This document shows, one piece after another, positions 1 through 64,000 of a stretch of 64,000 bases of DNA. The number at the start of each line of letters is the position of its first letter. Position 1 is the stretch's first letter. Source of the DNA: Alentia gelatinosa. Taxonomy: Eukaryota; Annelida; Polychaeta; Phyllodocida; Polynoidae. The stretch covers positions 28,585,716 through 28,649,715 of the forward strand of contig OX465587.1 of the NCBI GenBank assembly GCA_950022655.1, given 5' to 3'. Both the position numbers and the translations under genes were made by a program. Below the pieces are notes generated by a model. The model was not told the origin of the DNA and made no database searches. It saw only the letters and a list, made by a program, of their open reading frames with translations.

Positions 1-1455
1 GGAAAATGACGAACTATATAACTGGTGTAAGTATACACCGAATTACTGACATGCTTGACAATGCTGTAGCATTATTGAATATGTAGTCATCCTTTATGTC
101 GATTCATGGTCCACTTTTTATATTAATCGTGTAAGTGAGTAATAAATACAATATGACTGGTTTTGTATACGAATGACAACATTCTCTCGTAGTTGACGAC
201 ATAATACCCTCGCTATCGCTTAGATATTACTATACGCCAACATAGATTACAACTCCTCATACACAAAACTAGTCATTATTGTGTATCTAATGCGGCGTTT
301 CCCACTGCCGATTATGACCACCGATTATGACATGTAGCACTGCCGACCGATTATCTGAAACTTTTTGTGTAGTAATCGGCAGGTGGAAACAAAAATGGTC
401 TACGATTTTCCTCTCAAACATGACACAATATGGCACCACCGCTCGGCTTTTGAGGCCACTGACGAAGTCAAACCAAGTTGAATTAATCGGTGGCTGATTT
501 GATTAATCGGGTTAATCTTTAGGCTGGTCAGATCCTATACATATTAAATAATCGGTGCACATGGAACACATAATCGGTTGTTTTAAATCATGTTTCTACA
601 TCAATTCAAACTAGAATTATGGAATTTCATATATTTTGGGTGGCCATATTGGATTTATGCTAATCTGACCTACTTCCACCACTGGGATTAATTTCGATTT
701 TCATTCTGGCAATGTAGGGTATTCTGAGGTGAATGCCACTGGAATTAAATCTATTACTTTTTGTGGCCAGATAGGCCCTTTTTTTTGCTTATTTTGGCAG
801 GACTACATGTGACATATGGACAAACAAAACCCTGAAACACATGAGTTGCTTTCCACAGAAGGAAGTAATCCCTATCTGATTTGAAATAACAAATAGCAGA
901 AAAGAGTTTATATCACTGTACTTCATAGGGTTCAAAATCTCATGTGGTGCTGTTCCTTTTAGGGGTAAATTTCACCAACAATTGCAATAGAAAAACATGT
1001 CTCAGGGAAATAGAACCCTACAATTTAGACAAAGAGATTGAGTTCAAGTACAGAATCTCAGCAGAAATTGACTGGGAGAAACACTCTGTGAGGTACATGA
1101 ATCCCATGTGTGAATCCCACTTAAAGAAGCATTCAGTTCACTGACAGGGCTGTCTTGAAGTCCTTCCAACCCTTGTTTCCTTCATTAACGATATTCATTT
1201 TATTCAAAGAAACTCGGGACATAAGATCGTCATATGGCTCCGATATGGTCTACGATGAACCTCCCGATAAAAAATAAAAATCGCGTCGGAAGGTCACCTA
1301 ATATTGGGGCAGTTGACCACGTTTCTGCGATTAGACACTGATAAAAACCCCATACAATGCGTGGTGGATTGGCTTGTCTAGACATATGTCTACGATTTTG
1401 CACCTTCCCGATATGGCACCGATTTCGACATTTTGTATCGGTGCCATATCGGGAG
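1..1455. repeat. Dispersed repeat fragments, no gene seen
   Basis: AT-rich sequence with fragments of families found elsewhere in the window. Around 290-600 it has repeated 'ccgattat' words related to the 22.2-kb array and to 41.5-43.6 kb. Around 945-1150 it has a copy of the 'ctgtgaggtacatgaatcc' family that forms the arrays at 28.3-30.3 and 35.7 kb. 1230-1455 carries inverted words such as 'ccgatatggcaccgat'. The short open frames here show no recognisable domain. Confidence 0.5.
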
Positions 1456-1634
1456 TTATCTCACCCCTGGTACAAGTTTAGCCATAGGAATAACATTAGA
1501 AAAAAATACTCAACGATCACCCCCGTAAAGTGACAACACTACGCCACGGCCGTGGCGTAGTGGATTTGCTAAGTCTTTTCTAATTATTGTGATAGTTTGA
1601 TGATGTTTAATTTGATAAAAAGGGGTGAGATAAA
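1456..1634. mobile_element. MITE with TTATCTCACCCC ends (family A)
   Basis: The element starts 'ttatctcacccc' and ends with the inverse 'ggggtgagataa'. Its interior carries the palindrome 'acgccacggccgtggcgt'. An inverted copy lies at 39779-39975, sharing 'taacattagaaaaaaatac'-type sequence and the same central palindrome. It is short, has inverted termini and no coding capacity, so it is read as a non-autonomous DNA transposon. Confidence 0.7.
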
Positions 1635-1800
1635 TCCAGAACCGCACTCGAATCAAAAATAGACACAACTCCACTCGTTTGAATGGGCCGAAATTGTCAC
1701 TCGGCTTCGCCTCGATGACGATTGCGGCCCATCCAAACTCGTGGAGTATTGTCTATTTATACGATTCTCGATGCAGTTCTATATAAGTCTACGATTCTAT
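1635..1800. mobile_element. Palindromic MITE arm (family B)
   Basis: An inverted arrangement: 'ccactcgtttgaatgggcc' faces 'ggcccatccaaactcgtgg', with a central 'cactcggcttcgcctcg'. The same sequence recurs in each of the three 422-bp units at 38.5-39.75 kb. It directly abuts the family A element, as it also does near 39.77 kb, so A and B may be one composite. Confidence 0.55.
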
Positions 1801-1823
1801 CGTAGTACTCTCCACTTCCTTAA

Positions 1824-2223
1824 GCCCAATACACATCTACCGATTCAGGATTTAACGATTAGTTCCCAAATCGTATAGGAGTCAGTGAACTTGTCCCAGG
1901 CGAATTATGTAATACCTTGGCCTATATCAGCCACCCAATCAAGTGCCATTTACCAACATTCTGTTGTCTGCGACTAGATTTATTAACATGTTGATAAACC
2001 TTTGGCCACTGATTTAGGAGCATAGAAACCACAAGTTGTCAGTGACAGAATAACATCAGAAGGAGGTGGTTCACCAATCGTTGGCTGACCCTTGCCTAGC
2101 TGTACTACATCTACCTACTACAGCCGACTCCGTTAGGATGCCTCGCCTGAAACAAATTACCGCCCGTTTGTTGCCGACAAAGGTACATAAATGTTCGGAA
2201 ATCGGTAGAAAAGTGTATTGGGC
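1824..2223. mobile_element. 400-bp TTAA-flanked MITE (piggyBac-like)
   Basis: Perfect terminal inverted repeats, 'gcccaatacac' at the left and 'gtgtattgggc' at the right. TTAA lies immediately outside both ends (1820-1823 and 2224-2227), the target duplication typical of piggyBac. Subterminal 'tctaccgatt' / 'aatcggtaga' extend the inverted repeat. A diverged relative in the opposite orientation spans about 42880-43350. There is no transposase frame, so it would need a source in trans. Confidence 0.75.
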
Positions 2224-2227
2224 TTAA

Positions 2228-3351
2228 AGACGCATTCAGTTCACTGACTGGGCTCTGCTCACTAAAAGGAAGTATAAATCAGACATCCGGGTATTCCCCT
2301 CCACGCATGCGTCGTGCTCCGATGCCTGGGACCTGGGTCTACTCGAGGTAACTCCTCCATGACTTCTCCTTTTCTCTTCTTTCAATCCACCCACACATAA
2401 CCTAGGAAGTTCCTACTGCACCACAGACCCTCTTATGATGGCAATTTGATATTCCTTCCGGTTCTACGCAGAATTTATAATCCTTATAATGCATGAGTTA
2501 ACGTTCAGCACTCCTAGAGGTGGACTGAGTTTAATTATGTGGTGGCCATTATTATATACCCATACAGTATATCCGATAATTTCCTACCTATGCACTGTAA
2601 ATTGTGTACTGAACCCTGAGCAGTACACTGTTATACTGCACACGTTGAAACCCATCAGTTCACAATGACATGTTTCCTTTGCCATTATATGGAAGGGGTT
2701 TAATAATTTTGGGTATATAATGAATATATAACGACCCACCGTGCTTGTACATGCTACAAAACTCGATGGGAATTGATGCCATTCACGGAACTCAGCCTAG
2801 GGCTTCGTTCCGTAAAAAAACGATGCCCCATCTCGCTTTATAGTATGTACAGCATGGTCAGGTCCTTCTATATAATTAGATCAAAGTCACATCGAAGTCG
2901 AGCTTGTATATCTAATAATATAGTACTATTCTTCCAGTACAGGCCTAAACTATTGGAATCTCTTAACCGATGAAACACAAAAATCAAGTACCTTAAATAA
3001 ATCTAAGACTGCTGTTAAAGATATCCTCATAAAATACAGGGAGAAATGGGACTATTTTATTAGGTTCTGAAAGATTCAATGGTTGTCATTAGATAACAAA
3101 TGAATCGTGGGAACTTTTTATTTCTTACAAATTCTTTATTTTCCTTTCTTATTGCCTTTCTTGTATTGGTGTGTATCTGCAATGAATGTTTGCTTGTCTT
3201 TTCATGTTGTAAAGTTCCAGTCTATACATCCCTATCGTGGCCAAGTAATGTTGGTTTCCATGAGAAGAAAGTAATCATCTAAATTACCCCTAATTATTAA
3301 GGAACAAATTGACTGAATTGGAACCAATTTGGTTAGTAACCTCCTCCCTGA
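2228..3351. other. Intergenic or intronic stretch, no gene assigned
   Basis: 2690-2990 resembles the element of the 38.5-39.75 kb and 63.4-63.8 kb repeats ('tatataacg', 'gtacagcatggtcagg'). 2270-2400 has no obvious repeat partner and is open on the minus strand with Ser/Arg-rich codons, but it has no convincing splice acceptor. I could not tie it to the missing C-terminal exon of the adaptor gene. Confidence 0.35.
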
Positions 3352-3760
3352 TGTTAACAGTATGGCTACAATGCTTTGAATGGCATATAGTACCCCTATT
3401 ATCGCTCAGCTCTAGTTCCCAGTATGTCCACATGAGGGCAGGGCGCTCTATCAATGACACCTTGAGTTGTTCAGTGTCATGAGCAGCCTCCTGACAGAGC
3501 GGAACGGGTGCTCAACCAGAACGATTTGGTCATCCCCTATTGGCTGTTGGTAGAACAGTCAATAAGAGTGCAGAGCTCACAGATTTATAGCTCACTGTCA
3601 TGTCAACCCCCTGCTAACAGTATAAAACAAGGACCCTTTCTTGTCAATAAACAGTTAAGTTCATGATTCATAATAGTACATAGTACCTCTGTGTTCGAGT
3701 TCTTACTCTCTTCTCTTAAGGTCTACTCCTTTCGCAAGTAGGGCTCAAGACTTTACATCA
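3352..3760 (+). mobile_element. Possible solo LTR
   Basis: A roughly 0.4-kb block opening with 'tgttaacag' and closing near 'ctttacatca'. It has a TATA-like 'agtataaaacaagg' about two thirds of the way in, then 'caataaacag' and a pyrimidine-rich tail. This is the promoter-then-polyadenylation order expected of an LTR. I found no clear target duplication and no second copy, so the ends are uncertain. Confidence 0.4.
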
Positions 3761-5456
3761 TGTTTTGTCCTGTTCAGACCATTCTGGGAAGAACATCCTT
3801 GGACAACAGTATGTGTTCTTATCTCGCCCCGGTATTTTTCTCCATAGGCTTAACGTTAGGAACTCGTACTCCACGGCTGTGAATGTACTGTACCCAATAC
3901 TCACTGGCTAATTTGGCGAGTTATTCCAGCAATAAATGATGTTATACGGGGTGAGATAAAATCAGAAACCCACTCGATGAGAATAACTTGGTTTGCAATC
4001 CACCTCGTTTGACCGCTACGAAATTCACTCAGCTTCGCTTCGTGAATTACTCCGCGGTCAAACTGTTTAGTTAAGGCTGTCACACCTAGACTGTGAATGG
4101 TGGGTGTGAGTGCAAGGCTGTTGTTTCCGACAAGATAGGACTGTGGGGAGAAACTAGAGCATTATATCAACGAGTCTCCGCTGTCTAAAACTCAGAGTTA
4201 TTAACAATTCACATTAATAATCACTCATTAACTATTTTTATTAATAAGGACTATAACATTATATTATGAAATTTAATAGAATTGTATTAACCCACTCCAG
4301 CCTCTTCTGTTTTATCCAGGGATAAGGGGTAATGGTTTTTGGTTTTTCCAGAGGAGGATAGGTCAGGCCTATGCCAGTGTATCTTTACCACTGGCTTGCA
4401 TTATTTTTGTGTTGTCTAAACCATATCTGAAGTATCATTAAAGTGATGTACACGTTTAAACCCATCCGATTGTATCGATGCCATATCGGTCTTAATTTCT
4501 ATCGTAGTAGATGGACGCCAGGCCTATTACTAGTCATCCATCATTGATGATAAACGAGATACAAATCACACTTTTATGGAATAGGTCATATTTGATTGGG
4601 ACATTGTTCTAGGTAGTTGTTGAATCTATGGGATTAGATGATAATCAATTATTACAAAAGCCCCAAACCATCACAGACCTATCTGAGGTTAACCAGATCC
4701 AGGTTATCACCCAGAGATAAGCATTCTGATATCATTTAAAGATAATGCTGAAAAGTGCTATTTGTTACACAGAGGTGTCGGTATGGGAAATAAATAACAC
4801 AAGTACATTTCACAACTTGTGTAGAATAATAGGGGAATAATATCAAGAAACGTCACGAAATTTCATATGTCTTTGCGGAATGATATCACGAAGCGAAGCT
4901 GAGTGTTATCTGTAGCAGAAGACAATGAACGCCATGTAAACAATCATATGAAATTGAGTGATGTTTAGATTGTATCCTACCCTGTCACATGTTTTTAATT
5001 GCATACAGTCACACCATGTTAAGTCTATGGAGATTTATATGAGGGGTAGGATAAATAGAGAATTAAAGGTATATCGTACAATTTGGCTTGAAAATAAAAA
5101 CCCATGTCATTTTCCTGAAATTTGAATATGGTGATCTCTAAGTGTTATGGAACACATATCTAACTTTAAAATAGGGGGTCACCGTACTAGTTTTCTTATC
5201 TATAGATCAACATTATGATAATTATATATTAGAATATATAGAAATTCTAAAAAGTATTTTTTCACATAGTGAAACCCATGTCATTTTCCTCAATATAGGA
5301 ATATCACAGAATATAGTACATGTATAGTACTATTCGTCTAGATTTTTCAGTACATTTCAGTGTAAATCAAGCAAATGTAAATTGGCATATTTTACATATT
5401 AAGATGTGATAAACTGGACAGAATGTTAAATTTACTCTTAAGTAAAACAAACATAC
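3761..5456. repeat. MITE cluster and low-complexity AT sequence
   Basis: Contains a palindromic 'ggggtgagataa'-ended element around 3945-4090, with 'actcggcttcgcttcgtgaa'-type arms. 4850-5055 belongs to the 'ttacatggcgttcattgtc' family, also seen at 18.2, 32.75, 33.35 and 40.1 kb. 5085-5320 belongs to the 'cccatgtcattttcctg' family, also at 21.6-22.0 and 34.5-34.9 kb. No exon was recognised. Confidence 0.5.
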
Positions 5457-5512
5457 CTTCGTGGAGGGGGTCCCCTTCCTCGTAATGATCGCTTTTGGAA
5501 AGTAGAACTTGC
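5457..5512 (-). CDS. NCF1-like: PX-SH3-SH3 adaptor (p47phox/NCF1-like), exon 12: basic PPPRR segment
   Basis: The 56-nt exon is bounded by 'attttcag' (acceptor) and 'gtatgt' (donor). It enters in phase 0 after exon 11 and leaves in phase 2. It encodes about residues 381-399, ending RSLRGRGPPPRR. In p47phox a similar basic RGxPPRR stretch lies about 20 residues after the second SH3; it occupies the tandem SH3 groove and is released when the serines after it are phosphorylated. Here the spacing is 28 residues. TKS proteins also carry a PPPRR motif, but I recall it much farther downstream. The following serine-bearing exon was not found and may lie outside the window. No junction minisatellite is seen at this exon. 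Confidence 0.8.
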
Positions 5513-5539
5513 CTGAAAATAAAATGGCGAGATGGCTTT

Positions 5540-6005
5540 AAAAACAAATGCGGGTAGGTATCGCAGTGCCTTGTGTATCTCAAAATTATATTTGACACTG
5601 GTGCTGCTATCTGGTTTCATGAAAATATTGCAGTTTCCCATAGACACCAATAGTTAAGCACTTAGCTTCTTCAGATGGCCTTCTCATAAAAGTTAGCATG
5701 GTGACATAGTTTTCTTTTAGGATTTCTCGTTTCTTTATGTTCCCAACCATCATAATACAGAATTATTTGAAGATAGCAATAGAACATCAGTGTCATCTAG
5801 CCATGAAGTCAATATATTGCAGTTTCCCATAGACACCAATAGGTAAGCGCTTACCATTTCAGATGGCTTTCGCATAGAAGTTAGCAAGGAAGTCAACATG
5901 CCAATTTCTTTGCATTTTCTATTTGCTGATATATATGAGAGTTATATTATCTAGAGTAATTTAAAAAATCAATAGAATCTAGAAATCACGCAACTACCAG
6001 CATTT
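5540..6005. mobile_element. Dispersed element with 'tttcccatagacaccaata' repeats
   Basis: The block 'gcagtttcccatagacacc' occurs twice here (about 5630 and 5818). It recurs at 32.2-32.6 kb and, inverted, at 21.1-21.3 kb with the same flanking order ('gctgatatat', 'tctagaaatcac'). It is a dispersed non-coding element lying in intron 11, just upstream of exon 12 in transcript sense. Confidence 0.55.
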
Positions 6006-6144
6006 GTGTGACAAAACATAGTATATGGAGATATAGTGTTCCTGAATATAATCTATTCAGTGTTGTTTCGTGTCAGAAATATCCACCGACATCAAAGGAC
6101 AATGTTAATATATTCGACCAAAACAACAAGATTTATAACAGTAA

Positions 6145-7646
6145 TCTTTACCTTGATATCCGGCTTATAGTGTATGAGGATTTACACAGTAATCCATACC
6201 TTGATATCAGCATTATAATGTCTCAGGATTGTAAGAGTAACCCTGATCTTGATATCGGGCTTATAATGTATGAGGATTATATTCACAGGATTATCATGAT
6301 TTGGATCTGCATGGTATTATTCACCGCATAGTTGACACATAGTAAAATTGAGAGCGATAGCGAGGAGTATTGACTAATCATTAGGAAAAAGTCTTGTAAA
6401 TAATTAGAAATTTGACGCAAGCACCATGCATTGTTTATATAAAATAGTTCCTATAATGCCCGTCAGGTGGCCGGAAAAGCCTAGGAGAAAATGGCTTTCC
6501 GGTATCTACTCAGTAGCGATCTGTAGGCTCTTTAGGCTTATTACGGAGACTCTGTATTAGGAGGGTAATAAAACAGTGATCCTTACCTTGATATCAGGTT
6601 TATAATGTATGAGGATTTACACAGTAAAACTTACCTTGATATCGGGTTTATTATGTATGAGGATCTACATGATAATCCTTGCCTTGATAGCATCCTTAAA
6701 ATGTATGAGGATCATAATGGTAAGCCTTACCTTCATATCAACCTTATAAGGTATGAGCCTTACCTTGATATTGAGCTTAAGACAGTAATACTTCCTTAAT
6801 ATCGGGTTTACAATGTGTTAGGATTATAACGGTAATCTTTACCTTGATATCAGCCTTATAATGACTGATGATTATAGCGGTAATCCTTACCTTGATATCG
6901 GGTTTATAATGTATTAGGATTATAACGGTAATCTTTACCTTGATATCAGCCTTATAATGACTGAGGATTATAGCGGTAATCCTTACCTTGATATCTGGTT
7001 TATAATGTCACATAAGGATTATAGCGCTAATCCTTACCTTGATATCTGGTTTATAATGTATTAGGATTCACACAGTAATCTGTACCGTGATATCGGACTT
7101 ATAATGTATGAGCCTTACCTTGATATCGGGTATATAATGTATGAGTATTTTAGCGGTAATCTTTAGCTTGATATCGGGTCTATAATGTAAGAGAAATATA
7201 GTGGTAATCCTTACCGTGATATTGGGTTTATAATGTATAAGGATTATAACGGTAATCCTTACCTTGATATCAGATTTATAATGTATAAGGATTATAGCGG
7301 TAATCCTTACCTTGATATCGGGTTTATAATGTATTAGGATTATAGCGGTAATCCTTACCTTGATATTGGGTTTATAATGTATTAGGATTATAGCGGTAAT
7401 CCTTACCTTGATATCTGGTTTATAATGTGTTAGGATCATAGCGGTTATCTTTACCTTGATATCGGGTTTATAATGTATGAGGATTTACGCAGCAACCCTT
7501 ACCTTGATATCGGGTTTACAATGTATTAGGATTATAGCGATCATCCTTACCTTGATATCGGGTTTATAATGTATGAGGATTATAGCAGTAATCCTTACAT
7601 TGATATCAGGTTTATAATGTATGATGATCATAGCGGTCATCCTTAC
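6145..7646 (-). repeat. Junction minisatellite of exon 11 donor (48 bp, about 25 copies)
   Basis: The tandem monomer of about 48 bp reads on the minus strand 'ataaaccngatatcaag' followed by 'gtaaggattaccgc'. The first 17 nt match the 3' end of exon 11 and the rest matches the intron start, so each monomer recreates the splice donor. About 25 copies lie downstream of the real donor at 7647. Copies nearest the exon are most regular; those beyond about 6800 are diverged. The array is interrupted at about 6310-6565 by unrelated sequence. Open frames crossing it (7068-7439, 6008-6331) are repeat translations. Confidence 0.9.
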
Positions 7647-7719
7647 CTTGATATCTGGTTTATCCTCGTTTCTCTGCAGATTAATGGCGGGTGTGTAGCC
7701 CTCCTGACTGTCCGGTAAT
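7647..7719 (-). CDS. NCF1-like: PX-SH3-SH3 adaptor, exon 11: end of second SH3
   Basis: The 73-nt exon lies between acceptor 'ttgatttcag' and donor 'gtaagg'. It enters in phase 2 and leaves in phase 0. It encodes about residues 356-380, including DSQEGYTPAINLQ, which completes the second SH3. The final strand normally reads G(Y/W)xPxxYL, and here the last aromatic is replaced (PAINL). In p47phox the equivalent is TGYFPSMYLQ. The donor end of this exon seeds the 48-bp array immediately downstream. Confidence 0.87.
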
Positions 7720-8103
7720 CTGAAATCAATGTAGGCTGGTGAGACAGTGAAATAAAATCAAAGAATCTCAATCTGCTGCGTGTTTCCTGCTTGTGAAGCT
7801 CACAGAGATAAGGGAGTCTCCTGTTATCTGTTATTATACTCAGATCTACTTTAGCAGGGGGTGAAGTGGGGGACCAAGCACAGTGGTGTCTGGTGATAGT
7901 ACTATACGGTAACATGGTTAGTGTGACTGAATGGAATCTGTTCCTTGTTTGTTTTTTGTTTTTTTGTTTGTTTTTTTAATTCAGGTAGGTATAGACAAAC
8001 AAATCACCCTGGTGTGGCCGTTCTTCCTCGTAGCCAATCAATACATCGAGATATGCTCTTTGGTCAGAAATATATTTCCGACCAAAAACAAGGAGTTGAC
8101 TCT
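7720..8103. other. Intron 10, unique part
   Basis: Intronic sequence between exon 11 and the 60-bp array. It has a T-rich tract (7950-7980) and a tail 'cagaaatatatttccgacc' leading into the array. Read on the minus strand, the pyrimidine-rich tract before 'tttcag' at 7720 serves the exon 11 acceptor. No gene is seen. Confidence 0.5.
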
Positions 8104-8562
8104 GCACAATAGAGAGTGTGAGATCTTATGAGAGGGGTGGATAGTGAGAACCTTGTACAGAATACTACTTAGAGAGTGTGAGATCTTATGAGTGGGGTGC
8201 GTAGTGAGAACTTTGAACAGAATACCACTTAGAGAGCGTGAGATCTTATGAGAGAGGTGCGTAGTGAGAACCTTGTACAGAATACCACTTAGAGAGTGTG
8301 AGATCTTATGAGAGGGGTGCATAGTGAGAACCTTGTACAGAATACCACTTAGAGAGTGTGAGATCTTATGAGAGGGGTGCATAGAGAGAACCTTGTACAG
8401 AATACCACTTAGAGAGTGTGAGATCTTATGAGAGGGGTGCATAGTGAGAACCTTGTACAGAATACCACTTAGTGAGTGTGAGATCTTATGAGAGGGGTGC
8501 ATAGAGAGAACCTTGTACAGAACACCACTTAGAGAGTGTGAGATCTTATGAGAGGGGTGGTT
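8104..8562. repeat. 60-bp tandem array (8 copies)
   Basis: An exact 60-bp period with consensus pieces 'cacttagagagtgtgagatc' and 'gaaccttgtacagaatac'. The eight copies differ by only a few bases. 60 is a multiple of three, so the minus strand stays open as a 20-residue repeat (HPSHKISHSLSGILYKVLTM); this is not taken as a gene. Three or four more copies occur at 30660-31040, so the monomer belongs to a dispersed element and is not tied to an exon. Confidence 0.85.
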
Positions 8563-8852
8563 TCCCACCATATCATCCCGATGGTCTTTAAGGGTTTTTT
8601 TCTCTAATACTAACTGATGTAAATGTCCCTTGTGTGCACAGGGGTTTACCACATGCTAGCACTGTATCATGAGGAAGGTTAAGAGAACAAGGAAACTAGG
8701 AAGTTAATTACATAAACATGAGTCGTGAGAGAAAATCGAGGGAACCAATGATAGGAAGAAAAAAAAGGGGTGAAGGGCTCTAAGCCTAGTTCGTTAAGGA
8801 TTCTTCTCCATAAAGCATAGTGAGAGTACAGAATACAACTTAGAGAGTATGA
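8563..8852. other. Intron 10, between arrays
   Basis: Mostly non-repetitive, purine-rich on the plus strand ('aggaagaaaaaaaaggggtg'-like). A decayed fragment of the 60-bp unit lies near 8825-8850. No exon was recognised. Confidence 0.4.
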
Positions 8853-11096
8853 GTTTACTGTCTATATATATATGTATAGAGGATAGCAGACGACAACTGA
8901 CCTGACCTTCCACCAGCCGTCCTAAGCGGGTACAGTGACCTCCACATGCTGCCCCGTTTACTGTCTATATATATATATATGTATAGAGGATAGCAGACAA
9001 CACTGACCTGACCTTCCACCAGCCGTCCTAAGCGGGTACAGTGACCTCCACATGCTGCCCCGTTTACTGTCTATATATATATATATATGTATAGAGGATA
9101 GCAGACGACAACTGACCTGACCTTCCACCAGCCATCCTCAGCGGGAACAGTGACCTCCGCATGCTACCCCTGTTTACTGTCTATATATATATGTATAGAG
9201 GATAGCAGATGACAACTGACCTGACCTTCCACCAGCCATCCTCGGCAAGAACAGTGACTTTCACGCTCTTCCCCCGATTACTGTATATATATATATATAG
9301 AGGATAGCAGACGACAACTGACCTGACCTTCCATCAGCCGTCCTCGGTGGGAACGGTGAACTACTGTGCTACCCCGGTTTACTGTCTATATATATATGTA
9401 TAGAGAATAGCAGACGACAACTGACCTGACCTTCCACCAGCCGTCCTCGGTGGGAACAGTGAACTCCACGTGCTACCCCCATTTACTGTCTATATATATA
9501 TATATGTATAGAGAATAGCAGACGACAACTGACCTGACCTTCCACCAGCCGTCCTCGTCAAGAATGGTGACCTCCACATGCTGCCCCGTTTACTGTCTAT
9601 ATATATATATATGTATGGAGGATAGCAGACGACAACTGACCTGACCTTCCACTAGCCATCCTCGGCAAGAATGGTGACCTCCACATGCTGCCCCGTTTAC
9701 TGTCTATATATATATATATGTATAGAGGATAGCAGACGACAACTGACCTGACCTTCCACCAGCCATCCTCTGCAAGAATGGTGACCTCCACATGCTGCCC
9801 CGTTTACTGTCTATATATATATGTATAGAGGATAGCAGACGACAACTGACCTGACCTTCCACAAGCCATCCTCAGCGGGAACAGTGACCTCCACATGCTA
9901 CCCCTGTTTACTGTCTATATATATATGTATAGAGGATAGCAGATGACAACTGACCTGACCTTCCACCAGCCATCCTCGGCGAGAACAGTGACTTTCACGC
10001 TCTTCCCCCGATTACTGTATATATATATATATATAGAGGATAGCAGACGACAACTGACCTGACCTTCCATCAGCCGTCCTCGGTGGGAACGGTGAACTAC
10101 TGTGCTACCCCGGTTTACTGTCTATATATATATGTATAGAGAATAGCAGACGACAACTGACCTGACCTTCCACCAGCCGTCCTCGGCGGGAACAGTGACC
10201 TCCACATGCTGCCCCGTTTACTGTCTATATATATATGTATGGAGGATAGCAGACGACAACTGACCTGACCTTCCACAAGCCATCCTCGGCAAGAATGGTG
10301 ACCTCCATGTGCTGCCCCCATTTACTGTCTATTATACGTATAGAGAATAGCAGACGACACTGACCTTACCTTCCACCAGCCATCCTTGGTGGGAACTGTG
10401 AACTCCACGTGCTACCCCCGTTTACTGTTTATATATACGTATAGAGAATAGCAGACGACACTGACCTTACCTTCCACCAGCCGTCCTCGGTGGGAATGGT
10501 GAACTCCACGTGCTACCCCCGTTTACTGTCTATATATATATATGTATAGAGAACAGCAGATGACACTGACCTTACCTTCCACCAGCCGTCCTCGGTGGGA
10601 ACTGTGAACTCCACGTGCTACCCCCGTTTACTGTCTATATAATATGTATAGAGAATAGCAGACGACAACTGACCTGACCTTCCACCAGCCGTCCTCGGTG
10701 GGAATGGTGACCTCCACATGCTACCCCAGTTTACTGTCTATATATATATATATATGTATAGAGGATAGCAGACTACAACTGACCTGACCTTCCACCAGCT
10801 GTCTTCGGCAGGAACGGTGACCTCCACATGCTGCCCCATTTTACTGTCTATATATATGTATAGAGAATAGCAGACGACAACTGACCTGACCTTCCACCAG
10901 CCGTCTTCGGCAGGAATGGTGACCTCCACATGCTGCCCCCCTTTACTGTCTATATATATATATATGTATAGAGAATAGCAGACGACAACTGTCTGGACCT
11001 TCCACCAGCCGTCTTCGGCGGGAACAGTGACCTCCACATGCTGCCCCCGTTTACCGTCTATATATATATGTATAGAGGATAGTAGACGACACTGAC
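8853..11096 (-). repeat. Junction minisatellite of exon 10 donor (about 105 bp, about 21 copies)
   Basis: Each monomer of about 100-110 bp contains roughly 54 nt of exon 10. On the minus strand this encodes GQHVEVTVPAEDGWWKVR, the RT-loop-to-tryptophan part of the second SH3. The donor 'gtcagt' follows, then 'tgtcgtctgctatcc' and a variable (TA)n. About 21 copies lie downstream of the true donor at 11097. Three adjacent copies (about 10363, 10463, 10567) carry 'cttacc' for 'ctgacc', creating a stronger shifted donor AAG/GTAAG. Length variation is mostly in the TA tract. The copies keep a readable SH3 fragment but are not separate exons, as no acceptor precedes them. Confidence 0.93.
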
Positions 11097-11232
11097 CTGA
11101 CCTTCCACCAGCCGTCCTCGGCGGGAGCGGTGACCTCCACATGCTGCCCTCTGGTGTAGGACACCTCGTCCTCCTTCTGCGCGCTGTAGCCGCAGATAGT
11201 TTCGTAGTCTCCCACCAGGGCGTCCTCTCCTC
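11097..11232 (-). CDS. NCF1-like: PX-SH3-SH3 adaptor, exon 10: second SH3, first two thirds
   Basis: The 136-nt exon lies between acceptor 'gatgttgacag' and donor 'gtcagt'. It enters in phase 1 and leaves in phase 2. It encodes about residues 311-356. The segment DYETICGYSAQKEDEVSYTR aligns with the p47phox SH3-B start (YVAIKAYTAVEGDEVSLLEG). It continues with the specificity residues QHVEVTAPAEDGWWKVR, including the WW pair that contacts PxxP ligands. Domain completion comes from exon 11. Base composition is much richer in GC than the flanking intron, as for the other coding exons. Confidence 0.92.
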
Positions 11233-12530
11233 CTGTCAACATCAGGGTGTAGGTGGTTTTTAAAGGGTAGGATAAGCAAGAGGTACTATAGAGGAAACTT
11301 ATGAAATTCAGGGTCTGAGCTTGTATCCCATCGAGTCTGAATCGCGTAGTAATTCACAAGGCAAAGCAGCAAGAATTACATAGTGATTCAAATGAGATGG
11401 AATCGAGCTCTGACACTAAACTTGAATGGGTTTCTGAATTTATCTCACCCTTCACATTGAATAACGGGCTAACATTTGTGACATAATACCCAGTTGGACA
11501 TTTTTTCTTAAATATCTAATGGGTATTGGATACAAGTCATACCCTCTCCAACTTATTTATGGGGCAAAAGGCCAAGAGCATCTGTAAGGACTGTCAATTG
11601 CTCCCCTTCTTATTCTTCCCTATATTATTAAGTAACACTAGAGAAAACGCCATTTTATGTATATCTGGCCCAAAAAGCCTCAGTACTTTTTGTTCATCCT
11701 ATATGGACTTTTTTTTCAATATTGTTAGATACACTCTGTATATGTGTTGCTACTATGACTCTAGAATGAAAAGATAAATCATACTGTAATTACTACGACT
11801 GGGTGTACATTGATACCAATCGTAAGATTGAGTATGACCAGGATAAATAAATGTTCTAAAAAAACAAAAGAAAACATTGGGTCAAAAGCCTGTAAAAGGG
11901 TTCACTTGTCTAGGGCTACTTGTACCTCCTACTGTGAAAGTTTGTTCGAAATTATCTATATGTAAAACATAAGGCTCTATCCTTTGGCCTAACTGATCAT
12001 GCTGGCTTCACGTAATAGACTGTTGGAGGTGACCCTTGGTTATGATCAACACGGTCGCCCCCACGCGGTAAACACAGAGCCAGCATATAACCTGGATCTT
12101 GATGTACAGTCGGCAGTCCAGTCGGTTGGCAGTCAATTGCAGTAACACCAGCAATAAAGCTTGTAACAGGATAAAGTCTTGGAGTTATTTATTTAGTTTA
12201 CTATTCACATGCAATAATAGCAAGGCCTACGCGTACCTGTAAAGTGCTGGTTCCACCAACACACAAGATATAGCTAGATTAGTCCCGATTTAGTTGTCTT
12301 GCTGAATATTGCTAGGTTTTGAATAATCATGTGCATATATGCCGCAATGTATCTTAATCACGGTAGTGAAGCACCAAATTATACACACTACATTTTGAAA
12401 AAGTACACATATCATCATGCTCGACATATTGCGACAAAGGAAGTACGACATATCTCAACATTGTAAGATATAACAAGATATACCACAGCAAATCCATCAT
12501 GTTGGTTGAACCAGCCCTTAAAAGGGTTAA
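11233..12530. other. Intron 9 with a palindromic MITE
   Basis: 11265-11460 is a palindromic element: 'agggtctgagcttgtatccc' faces 'gagctctgacactaaac', ending 'ttatctcaccc'. A close inverted copy lies at about 41965-42140. The rest, 11460-12530, is AT-rich without repeats I can trace. An 83-codon open frame at 11526-11777 has no recognisable domain. Confidence 0.5.
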
Positions 12531-12535
12531 CTTAT

Positions 12536-13510
12536 GAAGCCCTACGAATACCTGTTACAGTAACAGGGTAAACTTATCGAGGCCTATGAATACCTGTTAC
12601 AGTAAAAGGGTAAACTTATCGAGGCCTACACATACTTGTTACAGTAAAAGGGTAAACTTATCGAGGCCTACACGTACCTGTTACAGTAAAAAGGTAAACT
12701 TATCAAGGTCTACGCGTACCTGTTACAGTAAAAGGGTAAACTTATCGAGGCCTATGCGTACCTGTTACAATAAAAAGGTAAACTTATCAAGGTCTACGCG
12801 TACTTGTTACAGTAAAAGGGTAAACTTATCGAGGCCTACGTGTACCTGTTACAGTAAAAAGGTAAACTTATCGAGGACTACGCATACCTGTTACAGTAAA
12901 AAAGTAAACTTATCGAAGCCTATGCGTACCTGTTACAGTAAAAGGGTAAAGTTATGGAGGCCGCGTACCTGTTACAGTAAAAGGGCAAACTTATCGAGGC
13001 CTACACATACCTGTTACAGTAAAAAGGTAAACTTATCGAAGCCTATGCATACCTGTTACAGTAAAAGGGTAAACTTATTGAGGCCGTGTACCTGTTACAG
13101 TAAAAAGGTAAACTTATCTAAGCCTACGTGTACCTGTTACAGTAAAAGGGTTAACTTATCGAGGCCTACGCGTACCTGTTACAGTAAAAAGGTAAACTTA
13201 TCGAGATCTACGCGTACCTGTTACAGTAAAAGGGTAAACTTATCGAGGCCTACACGTACCTGTTACAGTAAAAAGGTAAACTTATCAAGGCCTACGCGTA
13301 CCTGTTACAGTAAAAGGGTAAACTTATCAAGGCCTACACGTACCTGTTACAGTAAAAGGGTAAACTTATCGAGGCCTACGCGTACCTGTTACAGTAAAAG
13401 GGTAAACTTATCGAGGCCTACGCGTACCTGTTACATAAAAGGGTAAACTTATCGAGGCCTACGCGTACCTGTTACAGTAAAAGGGTAAACTTATCGAGGC
13501 CTACGCGTAC
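12536..13510 (-). repeat. Junction minisatellite of exon 9 donor (42 bp, about 23 copies)
   Basis: The 42-bp monomer reads on the plus strand 'acgcgtacctgttacag' then 'taaaagggtaaacttatcg'. On the minus strand each copy carries ACAG followed by the donor 'gtacgcgtagg'. Only about 4 nt are shared with exon 9, so this array is mainly the first 38 nt of the intron plus the splice site. About 23 copies end at the true donor (13511). The unit is a multiple of three, so the plus strand is open for 286 codons (CYSKRVNLSRPTRT repeats). That frame is a by-product. Confidence 0.92.
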
Positions 13511-13636
13511 CTGTCGTCTCACAGAGGGACTCCTCGCTGCGGGAGAAGGCGGGCAGCACCGGGCAGAGGAAGGCTCCTGGTGCCCAGCCCTGCTGGGGTT
13601 TGCCGCTGGTCACATCAATGTGCACGAACCACCAGC
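13511..13636 (-). CDS. NCF1-like: PX-SH3-SH3 adaptor, exon 9: end of first SH3 and inter-SH3 linker
   Basis: The 126-nt exon lies between acceptor 'gtgcttgcag' and donor 'gtacgc', entering and leaving in phase 1. It encodes about residues 269-311. GWWFVHIDVTSG then GWAPGAFL give the classic SH3 second half: WW pair, then GWxPxxFL with the conserved Pro. About 20 Ser/Glu-rich residues (FSRSEESLCETT) link to the second SH3. The insertion VTSGKPQQ makes the distal loop a few residues longer than in p47phox (CQMKAKRGWIPASFL). Confidence 0.92.
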
Positions 13637-13994
13637 CTGCAAGCACGGGGGAACAAGCATCAAGCGGGGTCACGTGGTAAGTAGGAAGCAGTTAAAGCAG
13701 GATAATAAATAAAATGAATGAATAAAAGTAGCACAGCTCGTAATGGGAGTTGTCAGCCATGCAGAAGGAGGGACGGCCAAATCAAGTTTCATTTAATAGC
13801 TCGGTAAGGCTTGGAAAAATTACTGCCCTTTGTCAAGGCCTCGGGCAGTAATTTTTCCAACCTCGTAACTTTGAGTTTCTTTCACTGGAACATAGTTTCC
13901 CTTGAATATTTCACTATGTGATATGTGTATCTTTCTCTCAAAAATGGATCACAAAGCACTCTACAAAAAAGCATAAATTAGGATATATGAAATA
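13637..13994. other. Intron 8 with a hairpin MITE
   Basis: 13800-13865 forms a hairpin, 'aaaaattactgccc' against 'gggcagtaatttttcc'. A close relative lies at 31420-31515, with shared flanks 'gtaactttga' and 'aacatagtttcc'. The remainder is AT-rich intron. Confidence 0.6.
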
Positions 13995-14200
13995 ATGATG
14001 AACTATGCAAGCAGGGCACAGGATCTATGCTTGGAGAGTGGACCCATGCTGCAGAGATACGAGCAGGGCGCAGGATCTATGCTGGGAGAGTGGACCCATG
14101 CTGCAGAGATACAATTAGGGTGCAGGTTCTCTGCTTGGAGAGTGAACCTACGCTGCAGAGAGATACAAACAGGGCGTAGGATCTGTGCTTGGAGAGGGTA
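13995..14200. repeat. 52-bp tandem repeat (4 copies) next to exon 8 donor
   Basis: The unit is 'gcagggcgcaggatctatgc' followed by 'tgggagagtggacccatgct'. It stops about 10 nt short of the donor of exon 8 and carries no exon bases or donor. Unlike the neighbouring arrays it is purely intronic, but it lies at the same relative place. Confidence 0.8.
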
Positions 14201-14208
14201 TGACTTAC

Positions 14209-14297
14209 CGGTCATGTTGCGCTCGAGCACCTCGACGATCTGACCCTCCTTCAGATTGACCTCTCCTGACCTCCGCCGCTCGTAGTCAGACGTCACT
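14209..14297 (-). CDS. NCF1-like: PX-SH3-SH3 adaptor, exon 8: first SH3, first half
   Basis: The 89-nt exon lies between acceptor 'tctcgtttag' and donor 'gtaagt'. It enters in phase 2 and leaves in phase 1. It encodes about residues 239-269: RVTSDYERRRSGEVNLKEGQ followed by IVEVLERNMTG. This matches the SH3 opening (YRAIADYEKTSGSEMALSTG in p47phox), with the ALYDY-like tyrosine and the acidic RT-loop. Exon 9 supplies the tryptophans. Confidence 0.92.
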
Positions 14298-14446
14298 CTA
14301 AACGAGAGAGAATCTGTGTCATCGGCTAAGTCTGTGTTAGCCTCATCAGGGTGTATATAGTTAAGGAGGAACTGCATCAAGATTCATAAGCACTGAAAAT
14401 ATGCTATGAGCTTTGGTTGGGGAGTAATCTTTCGAGGCTGAGATTA

Positions 14447-14493
14447 TGCATACCTGTACACCTACTCTAGGATTAGACAGATGGCCTTATACC
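14447..14493 (-). repeat. Distal piece of the exon 7 donor array, cut off by a transposon
   Basis: One diverged unit ('acctgtacacctactctag', 'cagatggccttatacc') of the array that resumes at 15302. The foldback element 14494-15301 separates the two parts. Confidence 0.75.
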
Positions 14494-15301
14494 AGGGCCC
14501 TGTTTTTTAGTGACGACCATCGTTACGGGCGACATGTTTTTGCTGTCAGTGTACTATAGTCGCGATAGTTTAGGGGGTCGGGTAACTATCACTGCTCTAA
14601 GAGACTTAGGGGGTCTGAGGTGTGCTATAGTCACGAGACATGTAAGGTCACGTGGGTGAATTTGTCTCCCAAACTGTCTTAGACCTAAGACATCTATCGA
14701 CATGTCGTACAGAATGCGCAACTTGCGATGAAATTTTAACACGAGTAAGGTATCCATATGACCTATAATCGTACCAAATATGAAGAAAATCTGCCGCACC
14801 GTTCCAAGGATATCTGCGTTTGAATTTCGTCATAGCAAATACTGCTCTGGTGGCCAGTGTAGCTTTCTCCTCACGTGATGTAATTTACTTCACTCTCCCA
14901 GCAGAGATTCCGCGCTGGACACCGCGAAAGATCTGCTAGGAGAGTGCATGTACGATATCCGATCGATAGCCCGATGTTTCAAATTCAAACGCCGATAACT
15001 TCGGTACGGTACGGCCAGTCTTCTTCATATTTGGTATGATTATAGGATATATGTATCCCTTACTAGTGGTAAAATTTCATCGCTTAATTCCGTCGGGAAG
15101 TGGAAAAATCCTCTATATACGCACAGTGAGTTAGACATTTACTGTCTAAGTATGACACTTTTAGCGGCGATCGTCCGTGGCGCACTACGACACCGTCTAT
15201 AGCACACCGGCCATCTTGTATCGTCCAAACTGTCGTGAAATCGCTGGTTGGTCTTGGGCCTTCCTGGCCACACAATGGTCGTGACTAAAAAACAGGGCCC
15301 T
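14494..15301. mobile_element. 808-bp foldback transposon inserted in a minisatellite
   Basis: The termini are 'agggccctgttttttagt' and its inverse 'actaaaaaacagggccct'. The inverted repeats extend hundreds of bases inward: 'cgatgaaattttaacacgag' on one side and its reverse complement on the other, plus the 'cgtttgaatt' and 'ggcgacatg'-type arms. A second copy is at 57750-58571. Interior words ('tgctctggtggccagtgtag') are the source or relatives of the 46-bp array at 36.3-37.2 kb. There is no transposase frame. Flanks rejoin to a normal array unit (ttatacc + tgtactg), so the insertion post-dates the array. Confidence 0.85.
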
Positions 15302-15905
15302 GTACTGCTACTCGAGTGTAAGACGGATGGCCTTATACCTGCATTGCTCTAAGGTTAGACAGATGACCTTATACCTGTGCTGCTAATAGAGGATTAGACA
15401 GATTATACCTGAACTGTTACTTTAGGATAAGACAGATGGCCTTATACTGTACTGCTATTCGAGAGTTATACAGATTATATCTGTACTGTTACTCTAGTGT
15501 TATACAGATGGCCACTTACCTGTACTGCTCTAGTGTTATACAGATGGCCTCGTACTTGTACTGTTACTCTAGTGTTATACAGATGGCCTCGTACCTGTAC
15601 TGCTACTCTAGTGTTATACAGATGGCCTTATAACTGTACTGTTACTCTGTTGTTATACAGATGGCCTCGTACCTGTACTGTTACTCTAGTGTTAGACAGA
15701 TGGCCTCATACCTTTACTATTACTCTAGTGTTATACAGATGGCCTCGTACCTGTACTGTTACTCTAGTGTTATACAGATGGCATGTACCTGTACTGTTAC
15801 TCTAGTGTTATACAGATGGCCGCGTACCTGTACTGTTACTCTAGTATTATACAGATGGCCACATACCTGTACTGTTACTATTATGTTATACAGATGGCCT
15901 CGTAC
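15302..15905 (-). repeat. Junction minisatellite of exon 7 donor (39-44 bp, about 15 copies)
   Basis: The main monomer (39 bp on the plus strand) is 'atggcctcgtacctgtactg' + 'ttactctagtgttatacag'. On the minus strand about 17 nt (CTAGAGTAACAGTACAG) mimic the exon 7 end CTCGAGCAGCAGTACAG, followed by donor 'gtacgagg'. About 15 copies precede the real donor at 15906. Copies farther from the exon are more diverged. Overlapping open frames (15436-15999) are translations of the 39-bp unit. Confidence 0.92.
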
Positions 15906-16071
15906 CTGTACTGCTGCTCGAGGATGCCCGGGTCGGTGCTGTCCAGACTGGCCCCGCGCGGCAGACTCTGGGCGTGGCTGTGAGACGTCCTCACGTTGAG
16001 GAGACCCTCCATGGCCGGACCCTGCACCAGAGACGTAGACCGGGGCCGCCGCTTCCTTGCCTCCTCCAGGT
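15906..16071 (-). CDS. NCF1-like: PX-SH3-SH3 adaptor, exon 7: Ser/Arg linker
   Basis: The 166-nt exon lies between acceptor 'actgtgttacag' and donor 'gtacga'. It enters in phase 1 and leaves in phase 2. It encodes about residues 184-239: a basic, serine-rich linker with EEARKRRPRSTSL near its start and SLDSTDPGILEQQY at its end. The last residues begin the first SH3. RRPRSTS-type sites would suit basophilic kinases such as PKC or AKT, but this is inference. The PX-to-SH3 linker is about 100 residues here, much longer than in human p47phox. Confidence 0.87.
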
Positions 16072-16284
16072 CTGTAACACAGTGAGAATAAGAACTCACA
16101 GGTGAGCTATTCTGAAGAAATACAGTCTACTAGAACCAAGTCTGTGATATGGTGAAAGGAACTCTAATTCACAGCACAGCTATTCTGTAAAAATAGGCTC
16201 TACTAGAACCAAGTGTGTAATGTGTTGGTAAGAACTTTAATACACAGCTCAACTATTCTAAAGAAATAGGCTCTACTAGAACCA

Positions 16285-16600
16285 GGGCCCTCTTTAACCC
16301 TTTAAGGACGGATGATGCCTTTAGGCATCAACCGGCTGGGGGCGGATGATGCCTTAAGGCATCATTTGCTGGATATTTATGGAACTGTTTTTGAAAAGGA
16401 AATATTTTAACAATAAACTTGAAATTTTCACAGAATATAACTGCGCCATAATATTTTCAAATTCTAAATAATAGAAATAGAAATATTACGGATAATAAAT
16501 TATATCACATGATAAACTTCGAATTCTAGGTTCAGAAGACAATGCCCCCGTCCCCTAGAACTGTACATGGCCACTAGTAGCCGTCCCCAAGTGTGTAGGT
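16285..16600. mobile_element. MITE of the 'ggatgatgcc' family
   Basis: Starts 'ctctttaaccctttaagg' and holds the palindromes 'gatgcctttaggcatc' and 'gatgccttaaggcatc'. Related sequence occurs at 58940-59275 (inverted, 'aatgatgcctcaaggcatca') and at about 40685-41000. Inserted in the exon 7 acceptor-side array. Confidence 0.6.
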
Positions 16601-16604
16601 CTGC

Positions 16605-16835
16605 CATAGGCGGCCGGCCGGGCTAATAATCTAGGCACATACATGAAGACCCTTTTCTGTATGCCAAGGAGACCCAGGGATGATGTGGGTCAACTTTATT
16701 CAACACTTATGGACGACCTTATAAATGGATGTTTAAGTCTTAGCAAATGTACTTAAAATTTATCAAACATAACCCTTGTACGAGGTACAGAAATGGGTCT
16801 TCATGTACAATCTTTTATTATTCAACGGGCCCTAG
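16605..16835. mobile_element. MITE of the 'ccaaggagacccagggatga' family
   Basis: Ends resemble 'gggctaataatctaggcac' and 'tcaacgggccctagg'. Its interior inverted words are 'catgaagacccttttctgta' and 'tacagaaatgggtcttcatg'. Other copies are at 16980-17205, 24110-24395, 25085-25315, 41050-41355, 48600-48830 and 60360-60885, making this one of the most abundant elements of the window. Confidence 0.75.
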
Positions 16836-16979
16836 GTTTATGATGTGGTGATAAGAAATCTAACTCACAGCTCAGCTATTCTGAAGAAATAGGCTCTACT
16901 AGAACTAGGAGTGTAATGTGGTGATAAGAACTCTAACTCACAACTCAGCTTGCTCTATTAGGCTCTATTAGAACTAGGG

Positions 16980-17205
16980 ACCCGTTTGATAACCTAGGAT
17001 TGTACATGAACCCTCTTTTCTGTATGCCAAGGAGACCCAGGGATGATGTGCGTCAACTTTATTCAACACTCATGGACGACCTTATGGATGTTTAAGACTC
17101 TCTTAGCGAACAGACTTAAAACTGATTAAACATTACCCTTGTCATGTACAGAAATGGGTCTTCATATATGATACTTGATTATTCAGCTAGCCCCAGATCT
17201 GTAAT
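16980..17205. mobile_element. Second nearby copy of the 'ccaaggagacccagggatga' MITE
   Basis: Same order of words as the copy at 16605-16835 ('gtatgccaaggagaccc', 'ttattcaacactcatggacg'). It lies in the same orientation inside the next array unit. The interrupted units on either side rejoin logically, as expected for an insertion. Confidence 0.7.
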
Positions 17206-17433
17206 ATGGTGATGAGAACTCTAACTCACAGCTCAGCTATTCTGTAGAAATAAGCTCATCTAGAACTAGGTGTGTAATGTGGTTATAACAATAGGTAAAG
17301 TTCCCACCTATTTTATGTTTATATTTTGTCATGATGAAATATATGGACACCATCATTACCTACTATATACTACTAAAAGGCATAATTCCGACAGGATCTG
17401 CTTTGAGACATAGTTAACCTATAGGCTATACAT

Positions 17434-17803
17434 ACCTGGCATGTCCCTGTTCTGGTATTAGGCAATACATACCTGGTATGTCCCTGTTCTGGTATTAGGC
17501 ACTACGTACCCGGTATGTCCCTGTTCTAGTATTAGGCAAGACGTACCCGGTATGTCTCTGTTCTAGTATCAGGCAAGACGTACCCGGTATGTCCCTGTTC
17601 TGGTATTAGTCAATACATACCCGGGATCTCCCTGTTCTAGTATTAGTCAATACGTACCCGGTATGTCCCTGTTCTAGTATCAGGTAAGACGTACCCGGTA
17701 TGTCTCTGTTCTAGTATCAGGCAAGACGTACCCGGTATGTCCCTGTTCTGGTATTAGTCAATACGTACCCGGTATGTCCCTCTTCTAGTAGCGGGCAATA
17801 CGT
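17434..17803 (-). repeat. Junction minisatellite of exon 6 donor (37 bp, 10 copies)
   Basis: The monomer reads on the minus strand 'aataccagaacagggacat' + 'accag' + 'gtacgtattgcc'. About 25 of 37 nt match the exon 6 3' end (AGATACCAGACCAGGGACAT...), and 12 nt are the donor and intron start. Ten regular copies precede the true donor at 17806. Some carry 'gtacgtcttgcc', and the donor GT is kept in all. Confidence 0.92.
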
Positions 17804-17805
17804 AC

Positions 17806-17930
17806 CTGGTATGTCCCTGGTCTGGTATCTTGCGATGACCTGTGGCTGAGAACCTCGCCTGCCATTTCGCTGGGACCCGTTCGGTGCAGGGAGAGGAGAT
17901 ATAGACGTGACGGATACCCGACGCTGAGAG
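17806..17930 (-). CDS. NCF1-like: PX-SH3-SH3 adaptor, exon 6: linker after PX
   Basis: The 125-nt exon lies between acceptor 'tttgttgatgcag' and donor 'gtacgt'. It enters in phase 2 and leaves in phase 1. It encodes about residues 142-184: RRVSVTSISPLPAPNGSQ, then a basic RNGRRGSQPQ, then VIARYQTRDIP. Ser/Pro-rich and presumably disordered. The phase match with exons 5 and 7 is the main reason for this frame; another frame is also open. VIARYQTRD is faintly like the opening strand of an SH3 or the NOXO1 linker, but no full domain follows. Confidence 0.78.
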
Positions 17931-17940
17931 CTGCATCAAC

Positions 17941-18110
17941 AAAAACAGAATCTTTATATGTATTCTTCAGTCATTCATGTACGACAAAAGAAAGGCAACA
18001 TCTTTATATGTGTCCCTCAGTCGTTCAGGTACAACAAAAGAGAGAGGCAACATCTTTATATGTGTTCTTCAGTCATTCAGGTACGACAAAAGAGAGAGGT
18101 ATGTATGTAT
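17941..18110. repeat. 52-bp tandem repeat (3 copies) upstream of exon 6 acceptor
   Basis: The unit is 'atctttatatgtgttcttca' + 'gtcattcaggtacgacaaaa'. It begins about a dozen bases from the acceptor and so lies in the branch-point region, but carries no exon bases. Confidence 0.8.
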
Positions 18111-18164
18111 CACGAAAGATTGACCATCTATCAGTTATAGCATGAATTACATGATATGATTAGC

Positions 18165-18450
18165 ATCTTAAAGGCATATCCTATAATTCACGGTGGTGCC
18201 ACCTGGTGATTTTTATACAATGTTAAATATCGTGGAATGATATAACGAAGCAGAGCTGAGTGATATCTGTAGTGGAAGACAACAAACACCATGTAAACAT
18301 TCATATGAAATTGAATGACATTTAGATTTTATCCTACCCCGTCATATGTTTTCAACTTCATATGTCATGTCTGGTATATGAATATTCTATGCCATAACCG
18401 TGGCATACAGTCACACAATGTTATGGAGAATATATGAGGGGTGAGATAAA
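18165..18450. mobile_element. MITE pair next to exon 5 donor
   Basis: 18170-18215 carries the 'aggcatatcctataattcac' terminus seen also at 21540. 18230-18450 belongs to the 'ttacatggcgttcattgtc' family, with 'gatttatcctacccc'-type and 'gaggggtgagataaa' ends, also at 4.87, 32.75, 33.35 and 40.1 kb. The terminus lies about 10 nt from the splice donor of exon 5. Confidence 0.6.
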
Positions 18451-18459
18451 GAAGCTCAC

Positions 18460-18545
18460 CTCTCTGCCTCGTAGTCGGACTCCCAGGTCTCGTAGAAGGA
18501 GACGACCGTTCCACTGCGTACCATGTCCACCGGCAACTGGATCAC
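18460..18545 (-). CDS. NCF1-like: PX-SH3-SH3 adaptor, exon 5: end of PX domain
   Basis: The 86-nt exon lies between acceptor 'gtcttgtagcag' and donor 'gtgagc'. It enters in phase 0 and leaves in phase 2. It encodes about residues 114-142: VIQLPVDMVRSG then TVVSFYETWESDYEAE. This fits the last PX helices, LPxxIxxSxxVxxFFExxPxD ([21 protein letters not shown] in p47phox). The 5' 41 nt of this exon, with its acceptor AG, are amplified in the array just upstream in transcript sense. Confidence 0.88.
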
Positions 18546-19475
18546 CTGCTACAAGACACAATCCAATAACACAATGTAGAATAGTTCCACTGCGTACCAT
18601 GTCCACTAGAAGCTGGTTCACCTGCTATAAGATGCAAACCACTAACACAATGTAGAATAGTTCCACTGCGTACCATGTCCACTAGATTCTACAAGACACA
18701 ATCCAACAACACAATGTAGAATAGTTCCACTGTGCACCATGTCCACTAGTAGATAGATCACCTGCTGCAAGACACAATCCAATACCACAATGTAGAATAG
18801 TTCCACTGCGTACCATGTCCACCGGCAACTGGATCACCTGCTACAAGACACAATCCAATAACACGATGTAGAATAGTTCCACTGCGTACCATGTCCACCG
18901 GCAACTAGATCACCTGCTACAAGACACAATACAATAACACGATGTAGAATAGTTCCACTGCGTACCATGTCCACCGGCAACTGGATCACCTGCTACAAGA
19001 CACAATATAATAACACGATGTAGAATAGTTCCACTGCGTACCATGTCCACCGGCAACTGGATCACCTGCTACAAGACACAATACAATAACACGATGTAGA
19101 ATAGTTCCACTGCATACCATGTCCACCGGCAACTGGATCACCTGCTGCAAGACACAAACCACTAACACAATGTAGAATAGTTCCACTGCGTACCAAGTCC
19201 ACTAGAAGCTGGATCACCTTCTACAAGACACAAACCACTAACACAATGTAGAATAGTTCCACTGTGTACCAAGTCCACTAGAAGCTGGATCACCTTCTAC
19301 AAGACACAAACCACTAACACAATGTAGAATAGTTCCACTGTGTACCAAGTCCACTAGAAGCTGATTCACCTTCTACAAGACACAATCCAATAACACAATG
19401 TAGACTAGTTCCACTGCGTACCATGTCCACTAGAAGCTAGATCACCTGCTACAAGACACAATCCAACAACACAAT
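18546..19475 (-). repeat. Junction minisatellite of exon 5 acceptor (about 72-76 bp, about 12 copies)
   Basis: Each monomer contains, on the minus strand, 'cttgtagcag' followed by about 40 nt of exon 5 (gtgatccagttgccggtgga...), then about 30 nt of intron-like 'tattctacattgtgttattg'. This is the acceptor-side counterpart of the other arrays. About 12 decoy acceptors lie before the real one. Several copies (about 19200-19380) read 'accttctaca', destroying the AG-containing 'gcag'. Copies at 18840-19170 are nearly identical, so the centre is the youngest part. Confidence 0.92.
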
Positions 19476-20020
19476 ATAGAATACTGGCAACTCTAGTCCA
19501 TACTTTTGTGAGGTTGGAAGTTGATATTTCTGCCTTGTTGTTATGATATGAAGTATTGGTAATTCTAATTTATGCTTTTATGAGATTAGAATTAGTAACA
19601 GAACCAGACCAGCAGGAAATATTGAAGAAGAAACCAACAAGTTTTGGTCAAAGTCATCGTTCTCCACGAGTTTGATATGGAGTGAATATCACGTAGCATT
19701 CAAACGAGTTGGAGAACGACTTCCTTGACCAAAACAATTTGCTTTCAGTATTTATCTCAACCCTGTACACACTAAAACAATGGACAACATACAGGATATC
19801 GACCACGGAGAACGGACTGCAATACTTGTATGGGCATTGGGAACGAGTTCCTAATGTTAAGCCTATGGACATTTATTCCAGGGGTGAGATACAAATGTAA
19901 CCGGACCGAACATGTTCATAGGTCGGGATACTGGTGAAATGAGCGCAGGTGCTTGTGCACCAGGAGACTAGTGGCGCCGACTGGTGTACAAAGGTATAAC
20001 CAGGACATAGTTGGTTAGGG
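19476..20020. mobile_element. Intron 4, palindromic MITE at 19600-19890
   Basis: 'caaagtcatcgttctccac' faces 'ggagaacgacttccttg', with terminus 'caggggtgagata'. A relative is at 26690-26875 ('ggtcaaagttgttcttctcc'). 19880-20020 is unremarkable intron. Confidence 0.55.
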
Positions 20021-20059
20021 GGCGTTCATTAATTATGGCACGGGGGCACAATTTTTGCC

Positions 20060-20225
20060 CAATTGGTAACCCCCCCCCCCCCCCGCCCCCATGGTAATAC
20101 CAAAAGAAATTAAATTCGAATACTGGAAAAATGTCCCCCCCTCCCCCCCCCCCCCCATTGTAATCTCCCTCCCAAAGTCCTCCCCCCCCCCCCCCCTGAA
20201 TACTGCCCCCCCCCCCCGGCTATAA
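20060..20225. repeat. Poly-C tracts
   Basis: Four runs of 10 or more cytosines (about 20069-20090, 20136-20156, 20183-20197, 20206-20218) separated by short sequence. G-quadruplex-capable on the minus strand and likely to contain assembly length errors. Confidence 0.85.
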
Positions 20226-22220
20226 CTATTGAATGCTCCCTTGGAGAGGTCGCTCTATACATAACTACTACATGGGCGAGCGTCCGACCAGGATGGATCA
20301 TTCTGGTTCGTCTTTGAATATCCCTTGAATAAAAAACATTTTTAAAAAACTCTCTGTGAATATATTTAACCTTATTCCATGACTTGATAACTAACTTTGT
20401 TGTTGCCGTGACTATCACCACTGCCAGCATGGAGGAGGAAAGTGAGATGGCTGCAGTAGAAATGGCCGGGGGGTATTCAGTTCGACATTACTCTAAACCA
20501 GGTAGGGCCAGCGAAACAATCACTCCAACTCGACCAGGAAATGCATGGCCTCGAGCTGAACAGTGTGGGCGCATTCGTAAACCCGGAAACTATGCGACGA
20601 ACGTAATATTATAGACCTGTGGTAGTATATCCTATACATACGGCCCGCTCCTACCCATGTCGTATTTATATCCGTACGACACCGAGGTGACGTACGGGGT
20701 ATGTATGTGGCGTACGGGGCATGTACGGCGGCGAAATCCAAAAACTCACTGAATCCCAGACCTGAAATGTTTTGTTATGTATTCTTTTTGAAATTTTCAT
20801 AATTTCTATTGATTTATTTTTCGAAAATCTCATCTTTTACGAATGCTGCATTTGGTTGAACTATATATTGTCATTTTACCCATATGAAACGCTCGGGACG
20901 ATAGTCTATTTTCACTTAATACATTAAGACTGCGGTATCAAATGTCTCCACAATGCTACAATGTAGTCACCACAGTTACTTAATCACATGATAAATATAG
21001 CCTGTGAGAAGTAGGTTAAAGAGAGTGCAAAATAAATGACGGAAGGTGCTTCATTCGGTTAGCGGAGTCAGTCAGTCAACGGAGAAGTGTTAGTTCAAGA
21101 CAAATGCTGGTAGTCGGGTGATTTCTAGATTCTATTGATTTTTTTAAATAACTCTAGATAATATAGATCTCATATATCAGCAAATAGAAAATGCAAAAAG
21201 AAATTGGCATGTCACGGTGACAACTTCTATGGGAAGGCCATCTGAAATGGTAAGCCCTTAACTATTGGTGTCTATGGGAAACCGCAATATTTTGACTTCA
21301 TGGCTCGATGACACTGATATTGCTATTTTCAAATAATTCTGGACTTTGATAGTTGGCAGCATATACAAATAGGAAGTGCTAAAAACTATAATCATGCAGA
21401 TATTTCAATTTATGTCTGGTTAAGGTATGCAAGTGTAGCTATTTTATCTGCATAAAACCTACCATCCCTACTTGATCATAATGTGAAAGCTTGTTGTCAT
21501 GCTGGTCTTAGGTACCACAATAGATGAGAACTACTTTAGAGGCATATCCTACAATACACAGTGGCGCCATCTTCTGATTTTCAAATACTGAGAATTATCT
21601 GTCAAAAGTGGTTCCTTGCGTTTCATTTGAAAGCCAATTGTGTACATTTAACGTTTTGTCCAGTTTATCCAATCGTAAAATAAAGCAATTTACACATACT
21701 TAATTCACTCTTTTTAAATTCTTTTAAAAATAAGGACAGTGACCTATGAGTTTTGAAATTTGTATGTGTAGTTTTATGTATCTACTACATTCTGTGAAAG
21801 TTTGGAGAGAATGACATGGGTTCTACTATGGGAAAGTCAACTTTTTGGAGTTTCTATATATTCTATTGAAATATTATCATAATATTGATCCCTAAATCAA
21901 AAACAAGCACAGTGACCCCCGACTTTAAGTAAGATATGTGTTCTACAACAATTGGAGACCATCATATTTAATTTTCAGGAAGGTGACATGGGTTTTGATT
22001 GTTAATCCAACTTGTCCGATATGCCTCTAAATATACAGCCACTTATCGAACATTCTGAAAGTTTCGATGACACACTCACGATACTTGTTGATTCTGCTGA
22101 AACCAGCTGGTCATGTGCTCTGGTCTTTTACTGGGGCACAAACAATGAACTGAAAGCATGTCTGTAACTGTAACATGTACTTTCATTGAACTGGTTTTGT
22201 GAGTATGTACTTACAGCACC
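20226..22220. other. Intron 4 with dispersed elements
   Basis: 20226-21100 shows no gene and only local words ('gtacggggcatgtacgg'). 21115-21330 is the inverted copy of the 5.56-6.0 kb element. 21538-22030 is an element with inverted ends 'ggcatatcctacaatacaca' and 'ttgtccgatatgcct', carrying the 'acatgggtt' family also at 5.1 and 34.5-34.9 kb. Confidence 0.5.
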
Positions 22221-22221
22221 A

Positions 22222-22575
22222 TATAAGCCCTTTTCCACTGGCCGATAATTTACCACTGATCTGCATGAAACCGTTTTCTACTGGCCGATTATCAACCACC
22301 GATCTGCATAAAACCATTTTCCACTGGCCGAATATTAAGCACCGATCTGCATGAAACCGTTTTCCACTGGCTGATTATTAACCACCGATCTGCATGAAAC
22401 CATTTTCCACTGGCCGATTATTAACCACCGATCTGCATGAAACCATTTTCCACTGGCCGATTATTAACCACCGATCTGCATAAAACCGTTTTCCACTGGC
22501 CGAGTATTAACCACCGATCTGCATGAAACCATTTTCCACTGGCCGATTATTCCCCACCGATCTGCATAAACCCAG
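22222..22575. repeat. 43-bp tandem array (8 copies)
   Basis: The unit is 'ccattttccactggccgatt' + 'attaaccaccgatctgcatg' + 'aaa'. The words 'ttttccactggccga' also occur singly at 42820 and 43503 in a larger element, so this array probably grew from the end of such an element. It is not linked to an exon. Confidence 0.88.
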
Positions 22576-22860
22576 TTTACTGATTATTCACTGTGATAGT
22601 GAGAACAAGGCAGGGAGCCAGTGTTTCAGGATTTTAGAGGTGTGCCCAGCTGACCGTAACCAGTCACCCAAGACCGAAATACCTCAAGACTCACGGGTGC
22701 TTCATTTGTATGGCTCCTAGAGTCAAGTTGACTTGGTGCAAGTGGGTTACAGAAAACTATCCATAGTCTGAATGTAACCCAAACCTTTTAATTGTTATTC
22801 ATTTATCATTGCACGCCTATTCATCAATGATGAACATACTATTTGCTCCTAGTCTTATCT
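22576..22860. mobile_element. Dispersed element D (3' part)
   Basis: The order of words is 'gtgatagtgagaacaaggcag', 'aggtgtgcccagctgaccg'-like, 'gggttacagaaaactatcc', 'catcaatgatgaacatac'. The same order occurs at 37730-38035, 48050-48310, 52330-52570 and 52665-53015. It has no coding capacity and no clear tRNA-like head; the type (SINE or MITE) is undecided. Confidence 0.6.
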
Positions 22861-22861
22861 T

Positions 22862-23605
22862 TTCCGAGCACCACATTCGTGAGCCTACCTCTTTTTTCAA
22901 CAGTTACTGTCTCCGAACTAAACCTGACCATTTTACTGGCGGATGATGGCAAAACTGGCAATACCTCTGTACCCTATACCTTCGATTTTCTACTTTGGTT
23001 TTCTGAGGTTTTTCAAGCACCACATTCTTGAACCTACCGCTTTTCTCGGCAGTGGTTATCCTCTGAATACACCTGACAATTTCCTGGCGAATGACAGCGG
23101 AACTAGCAATAACTCTGTACCCCATACCTTCGAGTTTTTTTATGCTTTCCGAACACTACATTCTTCAATCTACCGCTTTTTTCGATCTGGCCACATTCTT
23201 AAACTTACCGCTTTTCTCGACAGCGATTTTTTAAAATTTTTTTATTTCACATATAATTCACCTTAAAGTAGGTGGTCTTCCATTATAAGTATAATACAAA
23301 ATCCGGACTGTTTACAAAGTCAATATAGTCAATAACCAAATCACATGTAAATTACAAGAGGTGATAATAATTAGAGCTAATTAATTAATTGATTAACTGA
23401 TTGACATACAAATGGTGTAAAAGAGTAAATGGTAATCAGTAAGTACAAAATAGAAGGATGATGATGGTTATGACTACACCTGACAAATACCTGGCGGATG
23501 ATGGCGAAACTAGCAATCACTCTGTGCCTTATACCTTCAGTTTTCTTTATGTTTTCCGAGCACCACATTCTTGAACCTACCGCTTTTTTCGACCTGGCCG
23601 AGATG
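22862..23605. repeat. Diverged tandem of about 130 bp with an insert
   Basis: Three or four diverged copies of a unit with 'ctggcggatgatggcgaaac', 'tctgtaccctataccttcg' and 'cattcttgaacctaccgct'. The last copy (about 23470-23600) is separated by an AT-rich insert at 23235-23465. On the minus strand the units are partly open (KSGRFKNVVL, YRVIASFAIIRQ), but frames shift between copies. Confidence 0.6.
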
Positions 23606-24105
23606 CAACCCCCCATGACAGGAGCCTGAGTCACACGTGCCGGCCGCTAGGGGGCTGCGGGCTGCTCACTTCCGGTGCTGTATTATCGCCCAATCATCCA
23701 TCACCTGTAGCCGTGTGTAAGATCCGAGCGGTGCTCTCCTGTGTTTCTCCGCTTCACCCCCACCGCCTGCCTCCAGGCAGTGTCAGGATGGGCGCAGGAG
23801 TCCAGGGTGTGTTATAACGTCGGCAGATGGATTGTTACACCAGGGGTGTGTTTAATAACTTATGTCTATTAAAGTACATAGACATTATTGTGGTATCCTA
23901 TAATTCAGTCTGTTTACAGGATCCGGCGTTAGCTGGTTTTGGTCGTTGTATCGTGATAGAGCCTTGACCCATTTCCCACAATCATTGCAGTTAAATGCTT
24001 TTTTTAAATAAATCTTCAAACTGGAAATCCGATGGCAGAAATGGAAATTTCAGGTATTTCTATATATATTTCAAACTATATTCGGTTTCTCCAGTTAGAA
24101 TTTTT
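23606..24105. other. GC-richer segment in intron 4
   Basis: 23620-23830 is much richer in GC than its surroundings ('cgtgccggccgctaggggg', 'cacttccggtg'). It could be a regulatory patch or a repeat; no exon or repeat partner was recognised. 23830-24105 is AT-rich. Confidence 0.35.
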
Positions 24106-24109
24106 TTTT

Positions 24110-25315
24110 TAAGTTGCTCATCGGGACACAGGTGGTGGGGCCAGATAGTCGGGAGCGGATCCTCTACTACCCTGAGCGATATTAGGGAGTTTAGTAACGT
24201 CTGGAGGGTCTATTGTACAGGGAGACCTAGTACGAGGGTTATCATTCGATAATATTCAAGCTCGTTCGCTAATACAGTCCTAGCCGATGGAAGGTCGTCC
24301 GTATGTGTTGAATAAAATTGACCCACATCGTCCCTGGGTCTCGTTGGGTTACAGAAAAGGGAGAGTGAATTATTCAACAGGCCCCAGCCTGCCATCCGTG
24401 ACACCTTTTAAACAACGTGCCCCACGTGCCGTTATGTTTACAGGTCGGCTGCCGCAAGTCCACTTTTTTTTCCGTACACACTCCAGGATACGTGTTCTCA
24501 CGAGGCTATAACCTCAAACCAAAACGTGTCGGGGTCCTGTGTCAGGTCCTTTTCAGTGTAGCTCCTTTTGTGTGTAGTTTGTAACATGTTATTGTTTCAT
24601 GTTTTACATGATCACATCAAAGATAGTGCCATACCATTGGTCCGGAGGAACTCTTGAACTTACAAAGTTAATATGATATCAAATGTGATGTAGGACACCA
24701 TTGCTTCACAGGAAGAACTGTTAATATAACAGAAGTGAATAAAAGCCTTTTGAAAAAAAAAGACGAAAAAAAACCACCAAAAAAAACGTGATAATCATCC
24801 GGTCACTGGGCGATATTAAGTGCAGATTCCCACACCACACCGGATGTAGATCCAGGTCAAACAGGTTCCGGATAGGATGAATTCCGGACACCATGTGTTC
24901 TGGATGTGTCCAATAATCCTCATGGATGAGAGTGTATATCCGACTAGCACATCCCTCACTCAATATCCACTACCGTATGGGAGGAGTACGTGGTAACGGG
25001 TAGGCCGTGCAGTTGTAGCAGACAACAGTAGACCGCTGTCGTCCCCACACACATGTAGATATTACCGTCCAGATGTAGCATCTCCCTGTTTTTTGGCTTG
25101 AGTACACCAGGGGTCTGTGGAATAACTTAAGCCCATGAAAGTACGTGGTACAAGGAGATCTCGTATGAAGGTATATTGCTTAATAATTTCAAATCTCATT
25201 CGTCCTTATCATAGACCTCCATAGGTGTTGAATGACGTTGACTCACATCGTCCCTGGGTCTCTTTGGTGTATAGTAGAGGGTCTTCATGTATAGGTTATT
25301 CACGAGGTTCCTGGT
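24110..25315. mobile_element. Two MITE copies in intron 4
   Basis: 24110-24395 and 25085-25315 are copies of the 'agacccagggacgatg' family, here in the orientation 'catcgtccctgggtctc'. 24400-25080 between them is unassigned and AT-rich, with a run of A at 24755-24786. Confidence 0.6.
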
Positions 25316-25519
25316 GTATTAAATTATCACGTTGTGGCTCTAGTTGTAGCGGACAGTAGTAGACCGCTGTGATGTCCACACACATGTAGATATTGTCGTG
25401 TTGTAGCATCTCGTTGTTTTTTTGGCAGGCGGCTTGAGTAGGGCTGGTGTGTTGCCAGGTTCACGCCTCCATGATCCAAGCACCTCTCCAGGCACTGACT
25501 CCACGGTTTGACTCCCTGT

Positions 25520-26030
25520 CTTTCTCTCTCTAGCTCTCTCTCTCTCTCTCCCTCTCTGTCTCTCTCCTCTCTGTCTCTCTCCTCTTTCTGTCTCTCTCTC
25601 CCTCTCTGTCTCTCTCTCCTCTCTCTGTCTCTCTGTCTCTCTTCTCTCTGTCTCTCTGTCTCTCCCTCTCTGTGTCTCTCTCCTCTCTCTGTCTCTCTCT
25701 CCCTCTCTCTCTCTCTCCTCTCTGTCTCTCTCTATCCTCTCTCTGTCTCTCTCCTCTCTCTGTCTCTCTCTCTGTCTCTCTCCTCTCTCTGTCTGTCTCT
25801 CTCTCTCCCTCTCTCTCCCTCACTCGCCTCTCTCTGTTTCTCTCTCTGTCTCCTCTCTCTCTCTCTGTCTCTATCTCTATCTCTCTCCCTCCCACTCCTC
25901 TCTCTCTCCCTCTCTCTTTTTCTTCTGCCTGTATCTCTATATCTATCTCTCTGTCTCTGTCCCTCTCTACCTCTCTCTCTCTCTCTCTCCCTCTCTCCCT
26001 CCCCCTCTCTCTCTCCCTGCCCTCACACAG
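25520..26030. repeat. CT-rich simple repeat, about 500 bp
   Basis: Almost pure (TC)n with interspersed 'ctctgtctctctc' higher-order units. It gives long open frames on both strands (Leu/Ser-rich on plus, Arg/Glu-rich on minus, up to 183 codons) that have no coding meaning. Confidence 0.95.
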
Positions 26031-26310
26031 ACAGACTGACGACTGATGGGTATTCCTGACGGTCACCCTGCCCTGTTACCATGGCGACAGTAACACGTCG
26101 TACATAGCGACATGTCGGCGTGGTTATCCGCTCGCTGTCATGTCGCTGTTTGACTCGTAACCCGTCCCGGGTGTGGCAGTCATTATCATGGACGTGCAGT
26201 TACTGCTGCACCGCGGCGCGAATTCACAGCTCGAGGGCGTTCGGAAACTCCCATTTAGGTCACTTGGTTGTAGCGAGAGTGGGAGATTCTGGATGTGGTT
26301 CTAGTATGTT
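26031..26310. other. GC-richer segment, possible remnant
   Basis: Less AT-rich than its surroundings. A short plus-strand frame from about 26188 (MDVQLLLHRGANSQLEGV) looks superficially ankyrin-like but lacks a second repeat and splice sites. Not called as a gene. Confidence 0.3.
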
Positions 26311-26580
26311 TTAGCGTGGGCCACACGATCAGATATGCTGCCTATAGAGATTATTTAGACTTTCATTGAGCATGGGCCACACGTTAAAATACGCTGCCTA
26401 GGTTAGGGAGAGATTATATAGACTTTCATTGAGCATGGAAAACATGCTTATAAATATATGCTGCCTAGGTTAGAAAGAGGCTAATTAGACTTTCAATGAG
26501 CATGGAAAATAGGCTCAGATATGTCGCTTAGGTTAGGGAGAACTTATAAATATAGACTTTCATTGAGCTTGGCGTTTACA
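26310..26580. repeat. About 65-bp tandem (4 copies), element D head type
   Basis: The unit is 'actttcattgagcatgggcc' + 'gctgcctaggttagggagag'. It is the same monomer type as the 68-bp array at 47290-48040. Confidence 0.7.
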
Positions 26581-26689
26581 CTAGACGATATCTTGCCTTT
26601 TACAACTGATAGTCGTCAGGCAGTGAAAAATCCCAGAATCGCCGGCCAGAATCGTCTAGTGTAAATGCTAGGTTAGTGCGTACAGGGTT

Positions 26690-26875
26690 GAGATAAATAC
26701 AGAAAGAAAACTCATTATGGTCAAAGTTGTTCTTCTCCAACTCCTTTGAGTGCTATGTGATATTCACTCGGCTGTCCCCTCGTTCATATCACTCTGCATC
26801 AAACTCGTGGAGAATGACGAATTTGACTAAGGCTTGTTGGTTTCTTCTTTAACAGGCCTTCCATAGTGTTCGGTA
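26690..26875. mobile_element. Palindromic MITE
   Basis: Starts 'agggttgagataaataca'. The inverted arms are 'tcttctccaactcctttga' and 'tcaaactcgtggagaatga', with central 'tattcactcggctg'. Related to 19600-19890. Confidence 0.6.
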
Positions 26876-28285
26876 TTGTACCTTTTTCATCGTGACTCAC
26901 TAGGACTACTTATTTAGCCTCAGCCTTCGGAAAGTGGGAAAACGCAGTGGGTAAGAGTAATACCTGAGCTTCCTGGATGAAATAACTTCCTGAATGAACA
27001 TTCCATATTATAAGGAGCCTAGATAGGTCAACTTCCTAAAATGTGATATATTATATAGAATAGGTAATTTTCTCTGTAGGAAAAGTCATGGAATAACATA
27101 GGATGACCAGAATACATCCTGGGAATTTCTAGACTATTGAATTTCAGTAAAGACACTTTTGCTTATGTTCATATGTGTGGAAATTCGATTCAACCACGTT
27201 AAAGGATAGCGCATTTTGTTTGTTTGGGTAGTTAACGTCTAATATGTTCTATTAGACATACTTTGGGTTGTATTGAATGTCTGAGATGGATTTAGGTAGA
27301 AATCCCACCCCTATACATTTACCAAGGTGGGAGTTATTTTACTTCCCACACCACATAGACATGGTATGGGAAGGTTTGGCCTTTCATATAGCAGTAAATC
27401 TACCACTGAGCTGGGATAAAGGAGAAAGGTGGTGTAAAAGAACCTTGAATCTGGTGAGAACCTGCATGTTAACTGGACGTTATTCCAAACCAACAAACCA
27501 ACAAAACAAAACCTATTCCTTTCACCCAATCCTTACGTTTGATATCTGTGCGACTCCAACTCATGTGAATGGTCGGTGAGATGTTAACATTAATGCTGTG
27601 TCACTAATTTCCAGGTATTATCGTGAATCTGGATGAGTTTTAATCTTGGCCATGCTACGACTGGAGTTTGGCATAGTGATTTCACGAAGCAAAACCGATT
27701 GAAGTCAGGAGCCAAAACTCCAGGAGTGGAATGTGGTGGCCACGATTAAAACGAATCAGGTTTTGATTTTATCTTACCCAGTCTCCTAGATTTTGGAACA
27801 TTACATGAAAACACTTCTGTAAGCCACGAGTGTCATATAAAACTCCGTATGCCAGTCAGCGTGGCATACGGAAACTCAATGTTAAGCCTATGGCATTTTA
27901 CATTAGGGATAGGATAATAAGAAGGAGCTGTATCGAGATCCGTAGCCACTGAAAATACGTCACGAGTTTTGGTTGCAGAGTAATCTCACGAGGCAAAGCT
28001 GAGTGAGATTACGTAACAGACCAAAATTAATGGTGTATTGTCAGTGGCTTCGAGTGCAATTAAGATTTTATCTTGGCCCTTATCGCTGATTGATTAACTA
28101 ATGTTTTTAACATCATCTCCCAATAAGTATTTTATCAAAATACTCCATGGGAGTTGGATACGAGTTTCCAATATTTAGTCTTCCACACCACACGCAACCA
28201 ACTAACAACGAGGAAGATTTAAGTGGGTTTTATTGAAAAGAGTGGCTTACTTCTTAATGTGTGTTTACTAGCGACTTCATTACTT
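26876..28285. other. Intron 4 with palindromic elements
   Basis: 27600-27790 and 27930-28085 are palindromic elements around 'cacgaagcaaaac' / 'cacgaggcaaagctgagtga', with 'ttttatcttaccc' and 'attttatcttggccc' borders. 26876-27600 has no traceable repeat; a 100-codon frame at 27277-27579 has no recognised domain. Confidence 0.45.
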
Positions 28286-28289
28286 CCCT

Positions 28290-30345
28290 AAAGCGGGATT
28301 CACACGATGGGATTCATGTACCACACAGGGTGCTTGTCTGAGACAATTTCTGCTGAGATTCTCTACCCTGTTAAGTGAGATTCACACGATGGGATTCATG
28401 TTCTTCACATGGTGTTTGTCTGAGACAAATCCTGCTGAGATTCGGTACCCTGTAAAGTGAGATTCACACGGTGGGATTCATGTTCCTCATAGGGCATTTG
28501 TCTGAGACAAATCCTGCTGAGATTCAGTACCCTGCAAAGTGGGATTCACACGGTGGGATTCATGTACCTCACAGGGCGTTTGTCTGAGATAAATCCTGCT
28601 GAGATTCTGTAGCCTGTAAATTGGGCGTTTGAATAATTCTCTGGATAGTCAGCCTAAAATGCCTTTACAAATAGATGCATTTAGGCTGAATATTGAAAGA
28701 GATAAATATTGTTTCGGTATTGACTTTCTCTTCAAAAAAAGGTTGTTTTTATTAGTATATTTGTTCTCTGAGCATGCTATAATTACATGCTTAAAGCATG
28801 CAGTCCTTATTATACTCGGAAGTTATTTCAGGAACGTATATATCCTGGAATGTTCACCAGACGGATTCTCGTGAGATCTCGAGTCCTCTCGGGTTAAGCA
28901 CGTGACTTAGAGTGATGCTAGATATGTGGCTTATGTAGCTCTATACAAACACTGGATCCGCATTGCAATAACACCATTCACTTGATGCAAATAACACGAA
29001 ATTGAAAGTCGAGTTGGCAGTTTTCAGGGATGTACAGGTCAGTGTAGATACCAAGTCGACCCATGTCATTAGGTGGGATTCACACGATGAGATTCATGTA
29101 CCTCACAGGGTGTTTGTCTGAGACAAATCCTGCTGAGATTCATGCACCTCACAGGGTGTTTGTCTGAGACAAATCCTGCTTAGATTCATGTACCTCACAG
29201 GGTGTTTGTCTGAGACAAATCCTGCTGAGATTCTGTATCCTGTATAGTGGGATTCACACGATGGGATTCATGTACCTCACAGGGTGTTTGTCTGAGACAA
29301 ATCCTGCTAAGATTCATGTACCTCACAGGGTGTTTGTCTGAGACAAATCCTGCTGAGATTCATGTACCTCACAGGGTGTTTGTCTGAGACAAATTCTGAT
29401 GAGATTCATGTACCTCACAGGGTGTTTGTAAGAGACATAGCCTGCTCAGATTCTGTACCCTGTAAAGTGGGATTCACACGGTGGGTTTCATGTACCTCAC
29501 ATGGTGTTTGTCTGAGACAAATCCTGCTGAGATTCTGTACCCTGTAAAGTGAGATTCACACGGTGGGATCCATGTTCCTCATAGGGTATTTGTCTGAGAC
29601 AAATCCTGCTGAGATTCTCTACCCTGTAAAGTGAGATTCACACAATGGGATTCATGTACCTCACAGGGTGTTTGTCTGAGACAAATCCTGCTAAGATTCT
29701 GTATCCTGTAAAGTGGGATTCACACTGTGGGATTCATGTACCTCACAGGGTGTTTATCTGAGACATATACTGCTGAGATTCTGTATCCTGTAAAGTGGGA
29801 TTCACACTGTGGGATTCATGTACCTCACAGGGTGCTTATCCCAGACAAATCCTGCTGAGATTCTGTATCCTGTAAAGTGAGATTCACACAATGGGATTCA
29901 TGTACCTCACAGGGTGTTTGTCTGAGACAAATCCTGCTGAGATTCTGTATCCTGTAAAGTGAGATTCACACAATTGGATTCATGTACCTCAGAGGGTGTT
30001 TGTCTGAGACAAATCCTGCTGAGATTCATGTACCTCAGAGGGTGTTTGTCTGAGACAAATCCTGCTGAGATTCATGTACCTCACAGGGTGTTTGTCTGAG
30101 ACAAATCTGTACAAATTCTGTACCCTGTAAAGTGGGATTCATACTGTAGGATTCTTGTACCTCACAGGTAAATCTTGCTAAGATTCTGTACATAATTTCT
30201 TCGTCCAAATTATAGGGATTCATTTCCATGTTTTCCTCCCAGTAATTGCTGAAGACATTTCCCCCTCACAAGGAACAAAATCGCATGAGATTTCGAGCCC
30301 TGTGAGGTACATGAATCCCATCGTGAGAATCCCACTTTAAAGTGG
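28290..30345. repeat. 82-bp / shorter tandem array, interrupted
   Basis: The main unit of about 82 bp is 'gtgggattcacacgatggga' + 'ttcatgtacctcacagggtg' + 'tttgtctgagacaaatcctg' + 'ctgagattctgtaccctgt'. Shorter copies lack the 'gtaaagtgggattcacac' part. About 4 copies (28290-28620) and about 18 (29075-30345) are separated by 450 bp of unrelated AT-rich sequence that contains an 81-codon frame without recognisable domain. An inverted, shorter-period relative is at 35735-36005. No exon of the gene matches the unit. Confidence 0.85.
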
Positions 30346-31140
30346 GGTGTCCACCTACTACGATTTTGCTCCTGATGCGCTACGATTAACACGTTGGCGA
30401 GCTCTGCGACACACAAATCACAATCGTAATGCAATCGTAGAGCTTGGCGTCCATTAGTCAGGTTTTGTCGTCGAGGTCTGAAGTGCTATGACAGGCTACG
30501 ATGAAAAAAACCTGAATAGTAGGGTGTCTATGAAATTCAAACTCATTTGAATTTCGTAACGCATGGTAGCGTACCGTAGCCATATTGGTGGCCTATGGCA
30601 GAGCACGTCAAAACAGAAATCAACCGTCCTAATAGGTGATGACGGACTATGATGTGCTACGATCTCACACTCTCTAAGTGGTATTCTGTACAAGGTTCTC
30701 ACTACGCTCTATGGGAGAAGAATTATTAACAAACTAGGCTTAGAGCCTTGAGAATCCACTGGCCTGCCTCCCGTGCTAAACACGTACATCGATCCAACCC
30801 AAGGATTCCTATAATCTCAATGATGCCACCTAGCGGGAATACTGTGTACTTTGCGCCCTAGTGGCTTTATTTTGGAATACAGAATACCAATTAGAGAGTA
30901 TGAGATCTTATGAGAGGGGTGCGTAGTGAGAACCTTGTACAGAATACCACTTAGAGAGTGTGAGATCTTATGAGAGGGGTGCATAGTGAGAACCTTGTAC
31001 AGAATACCACTTAGAGAGTTTGAGATCTTATGAGAGGGTTGGCGATAGACCTCCCTACACACTACGATGTCAGCGACATCGGCGATGTGACGACATCATA
31101 GCATGTCGGGAGGTCTATCTCAGCGCATCTTAGTCCGTGG
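30346..31140. mobile_element. Element carrying 60-bp units and palindromes
   Basis: 30346-30660 has inverted words around 'acgattttgctcctgatgcg' and 'tacgatgtgctacgatct'. 30660-30715 and 30880-31040 are copies of the 60-bp unit amplified at 8.1-8.56 kb. 31040-31130 has 'gatagacctccctacacac' facing 'gtcgggaggtctatc'. This looks like the parent element of the 8.1-kb array. Confidence 0.6.
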
Positions 31141-31394
31141 TAGTAGTGGGAGGCAAGTTGTATTCCTATATACCCATTATTGAACTAACTAGAGTTACAT
31201 ACCGCTGCTGGGGGGTGCATTAAAAATAAGTTATGTGTCGAGGTTGACGTTTTCGTCCCGCTCTCATGTTTTCGTCCCGCTCTGACGAAACAATAGCTGT
31301 TGTGGTTACTCGATAAGGGTGGCCATTTGCTTCGGAAGTATTTCAGGTAAAGAATTAAGCATTTTTATCGATATTTGAAGGTATATAGGAATAG

Positions 31395-31560
31395 GAAAAC
31401 CAAGTACCGGTAAGCAAAAGTCAAAGTTACTCGGTAAGGGTTGGAAAAATTACGGCCCGCGGCTGACACCTTGGGCCATAATTTTTCCAACCCTTACCAC
31501 GTAACTTTGACCTTTTGCTCACCGTAACATAGTTTCCTTCTATTCTTTCATGAGTAAATA
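31395..31560. mobile_element. Hairpin MITE
   Basis: Arms 'cggtaagggttggaaaaatt' and 'aatttttccaacccttacc', with 'gtcaaagtta' and 'aactttgacc' further out. A homologue of the element at 13795-13885. Confidence 0.75.
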
Positions 31561-33804
31561 TCATCATTTCATCCAGAAGTATATCATGTAACGTCCATGC
31601 TGCATTGTGTTGCTTTATGTATCACAAACAGAGTCAGTAGTTAAAGCACGAAACACGAGCCCAAGAAGCTGAACAACTGACATTGCACACATGACCCAGC
31701 CTCAGACTTTATTTATCCTCGAGTATCTACTAGAGTCACTAGACCCTATATTCAGTAAGCTCCAGTGGCCACGGTCAACATGTATTTATCCTACCCCTAA
31801 TAAAAAACTCCATAGGCTTAACATTGGGTCACTGTATTCGGTCTGGAGTTCAGAAAAATATCGCTCTAGTGGGATACACTTGACAAATGACGTCATTTAT
31901 TAATGTAGAAGTAATTTAGACGGGTGGGGTAGGACAAATTCTAAACCAAACTCGAGTTAGTCGTGTTATTGTTCATCACACTCCGGCAAGATCGCGTATT
32001 ACTGCTCTCGGCTTATACCCAACTTATATACATTTGATTTACTTCACATTTAAAATATCAGGTGTACATTTCTGATTGATAGTGTGTATAATGAGTAGGT
32101 ATTAGGTTAACTTATTTTCAGTCAAGTACACGCATATGATATTGTTCAAGTTGGAAGCGTTTAAAGACAAATACAAGTATCACAGTGCCCCCTGTGTCTA
32201 CTAAATTTAACACTGGTGCTGCCATCTGGTTTAATGAAAATATAGCTGTTTCCCATAGACACCAATAGATAAGTACTTACCTTCTTCAGATGACCTTCGC
32301 ATAGAAATTATCATGGTGACATAGTGTTTTTTTAGCATTTCTCATTTGTACATTTTCCCAACTATCATAATCCAGAATTATTTGAAGATAGCAACAGAAC
32401 ATCAGTGTCATTTAGCAGCAAAGTCAAAATATTGCAGTTTCCCATAGACACCAATAGTTAAGCCCTTACATTTTCAAATGGCCCTCCCATAGAAGTTAGC
32501 ATGGGGACATGCCAATTTTTTTGCTTTTTCTATTTGCTGATATATGGAACTTATATTATCTAGATATATTTGCAAAAATCAATAGAATTTAGAAATCACC
32601 GAACAACCAGCATTTGTCTATAAGAGATAGTGCTTGAGCTTGAACCGGATCTCTCACAGTTACTGATATTTATCCTTCCGCTTATATAAATCCACAAATG
32701 GCCTAAAAATGGGTCAGAATGACTCCCGAGGGTGTACTGCATGAAACTTGTGATATTCCCATGTCCCCAGGAATCTGAATCTATGATCTAAACATCACTC
32801 AATTTCATCTAACTGTTGACATGGCGTCCGTTGTCTTCTGCTACAGATATCACTCAGTTCCGCTCTCTCATATCAAGCTGCGAGAACAACTCACGCTGTG
32901 ACAAAACAACTATAAACAGTGATATGAAATTTCATGACGTTTCCTGATATCATTTGACAACTTTACCGTCATTATAGACCATAAGTACAAACTGCTGCGT
33001 GGTACAGAACTTTTATTACCCACCGAGTACGGAGTCTCCATGCTAAGCTTACAGATCGCTACTGAGTAGAATACGGACCTCCGGAATCTCCCAGGAGGAT
33101 ACGGATTTTTGAGTTGAAAGTAGTCCCAAACGTCGGTACTGAGTAAAATAAAATGGCGTGATCCGGTAGGTATTTCTGGTTTTTCTCAGGTAGAAATTCG
33201 AAATGTGAGTAATAAATACAATATAACCATGATTTGGATCCTTGTAGTTGACGCTACGCATTACTCCTCGCTATTGCTCGGAGTATTACTAAGCGTCAAC
33301 TGTTCGGAGAATACGACCACGCAGATCGAAATCATGGTAATATTGTGTATTGATCCTACCCCTCATATAAATTTCCATAGACTTAACATGGAGTGACCTA
33401 CCCCTCATATAAATTTCCATAGACTTAACATGGAGTGACTGTATGCCATGGTTATGCCATATAATATTTATATGCCACAGGTGACATATGAAGTTAAAAA
33501 CATGTGACGGGGTAGGATAAAATCTAAACGTCACTTAATTTCATATAATCATTTACATGGCATTCGTTGTCTTCTGCTACAAATATCACTCACCTCTGCT
33601 TCGTGATACATACCACAAAAACAACTATGCCATATAAACAATTGCATGAAATTTCGCGACGTTTCTTGATGTATTAAGTCTATGATGTTGTATGTTGTTT
33701 TGTTATGAATATATGTGAATCTAACTAAATAGCTGAGTAGTTCCCCATCTAACACCTCCAGTTTGTATTTAAATGATGATAACGGATGGCTGGCTGGGGT
33801 TTAC
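31561..33804. mobile_element. Intron 4, MITE-rich end
   Basis: 31785-31935 has 'ttatcctacccctaataaa' facing 'gggtggggtaggaca'. 32180-32625 is the 'tttcccatagacacc' element. 32750-32960 and 33345-33690 belong to the 'ttacatggcattcgttgtc' family. 33395-33435 directly duplicates 'cctcatataaatttccatag'. 33050-33320 holds a palindrome around 'tactcctcgctattgctcgg'. No exon seen. Confidence 0.5.
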
Positions 33805-33893
33805 CTGGCAGAACTTGTTGATGTACCTCTTGCGCCTCTCCATGGCCGTCTCCTTGTTGGCAAACAGCCATCCTCGTTCAAAGTGTTTCAGAG
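33805..33893 (-). CDS. NCF1-like: PX-SH3-SH3 adaptor, exon 4: PX domain, PI-binding second half
   Basis: The 89-nt exon lies between acceptor 'gattctttcag' and donor 'gtaaac'. It enters in phase 1 and leaves in phase 0. It encodes about residues 84-113: ALKHFERGWLFANKETAMER then RKRYINKFCQ. In PX domains this is the PxxP-loop exit and the helix whose Arg contacts the phosphoinositide headgroup (the RRKR here). With exon 3 it reads LELPALKHF where p47phox has HLPAPKWF, so the second proline of the PxxP motif is not conserved. Confidence 0.87.
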
Positions 33894-34090
33894 CTGAAAG
33901 AATCAGGAGAACACCACAATAGAGACAGGTTAAGGGCACTATGACAAGGAATCAGCACTGAAAATAAAAATTTCTTATTTTTGATAATTTCCTCGCTCAA
34001 AATGTTTCAGAGCTAAGAGAATCAGGAGAAGAACACCACAATAGAGAAGAGTTAACGGCACCATGACAAGGAATCAGCACCGAAACAAAC
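33872..34090 (-). repeat. Two-copy duplication across exon 4 acceptor (119 bp)
   Basis: 'cctcgttcaaagtgtttcag' (33872, inside exon 4) recurs as 'cctcgctcaaaatgtttcag' at 33991. Both are followed by matching 'agaatcaggag', 'caccacaatagaga' and 'atgacaaggaatcagcac'. The second copy keeps an AG acceptor and about 22 nt of exon. This is an early-stage version of the junction arrays seen at other exons. Confidence 0.85.
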
Positions 34091-34127
34091 TTTCTTACTC
34101 TCCACCACGGAAACCTGCATATTCATG

Positions 34128-34210
34128 GGAACCAATCGGCATGATTCTTACACCGTGGGAACCAATCAGCATGATTCTTACACCATGGGAACCAATCGGC
34201 ATGATTCATG
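34128..34210. repeat. 30-bp repeat, 3 copies
   Basis: The unit is 'tgggaaccaatcggcatgat' + 'tcttacaccg'. It abuts the truncated LTR and was not seen elsewhere. Confidence 0.8.
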
Positions 34211-34428
34211 TTTCAACACAACCTAACCAACCTGTCAACCTGTCAACCTGTCAACCTGTCAACCTGCTGTGGACTCGACCTTATATAGTGGCCGAGTTAC
34301 GTAATGTGGGTGAACCCGTAGCATTTGCATACTGCGGGTCCGCCGGCCATACCGCACAGCAGGGATCGGCACTCGCGCCACCTAGTTCTAAAGTGAAACA
34401 ATGCTGCTCGACTGCCCTGACCCCTACA
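34208..34428 (-). mobile_element. Truncated LTR (same family as 56.7 kb)
   Basis: On the minus strand it starts 'tgtaggggtcagggcag' and matches the first half of the LTR at 56723-57274, including 'cgatccctgctgtgcggta', 'gtatgcaaatgctacggg' and the TATA-like 'ctatataaggt'. It stops after 'ggttaggttgtgttg'. A local expansion of 'ttgacagg' (4 copies) lies within it. Confidence 0.75.
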
Positions 34429-34439
34429 CATCCATTGAA

Positions 34440-35730
34440 ATTGGTAATTTGTGGCATATTGCAAACTCAAAAGAGCAAAATTTAAGTTTTGTCTAGTTTG
34501 ACCTAATCCAATAGGTGAAATAGGCCCTTTTTCATTTGCTTGATTTATATAGGAAATATACTGAAAAACATGGATTTCCTCAATTCTTTAAAAAAACAAG
34601 GATGGTAACTTATGATTTTTTTAAACTAAATAGGTAAATAGGTAGTAGGCCTACTATACGTATACTATATTCTGTAAACGTTTCAGTAAATTGAGATCGG
34701 TTTTTCTATGTGAAAAACAACTTTTTAGAATCTCTATATATTCTAATATAAAATAATCATAATATTGATCTCTATATCAAAATCTATCATGTTAACCCCT
34801 GACTTTTAAGTCTGATATGTGTTCTACAATAATAAGAGATCATTGTATTCAATTTTCAGGAAAATTACATGGGTTTTAATTTTCACCCCAAATTGTCCGT
34901 TATGCCTTTAATTCTGATTTTAGGAACTTCTACTCATAACATGACTCAGTAGGAAGCCACTTGACCTAGTTCGGTTTTAATCTGTAGTACATTCCTACGT
35001 CAAGGACACTATTACGATTCTCAAGTGGAGCCTGCCATTTTATCTCACCCATGGTATTTCTGTCCAATATGGTTAACGTTATGAACTCGTTCTCCATGGC
35101 CCTCCAAGTATTGGTGCTAATGCTCAATGGTTAACGATGTCACGCATATCGTAATCATTCAGTTCACTTAGTGTATACATTGTTGAGATGAATACAGAAA
35201 GCAACTTGTTTTCAGCGAATATCGTTTGAACAAAATGAAATAAAAGCATGGCAAAATGGCATCAAAACTAGGAAATGGCACACTTTCCAACCATAGGTCT
35301 AGGTTATACGAATGATCTGCTAGGAAAGTGACAAAAACTTACAGCTAATGGTTCAAGGTGGCCACAGATTTAACCCCGCCAGGGGGTCGTTGCTCCTAGA
35401 AATGTGGGAAAAGCTTTGCTCCAGTAATATCCGATCGTGTCGTTTGGTATATTTATTTTCACGTTGTAACGCTACTTTTTACAACACCACATCTTCACTG
35501 ACATAGGTGAAAGGTTCTTTAGATTTTTAATTGGATATAGATGGCGACATAGTTATGATGTAAACTGCAAACAATTTGGAGCAACACTTTCGACCTCGGA
35601 TCGCTATTCTCGGATGCGCAAAACGTGGAGCAACGACCCCCTGAGCTTGCTTAGTGTAGCTCTGGTGGCCAGTGTATGGCGTAAAAAGGGCCTTACAAGC
35701 ATGTGCTCTGGTGGACAGTGTACGGTGAGT
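34440..35730. other. Intron 3, dispersed elements
   Basis: 34470-34915 is a copy of the 'gtccgatatgccttta' element (as at 21.54-22.03 kb). 35030-35130 begins with 'tttatctcacccatggta' and resembles 63855-63960. 35200-35730 contains 'tagctctggtggccagtgta' and 'gtaaaaagggccttacaag', a probable source of the 46-bp array downstream. Confidence 0.5.
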
Positions 35731-35734
35731 ACAG

Positions 35735-36005
35735 AATCTCAGCAAGATTTGTCTCAGACAGACACCCTGTGAGGTATGTGAATCTCAGCAGGATTGGTCT
35801 CAGACAAACACCCTGTGAGGTATGTGAATCTCAGCAGGATTGGTCTCAAACAAACACCGTGTGAGGTACGTGAATCTCAGCAGGATTTGTCTCAGACAAA
35901 CACCCTGTGAGGTACGTGAATCTCAGCAGGATTTGTCTCAGACAAACACCCTGTGAGGTACGTGAATCTCAGCAGGACTTGTCTCAGACAAACACCCTGT
36001 GTGAT
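35735..36005. repeat. 46-bp array (about 6 copies), inverted relative of 28.3-30.3 kb
   Basis: The unit is 'ctcagcaggatttgtctcag' + 'acaaacaccctgtgaggtac' + 'gtgaat', the reverse complement of part of the 82-bp unit. Confidence 0.85.
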
Positions 36006-36329
36006 ACTAATGCATTTACAGACCGCACCACCTAAGGCTTACAGTCTGTAAGGGTCTAACAGAGCAAGCCTCCCATTCGCCTTTTCCCTCTGCCTGATGG
36101 GAGAAAGGAATTTCGCGATTGGCTGTTCTAATTTTAGGACCTATGCATGAAGAGTAATACACTGGTTCCTGGCAGATAACTCAGGCCAGCTATGTACCAT
36201 CGGAAACAGGAATTCCTGTCTCAAAATGGCAGTGCATAACAGTCTTAGTTTGAGCCTGGGCGCCCTGGCCCTGGCGAAAACAGACTGTACTAGAGTCTAG
36301 TGCCGTACATGAATGTCATCTGTGAATCA

Positions 36330-37185
36330 CACTTTACAGGAGTTTGCTCTGGTGGCCAGTGTAGGGTGTAAAAAGGGCCTTACAGGAGTTTGCTCTGGTG
36401 GCCAGTGTAGGGTGTAAAAAGGGCCTTAAAAGCGTCTGCTTTGGTGGCCAGTGTAGGGTGTAAAAAGGGCCTTACAGGAGTTTGCTCTGGTGGCCAGTGT
36501 AGGGTGTAAAAAGGGCCTTAAAAGCGTTTGCTCTGGTGACCAGTGTAGGGTGTAAAAAGGGCCTTACAGGAGTTTCCTCTGGTGGCCAGTGTAGGGTGTA
36601 AAAAGGGCCTTAAAAGCGTTTGCTCTGGTGACCAGTGTAGGGTGTAAAAAGGGCCTTACAGGAGTTTGCTCTGGTGGCCAGTGTAGGGTGTAAAAAGGGC
36701 CTCAGAGGATTTTACTCTGGTGGCCAGTGTAGGGTGTAAAAAGGGCCTTACAGGAGTCTGCTCTGGTGGCCAGTGTAGGGTGTAAAAAGGGCCTTACAGG
36801 AGTCTGCTCTGGTGGCCAGTGTAGGGTGTAAAAAGGGCCTTAAAAGCGTTTGCTCTGGTGGCCAGTGTAGGGTGTAAAAAGGGCCTTAAAAGCGTCTGCT
36901 CTGGTGGCCAGAGTAGGGTGTAAAAAGGGCCTTAAAAGCGTTTGCTCTGGTGGCCAGTGTAGGGTGTAAAAAGGGCCTTAAAAGCGTTTGCTCTGGTGGC
37001 CAGTGTAGGGTGTAAAAAGGGCCTTACAGGAGTCTACTCTGGTGGCCGGTGTAGGGTGTAAAAAGGGCCTTAAAAGCGTTTGCTCTGGTGGCCAGTGTAG
37101 GGTGTAAAAAGGGCCTTACAGGAGTATGCTCTGGTGGCCAGTGTAGGGTGTAAAAAGGGCCTTAAAAGCGTTTGCTCTGGCGGCT
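36330..37185. repeat. 46-bp tandem array (about 19 copies)
   Basis: The unit is 'gctctggtggccagtgtagg' + 'gtgtaaaaagggccttaaaa' + 'gcgttt', highly uniform. The words match the interior of the foldback elements at 14.5 and 57.75 kb ('tgctctggtggccagtgtag'), so the array is transposon-derived, not exon-derived. 36006-36330 before it and 37186-37556 after it show no exon. Confidence 0.9.
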
Positions 37186-37556
37186 CTGGTGTGACCACGT
37201 TTCAGGTGGCGGTAGTCCGGTAATGATCCTCCAGGTGGAGTGTCTTATCAGGTCGCTGGTTGAGGTACCGAGTCGTGACTAATCTGCCCCCATAAAGCGG
37301 TCTCTTATCAGCTGACCACTCATCCCAGTTATCACTCTGCCCGTAAAGACAATCACCACCCGACGCTACATCTACCACAGGGTAAACAGCCTGAAGGCAC
37401 ATTCAGAGGATGATAAACGTGGTATCTATTACCCACCTAATACAAAGTGTCTATATTTAACCTCTATGATTTCTTCATGGACATACCCGGCACATACAGA
37501 TATGTTTTATGCTCCAGGCTGCAAAAAGTAATAGTGATATTGGTTTTATTTCTTAC

Positions 37557-37614
37557 CTGGTAGCTCTAGCTCCTGAAAATCTGGTCGATCTTTAAATTCC
37601 TCCTTCAAACAAGT
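37557..37614 (-). CDS. NCF1-like: PX-SH3-SH3 adaptor, exon 3: PX domain, middle
   Basis: The 58-nt exon lies between acceptor 'tttatttcag' and donor 'gtaaga'. It enters in phase 0 and leaves in phase 1. It encodes about residues 65-84: TCLKEEFKDRPDFQELELP. This matches the PX helix and loop that lead to the PxxP motif (LKEMFPIEAG...HLP in p47phox), with a shorter loop. It is identified by phase and by its place between the clear exons 2 and 4. No junction repeat was found here. Confidence 0.8.
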
Positions 37615-37639
37615 CTGAAATAAAGAGAAGAAATTATAT

Positions 37640-38040
37640 TTTTATTAGAGCGTGCTTGTATGCGCTAAATACATCATCTAGAGGTTAGAGTGGTCCATAT
37701 AGACTTTCAGGGTACTGCATACAAACAATCCCTTCACTGTCTGTGTGCTATTCATTGTAATATTGAGAACAGAGCAGGGAGCCAGTGTCTCAGTGTCTTA
37801 GAGGCATGCCCAGCTGACCATTAACAATTACTCAAGACCAAAATACCTCAAGACCCACTGGTGCGTGATGGTTTCGATCCTAGATAGGCAGTTGCAGAAA
37901 TGGCAAGTTGACTGTGTTAAAGTGGGTTACAGAAAACTATCCATAGGCTGAATGTAACCCAAACCTGTTAATTGTTATTCAGAATAAATGCACCCTCATT
38001 CATCAATGATGAATATAATATTTTCTCCTAGTTTATTGGA
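37640..38040. mobile_element. Dispersed element D, near full copy
   Basis: Head 'attagagcgtgcttgtatgc', middle 'gagaacagagcagggagcc', tail 'cattcatcaatgatgaatat'. It has the same layout as the copies at 52.2-53.0 kb. A poly-C run of about 18 follows at 38083-38100. Confidence 0.7.
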
Positions 38041-38459
38041 TATTATTGATGAATGTGTAGAGAATTAGGATGTGTTCATGTACCCCCCCCCCCCCCCCCC
38101 AATAAATAGATAAATACAAGAAGAATCATTGTAATAAAACAGAGAACTGTGAGAGAGAAAAAGATCAGTCAGAAGTGGATCTAGAACGTTGCAGCCATTT
38201 TGTATGAGTGTCAGCATGTAGATGTTCACGGAAATTCTTTGATATGGCAACTACTGGGTTTAATTCATTTGAACAGATTGATAAAAGAAGCAACAAACGA
38301 TGGTATTGTGGACAGGTGGCTCTGTAAACCACTCCAGGTTGACATAGTACACTCACTAGCGCTCATGTATTTCTTTGCGTTAACCTTTCATTAAACGGGC
38401 CCCAGTCATAGCCAACAGAAGGTCGTCCATAAGTATTTATATAGAACGTCCTGACCATG

Positions 38460-39750
38460 CTGTACAAGTCACAGAATGAGATGATAATTTCCGGTTTGTA
38501 CGGAACTCGGCATAAATGCCTCGTTCCGTACAAACCGTAAATTACCATCTCATTCTGTGACTTGTACAAACATGGTTGGACCTTATATATTTACTATATA
38601 CCCAAAAAAAAAATTAAAATCATTAATTAAATTTTTAACAACCAATATGTTAATAAACGTTTTTGGCAAGGAGGTCCGTATTTTAGTGTACAGACCAGTG
38701 GTCCGTACATTATTTTTACGTTATATGTCAAAACGGTATGTATTTACAGTAAATATGGCATGGGTATATAGTAAATATTTAAATAGAACTACGTTGAGAA
38801 TCGTATAAATACACAATACTCCACGAGTTTGGATGGGCCGCAATCGTTATCGAGGCGAAGCCAAGTGACGATTATGGCACAGCCAAACAAGTGGGTTTGT
38901 ACGGAACTCGGCAACTTGTACGGAACTCGGCATAAATGCCTCGTTCCGTACAAACCGTAAATTACCATCTCATTCTGTGACTTGTACAAACATGGTTGGA
39001 CGTTATATATTTACTATATATACCCAAAAAAAAATTTAAAATCATTAATTAAATTTTTAACAACCAATATGTTAATAAACGTTTTTGGCAAGGTGGTCCG
39101 TATTTTAGTGTACAGACCAGTGGTCCGTACATTATTTTTACGTTATATGTCAAAACGGTATGTATTTACAGTAAATATGGCATGGGTATATAGTAAATAT
39201 TTAAATAGAACTACGTTGAGAATCGTATAAATACACAATACTCCACGAGTTTGGATGGGCCGCAATCGTTATCGAGGCGAAGCCAAGTGACGATTATGGC
39301 ACAGCCAAACAAGTGGGTTTGTACGGAACTCGGCAACTTGTACGGAACTCGGCATAAATGCCTCGTTCCGTACAAACCGTAAATTACCATCTCATTCTGT
39401 GACTTGTACAAACATGGTTGGACGTTATATATTTACTATATATACCCCAAAAAAAATTTAAAATCATTAATTAAATTTTTAACAACCGATATGTTAATAA
39501 ACGTTTTTGGCAAGGTGGTCCGTATTTTAGTGTACGGACCAGTGGTCCGTACTTTATTTTTACGTTATATGTCAAAACGGTATGTATTTACAGTAAATAC
39601 GGCATGGGTATATAGTAAATATTTAAATAGAACTACGTTGAGAATCGTATAAATACACAATACTCCACGAGTTTGGATGGGCCGCAATCGTCATCGAGGC
39701 GAAGCCAAGTGACGATTATGGCACAGCCAAACAAGTGGAGTACTGTGTAT
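38460..39750. repeat. 422-bp unit in three tandem copies
   Basis: Copies start near 38490, 38905 and 39327. The second and third are almost identical over 422 bp ('ttgtacggaactcggcataa', 'acgtttttggcaaggtggtc', 'gagaatcgtataaatacaca', 'gtttggatgggccgcaatcg'). The unit is a transposon-like palindromic sequence related to 1635-1800, 2690-2990, 59270-59640 and 63440-63780. Near-identity suggests recent tandem duplication or gene conversion. Each copy contains the same pair of short opposing frames, which are not genes. Confidence 0.9.
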
Positions 39751-39778
39751 TTTACGATTCGAGTGTGGATCTGAATTC

Positions 39779-39975
39779 ATCTCACCCCTTTCTATGACAT
39801 TAAATAGCACCACAATATCAGAATAATTAGAATATACTTAGCAAATCCATATGAGGTCATCTCACATTCACTATGCTATGGCCGTGGCGTAGTATTGTCA
39901 CTTTACGGGGGTGGTCATTGGGTATTTTTTTCTAATGTTATTTCTATGGCTAAACTTGTAACAGGGGTGAGATAA
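39779..39975. mobile_element. MITE family A, second copy
   Basis: Inverted relative to 1456-1634, with 'ctatggccgtggcgtagt' and 'tcactttacgggggtgg' inside and ends 'tcatctcacccc' and 'ggggtgagataa'. It abuts the last 422-bp unit. Confidence 0.7.
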
Positions 39976-40099
39976 TGAACAAGGTTGACCCTCATTGCCT
40001 CTTGGTCTTCATGTATTAGCCTTAATCCTTTATCGGGCAACTGGGTCTCCCAATTTCATAGTTAATTAGAATCAGTACATATATCTCTATAGAGAGGTA

Positions 40100-40560
40100 A
40101 TATGATGTTTTTTTCCTATCCCTCATATAATCCTCTATGAAATGAATATGGTGTGACTGTATGCCACGGTTATAACATAATTCATTTTTATCCTACCCCT
40201 AATAAAAAACGCCATAGGCTTAACATGGGATTTGTTTATGTCATGGGTAGTGACATAAAGTGTTGTTTATGCCACTACTTTCTGTTACTGAAAAAATATG
40301 GAAACGGGGTAGGATAAAATTTAGACTCTTGATAATATGCAACAGGTGACATATATATGAAGTTAAAAACATGTGACAGGATAGGATAAAATCTAAACAT
40401 CGCTCAATTTCATATAATAGTTTACATGGCATTCATTGTCTTCTGCTACAGATATCACTTAGCTCTGCTTCGAGATATCATTCCACAAAGACAACTCACA
40501 CCATATAAACAATTATATGAAATTTCGTGACATTTCATGATAATGTTGATTTGCAGAACT
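40100..40560. mobile_element. MITE copies upstream of exon 2 donor
   Basis: Two overlapping elements with 'tcctacccctaataaaa' / 'ggggtaggataaaat' borders, and the 'ttacatggcattcattgtct' family up to 40545. The element runs to within about 15 nt of the splice donor. 39976-40100 is unassigned. Confidence 0.55.
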
Positions 40561-40563
40561 TAC

Positions 40564-40644
40564 CTTGAGGTCAAAGAATGATATGTATCTCCTGTAGACC
40601 GGGTACTTAACTCCATCCGACCAGCTCACCACCAAGACGTACAC
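40564..40644 (-). CDS. NCF1-like: PX-SH3-SH3 adaptor, exon 2: PX domain core
   Basis: The 81-nt exon lies between acceptor 'tccattcacag' and donor 'gtaagt', phase 0 at both ends. It encodes residues 38-64: VYVLVVSWSDG then YPVYRRYISFFDLK. The central beta strands and the RRY motif are the most diagnostic PX feature; the first Arg binds the 3-phosphate of the lipid. The segment resembles TKS proteins (WSDS...IYRRYSKFFDLQ) slightly more than p47phox (VVYRRFTEIYEF). That is why the paralogue within the p47phox/NOXO1/TKS family is left partly open. Confidence 0.93.
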
Positions 40645-40679
40645 CTGTGAATGGAGAAACGTCAACCGTTTACCCAGTC

Positions 40680-41355
40680 TTAGCAGTGCATTGTTTCACC
40701 CTTTAAGGGCGGGGACCCGTGGCAATAGTATGTGGGCAAGGGCCGGTAGAAGTACTAATTCATACCGCCAGGGGGTGGAAAATATCAGGCAAATTGTAAT
40801 GATTATATAACTTTATTACGTGGTAAAATATCTAATCATTTATCTCATCAAATATTTCAAACAAAACCTTTACCTGGGTGTTGTAGCTATATTCTGTGAA
40901 AATTTCATGATTCACATATTACACATTGCCCTTCTGGGACACTATTCACAGTAGAAAATACATGTACGCCATATATTTTGTTTATTACAAATATTGTGCT
41001 TTGAAATGTTATCTTATCTGTTGTCTAATCTATAGTACAACACAGGAGAATGCTGAATAATCTAGGATCGTACATGAAAACCATTTTCTGTACGCCAAGG
41101 AGACCCAGGGAAATGCGATTCAACTTTAATGTGAGTTTGAGGGGCGATTCAACGTTATGGACGACCTTATGGACGACCTTATGGACGACCTTATGGACGA
41201 CCTTATGGACGACCTTATGGACGACCTTATGGACGACCTTATGGATGGTTAATATTGTCTTAGCGAACAGACTTAAGTTCTTTAAACAATAAACCTTATA
41301 CGAGGTACAGAAAAGGGTCTTCATGTATGAGCCTAGACTATTAAACGGGCCCTAG
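40680..41355. mobile_element. Two MITEs in intron 1, one with a 12-bp tandem
   Basis: 40685-41030 starts 'caccctttaagggcgggg' and resembles the 16.3-kb element. 41050-41355 is a 'ccaaggagacccaggg' family copy with 'ggatcgtacatgaaaacc' and 'ggtcttcatgtatgagcc' ends. Inside it 'atggacgacctt' is repeated 7 times head to tail (41157-41240), where other copies have it once or twice. Confidence 0.7.
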
Positions 41356-41549
41356 GTTCATTGCCCGATATCAGCCTGGAGAGTGCAGGTTGATATCTTC
41401 ATACTTAATAACGTGTACAGGCTGCCACTTGTAGCCGGACAGAGACCAAATAAAACAACACACAATCATCGGTCAGCCACCTTTATGGTCGAGATTATGA
41501 CCTGTTTTTACATACACATGTAGGCATTGGCCAAGGAGATGTTTTTAGT

Positions 41550-43580
41550 TCGCCTTAAAGTCTGTTTTCATTTACTTTTTTTGTCAGCAGTGCTAAAGGT
41601 CTGTCGGTGACTGTAGATCGGTGACGGGAAATCAGCCAATGGAAAGAGGTTTTTAGGAGAACTCAAAACATCACCACCTTTTTCGTCGGCCAATGGAAAG
41701 GAGCTTTATACATGTAAACACCTCTTGTGCGTAACACACCGGATTTAAAGACCTTTAAGGCGTTGACAAAAGATATAATGTTTGAATCTTTACAAAATCT
41801 GTGACAACCAAAATATTGTATTGTATACCTAGTTTTGTAATCATTGTTATCTCACCCCAGATATTTTCTCTCCATAGACTTAACATTGGAAACTCGTATC
41901 TAACACCCATTAGATATTTAGGAAAAATATCCAATGGGGGATAATGTCACAAATGTTAGCCCATTAGTCAATATTAAGGGTGAGATAAATTCAGAAACCC
42001 ATTCAAGTTAGGGTCAGAGCTCGATCCTATCTCATTTGAATCACATAGCAATTCACGCGGCTTCGCCTTGTGAATTACTACATGATTCAAACTCGATGGG
42101 ATACGAGCTCAGACCCTAAACTTTCATGGGTTTCCTCTATACTATGACATGATATTGTCGATACCTTGTGCTTTATGCCACAAATGTGGGTTACAAACTC
42201 TTCCGTGCTATAGATGAACTCTATAGTCTACAAAGGTTTTTATTATGGGATTGGCAGGACCATGAAAACCAGCCACATGTGAGGCCTGAGGTCCAGGCCA
42301 CTTTATTGAGCTACGAGACCAAAGTTTAACATGTGATATTTAGAAGAAACTAAGATTTATCCTACCCCGTCTATGCGTTTGTATTACTTACTTTTGTCTA
42401 TGCTTTTGTATTACTAAAAGATAAATATTGACTCAACGACCAACAGAATATTTTTCATAGTAGCTGACATCCAGCTCTCTGATTGGTCAATATTGTTATT
42501 ATTCTAGTGGCATAAAAAACACTTTATGTCACGGCCTGCCACATAAAATTTGCCTATGTTAAGTCTATGGTGGTTTTTTATTAGGGGTAGGATAAGAATA
42601 GATACTATCTGTGAAGTCTCACTAAAGAAATTTACCCCCCCCCCCAAAAAAAATATATATATATAGAAAAGAGCGAAGCTTGTTATTCAAAAAAGTGTGC
42701 CCTCACATCCGGGTCACTGTCTCTGACCTATCAGAGTGGACTTGACGGAAATGGTGACAGGTATGAATAGTATTCCCCTCTGGCTACCAGCTCGTTTAAG
42801 TGTCGGTGATAAAGCTATTTTCCACTGGCCAACGAAAACGGACCCGATTATTGAGTTTCCCTTAAAGCCAATGATCATCTACCGATTTCGGAACATTTAT
42901 GTACTTTTGTCGGCGACAAACGGAAGGTAATTTGTGATTTCGGAACATTTATGTACCTTTGTCAGCGACAAACGGACGGTAATTTGTCTCAGGCGAGGCA
43001 TCCTAACATACTCGGCCGTAGTCGGTAGATGTGGCACAGCTAGGCAAGGGTCAACCAACGATTAGTGAATCACCTCCTTCAGATGTCCATTTGTCACCGA
43101 CAAGTTGTGGTTTCTATGTTCCATAATCGGTGGCGAAAGGTTTATCAATATGTTGATAAATCTAGTTGCCGGGTGCATAATCGTATATCTGTCGGTAAGT
43201 GTAGACTGATTTGCTTAGGACTAATACCCACCACCCCCTCTCCTCGATGGCCGCTGGTTGAGCGAGGGGTTACGTAATTTGCCTGCGACAAGTTGACCAA
43301 CTCCTATATGATTTCGGAACTAATCGTTCAACCATTAACCGGTAGATGGGCATAGAGCTTTAAAGTCTGTTTTCCTCGACTGATTTTCCCATCTACAGTC
43401 AGGTACCACCGACGCAAAATCAGTCAAATAAAACAGACTTTAGGGGAACTCAAAAAGTCTCCGCCGTTTTCGTCAGCCAATAGGAACGAGCTTATAAAGC
43501 CATTTTCCACTGGCCGACAAAAATGGCACTGATTTTTTGAGTTCCCCTAAACGTCGGTTGGTGGTGGCCAACGACTGCAC
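41550..43580. mobile_element. Intron 1, large block of palindromic elements
   Basis: 41555-41720 and 43340-43575 carry matching 'taaagtctgttttc' / 'aaacagactttagg' and 'cgtcggccaatgg' words. 41965-42140 is the MITE also at 11.27 kb. 42360-42600 has 'gatttatcctaccccgtc' facing 'ggggtaggataaga'. 42880-43350 is the diverged inverted copy of the TTAA-flanked MITE at 1.8 kb. Confidence 0.55.
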
Positions 43581-44400
43581 GTCAGTATCAAATAGTCGGT
43601 GAGGGTGCTGTGTATGCCTTGTTTACGGCCATTTTTTCGAACATATTAACCCAAGAATTACCATATTGAAGGGTATAACATTTGGGACTATTTCTTTGCT
43701 CTGCCGCACAAAGGGACTATTTTCCTGTATAACATGGCCTCTGGGCCGTATACCACAGATTTGAATCCGTATACCACAGTTCTGGTATTTGACAGGTTTT
43801 ATATAATGGGTCGTGGTTTACTGAGTCCCCTTACATTCTTAATGAGGTCTTTGTATACGATGGATAATGAAGATAAATATCGCGTTTTTCATGCAGCGCA
43901 GGTTGAATATTGACACTAGACTGGCCCCAGTCCTCTATCCCTCCTCTCCCTAATACAGGGACTGGTCAAATCGGTAATGGTGTCCGATTTCTGGTGCTGG
44001 TTAGCGCCAAGCTCGACCAGCACTCTCCATTCAGAGTTCCTTGTTATTGGTCAGGATATCTGCTTGGAGATTTCCTAGATTTACCTCTGTCTTCAGTCCC
44101 TGTACCCCTCCACCTACTCCTCAGTACAAGGGTCTTAATTGTTAAGACCCCTGTACACAGTCCAAAGGTCATCCACAGGCGGGATTTATTGCTATGATAT
44201 CACAGTACCCAGGGAATTGGAGGAGGGGGAGGAGTAGGTGGAGGTGTGGGGTTACAAGGAGCGGTTGGGGTTGCAATCCACAGGAGGTTTCGTTCTTAAT
44301 GGGCAAGTCTTTGATTCCTGGACCAGTCACACTGCAACAAACTTTGTTTAATCATGAATGTCCATAATCAAAGAATTGAGCAAGCCTATATTGATACTTG
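43581..44400. other. Intron 1, inverted repeat and unassigned
   Basis: 'cccctccacctactcctc' (44105) faces 'gaggagtaggtggaggtg' (44229), giving a stem with a loop of about 100 nt. The outer parts are unassigned. A 95-codon plus-strand frame (43910-44197) has no recognised domain. Confidence 0.45.
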
Positions 44401-44408
44401 CATTAAAC

Positions 44409-45491
44409 GTGAGGGTGGGTGCCTTACCTGGTGTTTGGAGGGCTTGCTTCTCTTCTCGTCACCGATACAGTCAACGTTTAATATGTGAGGGCGGGCGACT
44501 TACCTGGTGTTTGGAGGGCTTGCTTCTCTTCTCGTCACCGATACAGTCGACGTTTAATATGTGAGGGCGGGCGACTTACCTGGTGTTTGGAGGGCTTGCT
44601 TCTCTTCTCGTCACCGATACAGTCGACGTTTAATATGTGAGGGCGGGCGACTTACCTGGTGTTTGGAGGGCTTGCTTCTCTTCTCGACACCGATACAGTC
44701 GACGTTTAATATGTGAGGGTGGGTGACTTACCTGGTGTTTGGAGGGCTTGCCTCTCTTCTCGTCACCGATACAGTCGACGTTTAATATGTGAGGGCGGGC
44801 GACTTACCTGGTGTTTGGAGGGCTGGCTCCTCTTCTCGACACCGATACAGTCGACGTTTAATATGTGAGGGCGGGCGACTTACCTGGTGTTTGGAGGGCT
44901 GGCTCCTCTTCTCGACACCGATACAGTCGACGTTTAATATGTGAGGGCGGGCGACTTACCTGGTGTTTGGAGGGCTGGCTCCTCTTCTCGACACCGATAC
45001 AGTCGACGTTTAATATGTGAGGGCGGGCGACTTACCTGGTGTTTGGAGGGCTTGCTTCTCTTCTCGACACCGATACAGTCGACGTTTAATACGTGAGTGC
45101 GGGCGACTTACCTGGTGTTTGGAGGGCTTGTTCCTCTTCTCGACACCGATACAGTCGACGTTTAATACGTGAGTGCGGGCGACTTACCTGGTGTTTGGAG
45201 GGCTTGCTCCTCTTCTCGACACCGATACAGTCGACGTTTAATACGTGAGTGCGGGCGACTTACCTGGTGTTTGGAGGGCTTGCTCCTCTTCTCGACACCG
45301 ATACAGTCGACGTTTAATATGTGAGGGTGGGTGACTTACCTGGTGTTTGGAGGGCTTGCTCCTCTTCTCGACACCGATACAGTCGACGTTTAATATGTGA
45401 GGGCAGGCGACTTACCTGGTGTTTGGAGGGCTTGCTCCTCTTCTCGACACCGATACAGTCGACGTTTAATATGTGAGGGCGGGCGACTTAC
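44409..45491 (-). repeat. Junction minisatellite of exon 1 donor (76 bp, 15 copies)
   Basis: An exact 76-bp period from 44409 to the true donor. On the minus strand each monomer holds about 51 nt of exon 1 (NVDCIGVEKRSKPSKHQ) followed by donor 'gtaagtcgccc' and 'gccctcacatatta'. All 15 copies keep a usable GTAAG donor. 76 is not a multiple of three, so reading through shifts frame. Variants ('tcgtcaccg' for 'tcgacaccg') cluster in the exon-distal copies, and the copies nearest the exon match it best. Confidence 0.95.
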
Positions 45492-45602
45492 CTGGTGTTT
45501 GGAGGGCTTGCTCCTCTTCTCGACACCGATACAGTCGACGTTGGAGAGGATCCTGTCGAGGCAGGGCAGAGATTCGTACCCGGCGTCCACCTCCTCCTCC
45601 AT
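45492..45602 (-). CDS. NCF1-like: PX-SH3-SH3 adaptor, exon 1: start and PX beta strand 1
   Basis: The 111 coding nt run from ATG at 45602 to donor 'gtaagt' (phase 0). The start context 'ctcaccatgg' is a strong Kozak match. The encoded MEEEVDAGYESLPCLDR then ILSNVDCIGVEKRSKPSKHQ puts the PX opening (VEKRxxPSKHxVY across exons 1-2) about 20 residues from the N-terminus, as in p47phox and TKS. The frame stays open upstream (to SGVSETLTG), and 'cgtatcag' at 45646 could be an acceptor. An upstream coding exon therefore cannot be excluded; the ATG is preferred on context and family length. Confidence 0.8.
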
Positions 45603-45790
45603 GGTGAGAGAGAGCTCTACTCCGGTCAGTGTCTCACTCACTCCTGATACGAGATACAGATACGTGGGTGATACACGGAGATTGTAAAATATGATTTTTT
45701 TTTACTATCTGACAAGGACTGGGCTCAAAGGTTAGACTTTTTTTACATTTGAGCTTAGCAGTATTTATCTTCAGTATTTTCCGAAAGATT
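45603..45790. other. 5' flank or 5' UTR of exon 1
   Basis: If the ATG at 45602 is the start, this holds the 5' UTR, but no TATA box or CpG-rich promoter is obvious. T-rich tracts at 45690-45700 and 45735-45745 are seen. A spliced leader or an upstream non-coding exon is possible. Confidence 0.35.
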
Positions 45791-46455
45791 GTGTCATACA
45801 TGTGACTATCCCTCGTAGTTTACATCTGACTATAATTCGTACTTTACATGTTACTATCCATCGTAGTTTACATGTGACTATCCATGATAGTTTACCATAG
45901 TTTACATGTGACTTTCCGTCGTAGTTTACATGTGACTATCCCTCATAGTTTACATGTAACTATCCCTCGTAGCTTACATTTAACTATCACTCAAAGTTTA
46001 AATGTATCACTCATAGTTTACATGTCACAATCATTCGTAGTTTACATGTGACTATTACTCATAGTTTACATGTGACTATTACTCATAGTTTACATGTGAC
46101 TATCCCTTGTAGTTTGCATGTGGCTATCCTTCGTAGTTTACATGTGACTTTCCCTCATAGTTTACATGTGACTATCCCTTGTAGTTTGCATGTGACTTTC
46201 CCTCATAGTTTACATGTGACTATCCCTCATAGTTTACATGTGACTATCCCTCATAGTTTACAAGTGACAAGCCCTCGTTCTTTATATGTGACTATCCCTC
46301 ATAGTTTACATGTGACTATCCCTCGTAGTTTACATGTGACTACCCCTTATAGTTTATATGTGACTATCCCTCATAGTTTACATGTGACTTTCTCTCGTAG
46401 TTTACATGTAACTATCCCTCATAGTTAACATGTGACTTTCCCTCGTAGTTTACAT
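45790..46455. repeat. 24-bp tandem array (about 27 copies)
   Basis: The unit is 'catagtttacatgtgactat' + 'ccct', 24 bp with minor variants. The plus strand stays open for 126 codons (HVTIPHSL repeats), which is a by-product. No exon match. Confidence 0.9.
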
Positions 46456-47285
46456 ATGTCAATCCCAGTAATTCATATATGTGAAATATTGAGCCATTTC
46501 TATATGCCTAGTTGAGTTTTCAATATGCTGATAACCTATGATTTCACATTATAGTTGTATATGTCATCAATCCTTTAACTGGCATGTAACATGTGATTAC
46601 CTAACTCTTAGTGTCTGAGCTTGCTCTTTATAATATCTTATTGGTTTGATAAGAACATCACAATCACACACATATATATGTAGCATGATGATTGACATAT
46701 GACTTAGATCTTTACAATTTGTATCTATCGTGACAACGTTTTGGAGTAGATGTTAAGTGGTTGGTGTCGCAGATTAGATTCTTAAACATATTGTATTCAA
46801 ATAAGTGATAAGGACCTAGCGTAGAGGTTAAAAAAGATACTGTTATTGTTTTGAATTACAATACTGCTCTTATATACGAAGCATATTCATAATCTTTATT
46901 TACCTCAAATTGTTACAAACTTAAGTGAAAATGACGTAAAATGACGATCGATACATTGGGTGATATATGCGCCTGTAGTGCTGTGTTTACGCTGAAATTT
47001 TATATCAGGAATTTCAAAATGTCGCCCTGTGTATACATATACATATATGTGCCACCTAACCATCAAGCAGAAATCTATTTTCAGTTTCGAGCGACCTGTA
47101 AACACAGACCGGCAGCTGGCATTGTTCAGACAGTGTCCGACCGGAAACAAGTGGACACGTGCAGACTTCAAGGTCATCACAACTGTCATGGCGCTGACAC
47201 CAAGGTCACCAGAGATCAATCTCTCTCACTCATCAAATATCACCCATGTTTGCCATGGGAAGGACATTGGTGGTGGTAACCACAT
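46456..47285. other. Unassigned; possible but unsupported exon at 46.9-47.25 kb
   Basis: 46456-46900 is AT-rich. 47070-47220 is richer in GC and open on both strands. On plus it follows a good acceptor-like 'aatctattttcag', giving RPVNTDRQLALFRQCPTGNK. I recognise no family and no matching donor, so it is not called. Confidence 0.3.
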
Positions 47286-48040
47286 GCTTATAATATACAC
47301 TGCGTAAAGGTTAGAGTGGTCACATAGACTTTGAGCTTGTTGAGCGTGGGCCACATGCCCATATACACTGCCTAACGGTTAGATTGGTCACATAGACTTA
47401 GAACATGCTGCAAAATACTAACTGAGATTGTTAAGCATCGGCCACATGCCCACATATATGCGCTGCCTAAAGGTCAGTGTGGTCACATAGACTTTGAGCT
47501 TGTTTAGCGTGGGCCACATGCCCATATACACTGCCTAAAGGTCAGAGTGGTCACATAGACTTTGAGCTTGTTGAGTGTAGGTCACACGCTCATATACACT
47601 GCGTAAAGGTTAGAGTGGTCACATAGACTTTGAGTTTGTTGAGTGTGGGCCACATGCTCATATACACTGCCTAGAAGTTAGAGTGGTCACATAGACTATG
47701 AGTTTGTTGAACGTGGGCCACACCCTCATACATGCTGCCTAAAGGTTAGAGTGGTCACATAGAATTTGTGCTTGTTGAGTGTGGGCCACATGCTCATATA
47801 CGTTACACAAAGGTTAGAGTGGTCACATAGACTTTGAGCTTGTTGAGCATGGGCCACATGCTCATATACGCTACACAAAGGTTAGAGTGGTTACATAGAC
47901 TTTGAGCTTCTTGAGCATGGGCCACATGCTTATATATGCTGCCTAAAGATTAGAGTGGTCACATAGAATTTGAGCTTGTTGAGTGTGGGCCACACGCTCA
48001 TATACATGGTCTAAGGTTAGAGCGGTCACTTAGGCTTTGA
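47286..48040. repeat. About 68-bp tandem array (11 copies)
   Basis: The unit is 'aaaggttagagtggtcacat' + 'agactttgagcttgttgagc' + 'gtgggccacatgctcatata' + 'cactgcct'. It leads directly into the body of element D (48040-48310), so the array is the amplified head of that element. Confidence 0.88.
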
Positions 48041-48310
48041 GCTGCTAACACTGTGACACTGGGGAAGGAGCACAGGACCAGTGTCTCAGGGTCTTAGAGG
48101 CATGCCCCGTTGACCATGACCAATCACTGGAGACTTGACCCATTATTACTCGATATATGGATACAAACAGGCAGTTGTAGAGACAAGTTGACTGGGTACA
48201 ACTGAGTTACATAAATTGACCCATAGATTAGATATAACCTTTTAATCGATATTTATTCATAATTCCACGATCATTCATCAATGATGATCATACCATTTGA
48301 CCCTAGTTAG
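48041..48310. mobile_element. Element D body
   Basis: Same word order as at 37.7 and 52.3 kb: 'cagtgtctcagggtcttaga', 'gttgaccatgaccaatcact', 'cattcatcaatgatgatcat'. 48311-48600 is unassigned AT-rich sequence. Confidence 0.65.
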
Positions 48311-48599
48311 TGAAAGAGCGTTTAAAAATCGATCATATTGTGTTTTTGTTGGGTTGTCCTTTTTTTAAAGAATAATCTTTATAGAAGGCAGTTTTACAAG
48401 ACGATCATGGCCAGATCATTATATACAAATGCTCATATTATTAAACGTACATAGTAAGTATCTGGCAGTATATATGTCGCTTTTACGAGATACTTATGCC
48501 AATTTTGGATTGTCCTACCCAAATTCTTGTCATTCAATATAATCTGAAGGTTTCAACATTAATATTACTTGTAAATACCGCAACCACAAGGAATTCTTA

Positions 48600-48830
48600 C
48601 CCTGGGGCCTGTTTAATAATCTAGGATCGCACATGAAGACCCTTTTCTGTACCTCGTACAAGGGTTATCGTTTAGTAATACTCAAGTTTTTTTCTCTACG
48701 GGAGTCTTAGCCGTCCATAAGGTCGTCCATAAGTCTTAAATTAGGTTAACCCATGCACATCGTCCCTTGGTCTCCATGGCGCATAGAATAGGGTCTTCAT
48801 GTACGAGCCTAGATAATTAAACGGCCCCCA
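48600..48830. mobile_element. MITE of the 'agacccaggg' family
   Basis: Ends 'ggggcctgtttaataatcta' and 'agataattaaacggcccc' are inverted repeats. Interior 'gaagacccttttctgtacc' faces 'agaatagggtcttcatgtac'. The terminal repeats are best seen in this copy. Confidence 0.8.
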
Positions 48831-48988
48831 TGTAACTCGTAATCGTGATCTTTGATCCAGTATCGACCTTTCTTTTAAAAACTCACCTCTTTTAAAACTA
48901 CGCCAAAAGCTGTGAAAGAGTTCATTCCGTTATGTTATCATACAAATGTGGCCAACTGTTCAGTCAACATCATCCCTTATATATATAT

Positions 48989-51748
48989 ATGACCCGTTCT
49001 CACGAAACGGGAGGAACCCCTGTTTTCAGGTTCACCATGTTGTAACTCATTCAATTTTGGAGTTACTCATCCATTTCTTTTTTCATCGTGTAGATCTCAC
49101 TGAGAGCTAACACGCCATATATAGTTTTACATCGGTCAATGCATTAGAAAAGACAATATGGTTGAAAAACCACCCATTTTTCACTGGTTTTTTGTTGCCA
49201 TAAACATGTACACACAAAAAAATAGAAATACAAACCATATTTCTCACTCTAAAATTGCGCTCAACCAACCTGCCTCATTGGAAACTATATGTTTTCAGTG
49301 GAAATTTAAAAAAAATTCCCATTGAAGAATTATTTTTATGCACTTTTATCTTGGCTAAAATGTACCTCATCTTTACGTCGCCATTTTTCTCTATCACATT
49401 GAATAATGAAAAAATAGTTAACCACTGGTTATTTGGCATGAATTGTAACACTTATGGTGTATGTTTTGGGGAAAAATAAAAAAAAATCATAAGAAAAGAA
49501 CTATGGACTCCAGAAATGCCAATATCCTGTAAAGTCATTATGGCTAAAACGTGCTCATCTTTACGTCGCCGCCTTTAGCAATGTCGGAAGCAAAGAAAAA
49601 AATAATAGATATTTGAAAAAAAACTTAAGAAAATTAGAAAATATGTTCACCTTCAATGTCAATTTTTTCCTACATGTTATATATATTTTTTCTAGTATAA
49701 ATGATGTGAAAACTGTGGCGACGTAAAGATGAGATTTATTGTCCTTTTACGTTGCCAGTTTATATATGTCTATGGCATCAAGGAAATGATTTGAAATTTA
49801 GTGGTTTTACCCTCAAACTCAACCTCAACCTATGTCTCACCCTCACTGACAGTTACATCCTCCTAACATGAATTGAAAATGAGATATTAGCCTTTAAAGT
49901 GGCGACGTAAAGATGAGTACTCATCTTTACATCGTCCATTTATATTTGTCTCTTGGAACAAAGATTTTGATTTCAATTTGAATGTTTCAGCCTCAAACTC
50001 ACCTTCGACCTATGTCTCATCCTCACTGATAGTCCCACCTCAGTCATACTAATTAAAGATGAGATATTAGCTTTTAAAAACGGCGACGTAAAGATGAGTA
50101 CTCATCTTTACGTCGTCCATTTATATTTGTCTCTGGGAACAAAGATTTAAATTGAAATTAGTTTTTTTCAGTCTGAAACCCAATTTCAACCTATGTCTCA
50201 CCCTCACTGATAGTTACAACCTCATCAAATGATTGAAAATGAGATATTAGCCTTTAAGGTGGCGACGTAAAGATAAGCACTCATCTTTACATCGTCCATT
50301 TATATATGTCTCTTGGAACAAAGATTTTGATTTAAATTTGAATGTTTCAGCCTCAAACTCACCTTCAACCTATGTCTCACCCTCGCTGATAGTCCCACCT
50401 AAGTCATACTAATTAAAGATGAGATATTAGCCTTTAAAAAACGGCAACGTAAAGATTACTACACATCTTTACGTCGTCAATTTATATTTGTCTCTGAGAA
50501 CAAAGATTTAAATTCAAATTTGTCTTTTTCAGTCTCAAACTCACCCTCAACCTATGTCTCACCCTCACTAAATAGTCCCAACCTGGTCACATGATTTGAA
50601 TATGAGAAAAAAAAATGCAAATTTGGACGAGCTGAGACCATTCCTGAGGTATTTGTAGTCAGGTAGGACTAGTGGTGACTGCAATAACCAGAAATGAATG
50701 TCTCATCTGGTTGAGGTTCCCCCTGGTATATTTTACAGAATATACCGATTTATACACCAGTGTAAGTCACCTATATCAGCCTTCAAAAACGGCGACGTAA
50801 AGATGAAAAATTTGTCTTTACGTCGCCCATTTATCTTTCATCTCTGACTATTTTCAAATGATGTGATTAGGGTAGAACTATCAGTGAGGGTGAGATATAG
50901 GGTGAGGGTGAGATTGGGCCTGAAACTCTGACTTTTCAACTTGTTTCCTTGCTGCCAGAGACATATTTAGGTGGGCGATGTAAAGATGAGTAGGGCGACG
51001 TAAAGATGAGTACTCATCTTTACGTCGCCGTTTTTAAAGCTATATTTCTCATGTTTAAATGATCTGACCAGGGTGGGACTATCAGTGAGGGTGAGACACA
51101 GGTTGAGGGTGAATTTGAAGCTGAGACATTCAAATTTAAATTTAAATCTTTGTTGCTAGAGTCTCTTTTAAATGGGCAACGTAAAGATTGATTTTGCATC
51201 TTTACATCGTCCATTTTGTAATGAAAATTTAAGAAATATTACATACAATTGATATCATTCAAAGATATGATATAGAAAGGGATGATATCCAACTAGGCCT
51301 TGTAGCAGTTTTTAATAAGATATCTTTATTTTCCTTAACATGATAATAGTTGACAGAAACCCTTATAATAAATATGCTAAGTTAGCTACTTAGCCCATGT
51401 ATACATTCTCAATTTTCTCAGCTAAAAATCAAAGAATTTGAGAAATTCTTTTTGCCTCATACAGGAAAGCACTTATGTTTGAAATATAGGTTATATTTAG
51501 GGTAATATAAATATATATGAATATCATTTCACCTATTCTAAATTATGGCGACGTAAAGATTGAATTAAGAGGTGTTAAAATTCAAATGCCTCTCATTTGA
51601 TAACCAAATGAGATATCTTGTAGCAAATTCCTCCTGATATGCACAAATATATACAGTTTAAGATAATACTCAATGGAAGTCCATAAAATGTATTTGAAAA
51701 AAGGTTGTAAAAAACAGGGGTTCCTCCCGTTTCGTGAGAACTGGTCAT
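48989..51748. mobile_element. 2.76-kb inverted-repeat transposon packed with a CGACGTAAAGATGAG palindrome
   Basis: The outer ends are inverted repeats of about 35 nt ('cgttctcacgaaacgggagg', 'aacccctgttttc' and inverse). Inside, the motif 'ggcgacgtaaagatgag' or its complement occurs at least 15 times, often as a perfect palindrome pair ('aagatgagtactcatctt' core) at 49901, 50082, 50259, 50440, 50788, 50990 and 51177. On the left the palindromes recur every 177-181 bp within a direct repeat ('cctatgtctcaccctcactg'). On the right the same repeat is inverted ('cagtgagggtgagacacagg'), so the element is a large inverted repeat. No transposase frame was found. Confidence 0.85.
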
Positions 51749-52210
51749 GCCGCTCTCCACCACTCTCAACGGTCACTCCACTACCGCTCTTTGAACGGGC
51801 AAGACCGAGAAATTTTTATATATATATTTATATGTATTGTACCTTCCGAACCTGAGCGACCGGGCGGAAGAACGATTTAACCGAGCTCGGACATCCTACT
51901 GTCGTATGTGATAATACCCTGATAAACTTTATCCAAAAAAAGTTGTTCCCGATGGGCCACACTAAAGGTTGGATTGTTTCCTTTCCATTTTTCCAGATAT
52001 TTTCAAATGTCCACTATGTGATATGATATAGGACTGTAGTAATAACAGCTACTTCACCGTATTGCCTCATATGACCTCCCAACCTGCAGGGCCTGTGTGT
52101 ATCACACCGGATTGTTTACCTATGATCCCTCTTCGGTAACATGTGTAATTGGATAAAGAGATTATCTTACGTAGATATGACCTTTGAGGCATCCTACAAC
52201 ACTGACAGGA
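51749..52210. other. Unassigned
   Basis: Mixed sequence next to the large inverted-repeat element; (TA)n at 51817-51832. No exon or traceable repeat. Confidence 0.4.
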
Positions 52211-52214
52211 AACT

Positions 52215-53020
52215 TACTCAGATACGCTGCTAAGGTTTTTAGAGCGTGCTTGTACGCGCTATACACGTTGCCTATTAAAGATTAGAGTGCTCACATACAC
52301 TTTCAGCTTGCTGAGAACAATCTATCCCTTCACTATCTGCGTGCTATTCACTGTGATAGTGGGAAAGGGTCAGGGTGCCAGTGTCTCAGGGTCTCAAAGG
52401 CATGCCCAACTGACCATGACCAATCACTCAAGACCAAAATACCTCATTGACCCACTGGTGCTGATATGTTTGGATCCTAGATCTAGTCGTTTGCAGAAAT
52501 GGGTTGAGTGGGTGCAAGTGGGTTACAGAAAACTATCCATAGACTGAATGTAACTGAAACCTTTTATTAGAGCGTGTTTACACGCGCTATACGTCATCTA
52601 GAGGTTATAGTGCTCCCATTGAACTTCCCGTGTGCTTCCAGAAAACTATCCCTTCAATATCTGCATGTTATTCACTGTGATAGTGAGAACAGAGCAGGGA
52701 GCCAGTGTCTGGGGGTCTGAGAGGCATGCCCAACTGACCATGACCAATCACCAGTACCGAAATACCTCATTGACCTACTGGTGTTTGATATGTTTGGATC
52801 GTATGGACAGACTCATGTAGTTACAGAAATGGCAAGTTTACTGGGTGCAAGTAGTTACAGAAATCGATCCATAGACTGAGTGTAACCCAAACCTTTTAGT
52901 TTCATACATTTACAATTCCACGCTCATTCATCTATGATGAGCATTGTATTTGCTCCTAGTTATTCATTCATAACTGCACGCTCATTCATCAATGGTGAAC
53001 ATTCTTTTTGCTCCTAGTTT
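52215..53020. mobile_element. Two tandem copies of element D
   Basis: Copy one 52215-52565 and copy two 52565-53020. Both start '(t)tagagcgtgyttrtacgcgc' and share 'actgtgatagtg', 'catgcccaactgaccatgac' and 'ggttacagaaaactatcca'. The tail 'cattcatcaatggtgaacat' is duplicated at the end of the second. Confidence 0.75.
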
Positions 53021-53598
53021 TCTATTTACGCAAGACAGTTCTACTCCTGGTAGAGCTTCCACTGCCGTTGGTTGGAAACACGTTGTTACTTTACAATACA
53101 ACTGTACACATTATATCAGGATGAGATGGTGACTCTGGGATACTGCACACGCCTTTATCTCCATCATAAATGGAATAAATTTGTTTCACACAGAATTTAA
53201 ACTCTCTCACTGTGGTACAACGCTGTACTTCTTTATCCAATACATCCCAGAGTTTCATGCCAAGATACCAGGGTGATTTCTGGCTTTTCTTCGGCATTGG
53301 AGTTACAAATTTCACTTTATTTATGCTTCTGAAATGTCTCCTCGCGCAGACAACTTTGCTGCTATTCAATAATTGTTTTTATATGAGAGTCAATAATTGT
53401 ACCTTTCGTCTATTGTAAAGGCCGGGTAAGGCTGATTACAATTACAGGTTGAATAACGAATAACTAGGAGCTAATGATATTTCCATTTACAATGGATGAG
53501 CGCCGCACTTCTAAAGTACCATAAACTCTCACATAATAATTCCAATTTTCTGAGGTAGAGATCACCTTGTGTTGTATATCATGACCCTAAAAGTTTGT
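53021..53598. other. Unassigned unique sequence
   Basis: A 92-codon minus-strand frame (53091-53369) is interrupted by neither repeats nor introns but matches no family I know (FVTPMPKKSQKSPWYLGMKL). It may be a transposon remnant. Confidence 0.35.
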
Positions 53599-54590
53599 TT
53601 ACAAGACTGTTTTAAGACTGTTGCCAGACTTGTAAGACTGTTGCAAGACTGCTGCAAGACTGTGGTAAGAGTGTTGCCAGACTATTGTAAGATTGTTGTA
53701 AAGCTGACACAAGACTATTGTAAAGCTGATTAAAGACTTGTATGACTGTTGCAAGACTGTTGTAAGATTGGTATAAGACTTTGCAAGACTGTCGCCACCT
53801 GTTGTAAGATTGTTGCAAGACTGTTGCAAACTGTTGTAAGATTGTTGCAAGACTCTTGTAAGACTCTTGTAAGATTGTTGTAAAACTGATGCAAGACTCT
53901 TGTAAGATTGTTGTAAGTTTGATACAAGACTGTTGTAAGCCTGTTGTAAGACTGTTGTAAGGCCTATATGAGAATTGTTTCATATCAGCCTTACAACAGT
54001 CTAACAAGTCCTGCAACAGGCATACAGCAGTCTTGTATCAGCCTTACAACTATCTTACAACAGTCTCGTACCAGTCTTGTATTAGTCTTACAACAGTCTT
54101 ACAATGGTTTTGTGACCATCTTACAAGAATCGTGCATCAGTCTTGCAACAGTCTTGTATCAGTCTTGCAACAGTTTTGTATTGGCCATATACAACAGTAT
54201 TACAATTCTTGTTTCAGCCTTACTACAGTCTTACAACAGATATACAACAGTTTGCTACAGTCTTGCAACAGACTTGCAACAATCTTACAACAGTCTCGCA
54301 TCAGTCTTACAACAGTCTTACAACAGCCTAACAAGTCTTGCAACAGTCTTACAACAGTCTTGCAACAGTCTTACAACAGTCTTGCAACAATCTTGCAACA
54401 GTCTTGCAACAGACTTGCAACAGTCTTGCAACAGACTTGCAACAGTCTTACAACAGTCTTGCAACAGTCATACAACAGTCTTACAACTGTCTTGTATCAG
54501 CCTTAAACAGTCTTACAACAGTCTTGCAACAGTCTCACAACAGTCTCATAACAGTCTCACAACAGTCTTACAATTCTTGAATCAGCCTGT
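53599..54590. repeat. Head-to-head 11-bp minisatellite forming a giant palindrome
   Basis: Left arm 53599-53962 repeats 'ttgtaagactgttgcaagac'. Right arm 53985-54590 repeats the inverse, 'cttacaacagtcttgcaaca'. The arms meet at a hairpin, 'ttgtaaggcctatatgaga' facing 'tttcatatcagccttacaa', centred near 53972. Unit 11 bp with variants; arms about 0.36 and 0.6 kb. Frames such as SYNSLTTVLQQ (up to 238 codons) are repeat translations. Confidence 0.95.
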
Positions 54591-55620
54591 GGTGACTAAA
54601 AGCACAAGAGTGAATAACTGGTCAATCAGGTTTGCTGGCTCCGTGCCATGTAGGGAATGTGTCCCATCAGTTTCTGATTGTTAGTAGAAGAAGTCAGAGA
54701 GTAGTGTAGGGGTGGGGGTGGGAGTGGGCAGGGGGAGGGGGTGTGTCTGTAGTCACTAAAAGCACAAGGGTGAATAACTGGTCAAACAGGTTTGCTGGCT
54801 CCTGCCATGTAGGGAATGTGTCCCATCAGTTTCTGATTGTTAGTAGAAGAAGTCAGAGAGTAGTGTAGGGGTGGGAGTGGGAGTGGGCAGGGGGAGGGTG
54901 TGTGTCTGTAGTCACTAAAAGCACAAGGGTGAATAACTGGTCAAACAGGTTTGATGACTCTGTGCCATGTAGGGAATGTGTCCCATCAGTTTCTGATTGT
55001 TAGTAGAAGAATTCAGAGAGTAGGTGTGGGGGTGGGGGTGGTAGTGGGCAGGGGGAGGGGGTTGGTCAGCAGTCACTAAAAGCACAAGGGTGAATAACTG
55101 GTCAATCAGGTTTGCTGGCTCTGTGCCATGTAGGGAATGTGTCCCATCAGTTTCTGATTGTTAGTAGAAGAAGTCAGAGAGTAGTGTAGGGGTGGGGGTG
55201 GGAGTGGGCAGGGGGAGGGGGTGTGTCTGTAGTCACTAAAAGCACAAGGGTGAATAACTGGTCAATCAGGTTTGCTGGCTCTGTGCCATGTAGGGAATGT
55301 GTCCCATCAGTTTCTGATTGTTAGTAGAAGAAGTCAGAGAGTAATGTAGGGGTTGGGGTGGGAGTGGGCAGGGGGAGGGTGTGTGTCTGTAGTCACTAAA
55401 AGCACAAGGGTGAATAACTGGCCAAACAGGTCTGATGACATTGTGCCATGTAGGGAATGTGTCCCATCAGTTTCTGATTGTTAGTAGAAGAAGTCAGAGA
55501 GTAGGGTGGGGGTGGGGGTGGGAGTGGGCAGGGGGAGGGGGTTGGTCTGTGGTCACTAAAAGCACAAGGGTGAATAACTGGTCAAACAGGTTTGCTGACT
55601 CTGCAGCATGGAGGGATTCT
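54591..55620. repeat. About 160-bp tandem array (7 copies) with G-rich segment
   Basis: Units start 'cactaaaagcacaagggtga' at about 54594, 54752, 54914, 55073, 55232, 55394 and 55554. Each contains 'tgtcccatcagtttctgat' and a G-rich stretch ('ggggtgggggtgggagtggg') able to form a G-quadruplex. Confidence 0.92.
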
Positions 55621-56615
55621 GTCCAATCAGAAACCAGTTTGTTCAGGACAAATAAGGGCCAAATATTGTGATGTAAGACCAAATCAAGTGTGACTTGGCA
55701 CAGCGCCTGTATGGTCAGACTGGGATACTGGACCCCTGCTCATTTAACCAGGCCTTTATAGTTGGGACATTGATAGTGAAGTGTTAGATTCTCTGCAGTA
55801 AGCTGAAAGCCTGTGTGAGCATTCTAACTTCTAGATGAAATAGAACTGTAGATGAAATAGAACTGTAGGGTTACGTTGTTGTTGTGATGGTGGTGGTGAT
55901 GGATACCTGGTGTTTCAGAGGAGGTGTGAAGCGCAGCGCCCCCTATAGCGACCCGACTCATATATTCGATCGCGGTAGGGTTCAAGGCGCCACTTTCAAA
56001 CCTTCCAGCATTAGGGAAGGAGCTCTTGATAATGGACTGTGTGTGGTCAGCAAGCCCTAGCCTATGAGAAATAAGGCTGTATTCCACAACATCAAACAGC
56101 CATTAAACGTGGAGCTCTGTTGAGCTCTATTGTGGTTTGGAATACATTAGATGTCACTCTATCAATATCTGAAAGATCTTTGATAGAGCTCTAATAGATT
56201 GTATGTAGTAGCTGTTACTAGTTAGCCTATATTTGCATAGGAATCTACATAGAGCTGTCATTTGAGTACATGCCAAAACGATAGGGGGCGCTGCGCTTCA
56301 CACATCCTCTGCTGGTGTTTTATAGTCGGGACGATCGCTAATAGCGACCAGTAAGCAACCATTTTGAGGTCAGCGTGTTCTATGGAAAAATAGCTATAAC
56401 AGAGCGGTTTGTCTCAGGTGCTGTCCCTTAAAAAATACTTAATGGGTGAAAAGGTCAGTGACGAGGGAGATAAAATCTGAACTGCACTCGATCCATAACT
56501 ACAGAAATTATACTACTCATTTTGGTTTGCTACATAATCTCACTCTGCTTTTCCTCGTGAGATTACTCCCCAACCAAAACTCATGGCATATATTGTCAGT
56601 AGCTATGGATCTCGA
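55621..56615. mobile_element. Foldback-type MITE at 55900-56330 and flanks
   Basis: 'cagaggaggtgtgaagcgca' + 'gcgccccctatagcg' at 55915 faces 'cgatagggggcgctgcgctt' + 'cacacatcctctg' at 56279, giving terminal inverted repeats of about 40 nt and an element of about 420 bp. 56455-56610 is a palindromic 'ctcactctgcttttcctcgt' element. Confidence 0.75.
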
Positions 56616-56617
56616 TG

Positions 56618-56722
56618 GTTCCTTATTATTATTATTACTATTATTATTATTATTATTATCATCATCATCATTATTATTATTGTTATCATTATTATTGTTA
56701 TTATTATTATCATCATTATTAT
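56618..56722. repeat. (ATT)n microsatellite, left part
   Basis: Imperfect ATT/ATC repeats; they continue on the other side of the LTR. Confidence 0.9.
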
Positions 56723-57274
56723 TGTAGGGGTCAGGGTAGTCGTGCAGTGTCTGTTTTACTTTACGCTAGGTGGCACGAAGACCGATCCCTGCTGTGCGGT
56801 AAAGCCGGCAGACCCGTGGTATGCAAATGCTACGGGCTCGCCCGCATTACGTAACTCAACCACTATATAAGGTTGAGTCCACAGCGGGTCAAAAGGACTT
56901 CTCGCTGTTCCTCTGCCTAGAGTGAACGCCTGGAGCCTCACGTGTTGGTTAGGTTGTGTTGGAACACCTTTCAACGTAGAAGAGACCAGATCTCTTCCCG
57001 CGCTAGTTGGTGCCCCGTAGCACCAACGTTGTACTTACAGTTAATACCGTAATAAAAGATTGGTAACTGAAACAGTCCGGAGTCTGGTTTTGTGTTCGCG
57101 GATAAGCGGTGGTTGGTAGGCTCTGCGTCTCCCTACCCTTTCCAGTGTGTAAAACCGAACCCACCTGTACTGGCACGGTAAGTACAGGGTAGCGACTAGT
57201 CTCGGAACCTCTGGTCGACTGACGATCGCGGAAAGTGGTCATACACTTTCAGCGACTAGAGGGCATCCGCTTCA
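56723..57274 (+). mobile_element. Solo LTR inserted into an (ATT)n tract
   Basis: 552 bp starting 'tgtaggggtcagggtagtcg' and ending 'gcatccgcttca', so TG...CA ends. It is flanked by TTAT on both sides and by halves of the same (ATT)n tract. It contains 'gtatgcaaatgctacggg' (octamer-like), the TATA-like 'ctatataaggttg', 'ccgtaataaaagattgg' (polyadenylation-like) and a GT-rich tail. There is no internal region or primer-binding site beside it. A truncated inverted relative lies at 34208-34428. Confidence 0.85.
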
Positions 57275-57352
57275 TTATTATCATCATTATTATTATTATT
57301 AATATTATTATCATTATTATCATTATTATCATTATTATTATCATCATCAATA
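57275..57352. repeat. (ATT)n microsatellite, right part
   Basis: Continuation of 56618-56722 beyond the LTR. Confidence 0.9.
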
Positions 57353-57718
57353 CTATATGTACCTACGTATACTGGCCGCTCCCACCCATGGCAGATTTAT
57401 ACCCTTATGTCACACTGTGATGTAGGGGTATTTGATCACGTGACTTGGTGATATTTCGCCATTTTTAGGTATATAATAATACAAAAAGAGGCTGACTGTC
57501 TTCATACATCAAAATACTTGGTAAAATTATTGAATAAATACATCCCTCTGCCTACAGCATTGGGATGTACATGATCAATAATTTCACCGCGTAATTTTGA
57601 CGTACGAGGCCAGTAAGCCAGTTTCCGTGTAATACCTGAACATCTAACAGAAGTCACAGATGACCAACAATAAACCCAACACAAATAAACCTCCATACCC
57701 AGCCCCCCATCCACTCAC

Positions 57719-57749
57719 CATGCGACAGGTAGACTCCAGTCACCGACTC
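57719..57749 (-). other. Possible exon end with splice donor, cut by a foldback element
   Basis: On the minus strand ESVTGVYLSHG runs into 'catg' + 'gtgagtgg', a good donor. It lies flush against the foldback element 57750-58571. It might pair with the open segment on the other side (58572-58770). No family recognised. Confidence 0.25.
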
Positions 57750-58571
57750 AGGGCCCTGTTTTTCAGTCACGACCATTGTGAGCCCAGGGTGCCCCACGAT
57801 CTACTAGCGATATCACGACAGTTTGGAAGACAAAAGATGGCCGGTGTGCTATAGACGGTGTCGTAGTGCGCCACGGACTATCGCCGCTAAAAGTGTCTCA
57901 AGTATAGAACTGTCTTAGGTTCTATAAAACCTCACTGTGCGTATATAGAGGATTTCCCATGCTTCCCATACGAATTAAACAATGAAATTTTAACACGAGT
58001 AGGGTATACATATAACCTATAATCGTACCAAACATGAGGAGTATCGGCTGTACGGTTCCGAAGAAATCGGCGTTTGAATTTTGTCATAGCAAATACTGCT
58101 CTGGTGGCCATTGCACCCTCCCACCTCCCTCTGCGCAGTGAAAGTCGAGGTCGCTGCATAAATTAGGGTCACGTGAGAGTAGGGCTACACTGGCCACCAG
58201 AGCAGTATTTGCTATGACAAAATTCGAACGCAGATATCTTCGGAACGGCCCGGCCGATTTTCTTCATATCTGGGACGATTATAGGTTATATGTATACCTT
58301 ACTCGTGTTAAAATTTCATCGCTTAATTCCTACGGGAAGTGAAGTTGCGCATTCTGTACGACATGTCCATAGATGTCTTAGGTATACGACAGTTTGGGAG
58401 ACAAATTTACCCACGTGACCTTCCATGTATCGTGACTATAGCACACCTCAGGCAGCCCTACGTGTCGTAGAGCGGCGATAAATGGCCGACCCCCTAAAAT
58501 GTCGTGTCTATAATACACTGGCAGCAAAAACATGTCGCCCATAACGATTATCGTGACTAAAAAACAGGGCC
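57750..58571. mobile_element. 822-bp foldback transposon, second copy
   Basis: Ends 'agggccctgtttttcagt' and 'actaaaaaacagggccc', with long inverted arms as in 14494-15301. The shared interior is 'tgctctggtggcca', 'gtatacatataacctataat' and 'gtctatagcacacc'-like words. The centre (58115-58180) differs from the first copy. No coding frame. Confidence 0.85.
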
Positions 58572-58770
58572 CAGGCGTCTAACACATCCCTAAAACCGTC
58601 CTCAAAGTTCCCTCTCCAAGCATTAAACTCTCTCACTGTAATCCCAGAGATGTCCGGAGAGTGAGGGCCTGCTGAGGGTGTGTAGAGTAAATCCCGGTAC
58701 TGTGCCGTAGTGGTTCTCGTAATAGATCCTCGGCCTGTGTTCACGTGTGGACTGTGAGTTCCACTGGGGC
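58572..58770 (-). other. Exon-like open segment, unidentified
   Basis: On the minus strand the acceptor-like 'tcttactatacag' at 58771 precedes about 199 nt that are open in two frames. One (GPSGTHSPHVNTG ... NFEDGFRDVLDA) runs into the foldback element. The other ends at a stop after HLWDYSERV. Composition is more exon-like than its surroundings. If real it would be an exon of a gene upstream of the adaptor or a 5' exon of it. Confidence 0.25.
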
Positions 58771-58809
58771 CTGTATAGTAAGAGACGATCCAGAGTGTGT
58801 GTCCAGCCA

Positions 58810-59655
58810 CTAGACTGGCCGCAGTCCCTTTATCTCACCACTGGTGTTTCTGTCCCATACATGTCACATTGGAAACGCGTACTCAACGCCCATGGAGTAT
58901 TGTAGACAGTTACCCATGATGTGTATAATCTAACCTTTTCCTTACCAATGTTGCCTCAAGGCACTCCCGTGGCTAAAGCAAATGATGCCTCAAGGCATCA
59001 TTTTCCATTTTTGGTAAAATGTCAAATCTCAGCTGATTCAAAATGGAGCATTATAATTTTTTCAAAGATTATGTAAAACGTCTTTATAGGCATAATTGAT
59101 AATTAGTTCTAGAGTTATCATCATGGGAACATTGACAGACAACTTTAAATACAGTGGAAAAGAATCAATTTTCTCAACAATCATAACATAGGCCTGCACT
59201 ACAGAGGTGGTCCGGTGTCAGGCATGCTGCATTTAAAGATGTGCACCTGCGACCAGGTCCGGTCGGGAAAGGGTTAAATACGCACCGTTTTGCCATATAA
59301 CGTAAAAAATATCATACGGCAAAATATGGAACACTGCTGACTAAAATATTAGTTGTTAGGCCAGATTAACCAAATTATTTTTGTCAATTTCGGGTATATA
59401 GTAAATATAGGACCACCTACCATACTTGGTCAAACTACGAATCTCGATGATAACTTGCAGTTCGCACGACACTCAGCGTAAACACCTCGTTCAGTACGAA
59501 ACGTAAATTATCATCTCGTTGTGTAGCTTGTACAGTCTGGTCAGGTCATTCTATATAAATACTCAATAGGGGTTGCTTTCATAAATTTTGGCAATTAATC
59601 AGTGATAGGGGTAAGATAAAATCTGAACCGCACTCGATCCATATCCAATGATAAT
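58810..59655. mobile_element. MITE remnants
   Basis: 58830-58950 starts 'tttatctcaccactggtgtt' (compare 63860). 58940-59275 is the inverted 'gatgcctcaaggcatc' element ending 'gggaaagggttaaa'. 59275-59640 is related to the 422-bp unit ('acgcaccgttttgccatat', 'cactcgatccat'). Confidence 0.55.
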
Positions 59656-59661
59656 ATACCT

Positions 59662-60105
59662 CCCTTACCCCTCCCCCTACACTCCACCTCAGTCTCCCTT
59701 ACCCCTCCCCCTACACTCCACCTCAGTCTCCCTTACCCCTCCCCCTACACTCCACCTCAGTCTCCCTTACCCCTCCCCCTACACTCCACCTCAGTCTCCC
59801 TTACCCCTCCCCCTACACTCCACCTCAGTCTCCCTTACCCCTCCCCCTACACTCCACCTCAGTCTCCCTTACCCCTCCCCCTACACTCCACCTCAGTCTC
59901 CCCTACCCCTCCCCTACACTCCAACTCAGTCTCCCTTACCCCTCCCCCTACACTCCACCTCAGTCTCCCCTACCCCTCCCCTACACTCCACCTCAGTCTC
60001 CCTTACCCCTCCCCTACACTCCACCCCAGTCTCCCTTACCCCTCCCCCTACACTCCACCTCAGTCTCCCTTACCCCTCCCCCTACATTCCACTTCAGCCT
60101 CACTT
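59662..60105. repeat. 33/34-bp tandem array (about 13 copies)
   Basis: The unit is 'cccttacccctccccctaca' + 'ctccacctcagtct', C-rich on plus and almost invariant. It is open for 160 codons as a Pro/Ser/Leu repeat, not a gene. Confidence 0.93.
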
Positions 60106-60359
60106 ACCACAAAATTACATATTGAAATGAATTCCCTTATAGTTCTATTCAATTATTTCATGAATGTTCATAATGAAAGACTTTAGCACGTCTAGTCACG
60201 AACCCATCTCGATGTTTTACTGTTATAGCCCCCTCCCCCCTCCCCCCGTCCGGGACAGTTGACCTGCCGTCAGTCGACCACCTACACACCGACTGTCCAC
60301 CACCTCCATCTACCGATGTTACATGTGGCACGCCTGACAGCCTCCACTCGGGAGTCTGG

Positions 60360-60885
60360 GGCCCGTTTAATAATCTAGGATCGTGTATGAAGACCCTTTT
60401 CTGTAACTCGCACAATTGTTTAATAATATTCAAGTCTGTTCGCTAAGATAGTACCAGCCGTCCATAATGGTTTTTTTGGTGTTTTTTTTTAGCTTAGTGT
60501 CTGATTAAGGTGAGTCTTTCAGACACAGACATAGGATCAAGAACAACAGTAACGTCCATAAGTGTTAAATAAAGATGACCCACATCAGCTAGACTTTATA
60601 TTTTGACTGATATTCAAAGAAATAAAGAAAGTTTCAATGGATAATCTCAATTTTGAACTATGTCGGATTGACACATGTAAACTACGAGGATTATTCACAT
60701 GTATATTACGATGGAAAGTCACATATATATCACATTCTGAAGAAAAAGTATTAAAAATAAAGAGAGTTAAGCTCAAATTTAAAAAAAGAAAGAAATAAAA
60801 AGAAGTTGACCCACATCGTCCCTGGGTCTCCTTGGCGTACAGAAAAGGGTCTCCATGTATGAACCTATATTATTAAACGGGCTTC
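60360..60885. mobile_element. MITE of the 'agacccaggg' family with an insertion
   Basis: Ends 'ggcccgtttaataatctagg' and 'ctatattattaaacgggc'. The usual interior is split by about 250 bp (60475-60800) that includes T-rich and A-rich runs, so another element probably inserted into this copy. 60106-60360 before it is unassigned. Confidence 0.65.
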
Positions 60886-61545
60886 ATGTCTCAGGAGGTG
60901 TGAACGATGCGAAAAAGGCAGGTTGGGCTATAGTTTGATACTTTGCCAACTAAGATAATTAAAATAATACATTTAATCTATTCAATTGTCCCGGTAATTT
61001 TTCTTTTTAATTTGAGCAAGATTCTATTTCACTAGATAGCAAACAGTTCTCATGATGATAATTTCAAGTGATACTTACATAATAACCTACCGTTTTTGGT
61101 CATAGAATTGCTCCTCTATTCTAAGAAAATAATGTTTGATAAATGTCAAAATGATACAATAAGCTAGGGTTATTTAATTTCTTCTCTGACTTTTCCTACA
61201 ATTACCTTTTTTAGTTCTCTTTAAATAAAGTCATATTGTTCGGCGATGGATCAGTCACATGTCCTCAAGTAGAGGTACAATTTTGATTGTTCGATACAGA
61301 GTAAAGCACATGTCACTCTAAGGGAGAGTCCATTGGTCTTTGTTGGAATGTGGACTTTTCTTATTAATGTCACAATGATAAACGTTATTACTTATTGTAA
61401 AAACTTAAAATGTGTCATGATAAAAAAACGATGGAGAAACCAAGATTCGACTGCAAAGAAAAAACGAATATATGATTGTAAATAATAAAATATTTTGAAG
61501 AAATGAATAATAAAAAAAGGAGCTAAATACACCTTACACAGAGGA
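60886..61545. other. AT-rich, nothing recognised
   Basis: No exon, repeat family or long frame. Confidence 0.4.
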
Positions 61546-61554
61546 TGCTACAAG

Positions 61555-61945
61555 CGGTTCATGGACGCCTTGAGCCCGGGACGATTCGAGCCCTGGACGC
61601 CTTGAGCCTTTCTGTGGACGCCTTGAGCCTACCCTGTGGACGTCTTGAGCCTACCCCGTTTTGGTGGCCTTGAGCCTCTAGATGTAAAAACTTTGAAAAG
61701 TGCATTTATACTGGTTTATGTTCATATATACTCAACCCTAACCCTTACCCAACCCTATTCTAACCCTAACCCGCTAATCGGAACTTAAATGGGGTAGGCT
61801 CAAGGCGTCCACGGGGTGGGATCAAGGCGTCCACGGGGTGGGCTCAAGGCGTCCACGGGGTGGGCTCAAGGCGTCCACGGGGTAGGCTAAAGGCGTCAAC
61901 GTTTTCGCGCTGACAGGAGGCTCAAACGGTAAAAGGGCTCAAGGC
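61555..61945. repeat. Inverted 23-bp array around a telomere-like core
   Basis: Left arm (61560-61675) has about 5 copies of 'gtggacgccttgagcctacc'. Right arm (61793-61945) has about 6 copies of the inverse, 'ggctcaaggcgtccacgggg'. Between them lies AT-rich sequence and then 'caaccctaacccttaccc' with 'ctaaccctaaccc' (61732-61772), i.e. degenerate CCCTAA telomere-type repeats. Confidence 0.88.
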
Positions 61946-62094
61946 GTCCAATTCCCCCACAAGCGATGCGATGATTCCGTCGCATCTTCTTGCGATTGAA
62001 TATGATGAATCCAATGCAGTTGGGGTCATAAAAACCATCGTAAACACATAAACGTATGCGACCATTGTGTCGTACCACTGGGAGTGGGTTTTTA

Positions 62095-62475
62095 AAAACC
62101 AGGGAGGTGTATTTAAAACTAAGAACGATAGAATAATTTCTCTTATCGTTGTTGCATTCTCGTTACCTAAAATGATCCGTCTATATGGAAGACTTGTGAG
62201 ACGATCAGAAAAAATATCTTCATTTTGAGTTTCTTAAAAGGTCACAAGCTTTACCTTACTTAAGGTCCATAGCTAGGTTGGTTCGATTCTTCATAACAAA
62301 AACGTCTTCCACTAAGATAGGAAAAAAGTAAACTATACAAACTGCAAAGGCTATCCTGGAATTCATAGGTCCATCTGACACTCGGATCGTGGTCGCTATC
62401 GCCTGAGGTTCATCCTAATCGTAATAATTCAGCCAGTATCGTTCTTAGTTCTAAAAACGCCTCCTTGGCTATGAC
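62095..62475. mobile_element. MITE with 'ccagggaggtgtatttaaaa' ends
   Basis: Left 'ccagggaggtgtatttaaaa' + 'ctaagaacgat' faces right 'atcgttcttagttctaaaaa' + 'cgcctccttggc', giving an element of about 375 bp with 30-nt inverted repeats. The interior is AT-rich and non-coding. 61946-62095 before it has 'gatgcgatgattccgtcgca' palindromic words. Confidence 0.75.
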
Positions 62476-62684
62476 AAAGTTCTCGGGACTAGAGAAGTGA
62501 CTTTCTTCCAATCGAGGTTTGTATGGACAGCCTTCAAACACATTGCTCCCAATTATTTTGTGAAATATAAGACAATAAAGAATAGAATATTGTAATTATG
62601 TTTATTTGTTAAAAGTTACATAAGAAGTGGTTCTATAGAGTAAAGCAAGACTTTACGCACATTTCCAATGTATCTGTTAATATC

Positions 62685-62745
62685 CCCCCCCCCCCCCACC
62701 CACACACCAGTGATTGACCCCCCCCCCCCCCTCCCCCTCACCACC
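62685..62745. repeat. Poly-C tracts
   Basis: Two C runs of 13 or more (62683-62697 and 62719-62731) with a CCA/TCA-rich tail. Confidence 0.85.
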
Positions 62746-62888
62746 ATCATCATGGCCCGGGCCAACACACATCCTGCAGATAGATTATCTTTATAACTGT
62801 GATGTGTTACAGGATGGCTGGGGAATCATTAAGTTGTTAGCGTTGGTTATTGTATAAGTTTTCGTATGAGTTTATTTATGAATCATCT

Positions 62889-63146
62889 CTATTTATAGGG
62901 TTCATCTGTAAAGTTCGCACGTAAAGCTTCAGAAAATTTCGACGCTTCTACTCCTTCTTTTTTCTTTTGATAAAATTTCTTTATTGAGCCAAGGTAGTTT
63001 ACACAGTCATGACGTATCTCACATTTGGGAAATATGCTCAACAAAGTGGTAGAGGCCTCAGCCTTTTTAATTCTTTGTACAATATTATTTATTAATCCAA
63101 TAATTCGCCACACAGGCGGTCTTCCATTATATGTGGAGCAGTACAA
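62889..63146 (-). other. 85-codon open frame, unidentified
   Basis: An intact minus-strand frame from ATG (63146) to TAG, with ordinary, non-repetitive composition (YNGRPPVWRIIGLI, KKFYQKKKEGVEASKFSEAL). The words 'ggtggtcttccattataagt' near 23272 repeat its N-terminal TYNGRPP in another part of the window, so it may come from a dispersed element. No domain recognised and no splice or promoter evidence. Confidence 0.3.
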
Positions 63147-63159
63147 TGTACTGATTTTT

Positions 63160-64000
63160 TTTTTTTAGAGGTTTTTATTTCTTGTAATCAGATACATGAT
63201 CTGTTCTTCCGAACAAGAAATGTGTAATACAGCAAAGTAAACGTATATACATTGTAAAGTGATGACAGGTAAGAAACTGAGCGTTAACCTCGTAAACTGG
63301 ATTAACGTCGAATTCTACTTATTAGGCACAGTTACAATACCAAAGTAGTTTTATATAGACATGTTATAGCAATATGATATACTTTTGTATAACACAAAAA
63401 GACACAAGGTTCTTCTTATCTTGTATGCATTAGATCAAAGAAGGAATTTACTATATACCCATGCCGTATATATATAAATACGCACCGTTTCGGGATATGA
63501 TGTAAAAATACTGTACGGACTGCTGGTCCGTACACTAAAATACGGACCACCTTGCCATACACGTTTATTAACATATCGGTTGTTAAAAATTAAATTAATG
63601 ATCTGTTTTTTAATTTCGGGGATATAGTAAATATATAACGTCCAACCATGCTTGTACAAGTCATAGAACTCGATGATAATTTACGGTTTGCCTCGTTCCG
63701 TACAAACCGTAAATTACCATCTCTTTCTGTGACTTATATACAGAATGGTCAGGACGTTCTATATAAGTACCGGTACCTAGAATTTAAAAACAAAAAAGAC
63801 ATGCACCCCCCCCCCTCCCTCTCGCTAGGTACCTATAAGAACTCCACAACATTTATAGTTTTATCTCACCCTGGTGTTTTTGTCCCATAGGCTTAATGTT
63901 ATGAACTCGTTCTCCATGGTCCTTCAAGCATTAGCCCTGATACAGTTAGTTCATTTAGTGCATACCTGGGGATCATAGTGTGAGATTTGTTGATAATATG
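63160..64000. mobile_element. Dispersed element remnants at the window end
   Basis: 63440-63785 is the reverse-oriented relative of the 422-bp unit ('tatataacgtccaaccatgc', 'ccgtacaaaccgtaaattac'). 63800-63825 has a C-rich run. 63858-63960 starts 'ttatctcaccctggtgtttt' and has 'ggcttaatgttatgaactcg', as at 35.04 kb. Confidence 0.55.

Follow-up and report, generated by a model that had tools for sequence, protein, structure and literature searches.

Tandem arrays of the mirage type at many exon-intron boundaries of a predicted NCF1-like gene

The window, that is, the whole 64-kb stretch of DNA that was analysed, carries on its reverse strand 12 exons of a gene whose predicted product is an NCF1/p47phox-like NADPH-oxidase organiser. 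The gene model starts with an ATG at 45602 and leaves the window after exon 12 (at 5457). All 11 introns are of the GT-AG type, and the spliced frame is continuous over 1196 nt. When the spliced product was searched with phmmer, human NCF1 (neutrophil cytosol factor 1, p47phox; 8wej_C) was the top match among solved structures (E 2.6e-31), the alignment covering product residues 17-141, which belong to the PX part, and 224-373, which belong to the SH3 part. Pfam assigned a PX domain to the product, then SH3 in two stretches, and by both searches the product has the layout of a p47phox organiser, a PX domain followed by two SH3 domains. Exon 12 reads KRSLRGRGPPPR, and the remainder of the protein lies outside the window. 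In p47phox, the autoinhibitory basic/proline motif is located after the second SH3 domain. Because a large protein collection gave no homologous protein of the product at E <= 0.001 among 3662 candidates, the exon ends of the model rest on the open frame, the splice consensus and the NCF1 alignment. Searches of the window against Rfam and for tRNA genes gave no matches.

Tandem duplications across an exon-intron boundary have been termed mirages in the amphioxus Adh3 and globin genes, according to excerpts of PMC3087553. The original prediction had named this class, and the class is real and fits the present gene, as far as the excerpts of PMC3087553 and PMC3902484 go. The arrays of the NCF1-like gene are listed in Table 1. 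Those on the donor side were located by Tandem Repeats Finder together with wraparound alignment seeded with each junction, and both methods recovered the donor arrays that had been proposed for exons 1, 6, 7, 9, 10 and 11; each has 11-24 copies and shares 4-55 nt with its exon. The acceptor array of exon 5 and the two-copy acceptor duplication of exon 4, which had likewise been proposed, were also found, with 12.8 copies and 86% identity, respectively.

Table 1 Predicted gene, candidate mirages and junction-abutting arrays in the window
Feature	Position	Strand	Description
NCF1/p47phox-like NADPH-oxidase organiser gene, exons 1-12 (predicted)	5457..45602	(-)	GT-AG introns, one open frame, Pfam, phmmer; 3' part beyond window
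Donor mirage, exon 1	45542-44403	(-)	76 bp x 15 copies, 51 exon nt; wraparound alignment
Acceptor duplication, exon 4 (exon 33893-33805)	extra copy 33990-34075	(-)	86% identity over 86 columns
Acceptor mirage, exon 5 (exon 18545-18460)	18508-19483	(-)	76-bp unit x 12.8 copies, 38 exon nt
52-bp array abutting exon 6 acceptor	17950..18099	(-)	ends 20 nt short of splice site, non-spanning
Donor mirage, exon 6	17828-17422	(-)	37 bp x 11 copies, 23 exon nt; wraparound alignment
Decayed acceptor mirage, exon 7	16063..17281 (blocks 16063-16284, 16841-16974, 17187-17281)	(-)	73-bp unit, ~6 exon nt
Donor mirage, exon 7	15922-15299 within 14449..15922	(-)	39 bp x 16 copies, 17 exon nt
52-bp array abutting exon 8 donor	14008..14196	(-)	begins 13 nt past splice site, non-spanning
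Donor mirage, exon 9	13514-12519	(-)	42 bp x 23.7 copies, 4 exon nt
Donor mirage, exon 10	11151-8853	(-)	about 104 bp x 22.1 copies, 55 exon nt
Donor mirage, exon 11	7663-6576 within 6136..7663	(-)	48 bp x 22.7 copies, 17 exon nt

Two-copy and decayed cases (exon 4 and the exon 7 acceptor) were sought by the junction-seeded search, at junctions only. The acceptor array of exon 7 reaches the junction with three 73-bp copies (16063-16284), and the junction-seeded search found more copies at 16862-16900 and 17193-17252, the blocks being parted by two stretches with dispersed kin in the window. Exon 7 therefore carries arrays at both its acceptor and its donor end. A tandem copy thus takes in the authentic junction at 9 of the 23 boundaries: all eight junctions that had been claimed are present, and the decayed exon 7 acceptor array brings the count to nine. 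The earlier wording that nearly every exon is affected has to be narrowed to 8 of the 12 exons, or 9 of 12 if the abutting array of exon 8 is included. The GC content is 0.48-0.68 in exons with spanning arrays and 0.41-0.60 in the four others.

Some of the arrays are interrupted. Within the donor array of exon 7 lies an inserted repeat that has inverted ends (14492-15302; 78% to 57749-58575), and past this insertion one further copy is found at 14449-14493. The exon 11 array resumes as a second block with the same 48-bp unit (6136-6278), after a gap of 297 nt of which about half has kin elsewhere in the window. Sequence with dispersed kin thus interrupts both arrays of exon 7 and makes up part of the gap in that of exon 11, so that these arrays are not recent.

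The placement of arrays relative to junctions was evaluated on hand-merged rows of Tandem Repeats Finder, which gave 38 arrays in the 64 kb, 26 of them in the gene span; microsatellites such as (TC)n and TTA were omitted. Seven of the 26 span a junction, and ten lie within 40 nt of one. When the arrays were re-placed freely at random (20,000 runs), 1.13 spanning arrays and 1.94 within 40 nt were expected, and the observed values were reached in a fraction of 5e-5 of the runs and in none, respectively; when each array was re-placed in its own intron (20,000 runs), the expectations were 1.65 and 2.81, and the observed values were reached at 4e-4 and 0. These re-placement tests use the bounds of Tandem Repeats Finder, by which the exon 7 acceptor was not scored as spanning; it was scored as spanning in the coverage and collapsed-unit tests described below. 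With every array collapsed to one ancestral unit and the block at 6136 joined to the exon 11 array, 8 of 25 arrays span a junction against 1.0 expected (P 3e-6), and a version with the exon 4 duplication added gave 9 of 26 (P 4e-7). Furthermore, none of the 26 arrays sits 34-231 nt from a junction. Array placement is therefore biased toward exon edges, beyond chance, in this one gene, which was picked for its striking look.

The manner of picking raises the possibility that the arrays are minisatellites of an ordinary sort, in a genome rich in repeats, and that the gene is a chance extreme among many. The 38 hand-merged arrays in 64 kb and the fact that the gene was singled out by a search for oddities speak for such a reading, but the placement within the gene (P 5e-5 to 4e-4 for spanning, 0 of 20,000 runs for nearness) is not what it would give, and the same kind of array has been reported in several amphioxus genes, judging from excerpts of PMC3087553 and PMC3902484. 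We consider it quite improbable.

The placement tests bar exon interiors, and the case for a junction bias relies on array placement. Per base, no excess was found: a same-strand copy within 3 kb covers 9 of the 23 junctions, against 427 of 1000 random intron points. The claim that clustering at boundaries exceeds chance thus holds by array placement (P 5e-5 to 4e-4) but not per base. The two results are compatible, because array sequence occupies about one-third of the introns (13,525 nt in the gene span, of which 8,176 nt are junction-linked). Tandem copies that lack dispersed kin account for 290 of the random points, and 201 of these 290 fall in blocks of junction-linked arrays.

Junction-linked arrays also differ from the others in their relation to the rest of the window. 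Kin was searched within the 64-kb window using no more than the initial 501 nt of any array, and own-intron matches of the exon 7 donor, exon 7 acceptor and exon 11 blocks were taken as pieces of the same array rather than as kin. All 11 junction-linked arrays lack kin in the remainder of the window, whereas 12 of the 15 others have such kin (Fisher 4.9e-5), and these 12 non-junction arrays therefore resemble dispersed repeats. The kin of the arrays at 22231 and 41155 consists of matches of 22-24 nt only; if these two are counted as local, the proportion becomes 10 of 15 (P 7e-4). The three non-junction arrays without kin span 39, 84 and 39 bp. For the exon 4 duplication, one of the 11, the absence of dispersed copies was seen in the per-base coverage analysis. 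Deep intron outside arrays amounts to 24,344 nt, of which 14,642 nt are single copy in the window and 9,702 nt have kin. A lack of kin within 64 kb says little about copy number in the genome, so that deep introns may consist mostly of mobile-element DNA.

These figures bear on an account by retention only, in which duplications of unique DNA arise anywhere, exonic ones are purged, deep intronic ones disappear through mobile-element turnover, and those at junctions survive by virtue of the exon-proximal true site. The introns are indeed repeat-rich, with 9,702 of the 24,344 deep non-array bases having kin in the window, the per-base coverage shows no junction excess, and the measured arrays take in at most 55 nt of exon, all of which such an account would accommodate. 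However, the 14,642 nt of deep single-copy intron hold just three small kin-less arrays (five if the two with weak kin are added), no array of the 26 lies in the interval 34-231 nt from a junction, a gap that plain tolerance does not predict, and the junction arrays are also invaded by dispersed repeats and hence are not sheltered. Retention as the sole cause is in our view rather unlikely, and a bias in birth is preferred over it because of the array-free interval and the amount of deep single-copy intron. The original prediction held that the pattern implies a mechanism starting duplication at boundaries. The clustering speaks for such a mechanism, but does not imply it by itself, as coverage is flat and the retention account is viable.

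The arrays differ in divergence. The mean identity among decoys, the copies of the donor site in the arrays, ranges from 0.95 (exon 1) to 0.79 (exon 7 donor), which presumably reflects differences in age and origin as well. The last copy is least similar to the authentic junction at exons 1 and 9, and not at exons 6, 7, 10 and 11. The outer breakpoints can be read in three of the six donor arrays (exons 1, 6 and 10), where the joined ends, read by eye, share 0-2 nt; so short an overlap would fit an initial duplication by template switching or end joining. Duplication driven by hairpins was considered as well and was rejected: when 10 stretches at junctions (6 with donor arrays and 4 without) were folded as single-strand DNA, z ran from -1.49 to +1.46, which is unremarkable.

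The decoy donors are largely intact, GT being kept in 99 of 105 and the authentic 9-mer being exact in 54 of 105. This raises the possibility that the arrays are functional and that selection keeps the decoy sites, for example for U1 snRNP docking or for splicing tuning. Mismatches at the decoy GT pairs number 6, where randomly drawn adjacent non-CpG pairs average 14.3. This points the same way, but the difference falls short of significance whether copies (P 0.087) or distinct variants (P 0.32) are counted, and selection on decoys is thus unsupported. If decoys were used, an in-frame stop would be encountered ahead of the first one at exons 7, 9 and 10, and at exons 1 (offset 76) and 6 (offset 37) splicing to the nearest decoy would change the reading frame; only the decoys of exon 11 could add in-frame units, namely up to three extra 48-nt units. 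Given these stops and frame shifts, normal function of the gene should need the exon-proximal site. A functional role of the arrays is thus highly improbable.

For the observed anatomy, the placement bias within the gene, the differences in array divergence and the largely intact decoy sites, we favour, with a probability of about 0.6, a reading in which duplications straddling a junction were followed by expansion, with births focused on the junction itself and retention helped by tolerance. In this process, a segment of about 40-100 nt astride a splice junction would be duplicated in tandem, presumably by short-homology template switching at the exon edge, and the copies would then multiply by unequal exchange or gene conversion. 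The arrays would do no harm, since the authentic splice site is retained in the copy contiguous with the body of the exon and the others would stay intronic. A separate birth of each array is probable, as the units differ in length, sequence and age. A wider version of the favoured reading is tentative, and we rate it at somewhat less than even odds. It supposes that, across the lineage, junctions are birth hotspots at which a boundary-tied process (splicing-coupled transcription, chromatin or replication) duplicates 40-100 nt, so that introns grow from their ends and local minisatellites are almost confined to exon edges.

If births are truly junction-focused, they would represent an undescribed mutational process at exon-intron boundaries, which would let introns grow and might also give rise to new ones. 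The arrays also pose a question for splicing, namely how one donor is chosen among up to two dozen similar tandem ones. As the NCF1-like gene brings together nine cases that differ in divergence, both the birth and the splicing questions are directly testable in it.

In known mirages, array length is unstable, also somatically, the interior of the array is homogenised without the edge copies, and normal splicing is undisturbed. Judged from their sequence, the arrays of the NCF1-like gene belong to this class, which has already been described in a few lancelet genes: at 9 of 23 junctions the unit spans the boundary, and GT is retained in 99 of the 105 decoy donors. In excerpts of PMC3087553, amphioxus mirage units measure 10-72 bp in Adh3 and 150-160 bp in globins, with splice signals in many copies. 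The globin cases are BflGb6 and BflGb9, with one boundary each, and BflGb6 haplotypes have 6 and 3 units. The same excerpts, which concern B. floridae and B. lanceolatum, cite two further similar loci (references on retinol dehydrogenase and presenilin) and propose mirages as a source of new introns, the genomic mechanism being left unexplained. A troponin C mirage is added in excerpts of PMC3902484, where lancelet PGBD5 duplications (60 and 108 bp) are likened to the globin, Adh and troponin C mirages. The PGBD5 case comprises three imperfect copies of the 108-bp unit, whereas the donor arrays of the NCF1-like gene have 11-24 copies. No genome-wide survey of mirages was found among the matches listed in open-licence literature.

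In the AGGT model of intron gain in potato RdRp, a tandem genomic duplication reportedly makes a new intron, whereas the copies in the NCF1-like gene sit in existing introns. The two systems are alike in that tandem duplication is tied to splice-site sequence, as far as excerpts of PMC4974935 tell. With the amphioxus mirages, going by the excerpts, the NCF1-like gene shares a unit that straddles the boundary, a position on either the donor or the acceptor side, and splice signals in many copies. Unlike the amphioxus globins as excerpted, it has 9 of 23 junctions affected in a single gene, arrays of up to about 24 copies, and an exon (exon 7) with arrays at both ends. Judged against the excerpted descriptions of amphioxus globins, Adh3 and PGBD5 alone, the NCF1-like gene is unusually dense in mirages.

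The 60-bp minisatellite unit recurs at three separate sites, and some intronic arrays are therefore members of dispersed families. The array at the exon 7 donor of the NCF1-like gene is interrupted by one copy (14492-15302) of a dispersed repeat, which is 78% identical to the second copy in the window and whose ends are inverted (31 nt at 94%).

Other repeats also had relatives elsewhere in the window. Pieces related to the 422-bp repeat were found at 1665-1786, 2707-2774, 59275-59308 and 63446-63764, and copies related to the 24-bp minisatellite, which begins 195 nt 5' of the ATG of the NCF1-like gene, were located at 60635-60727. The two 11-bp minisatellites appear to be reverse-complementary, which would make the pair a large imperfect palindrome, and the opposed 22-bp arrays are spaced by about 135 nt.

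Repeats in the window and their positions
Feature	Positions
Dispersed repeat, inserted, ~0.8 kb	14492-15302; 57749-58575
422-bp tandem repeat, 3 copies at 98%	38496-39738
Two adjacent 11-bp minisatellites	53603-53961; 53986-54573
Two 22-bp arrays, one common unit, opposite orientation	61562-61656; 61791-61901
60-bp minisatellite unit, common to three sites	8110-8559; 30658-30707; 30878-31038
46/82-bp minisatellite family, several sites	28289-30168; 35734-36001; 1048-1124
24-bp minisatellite	45797-46466
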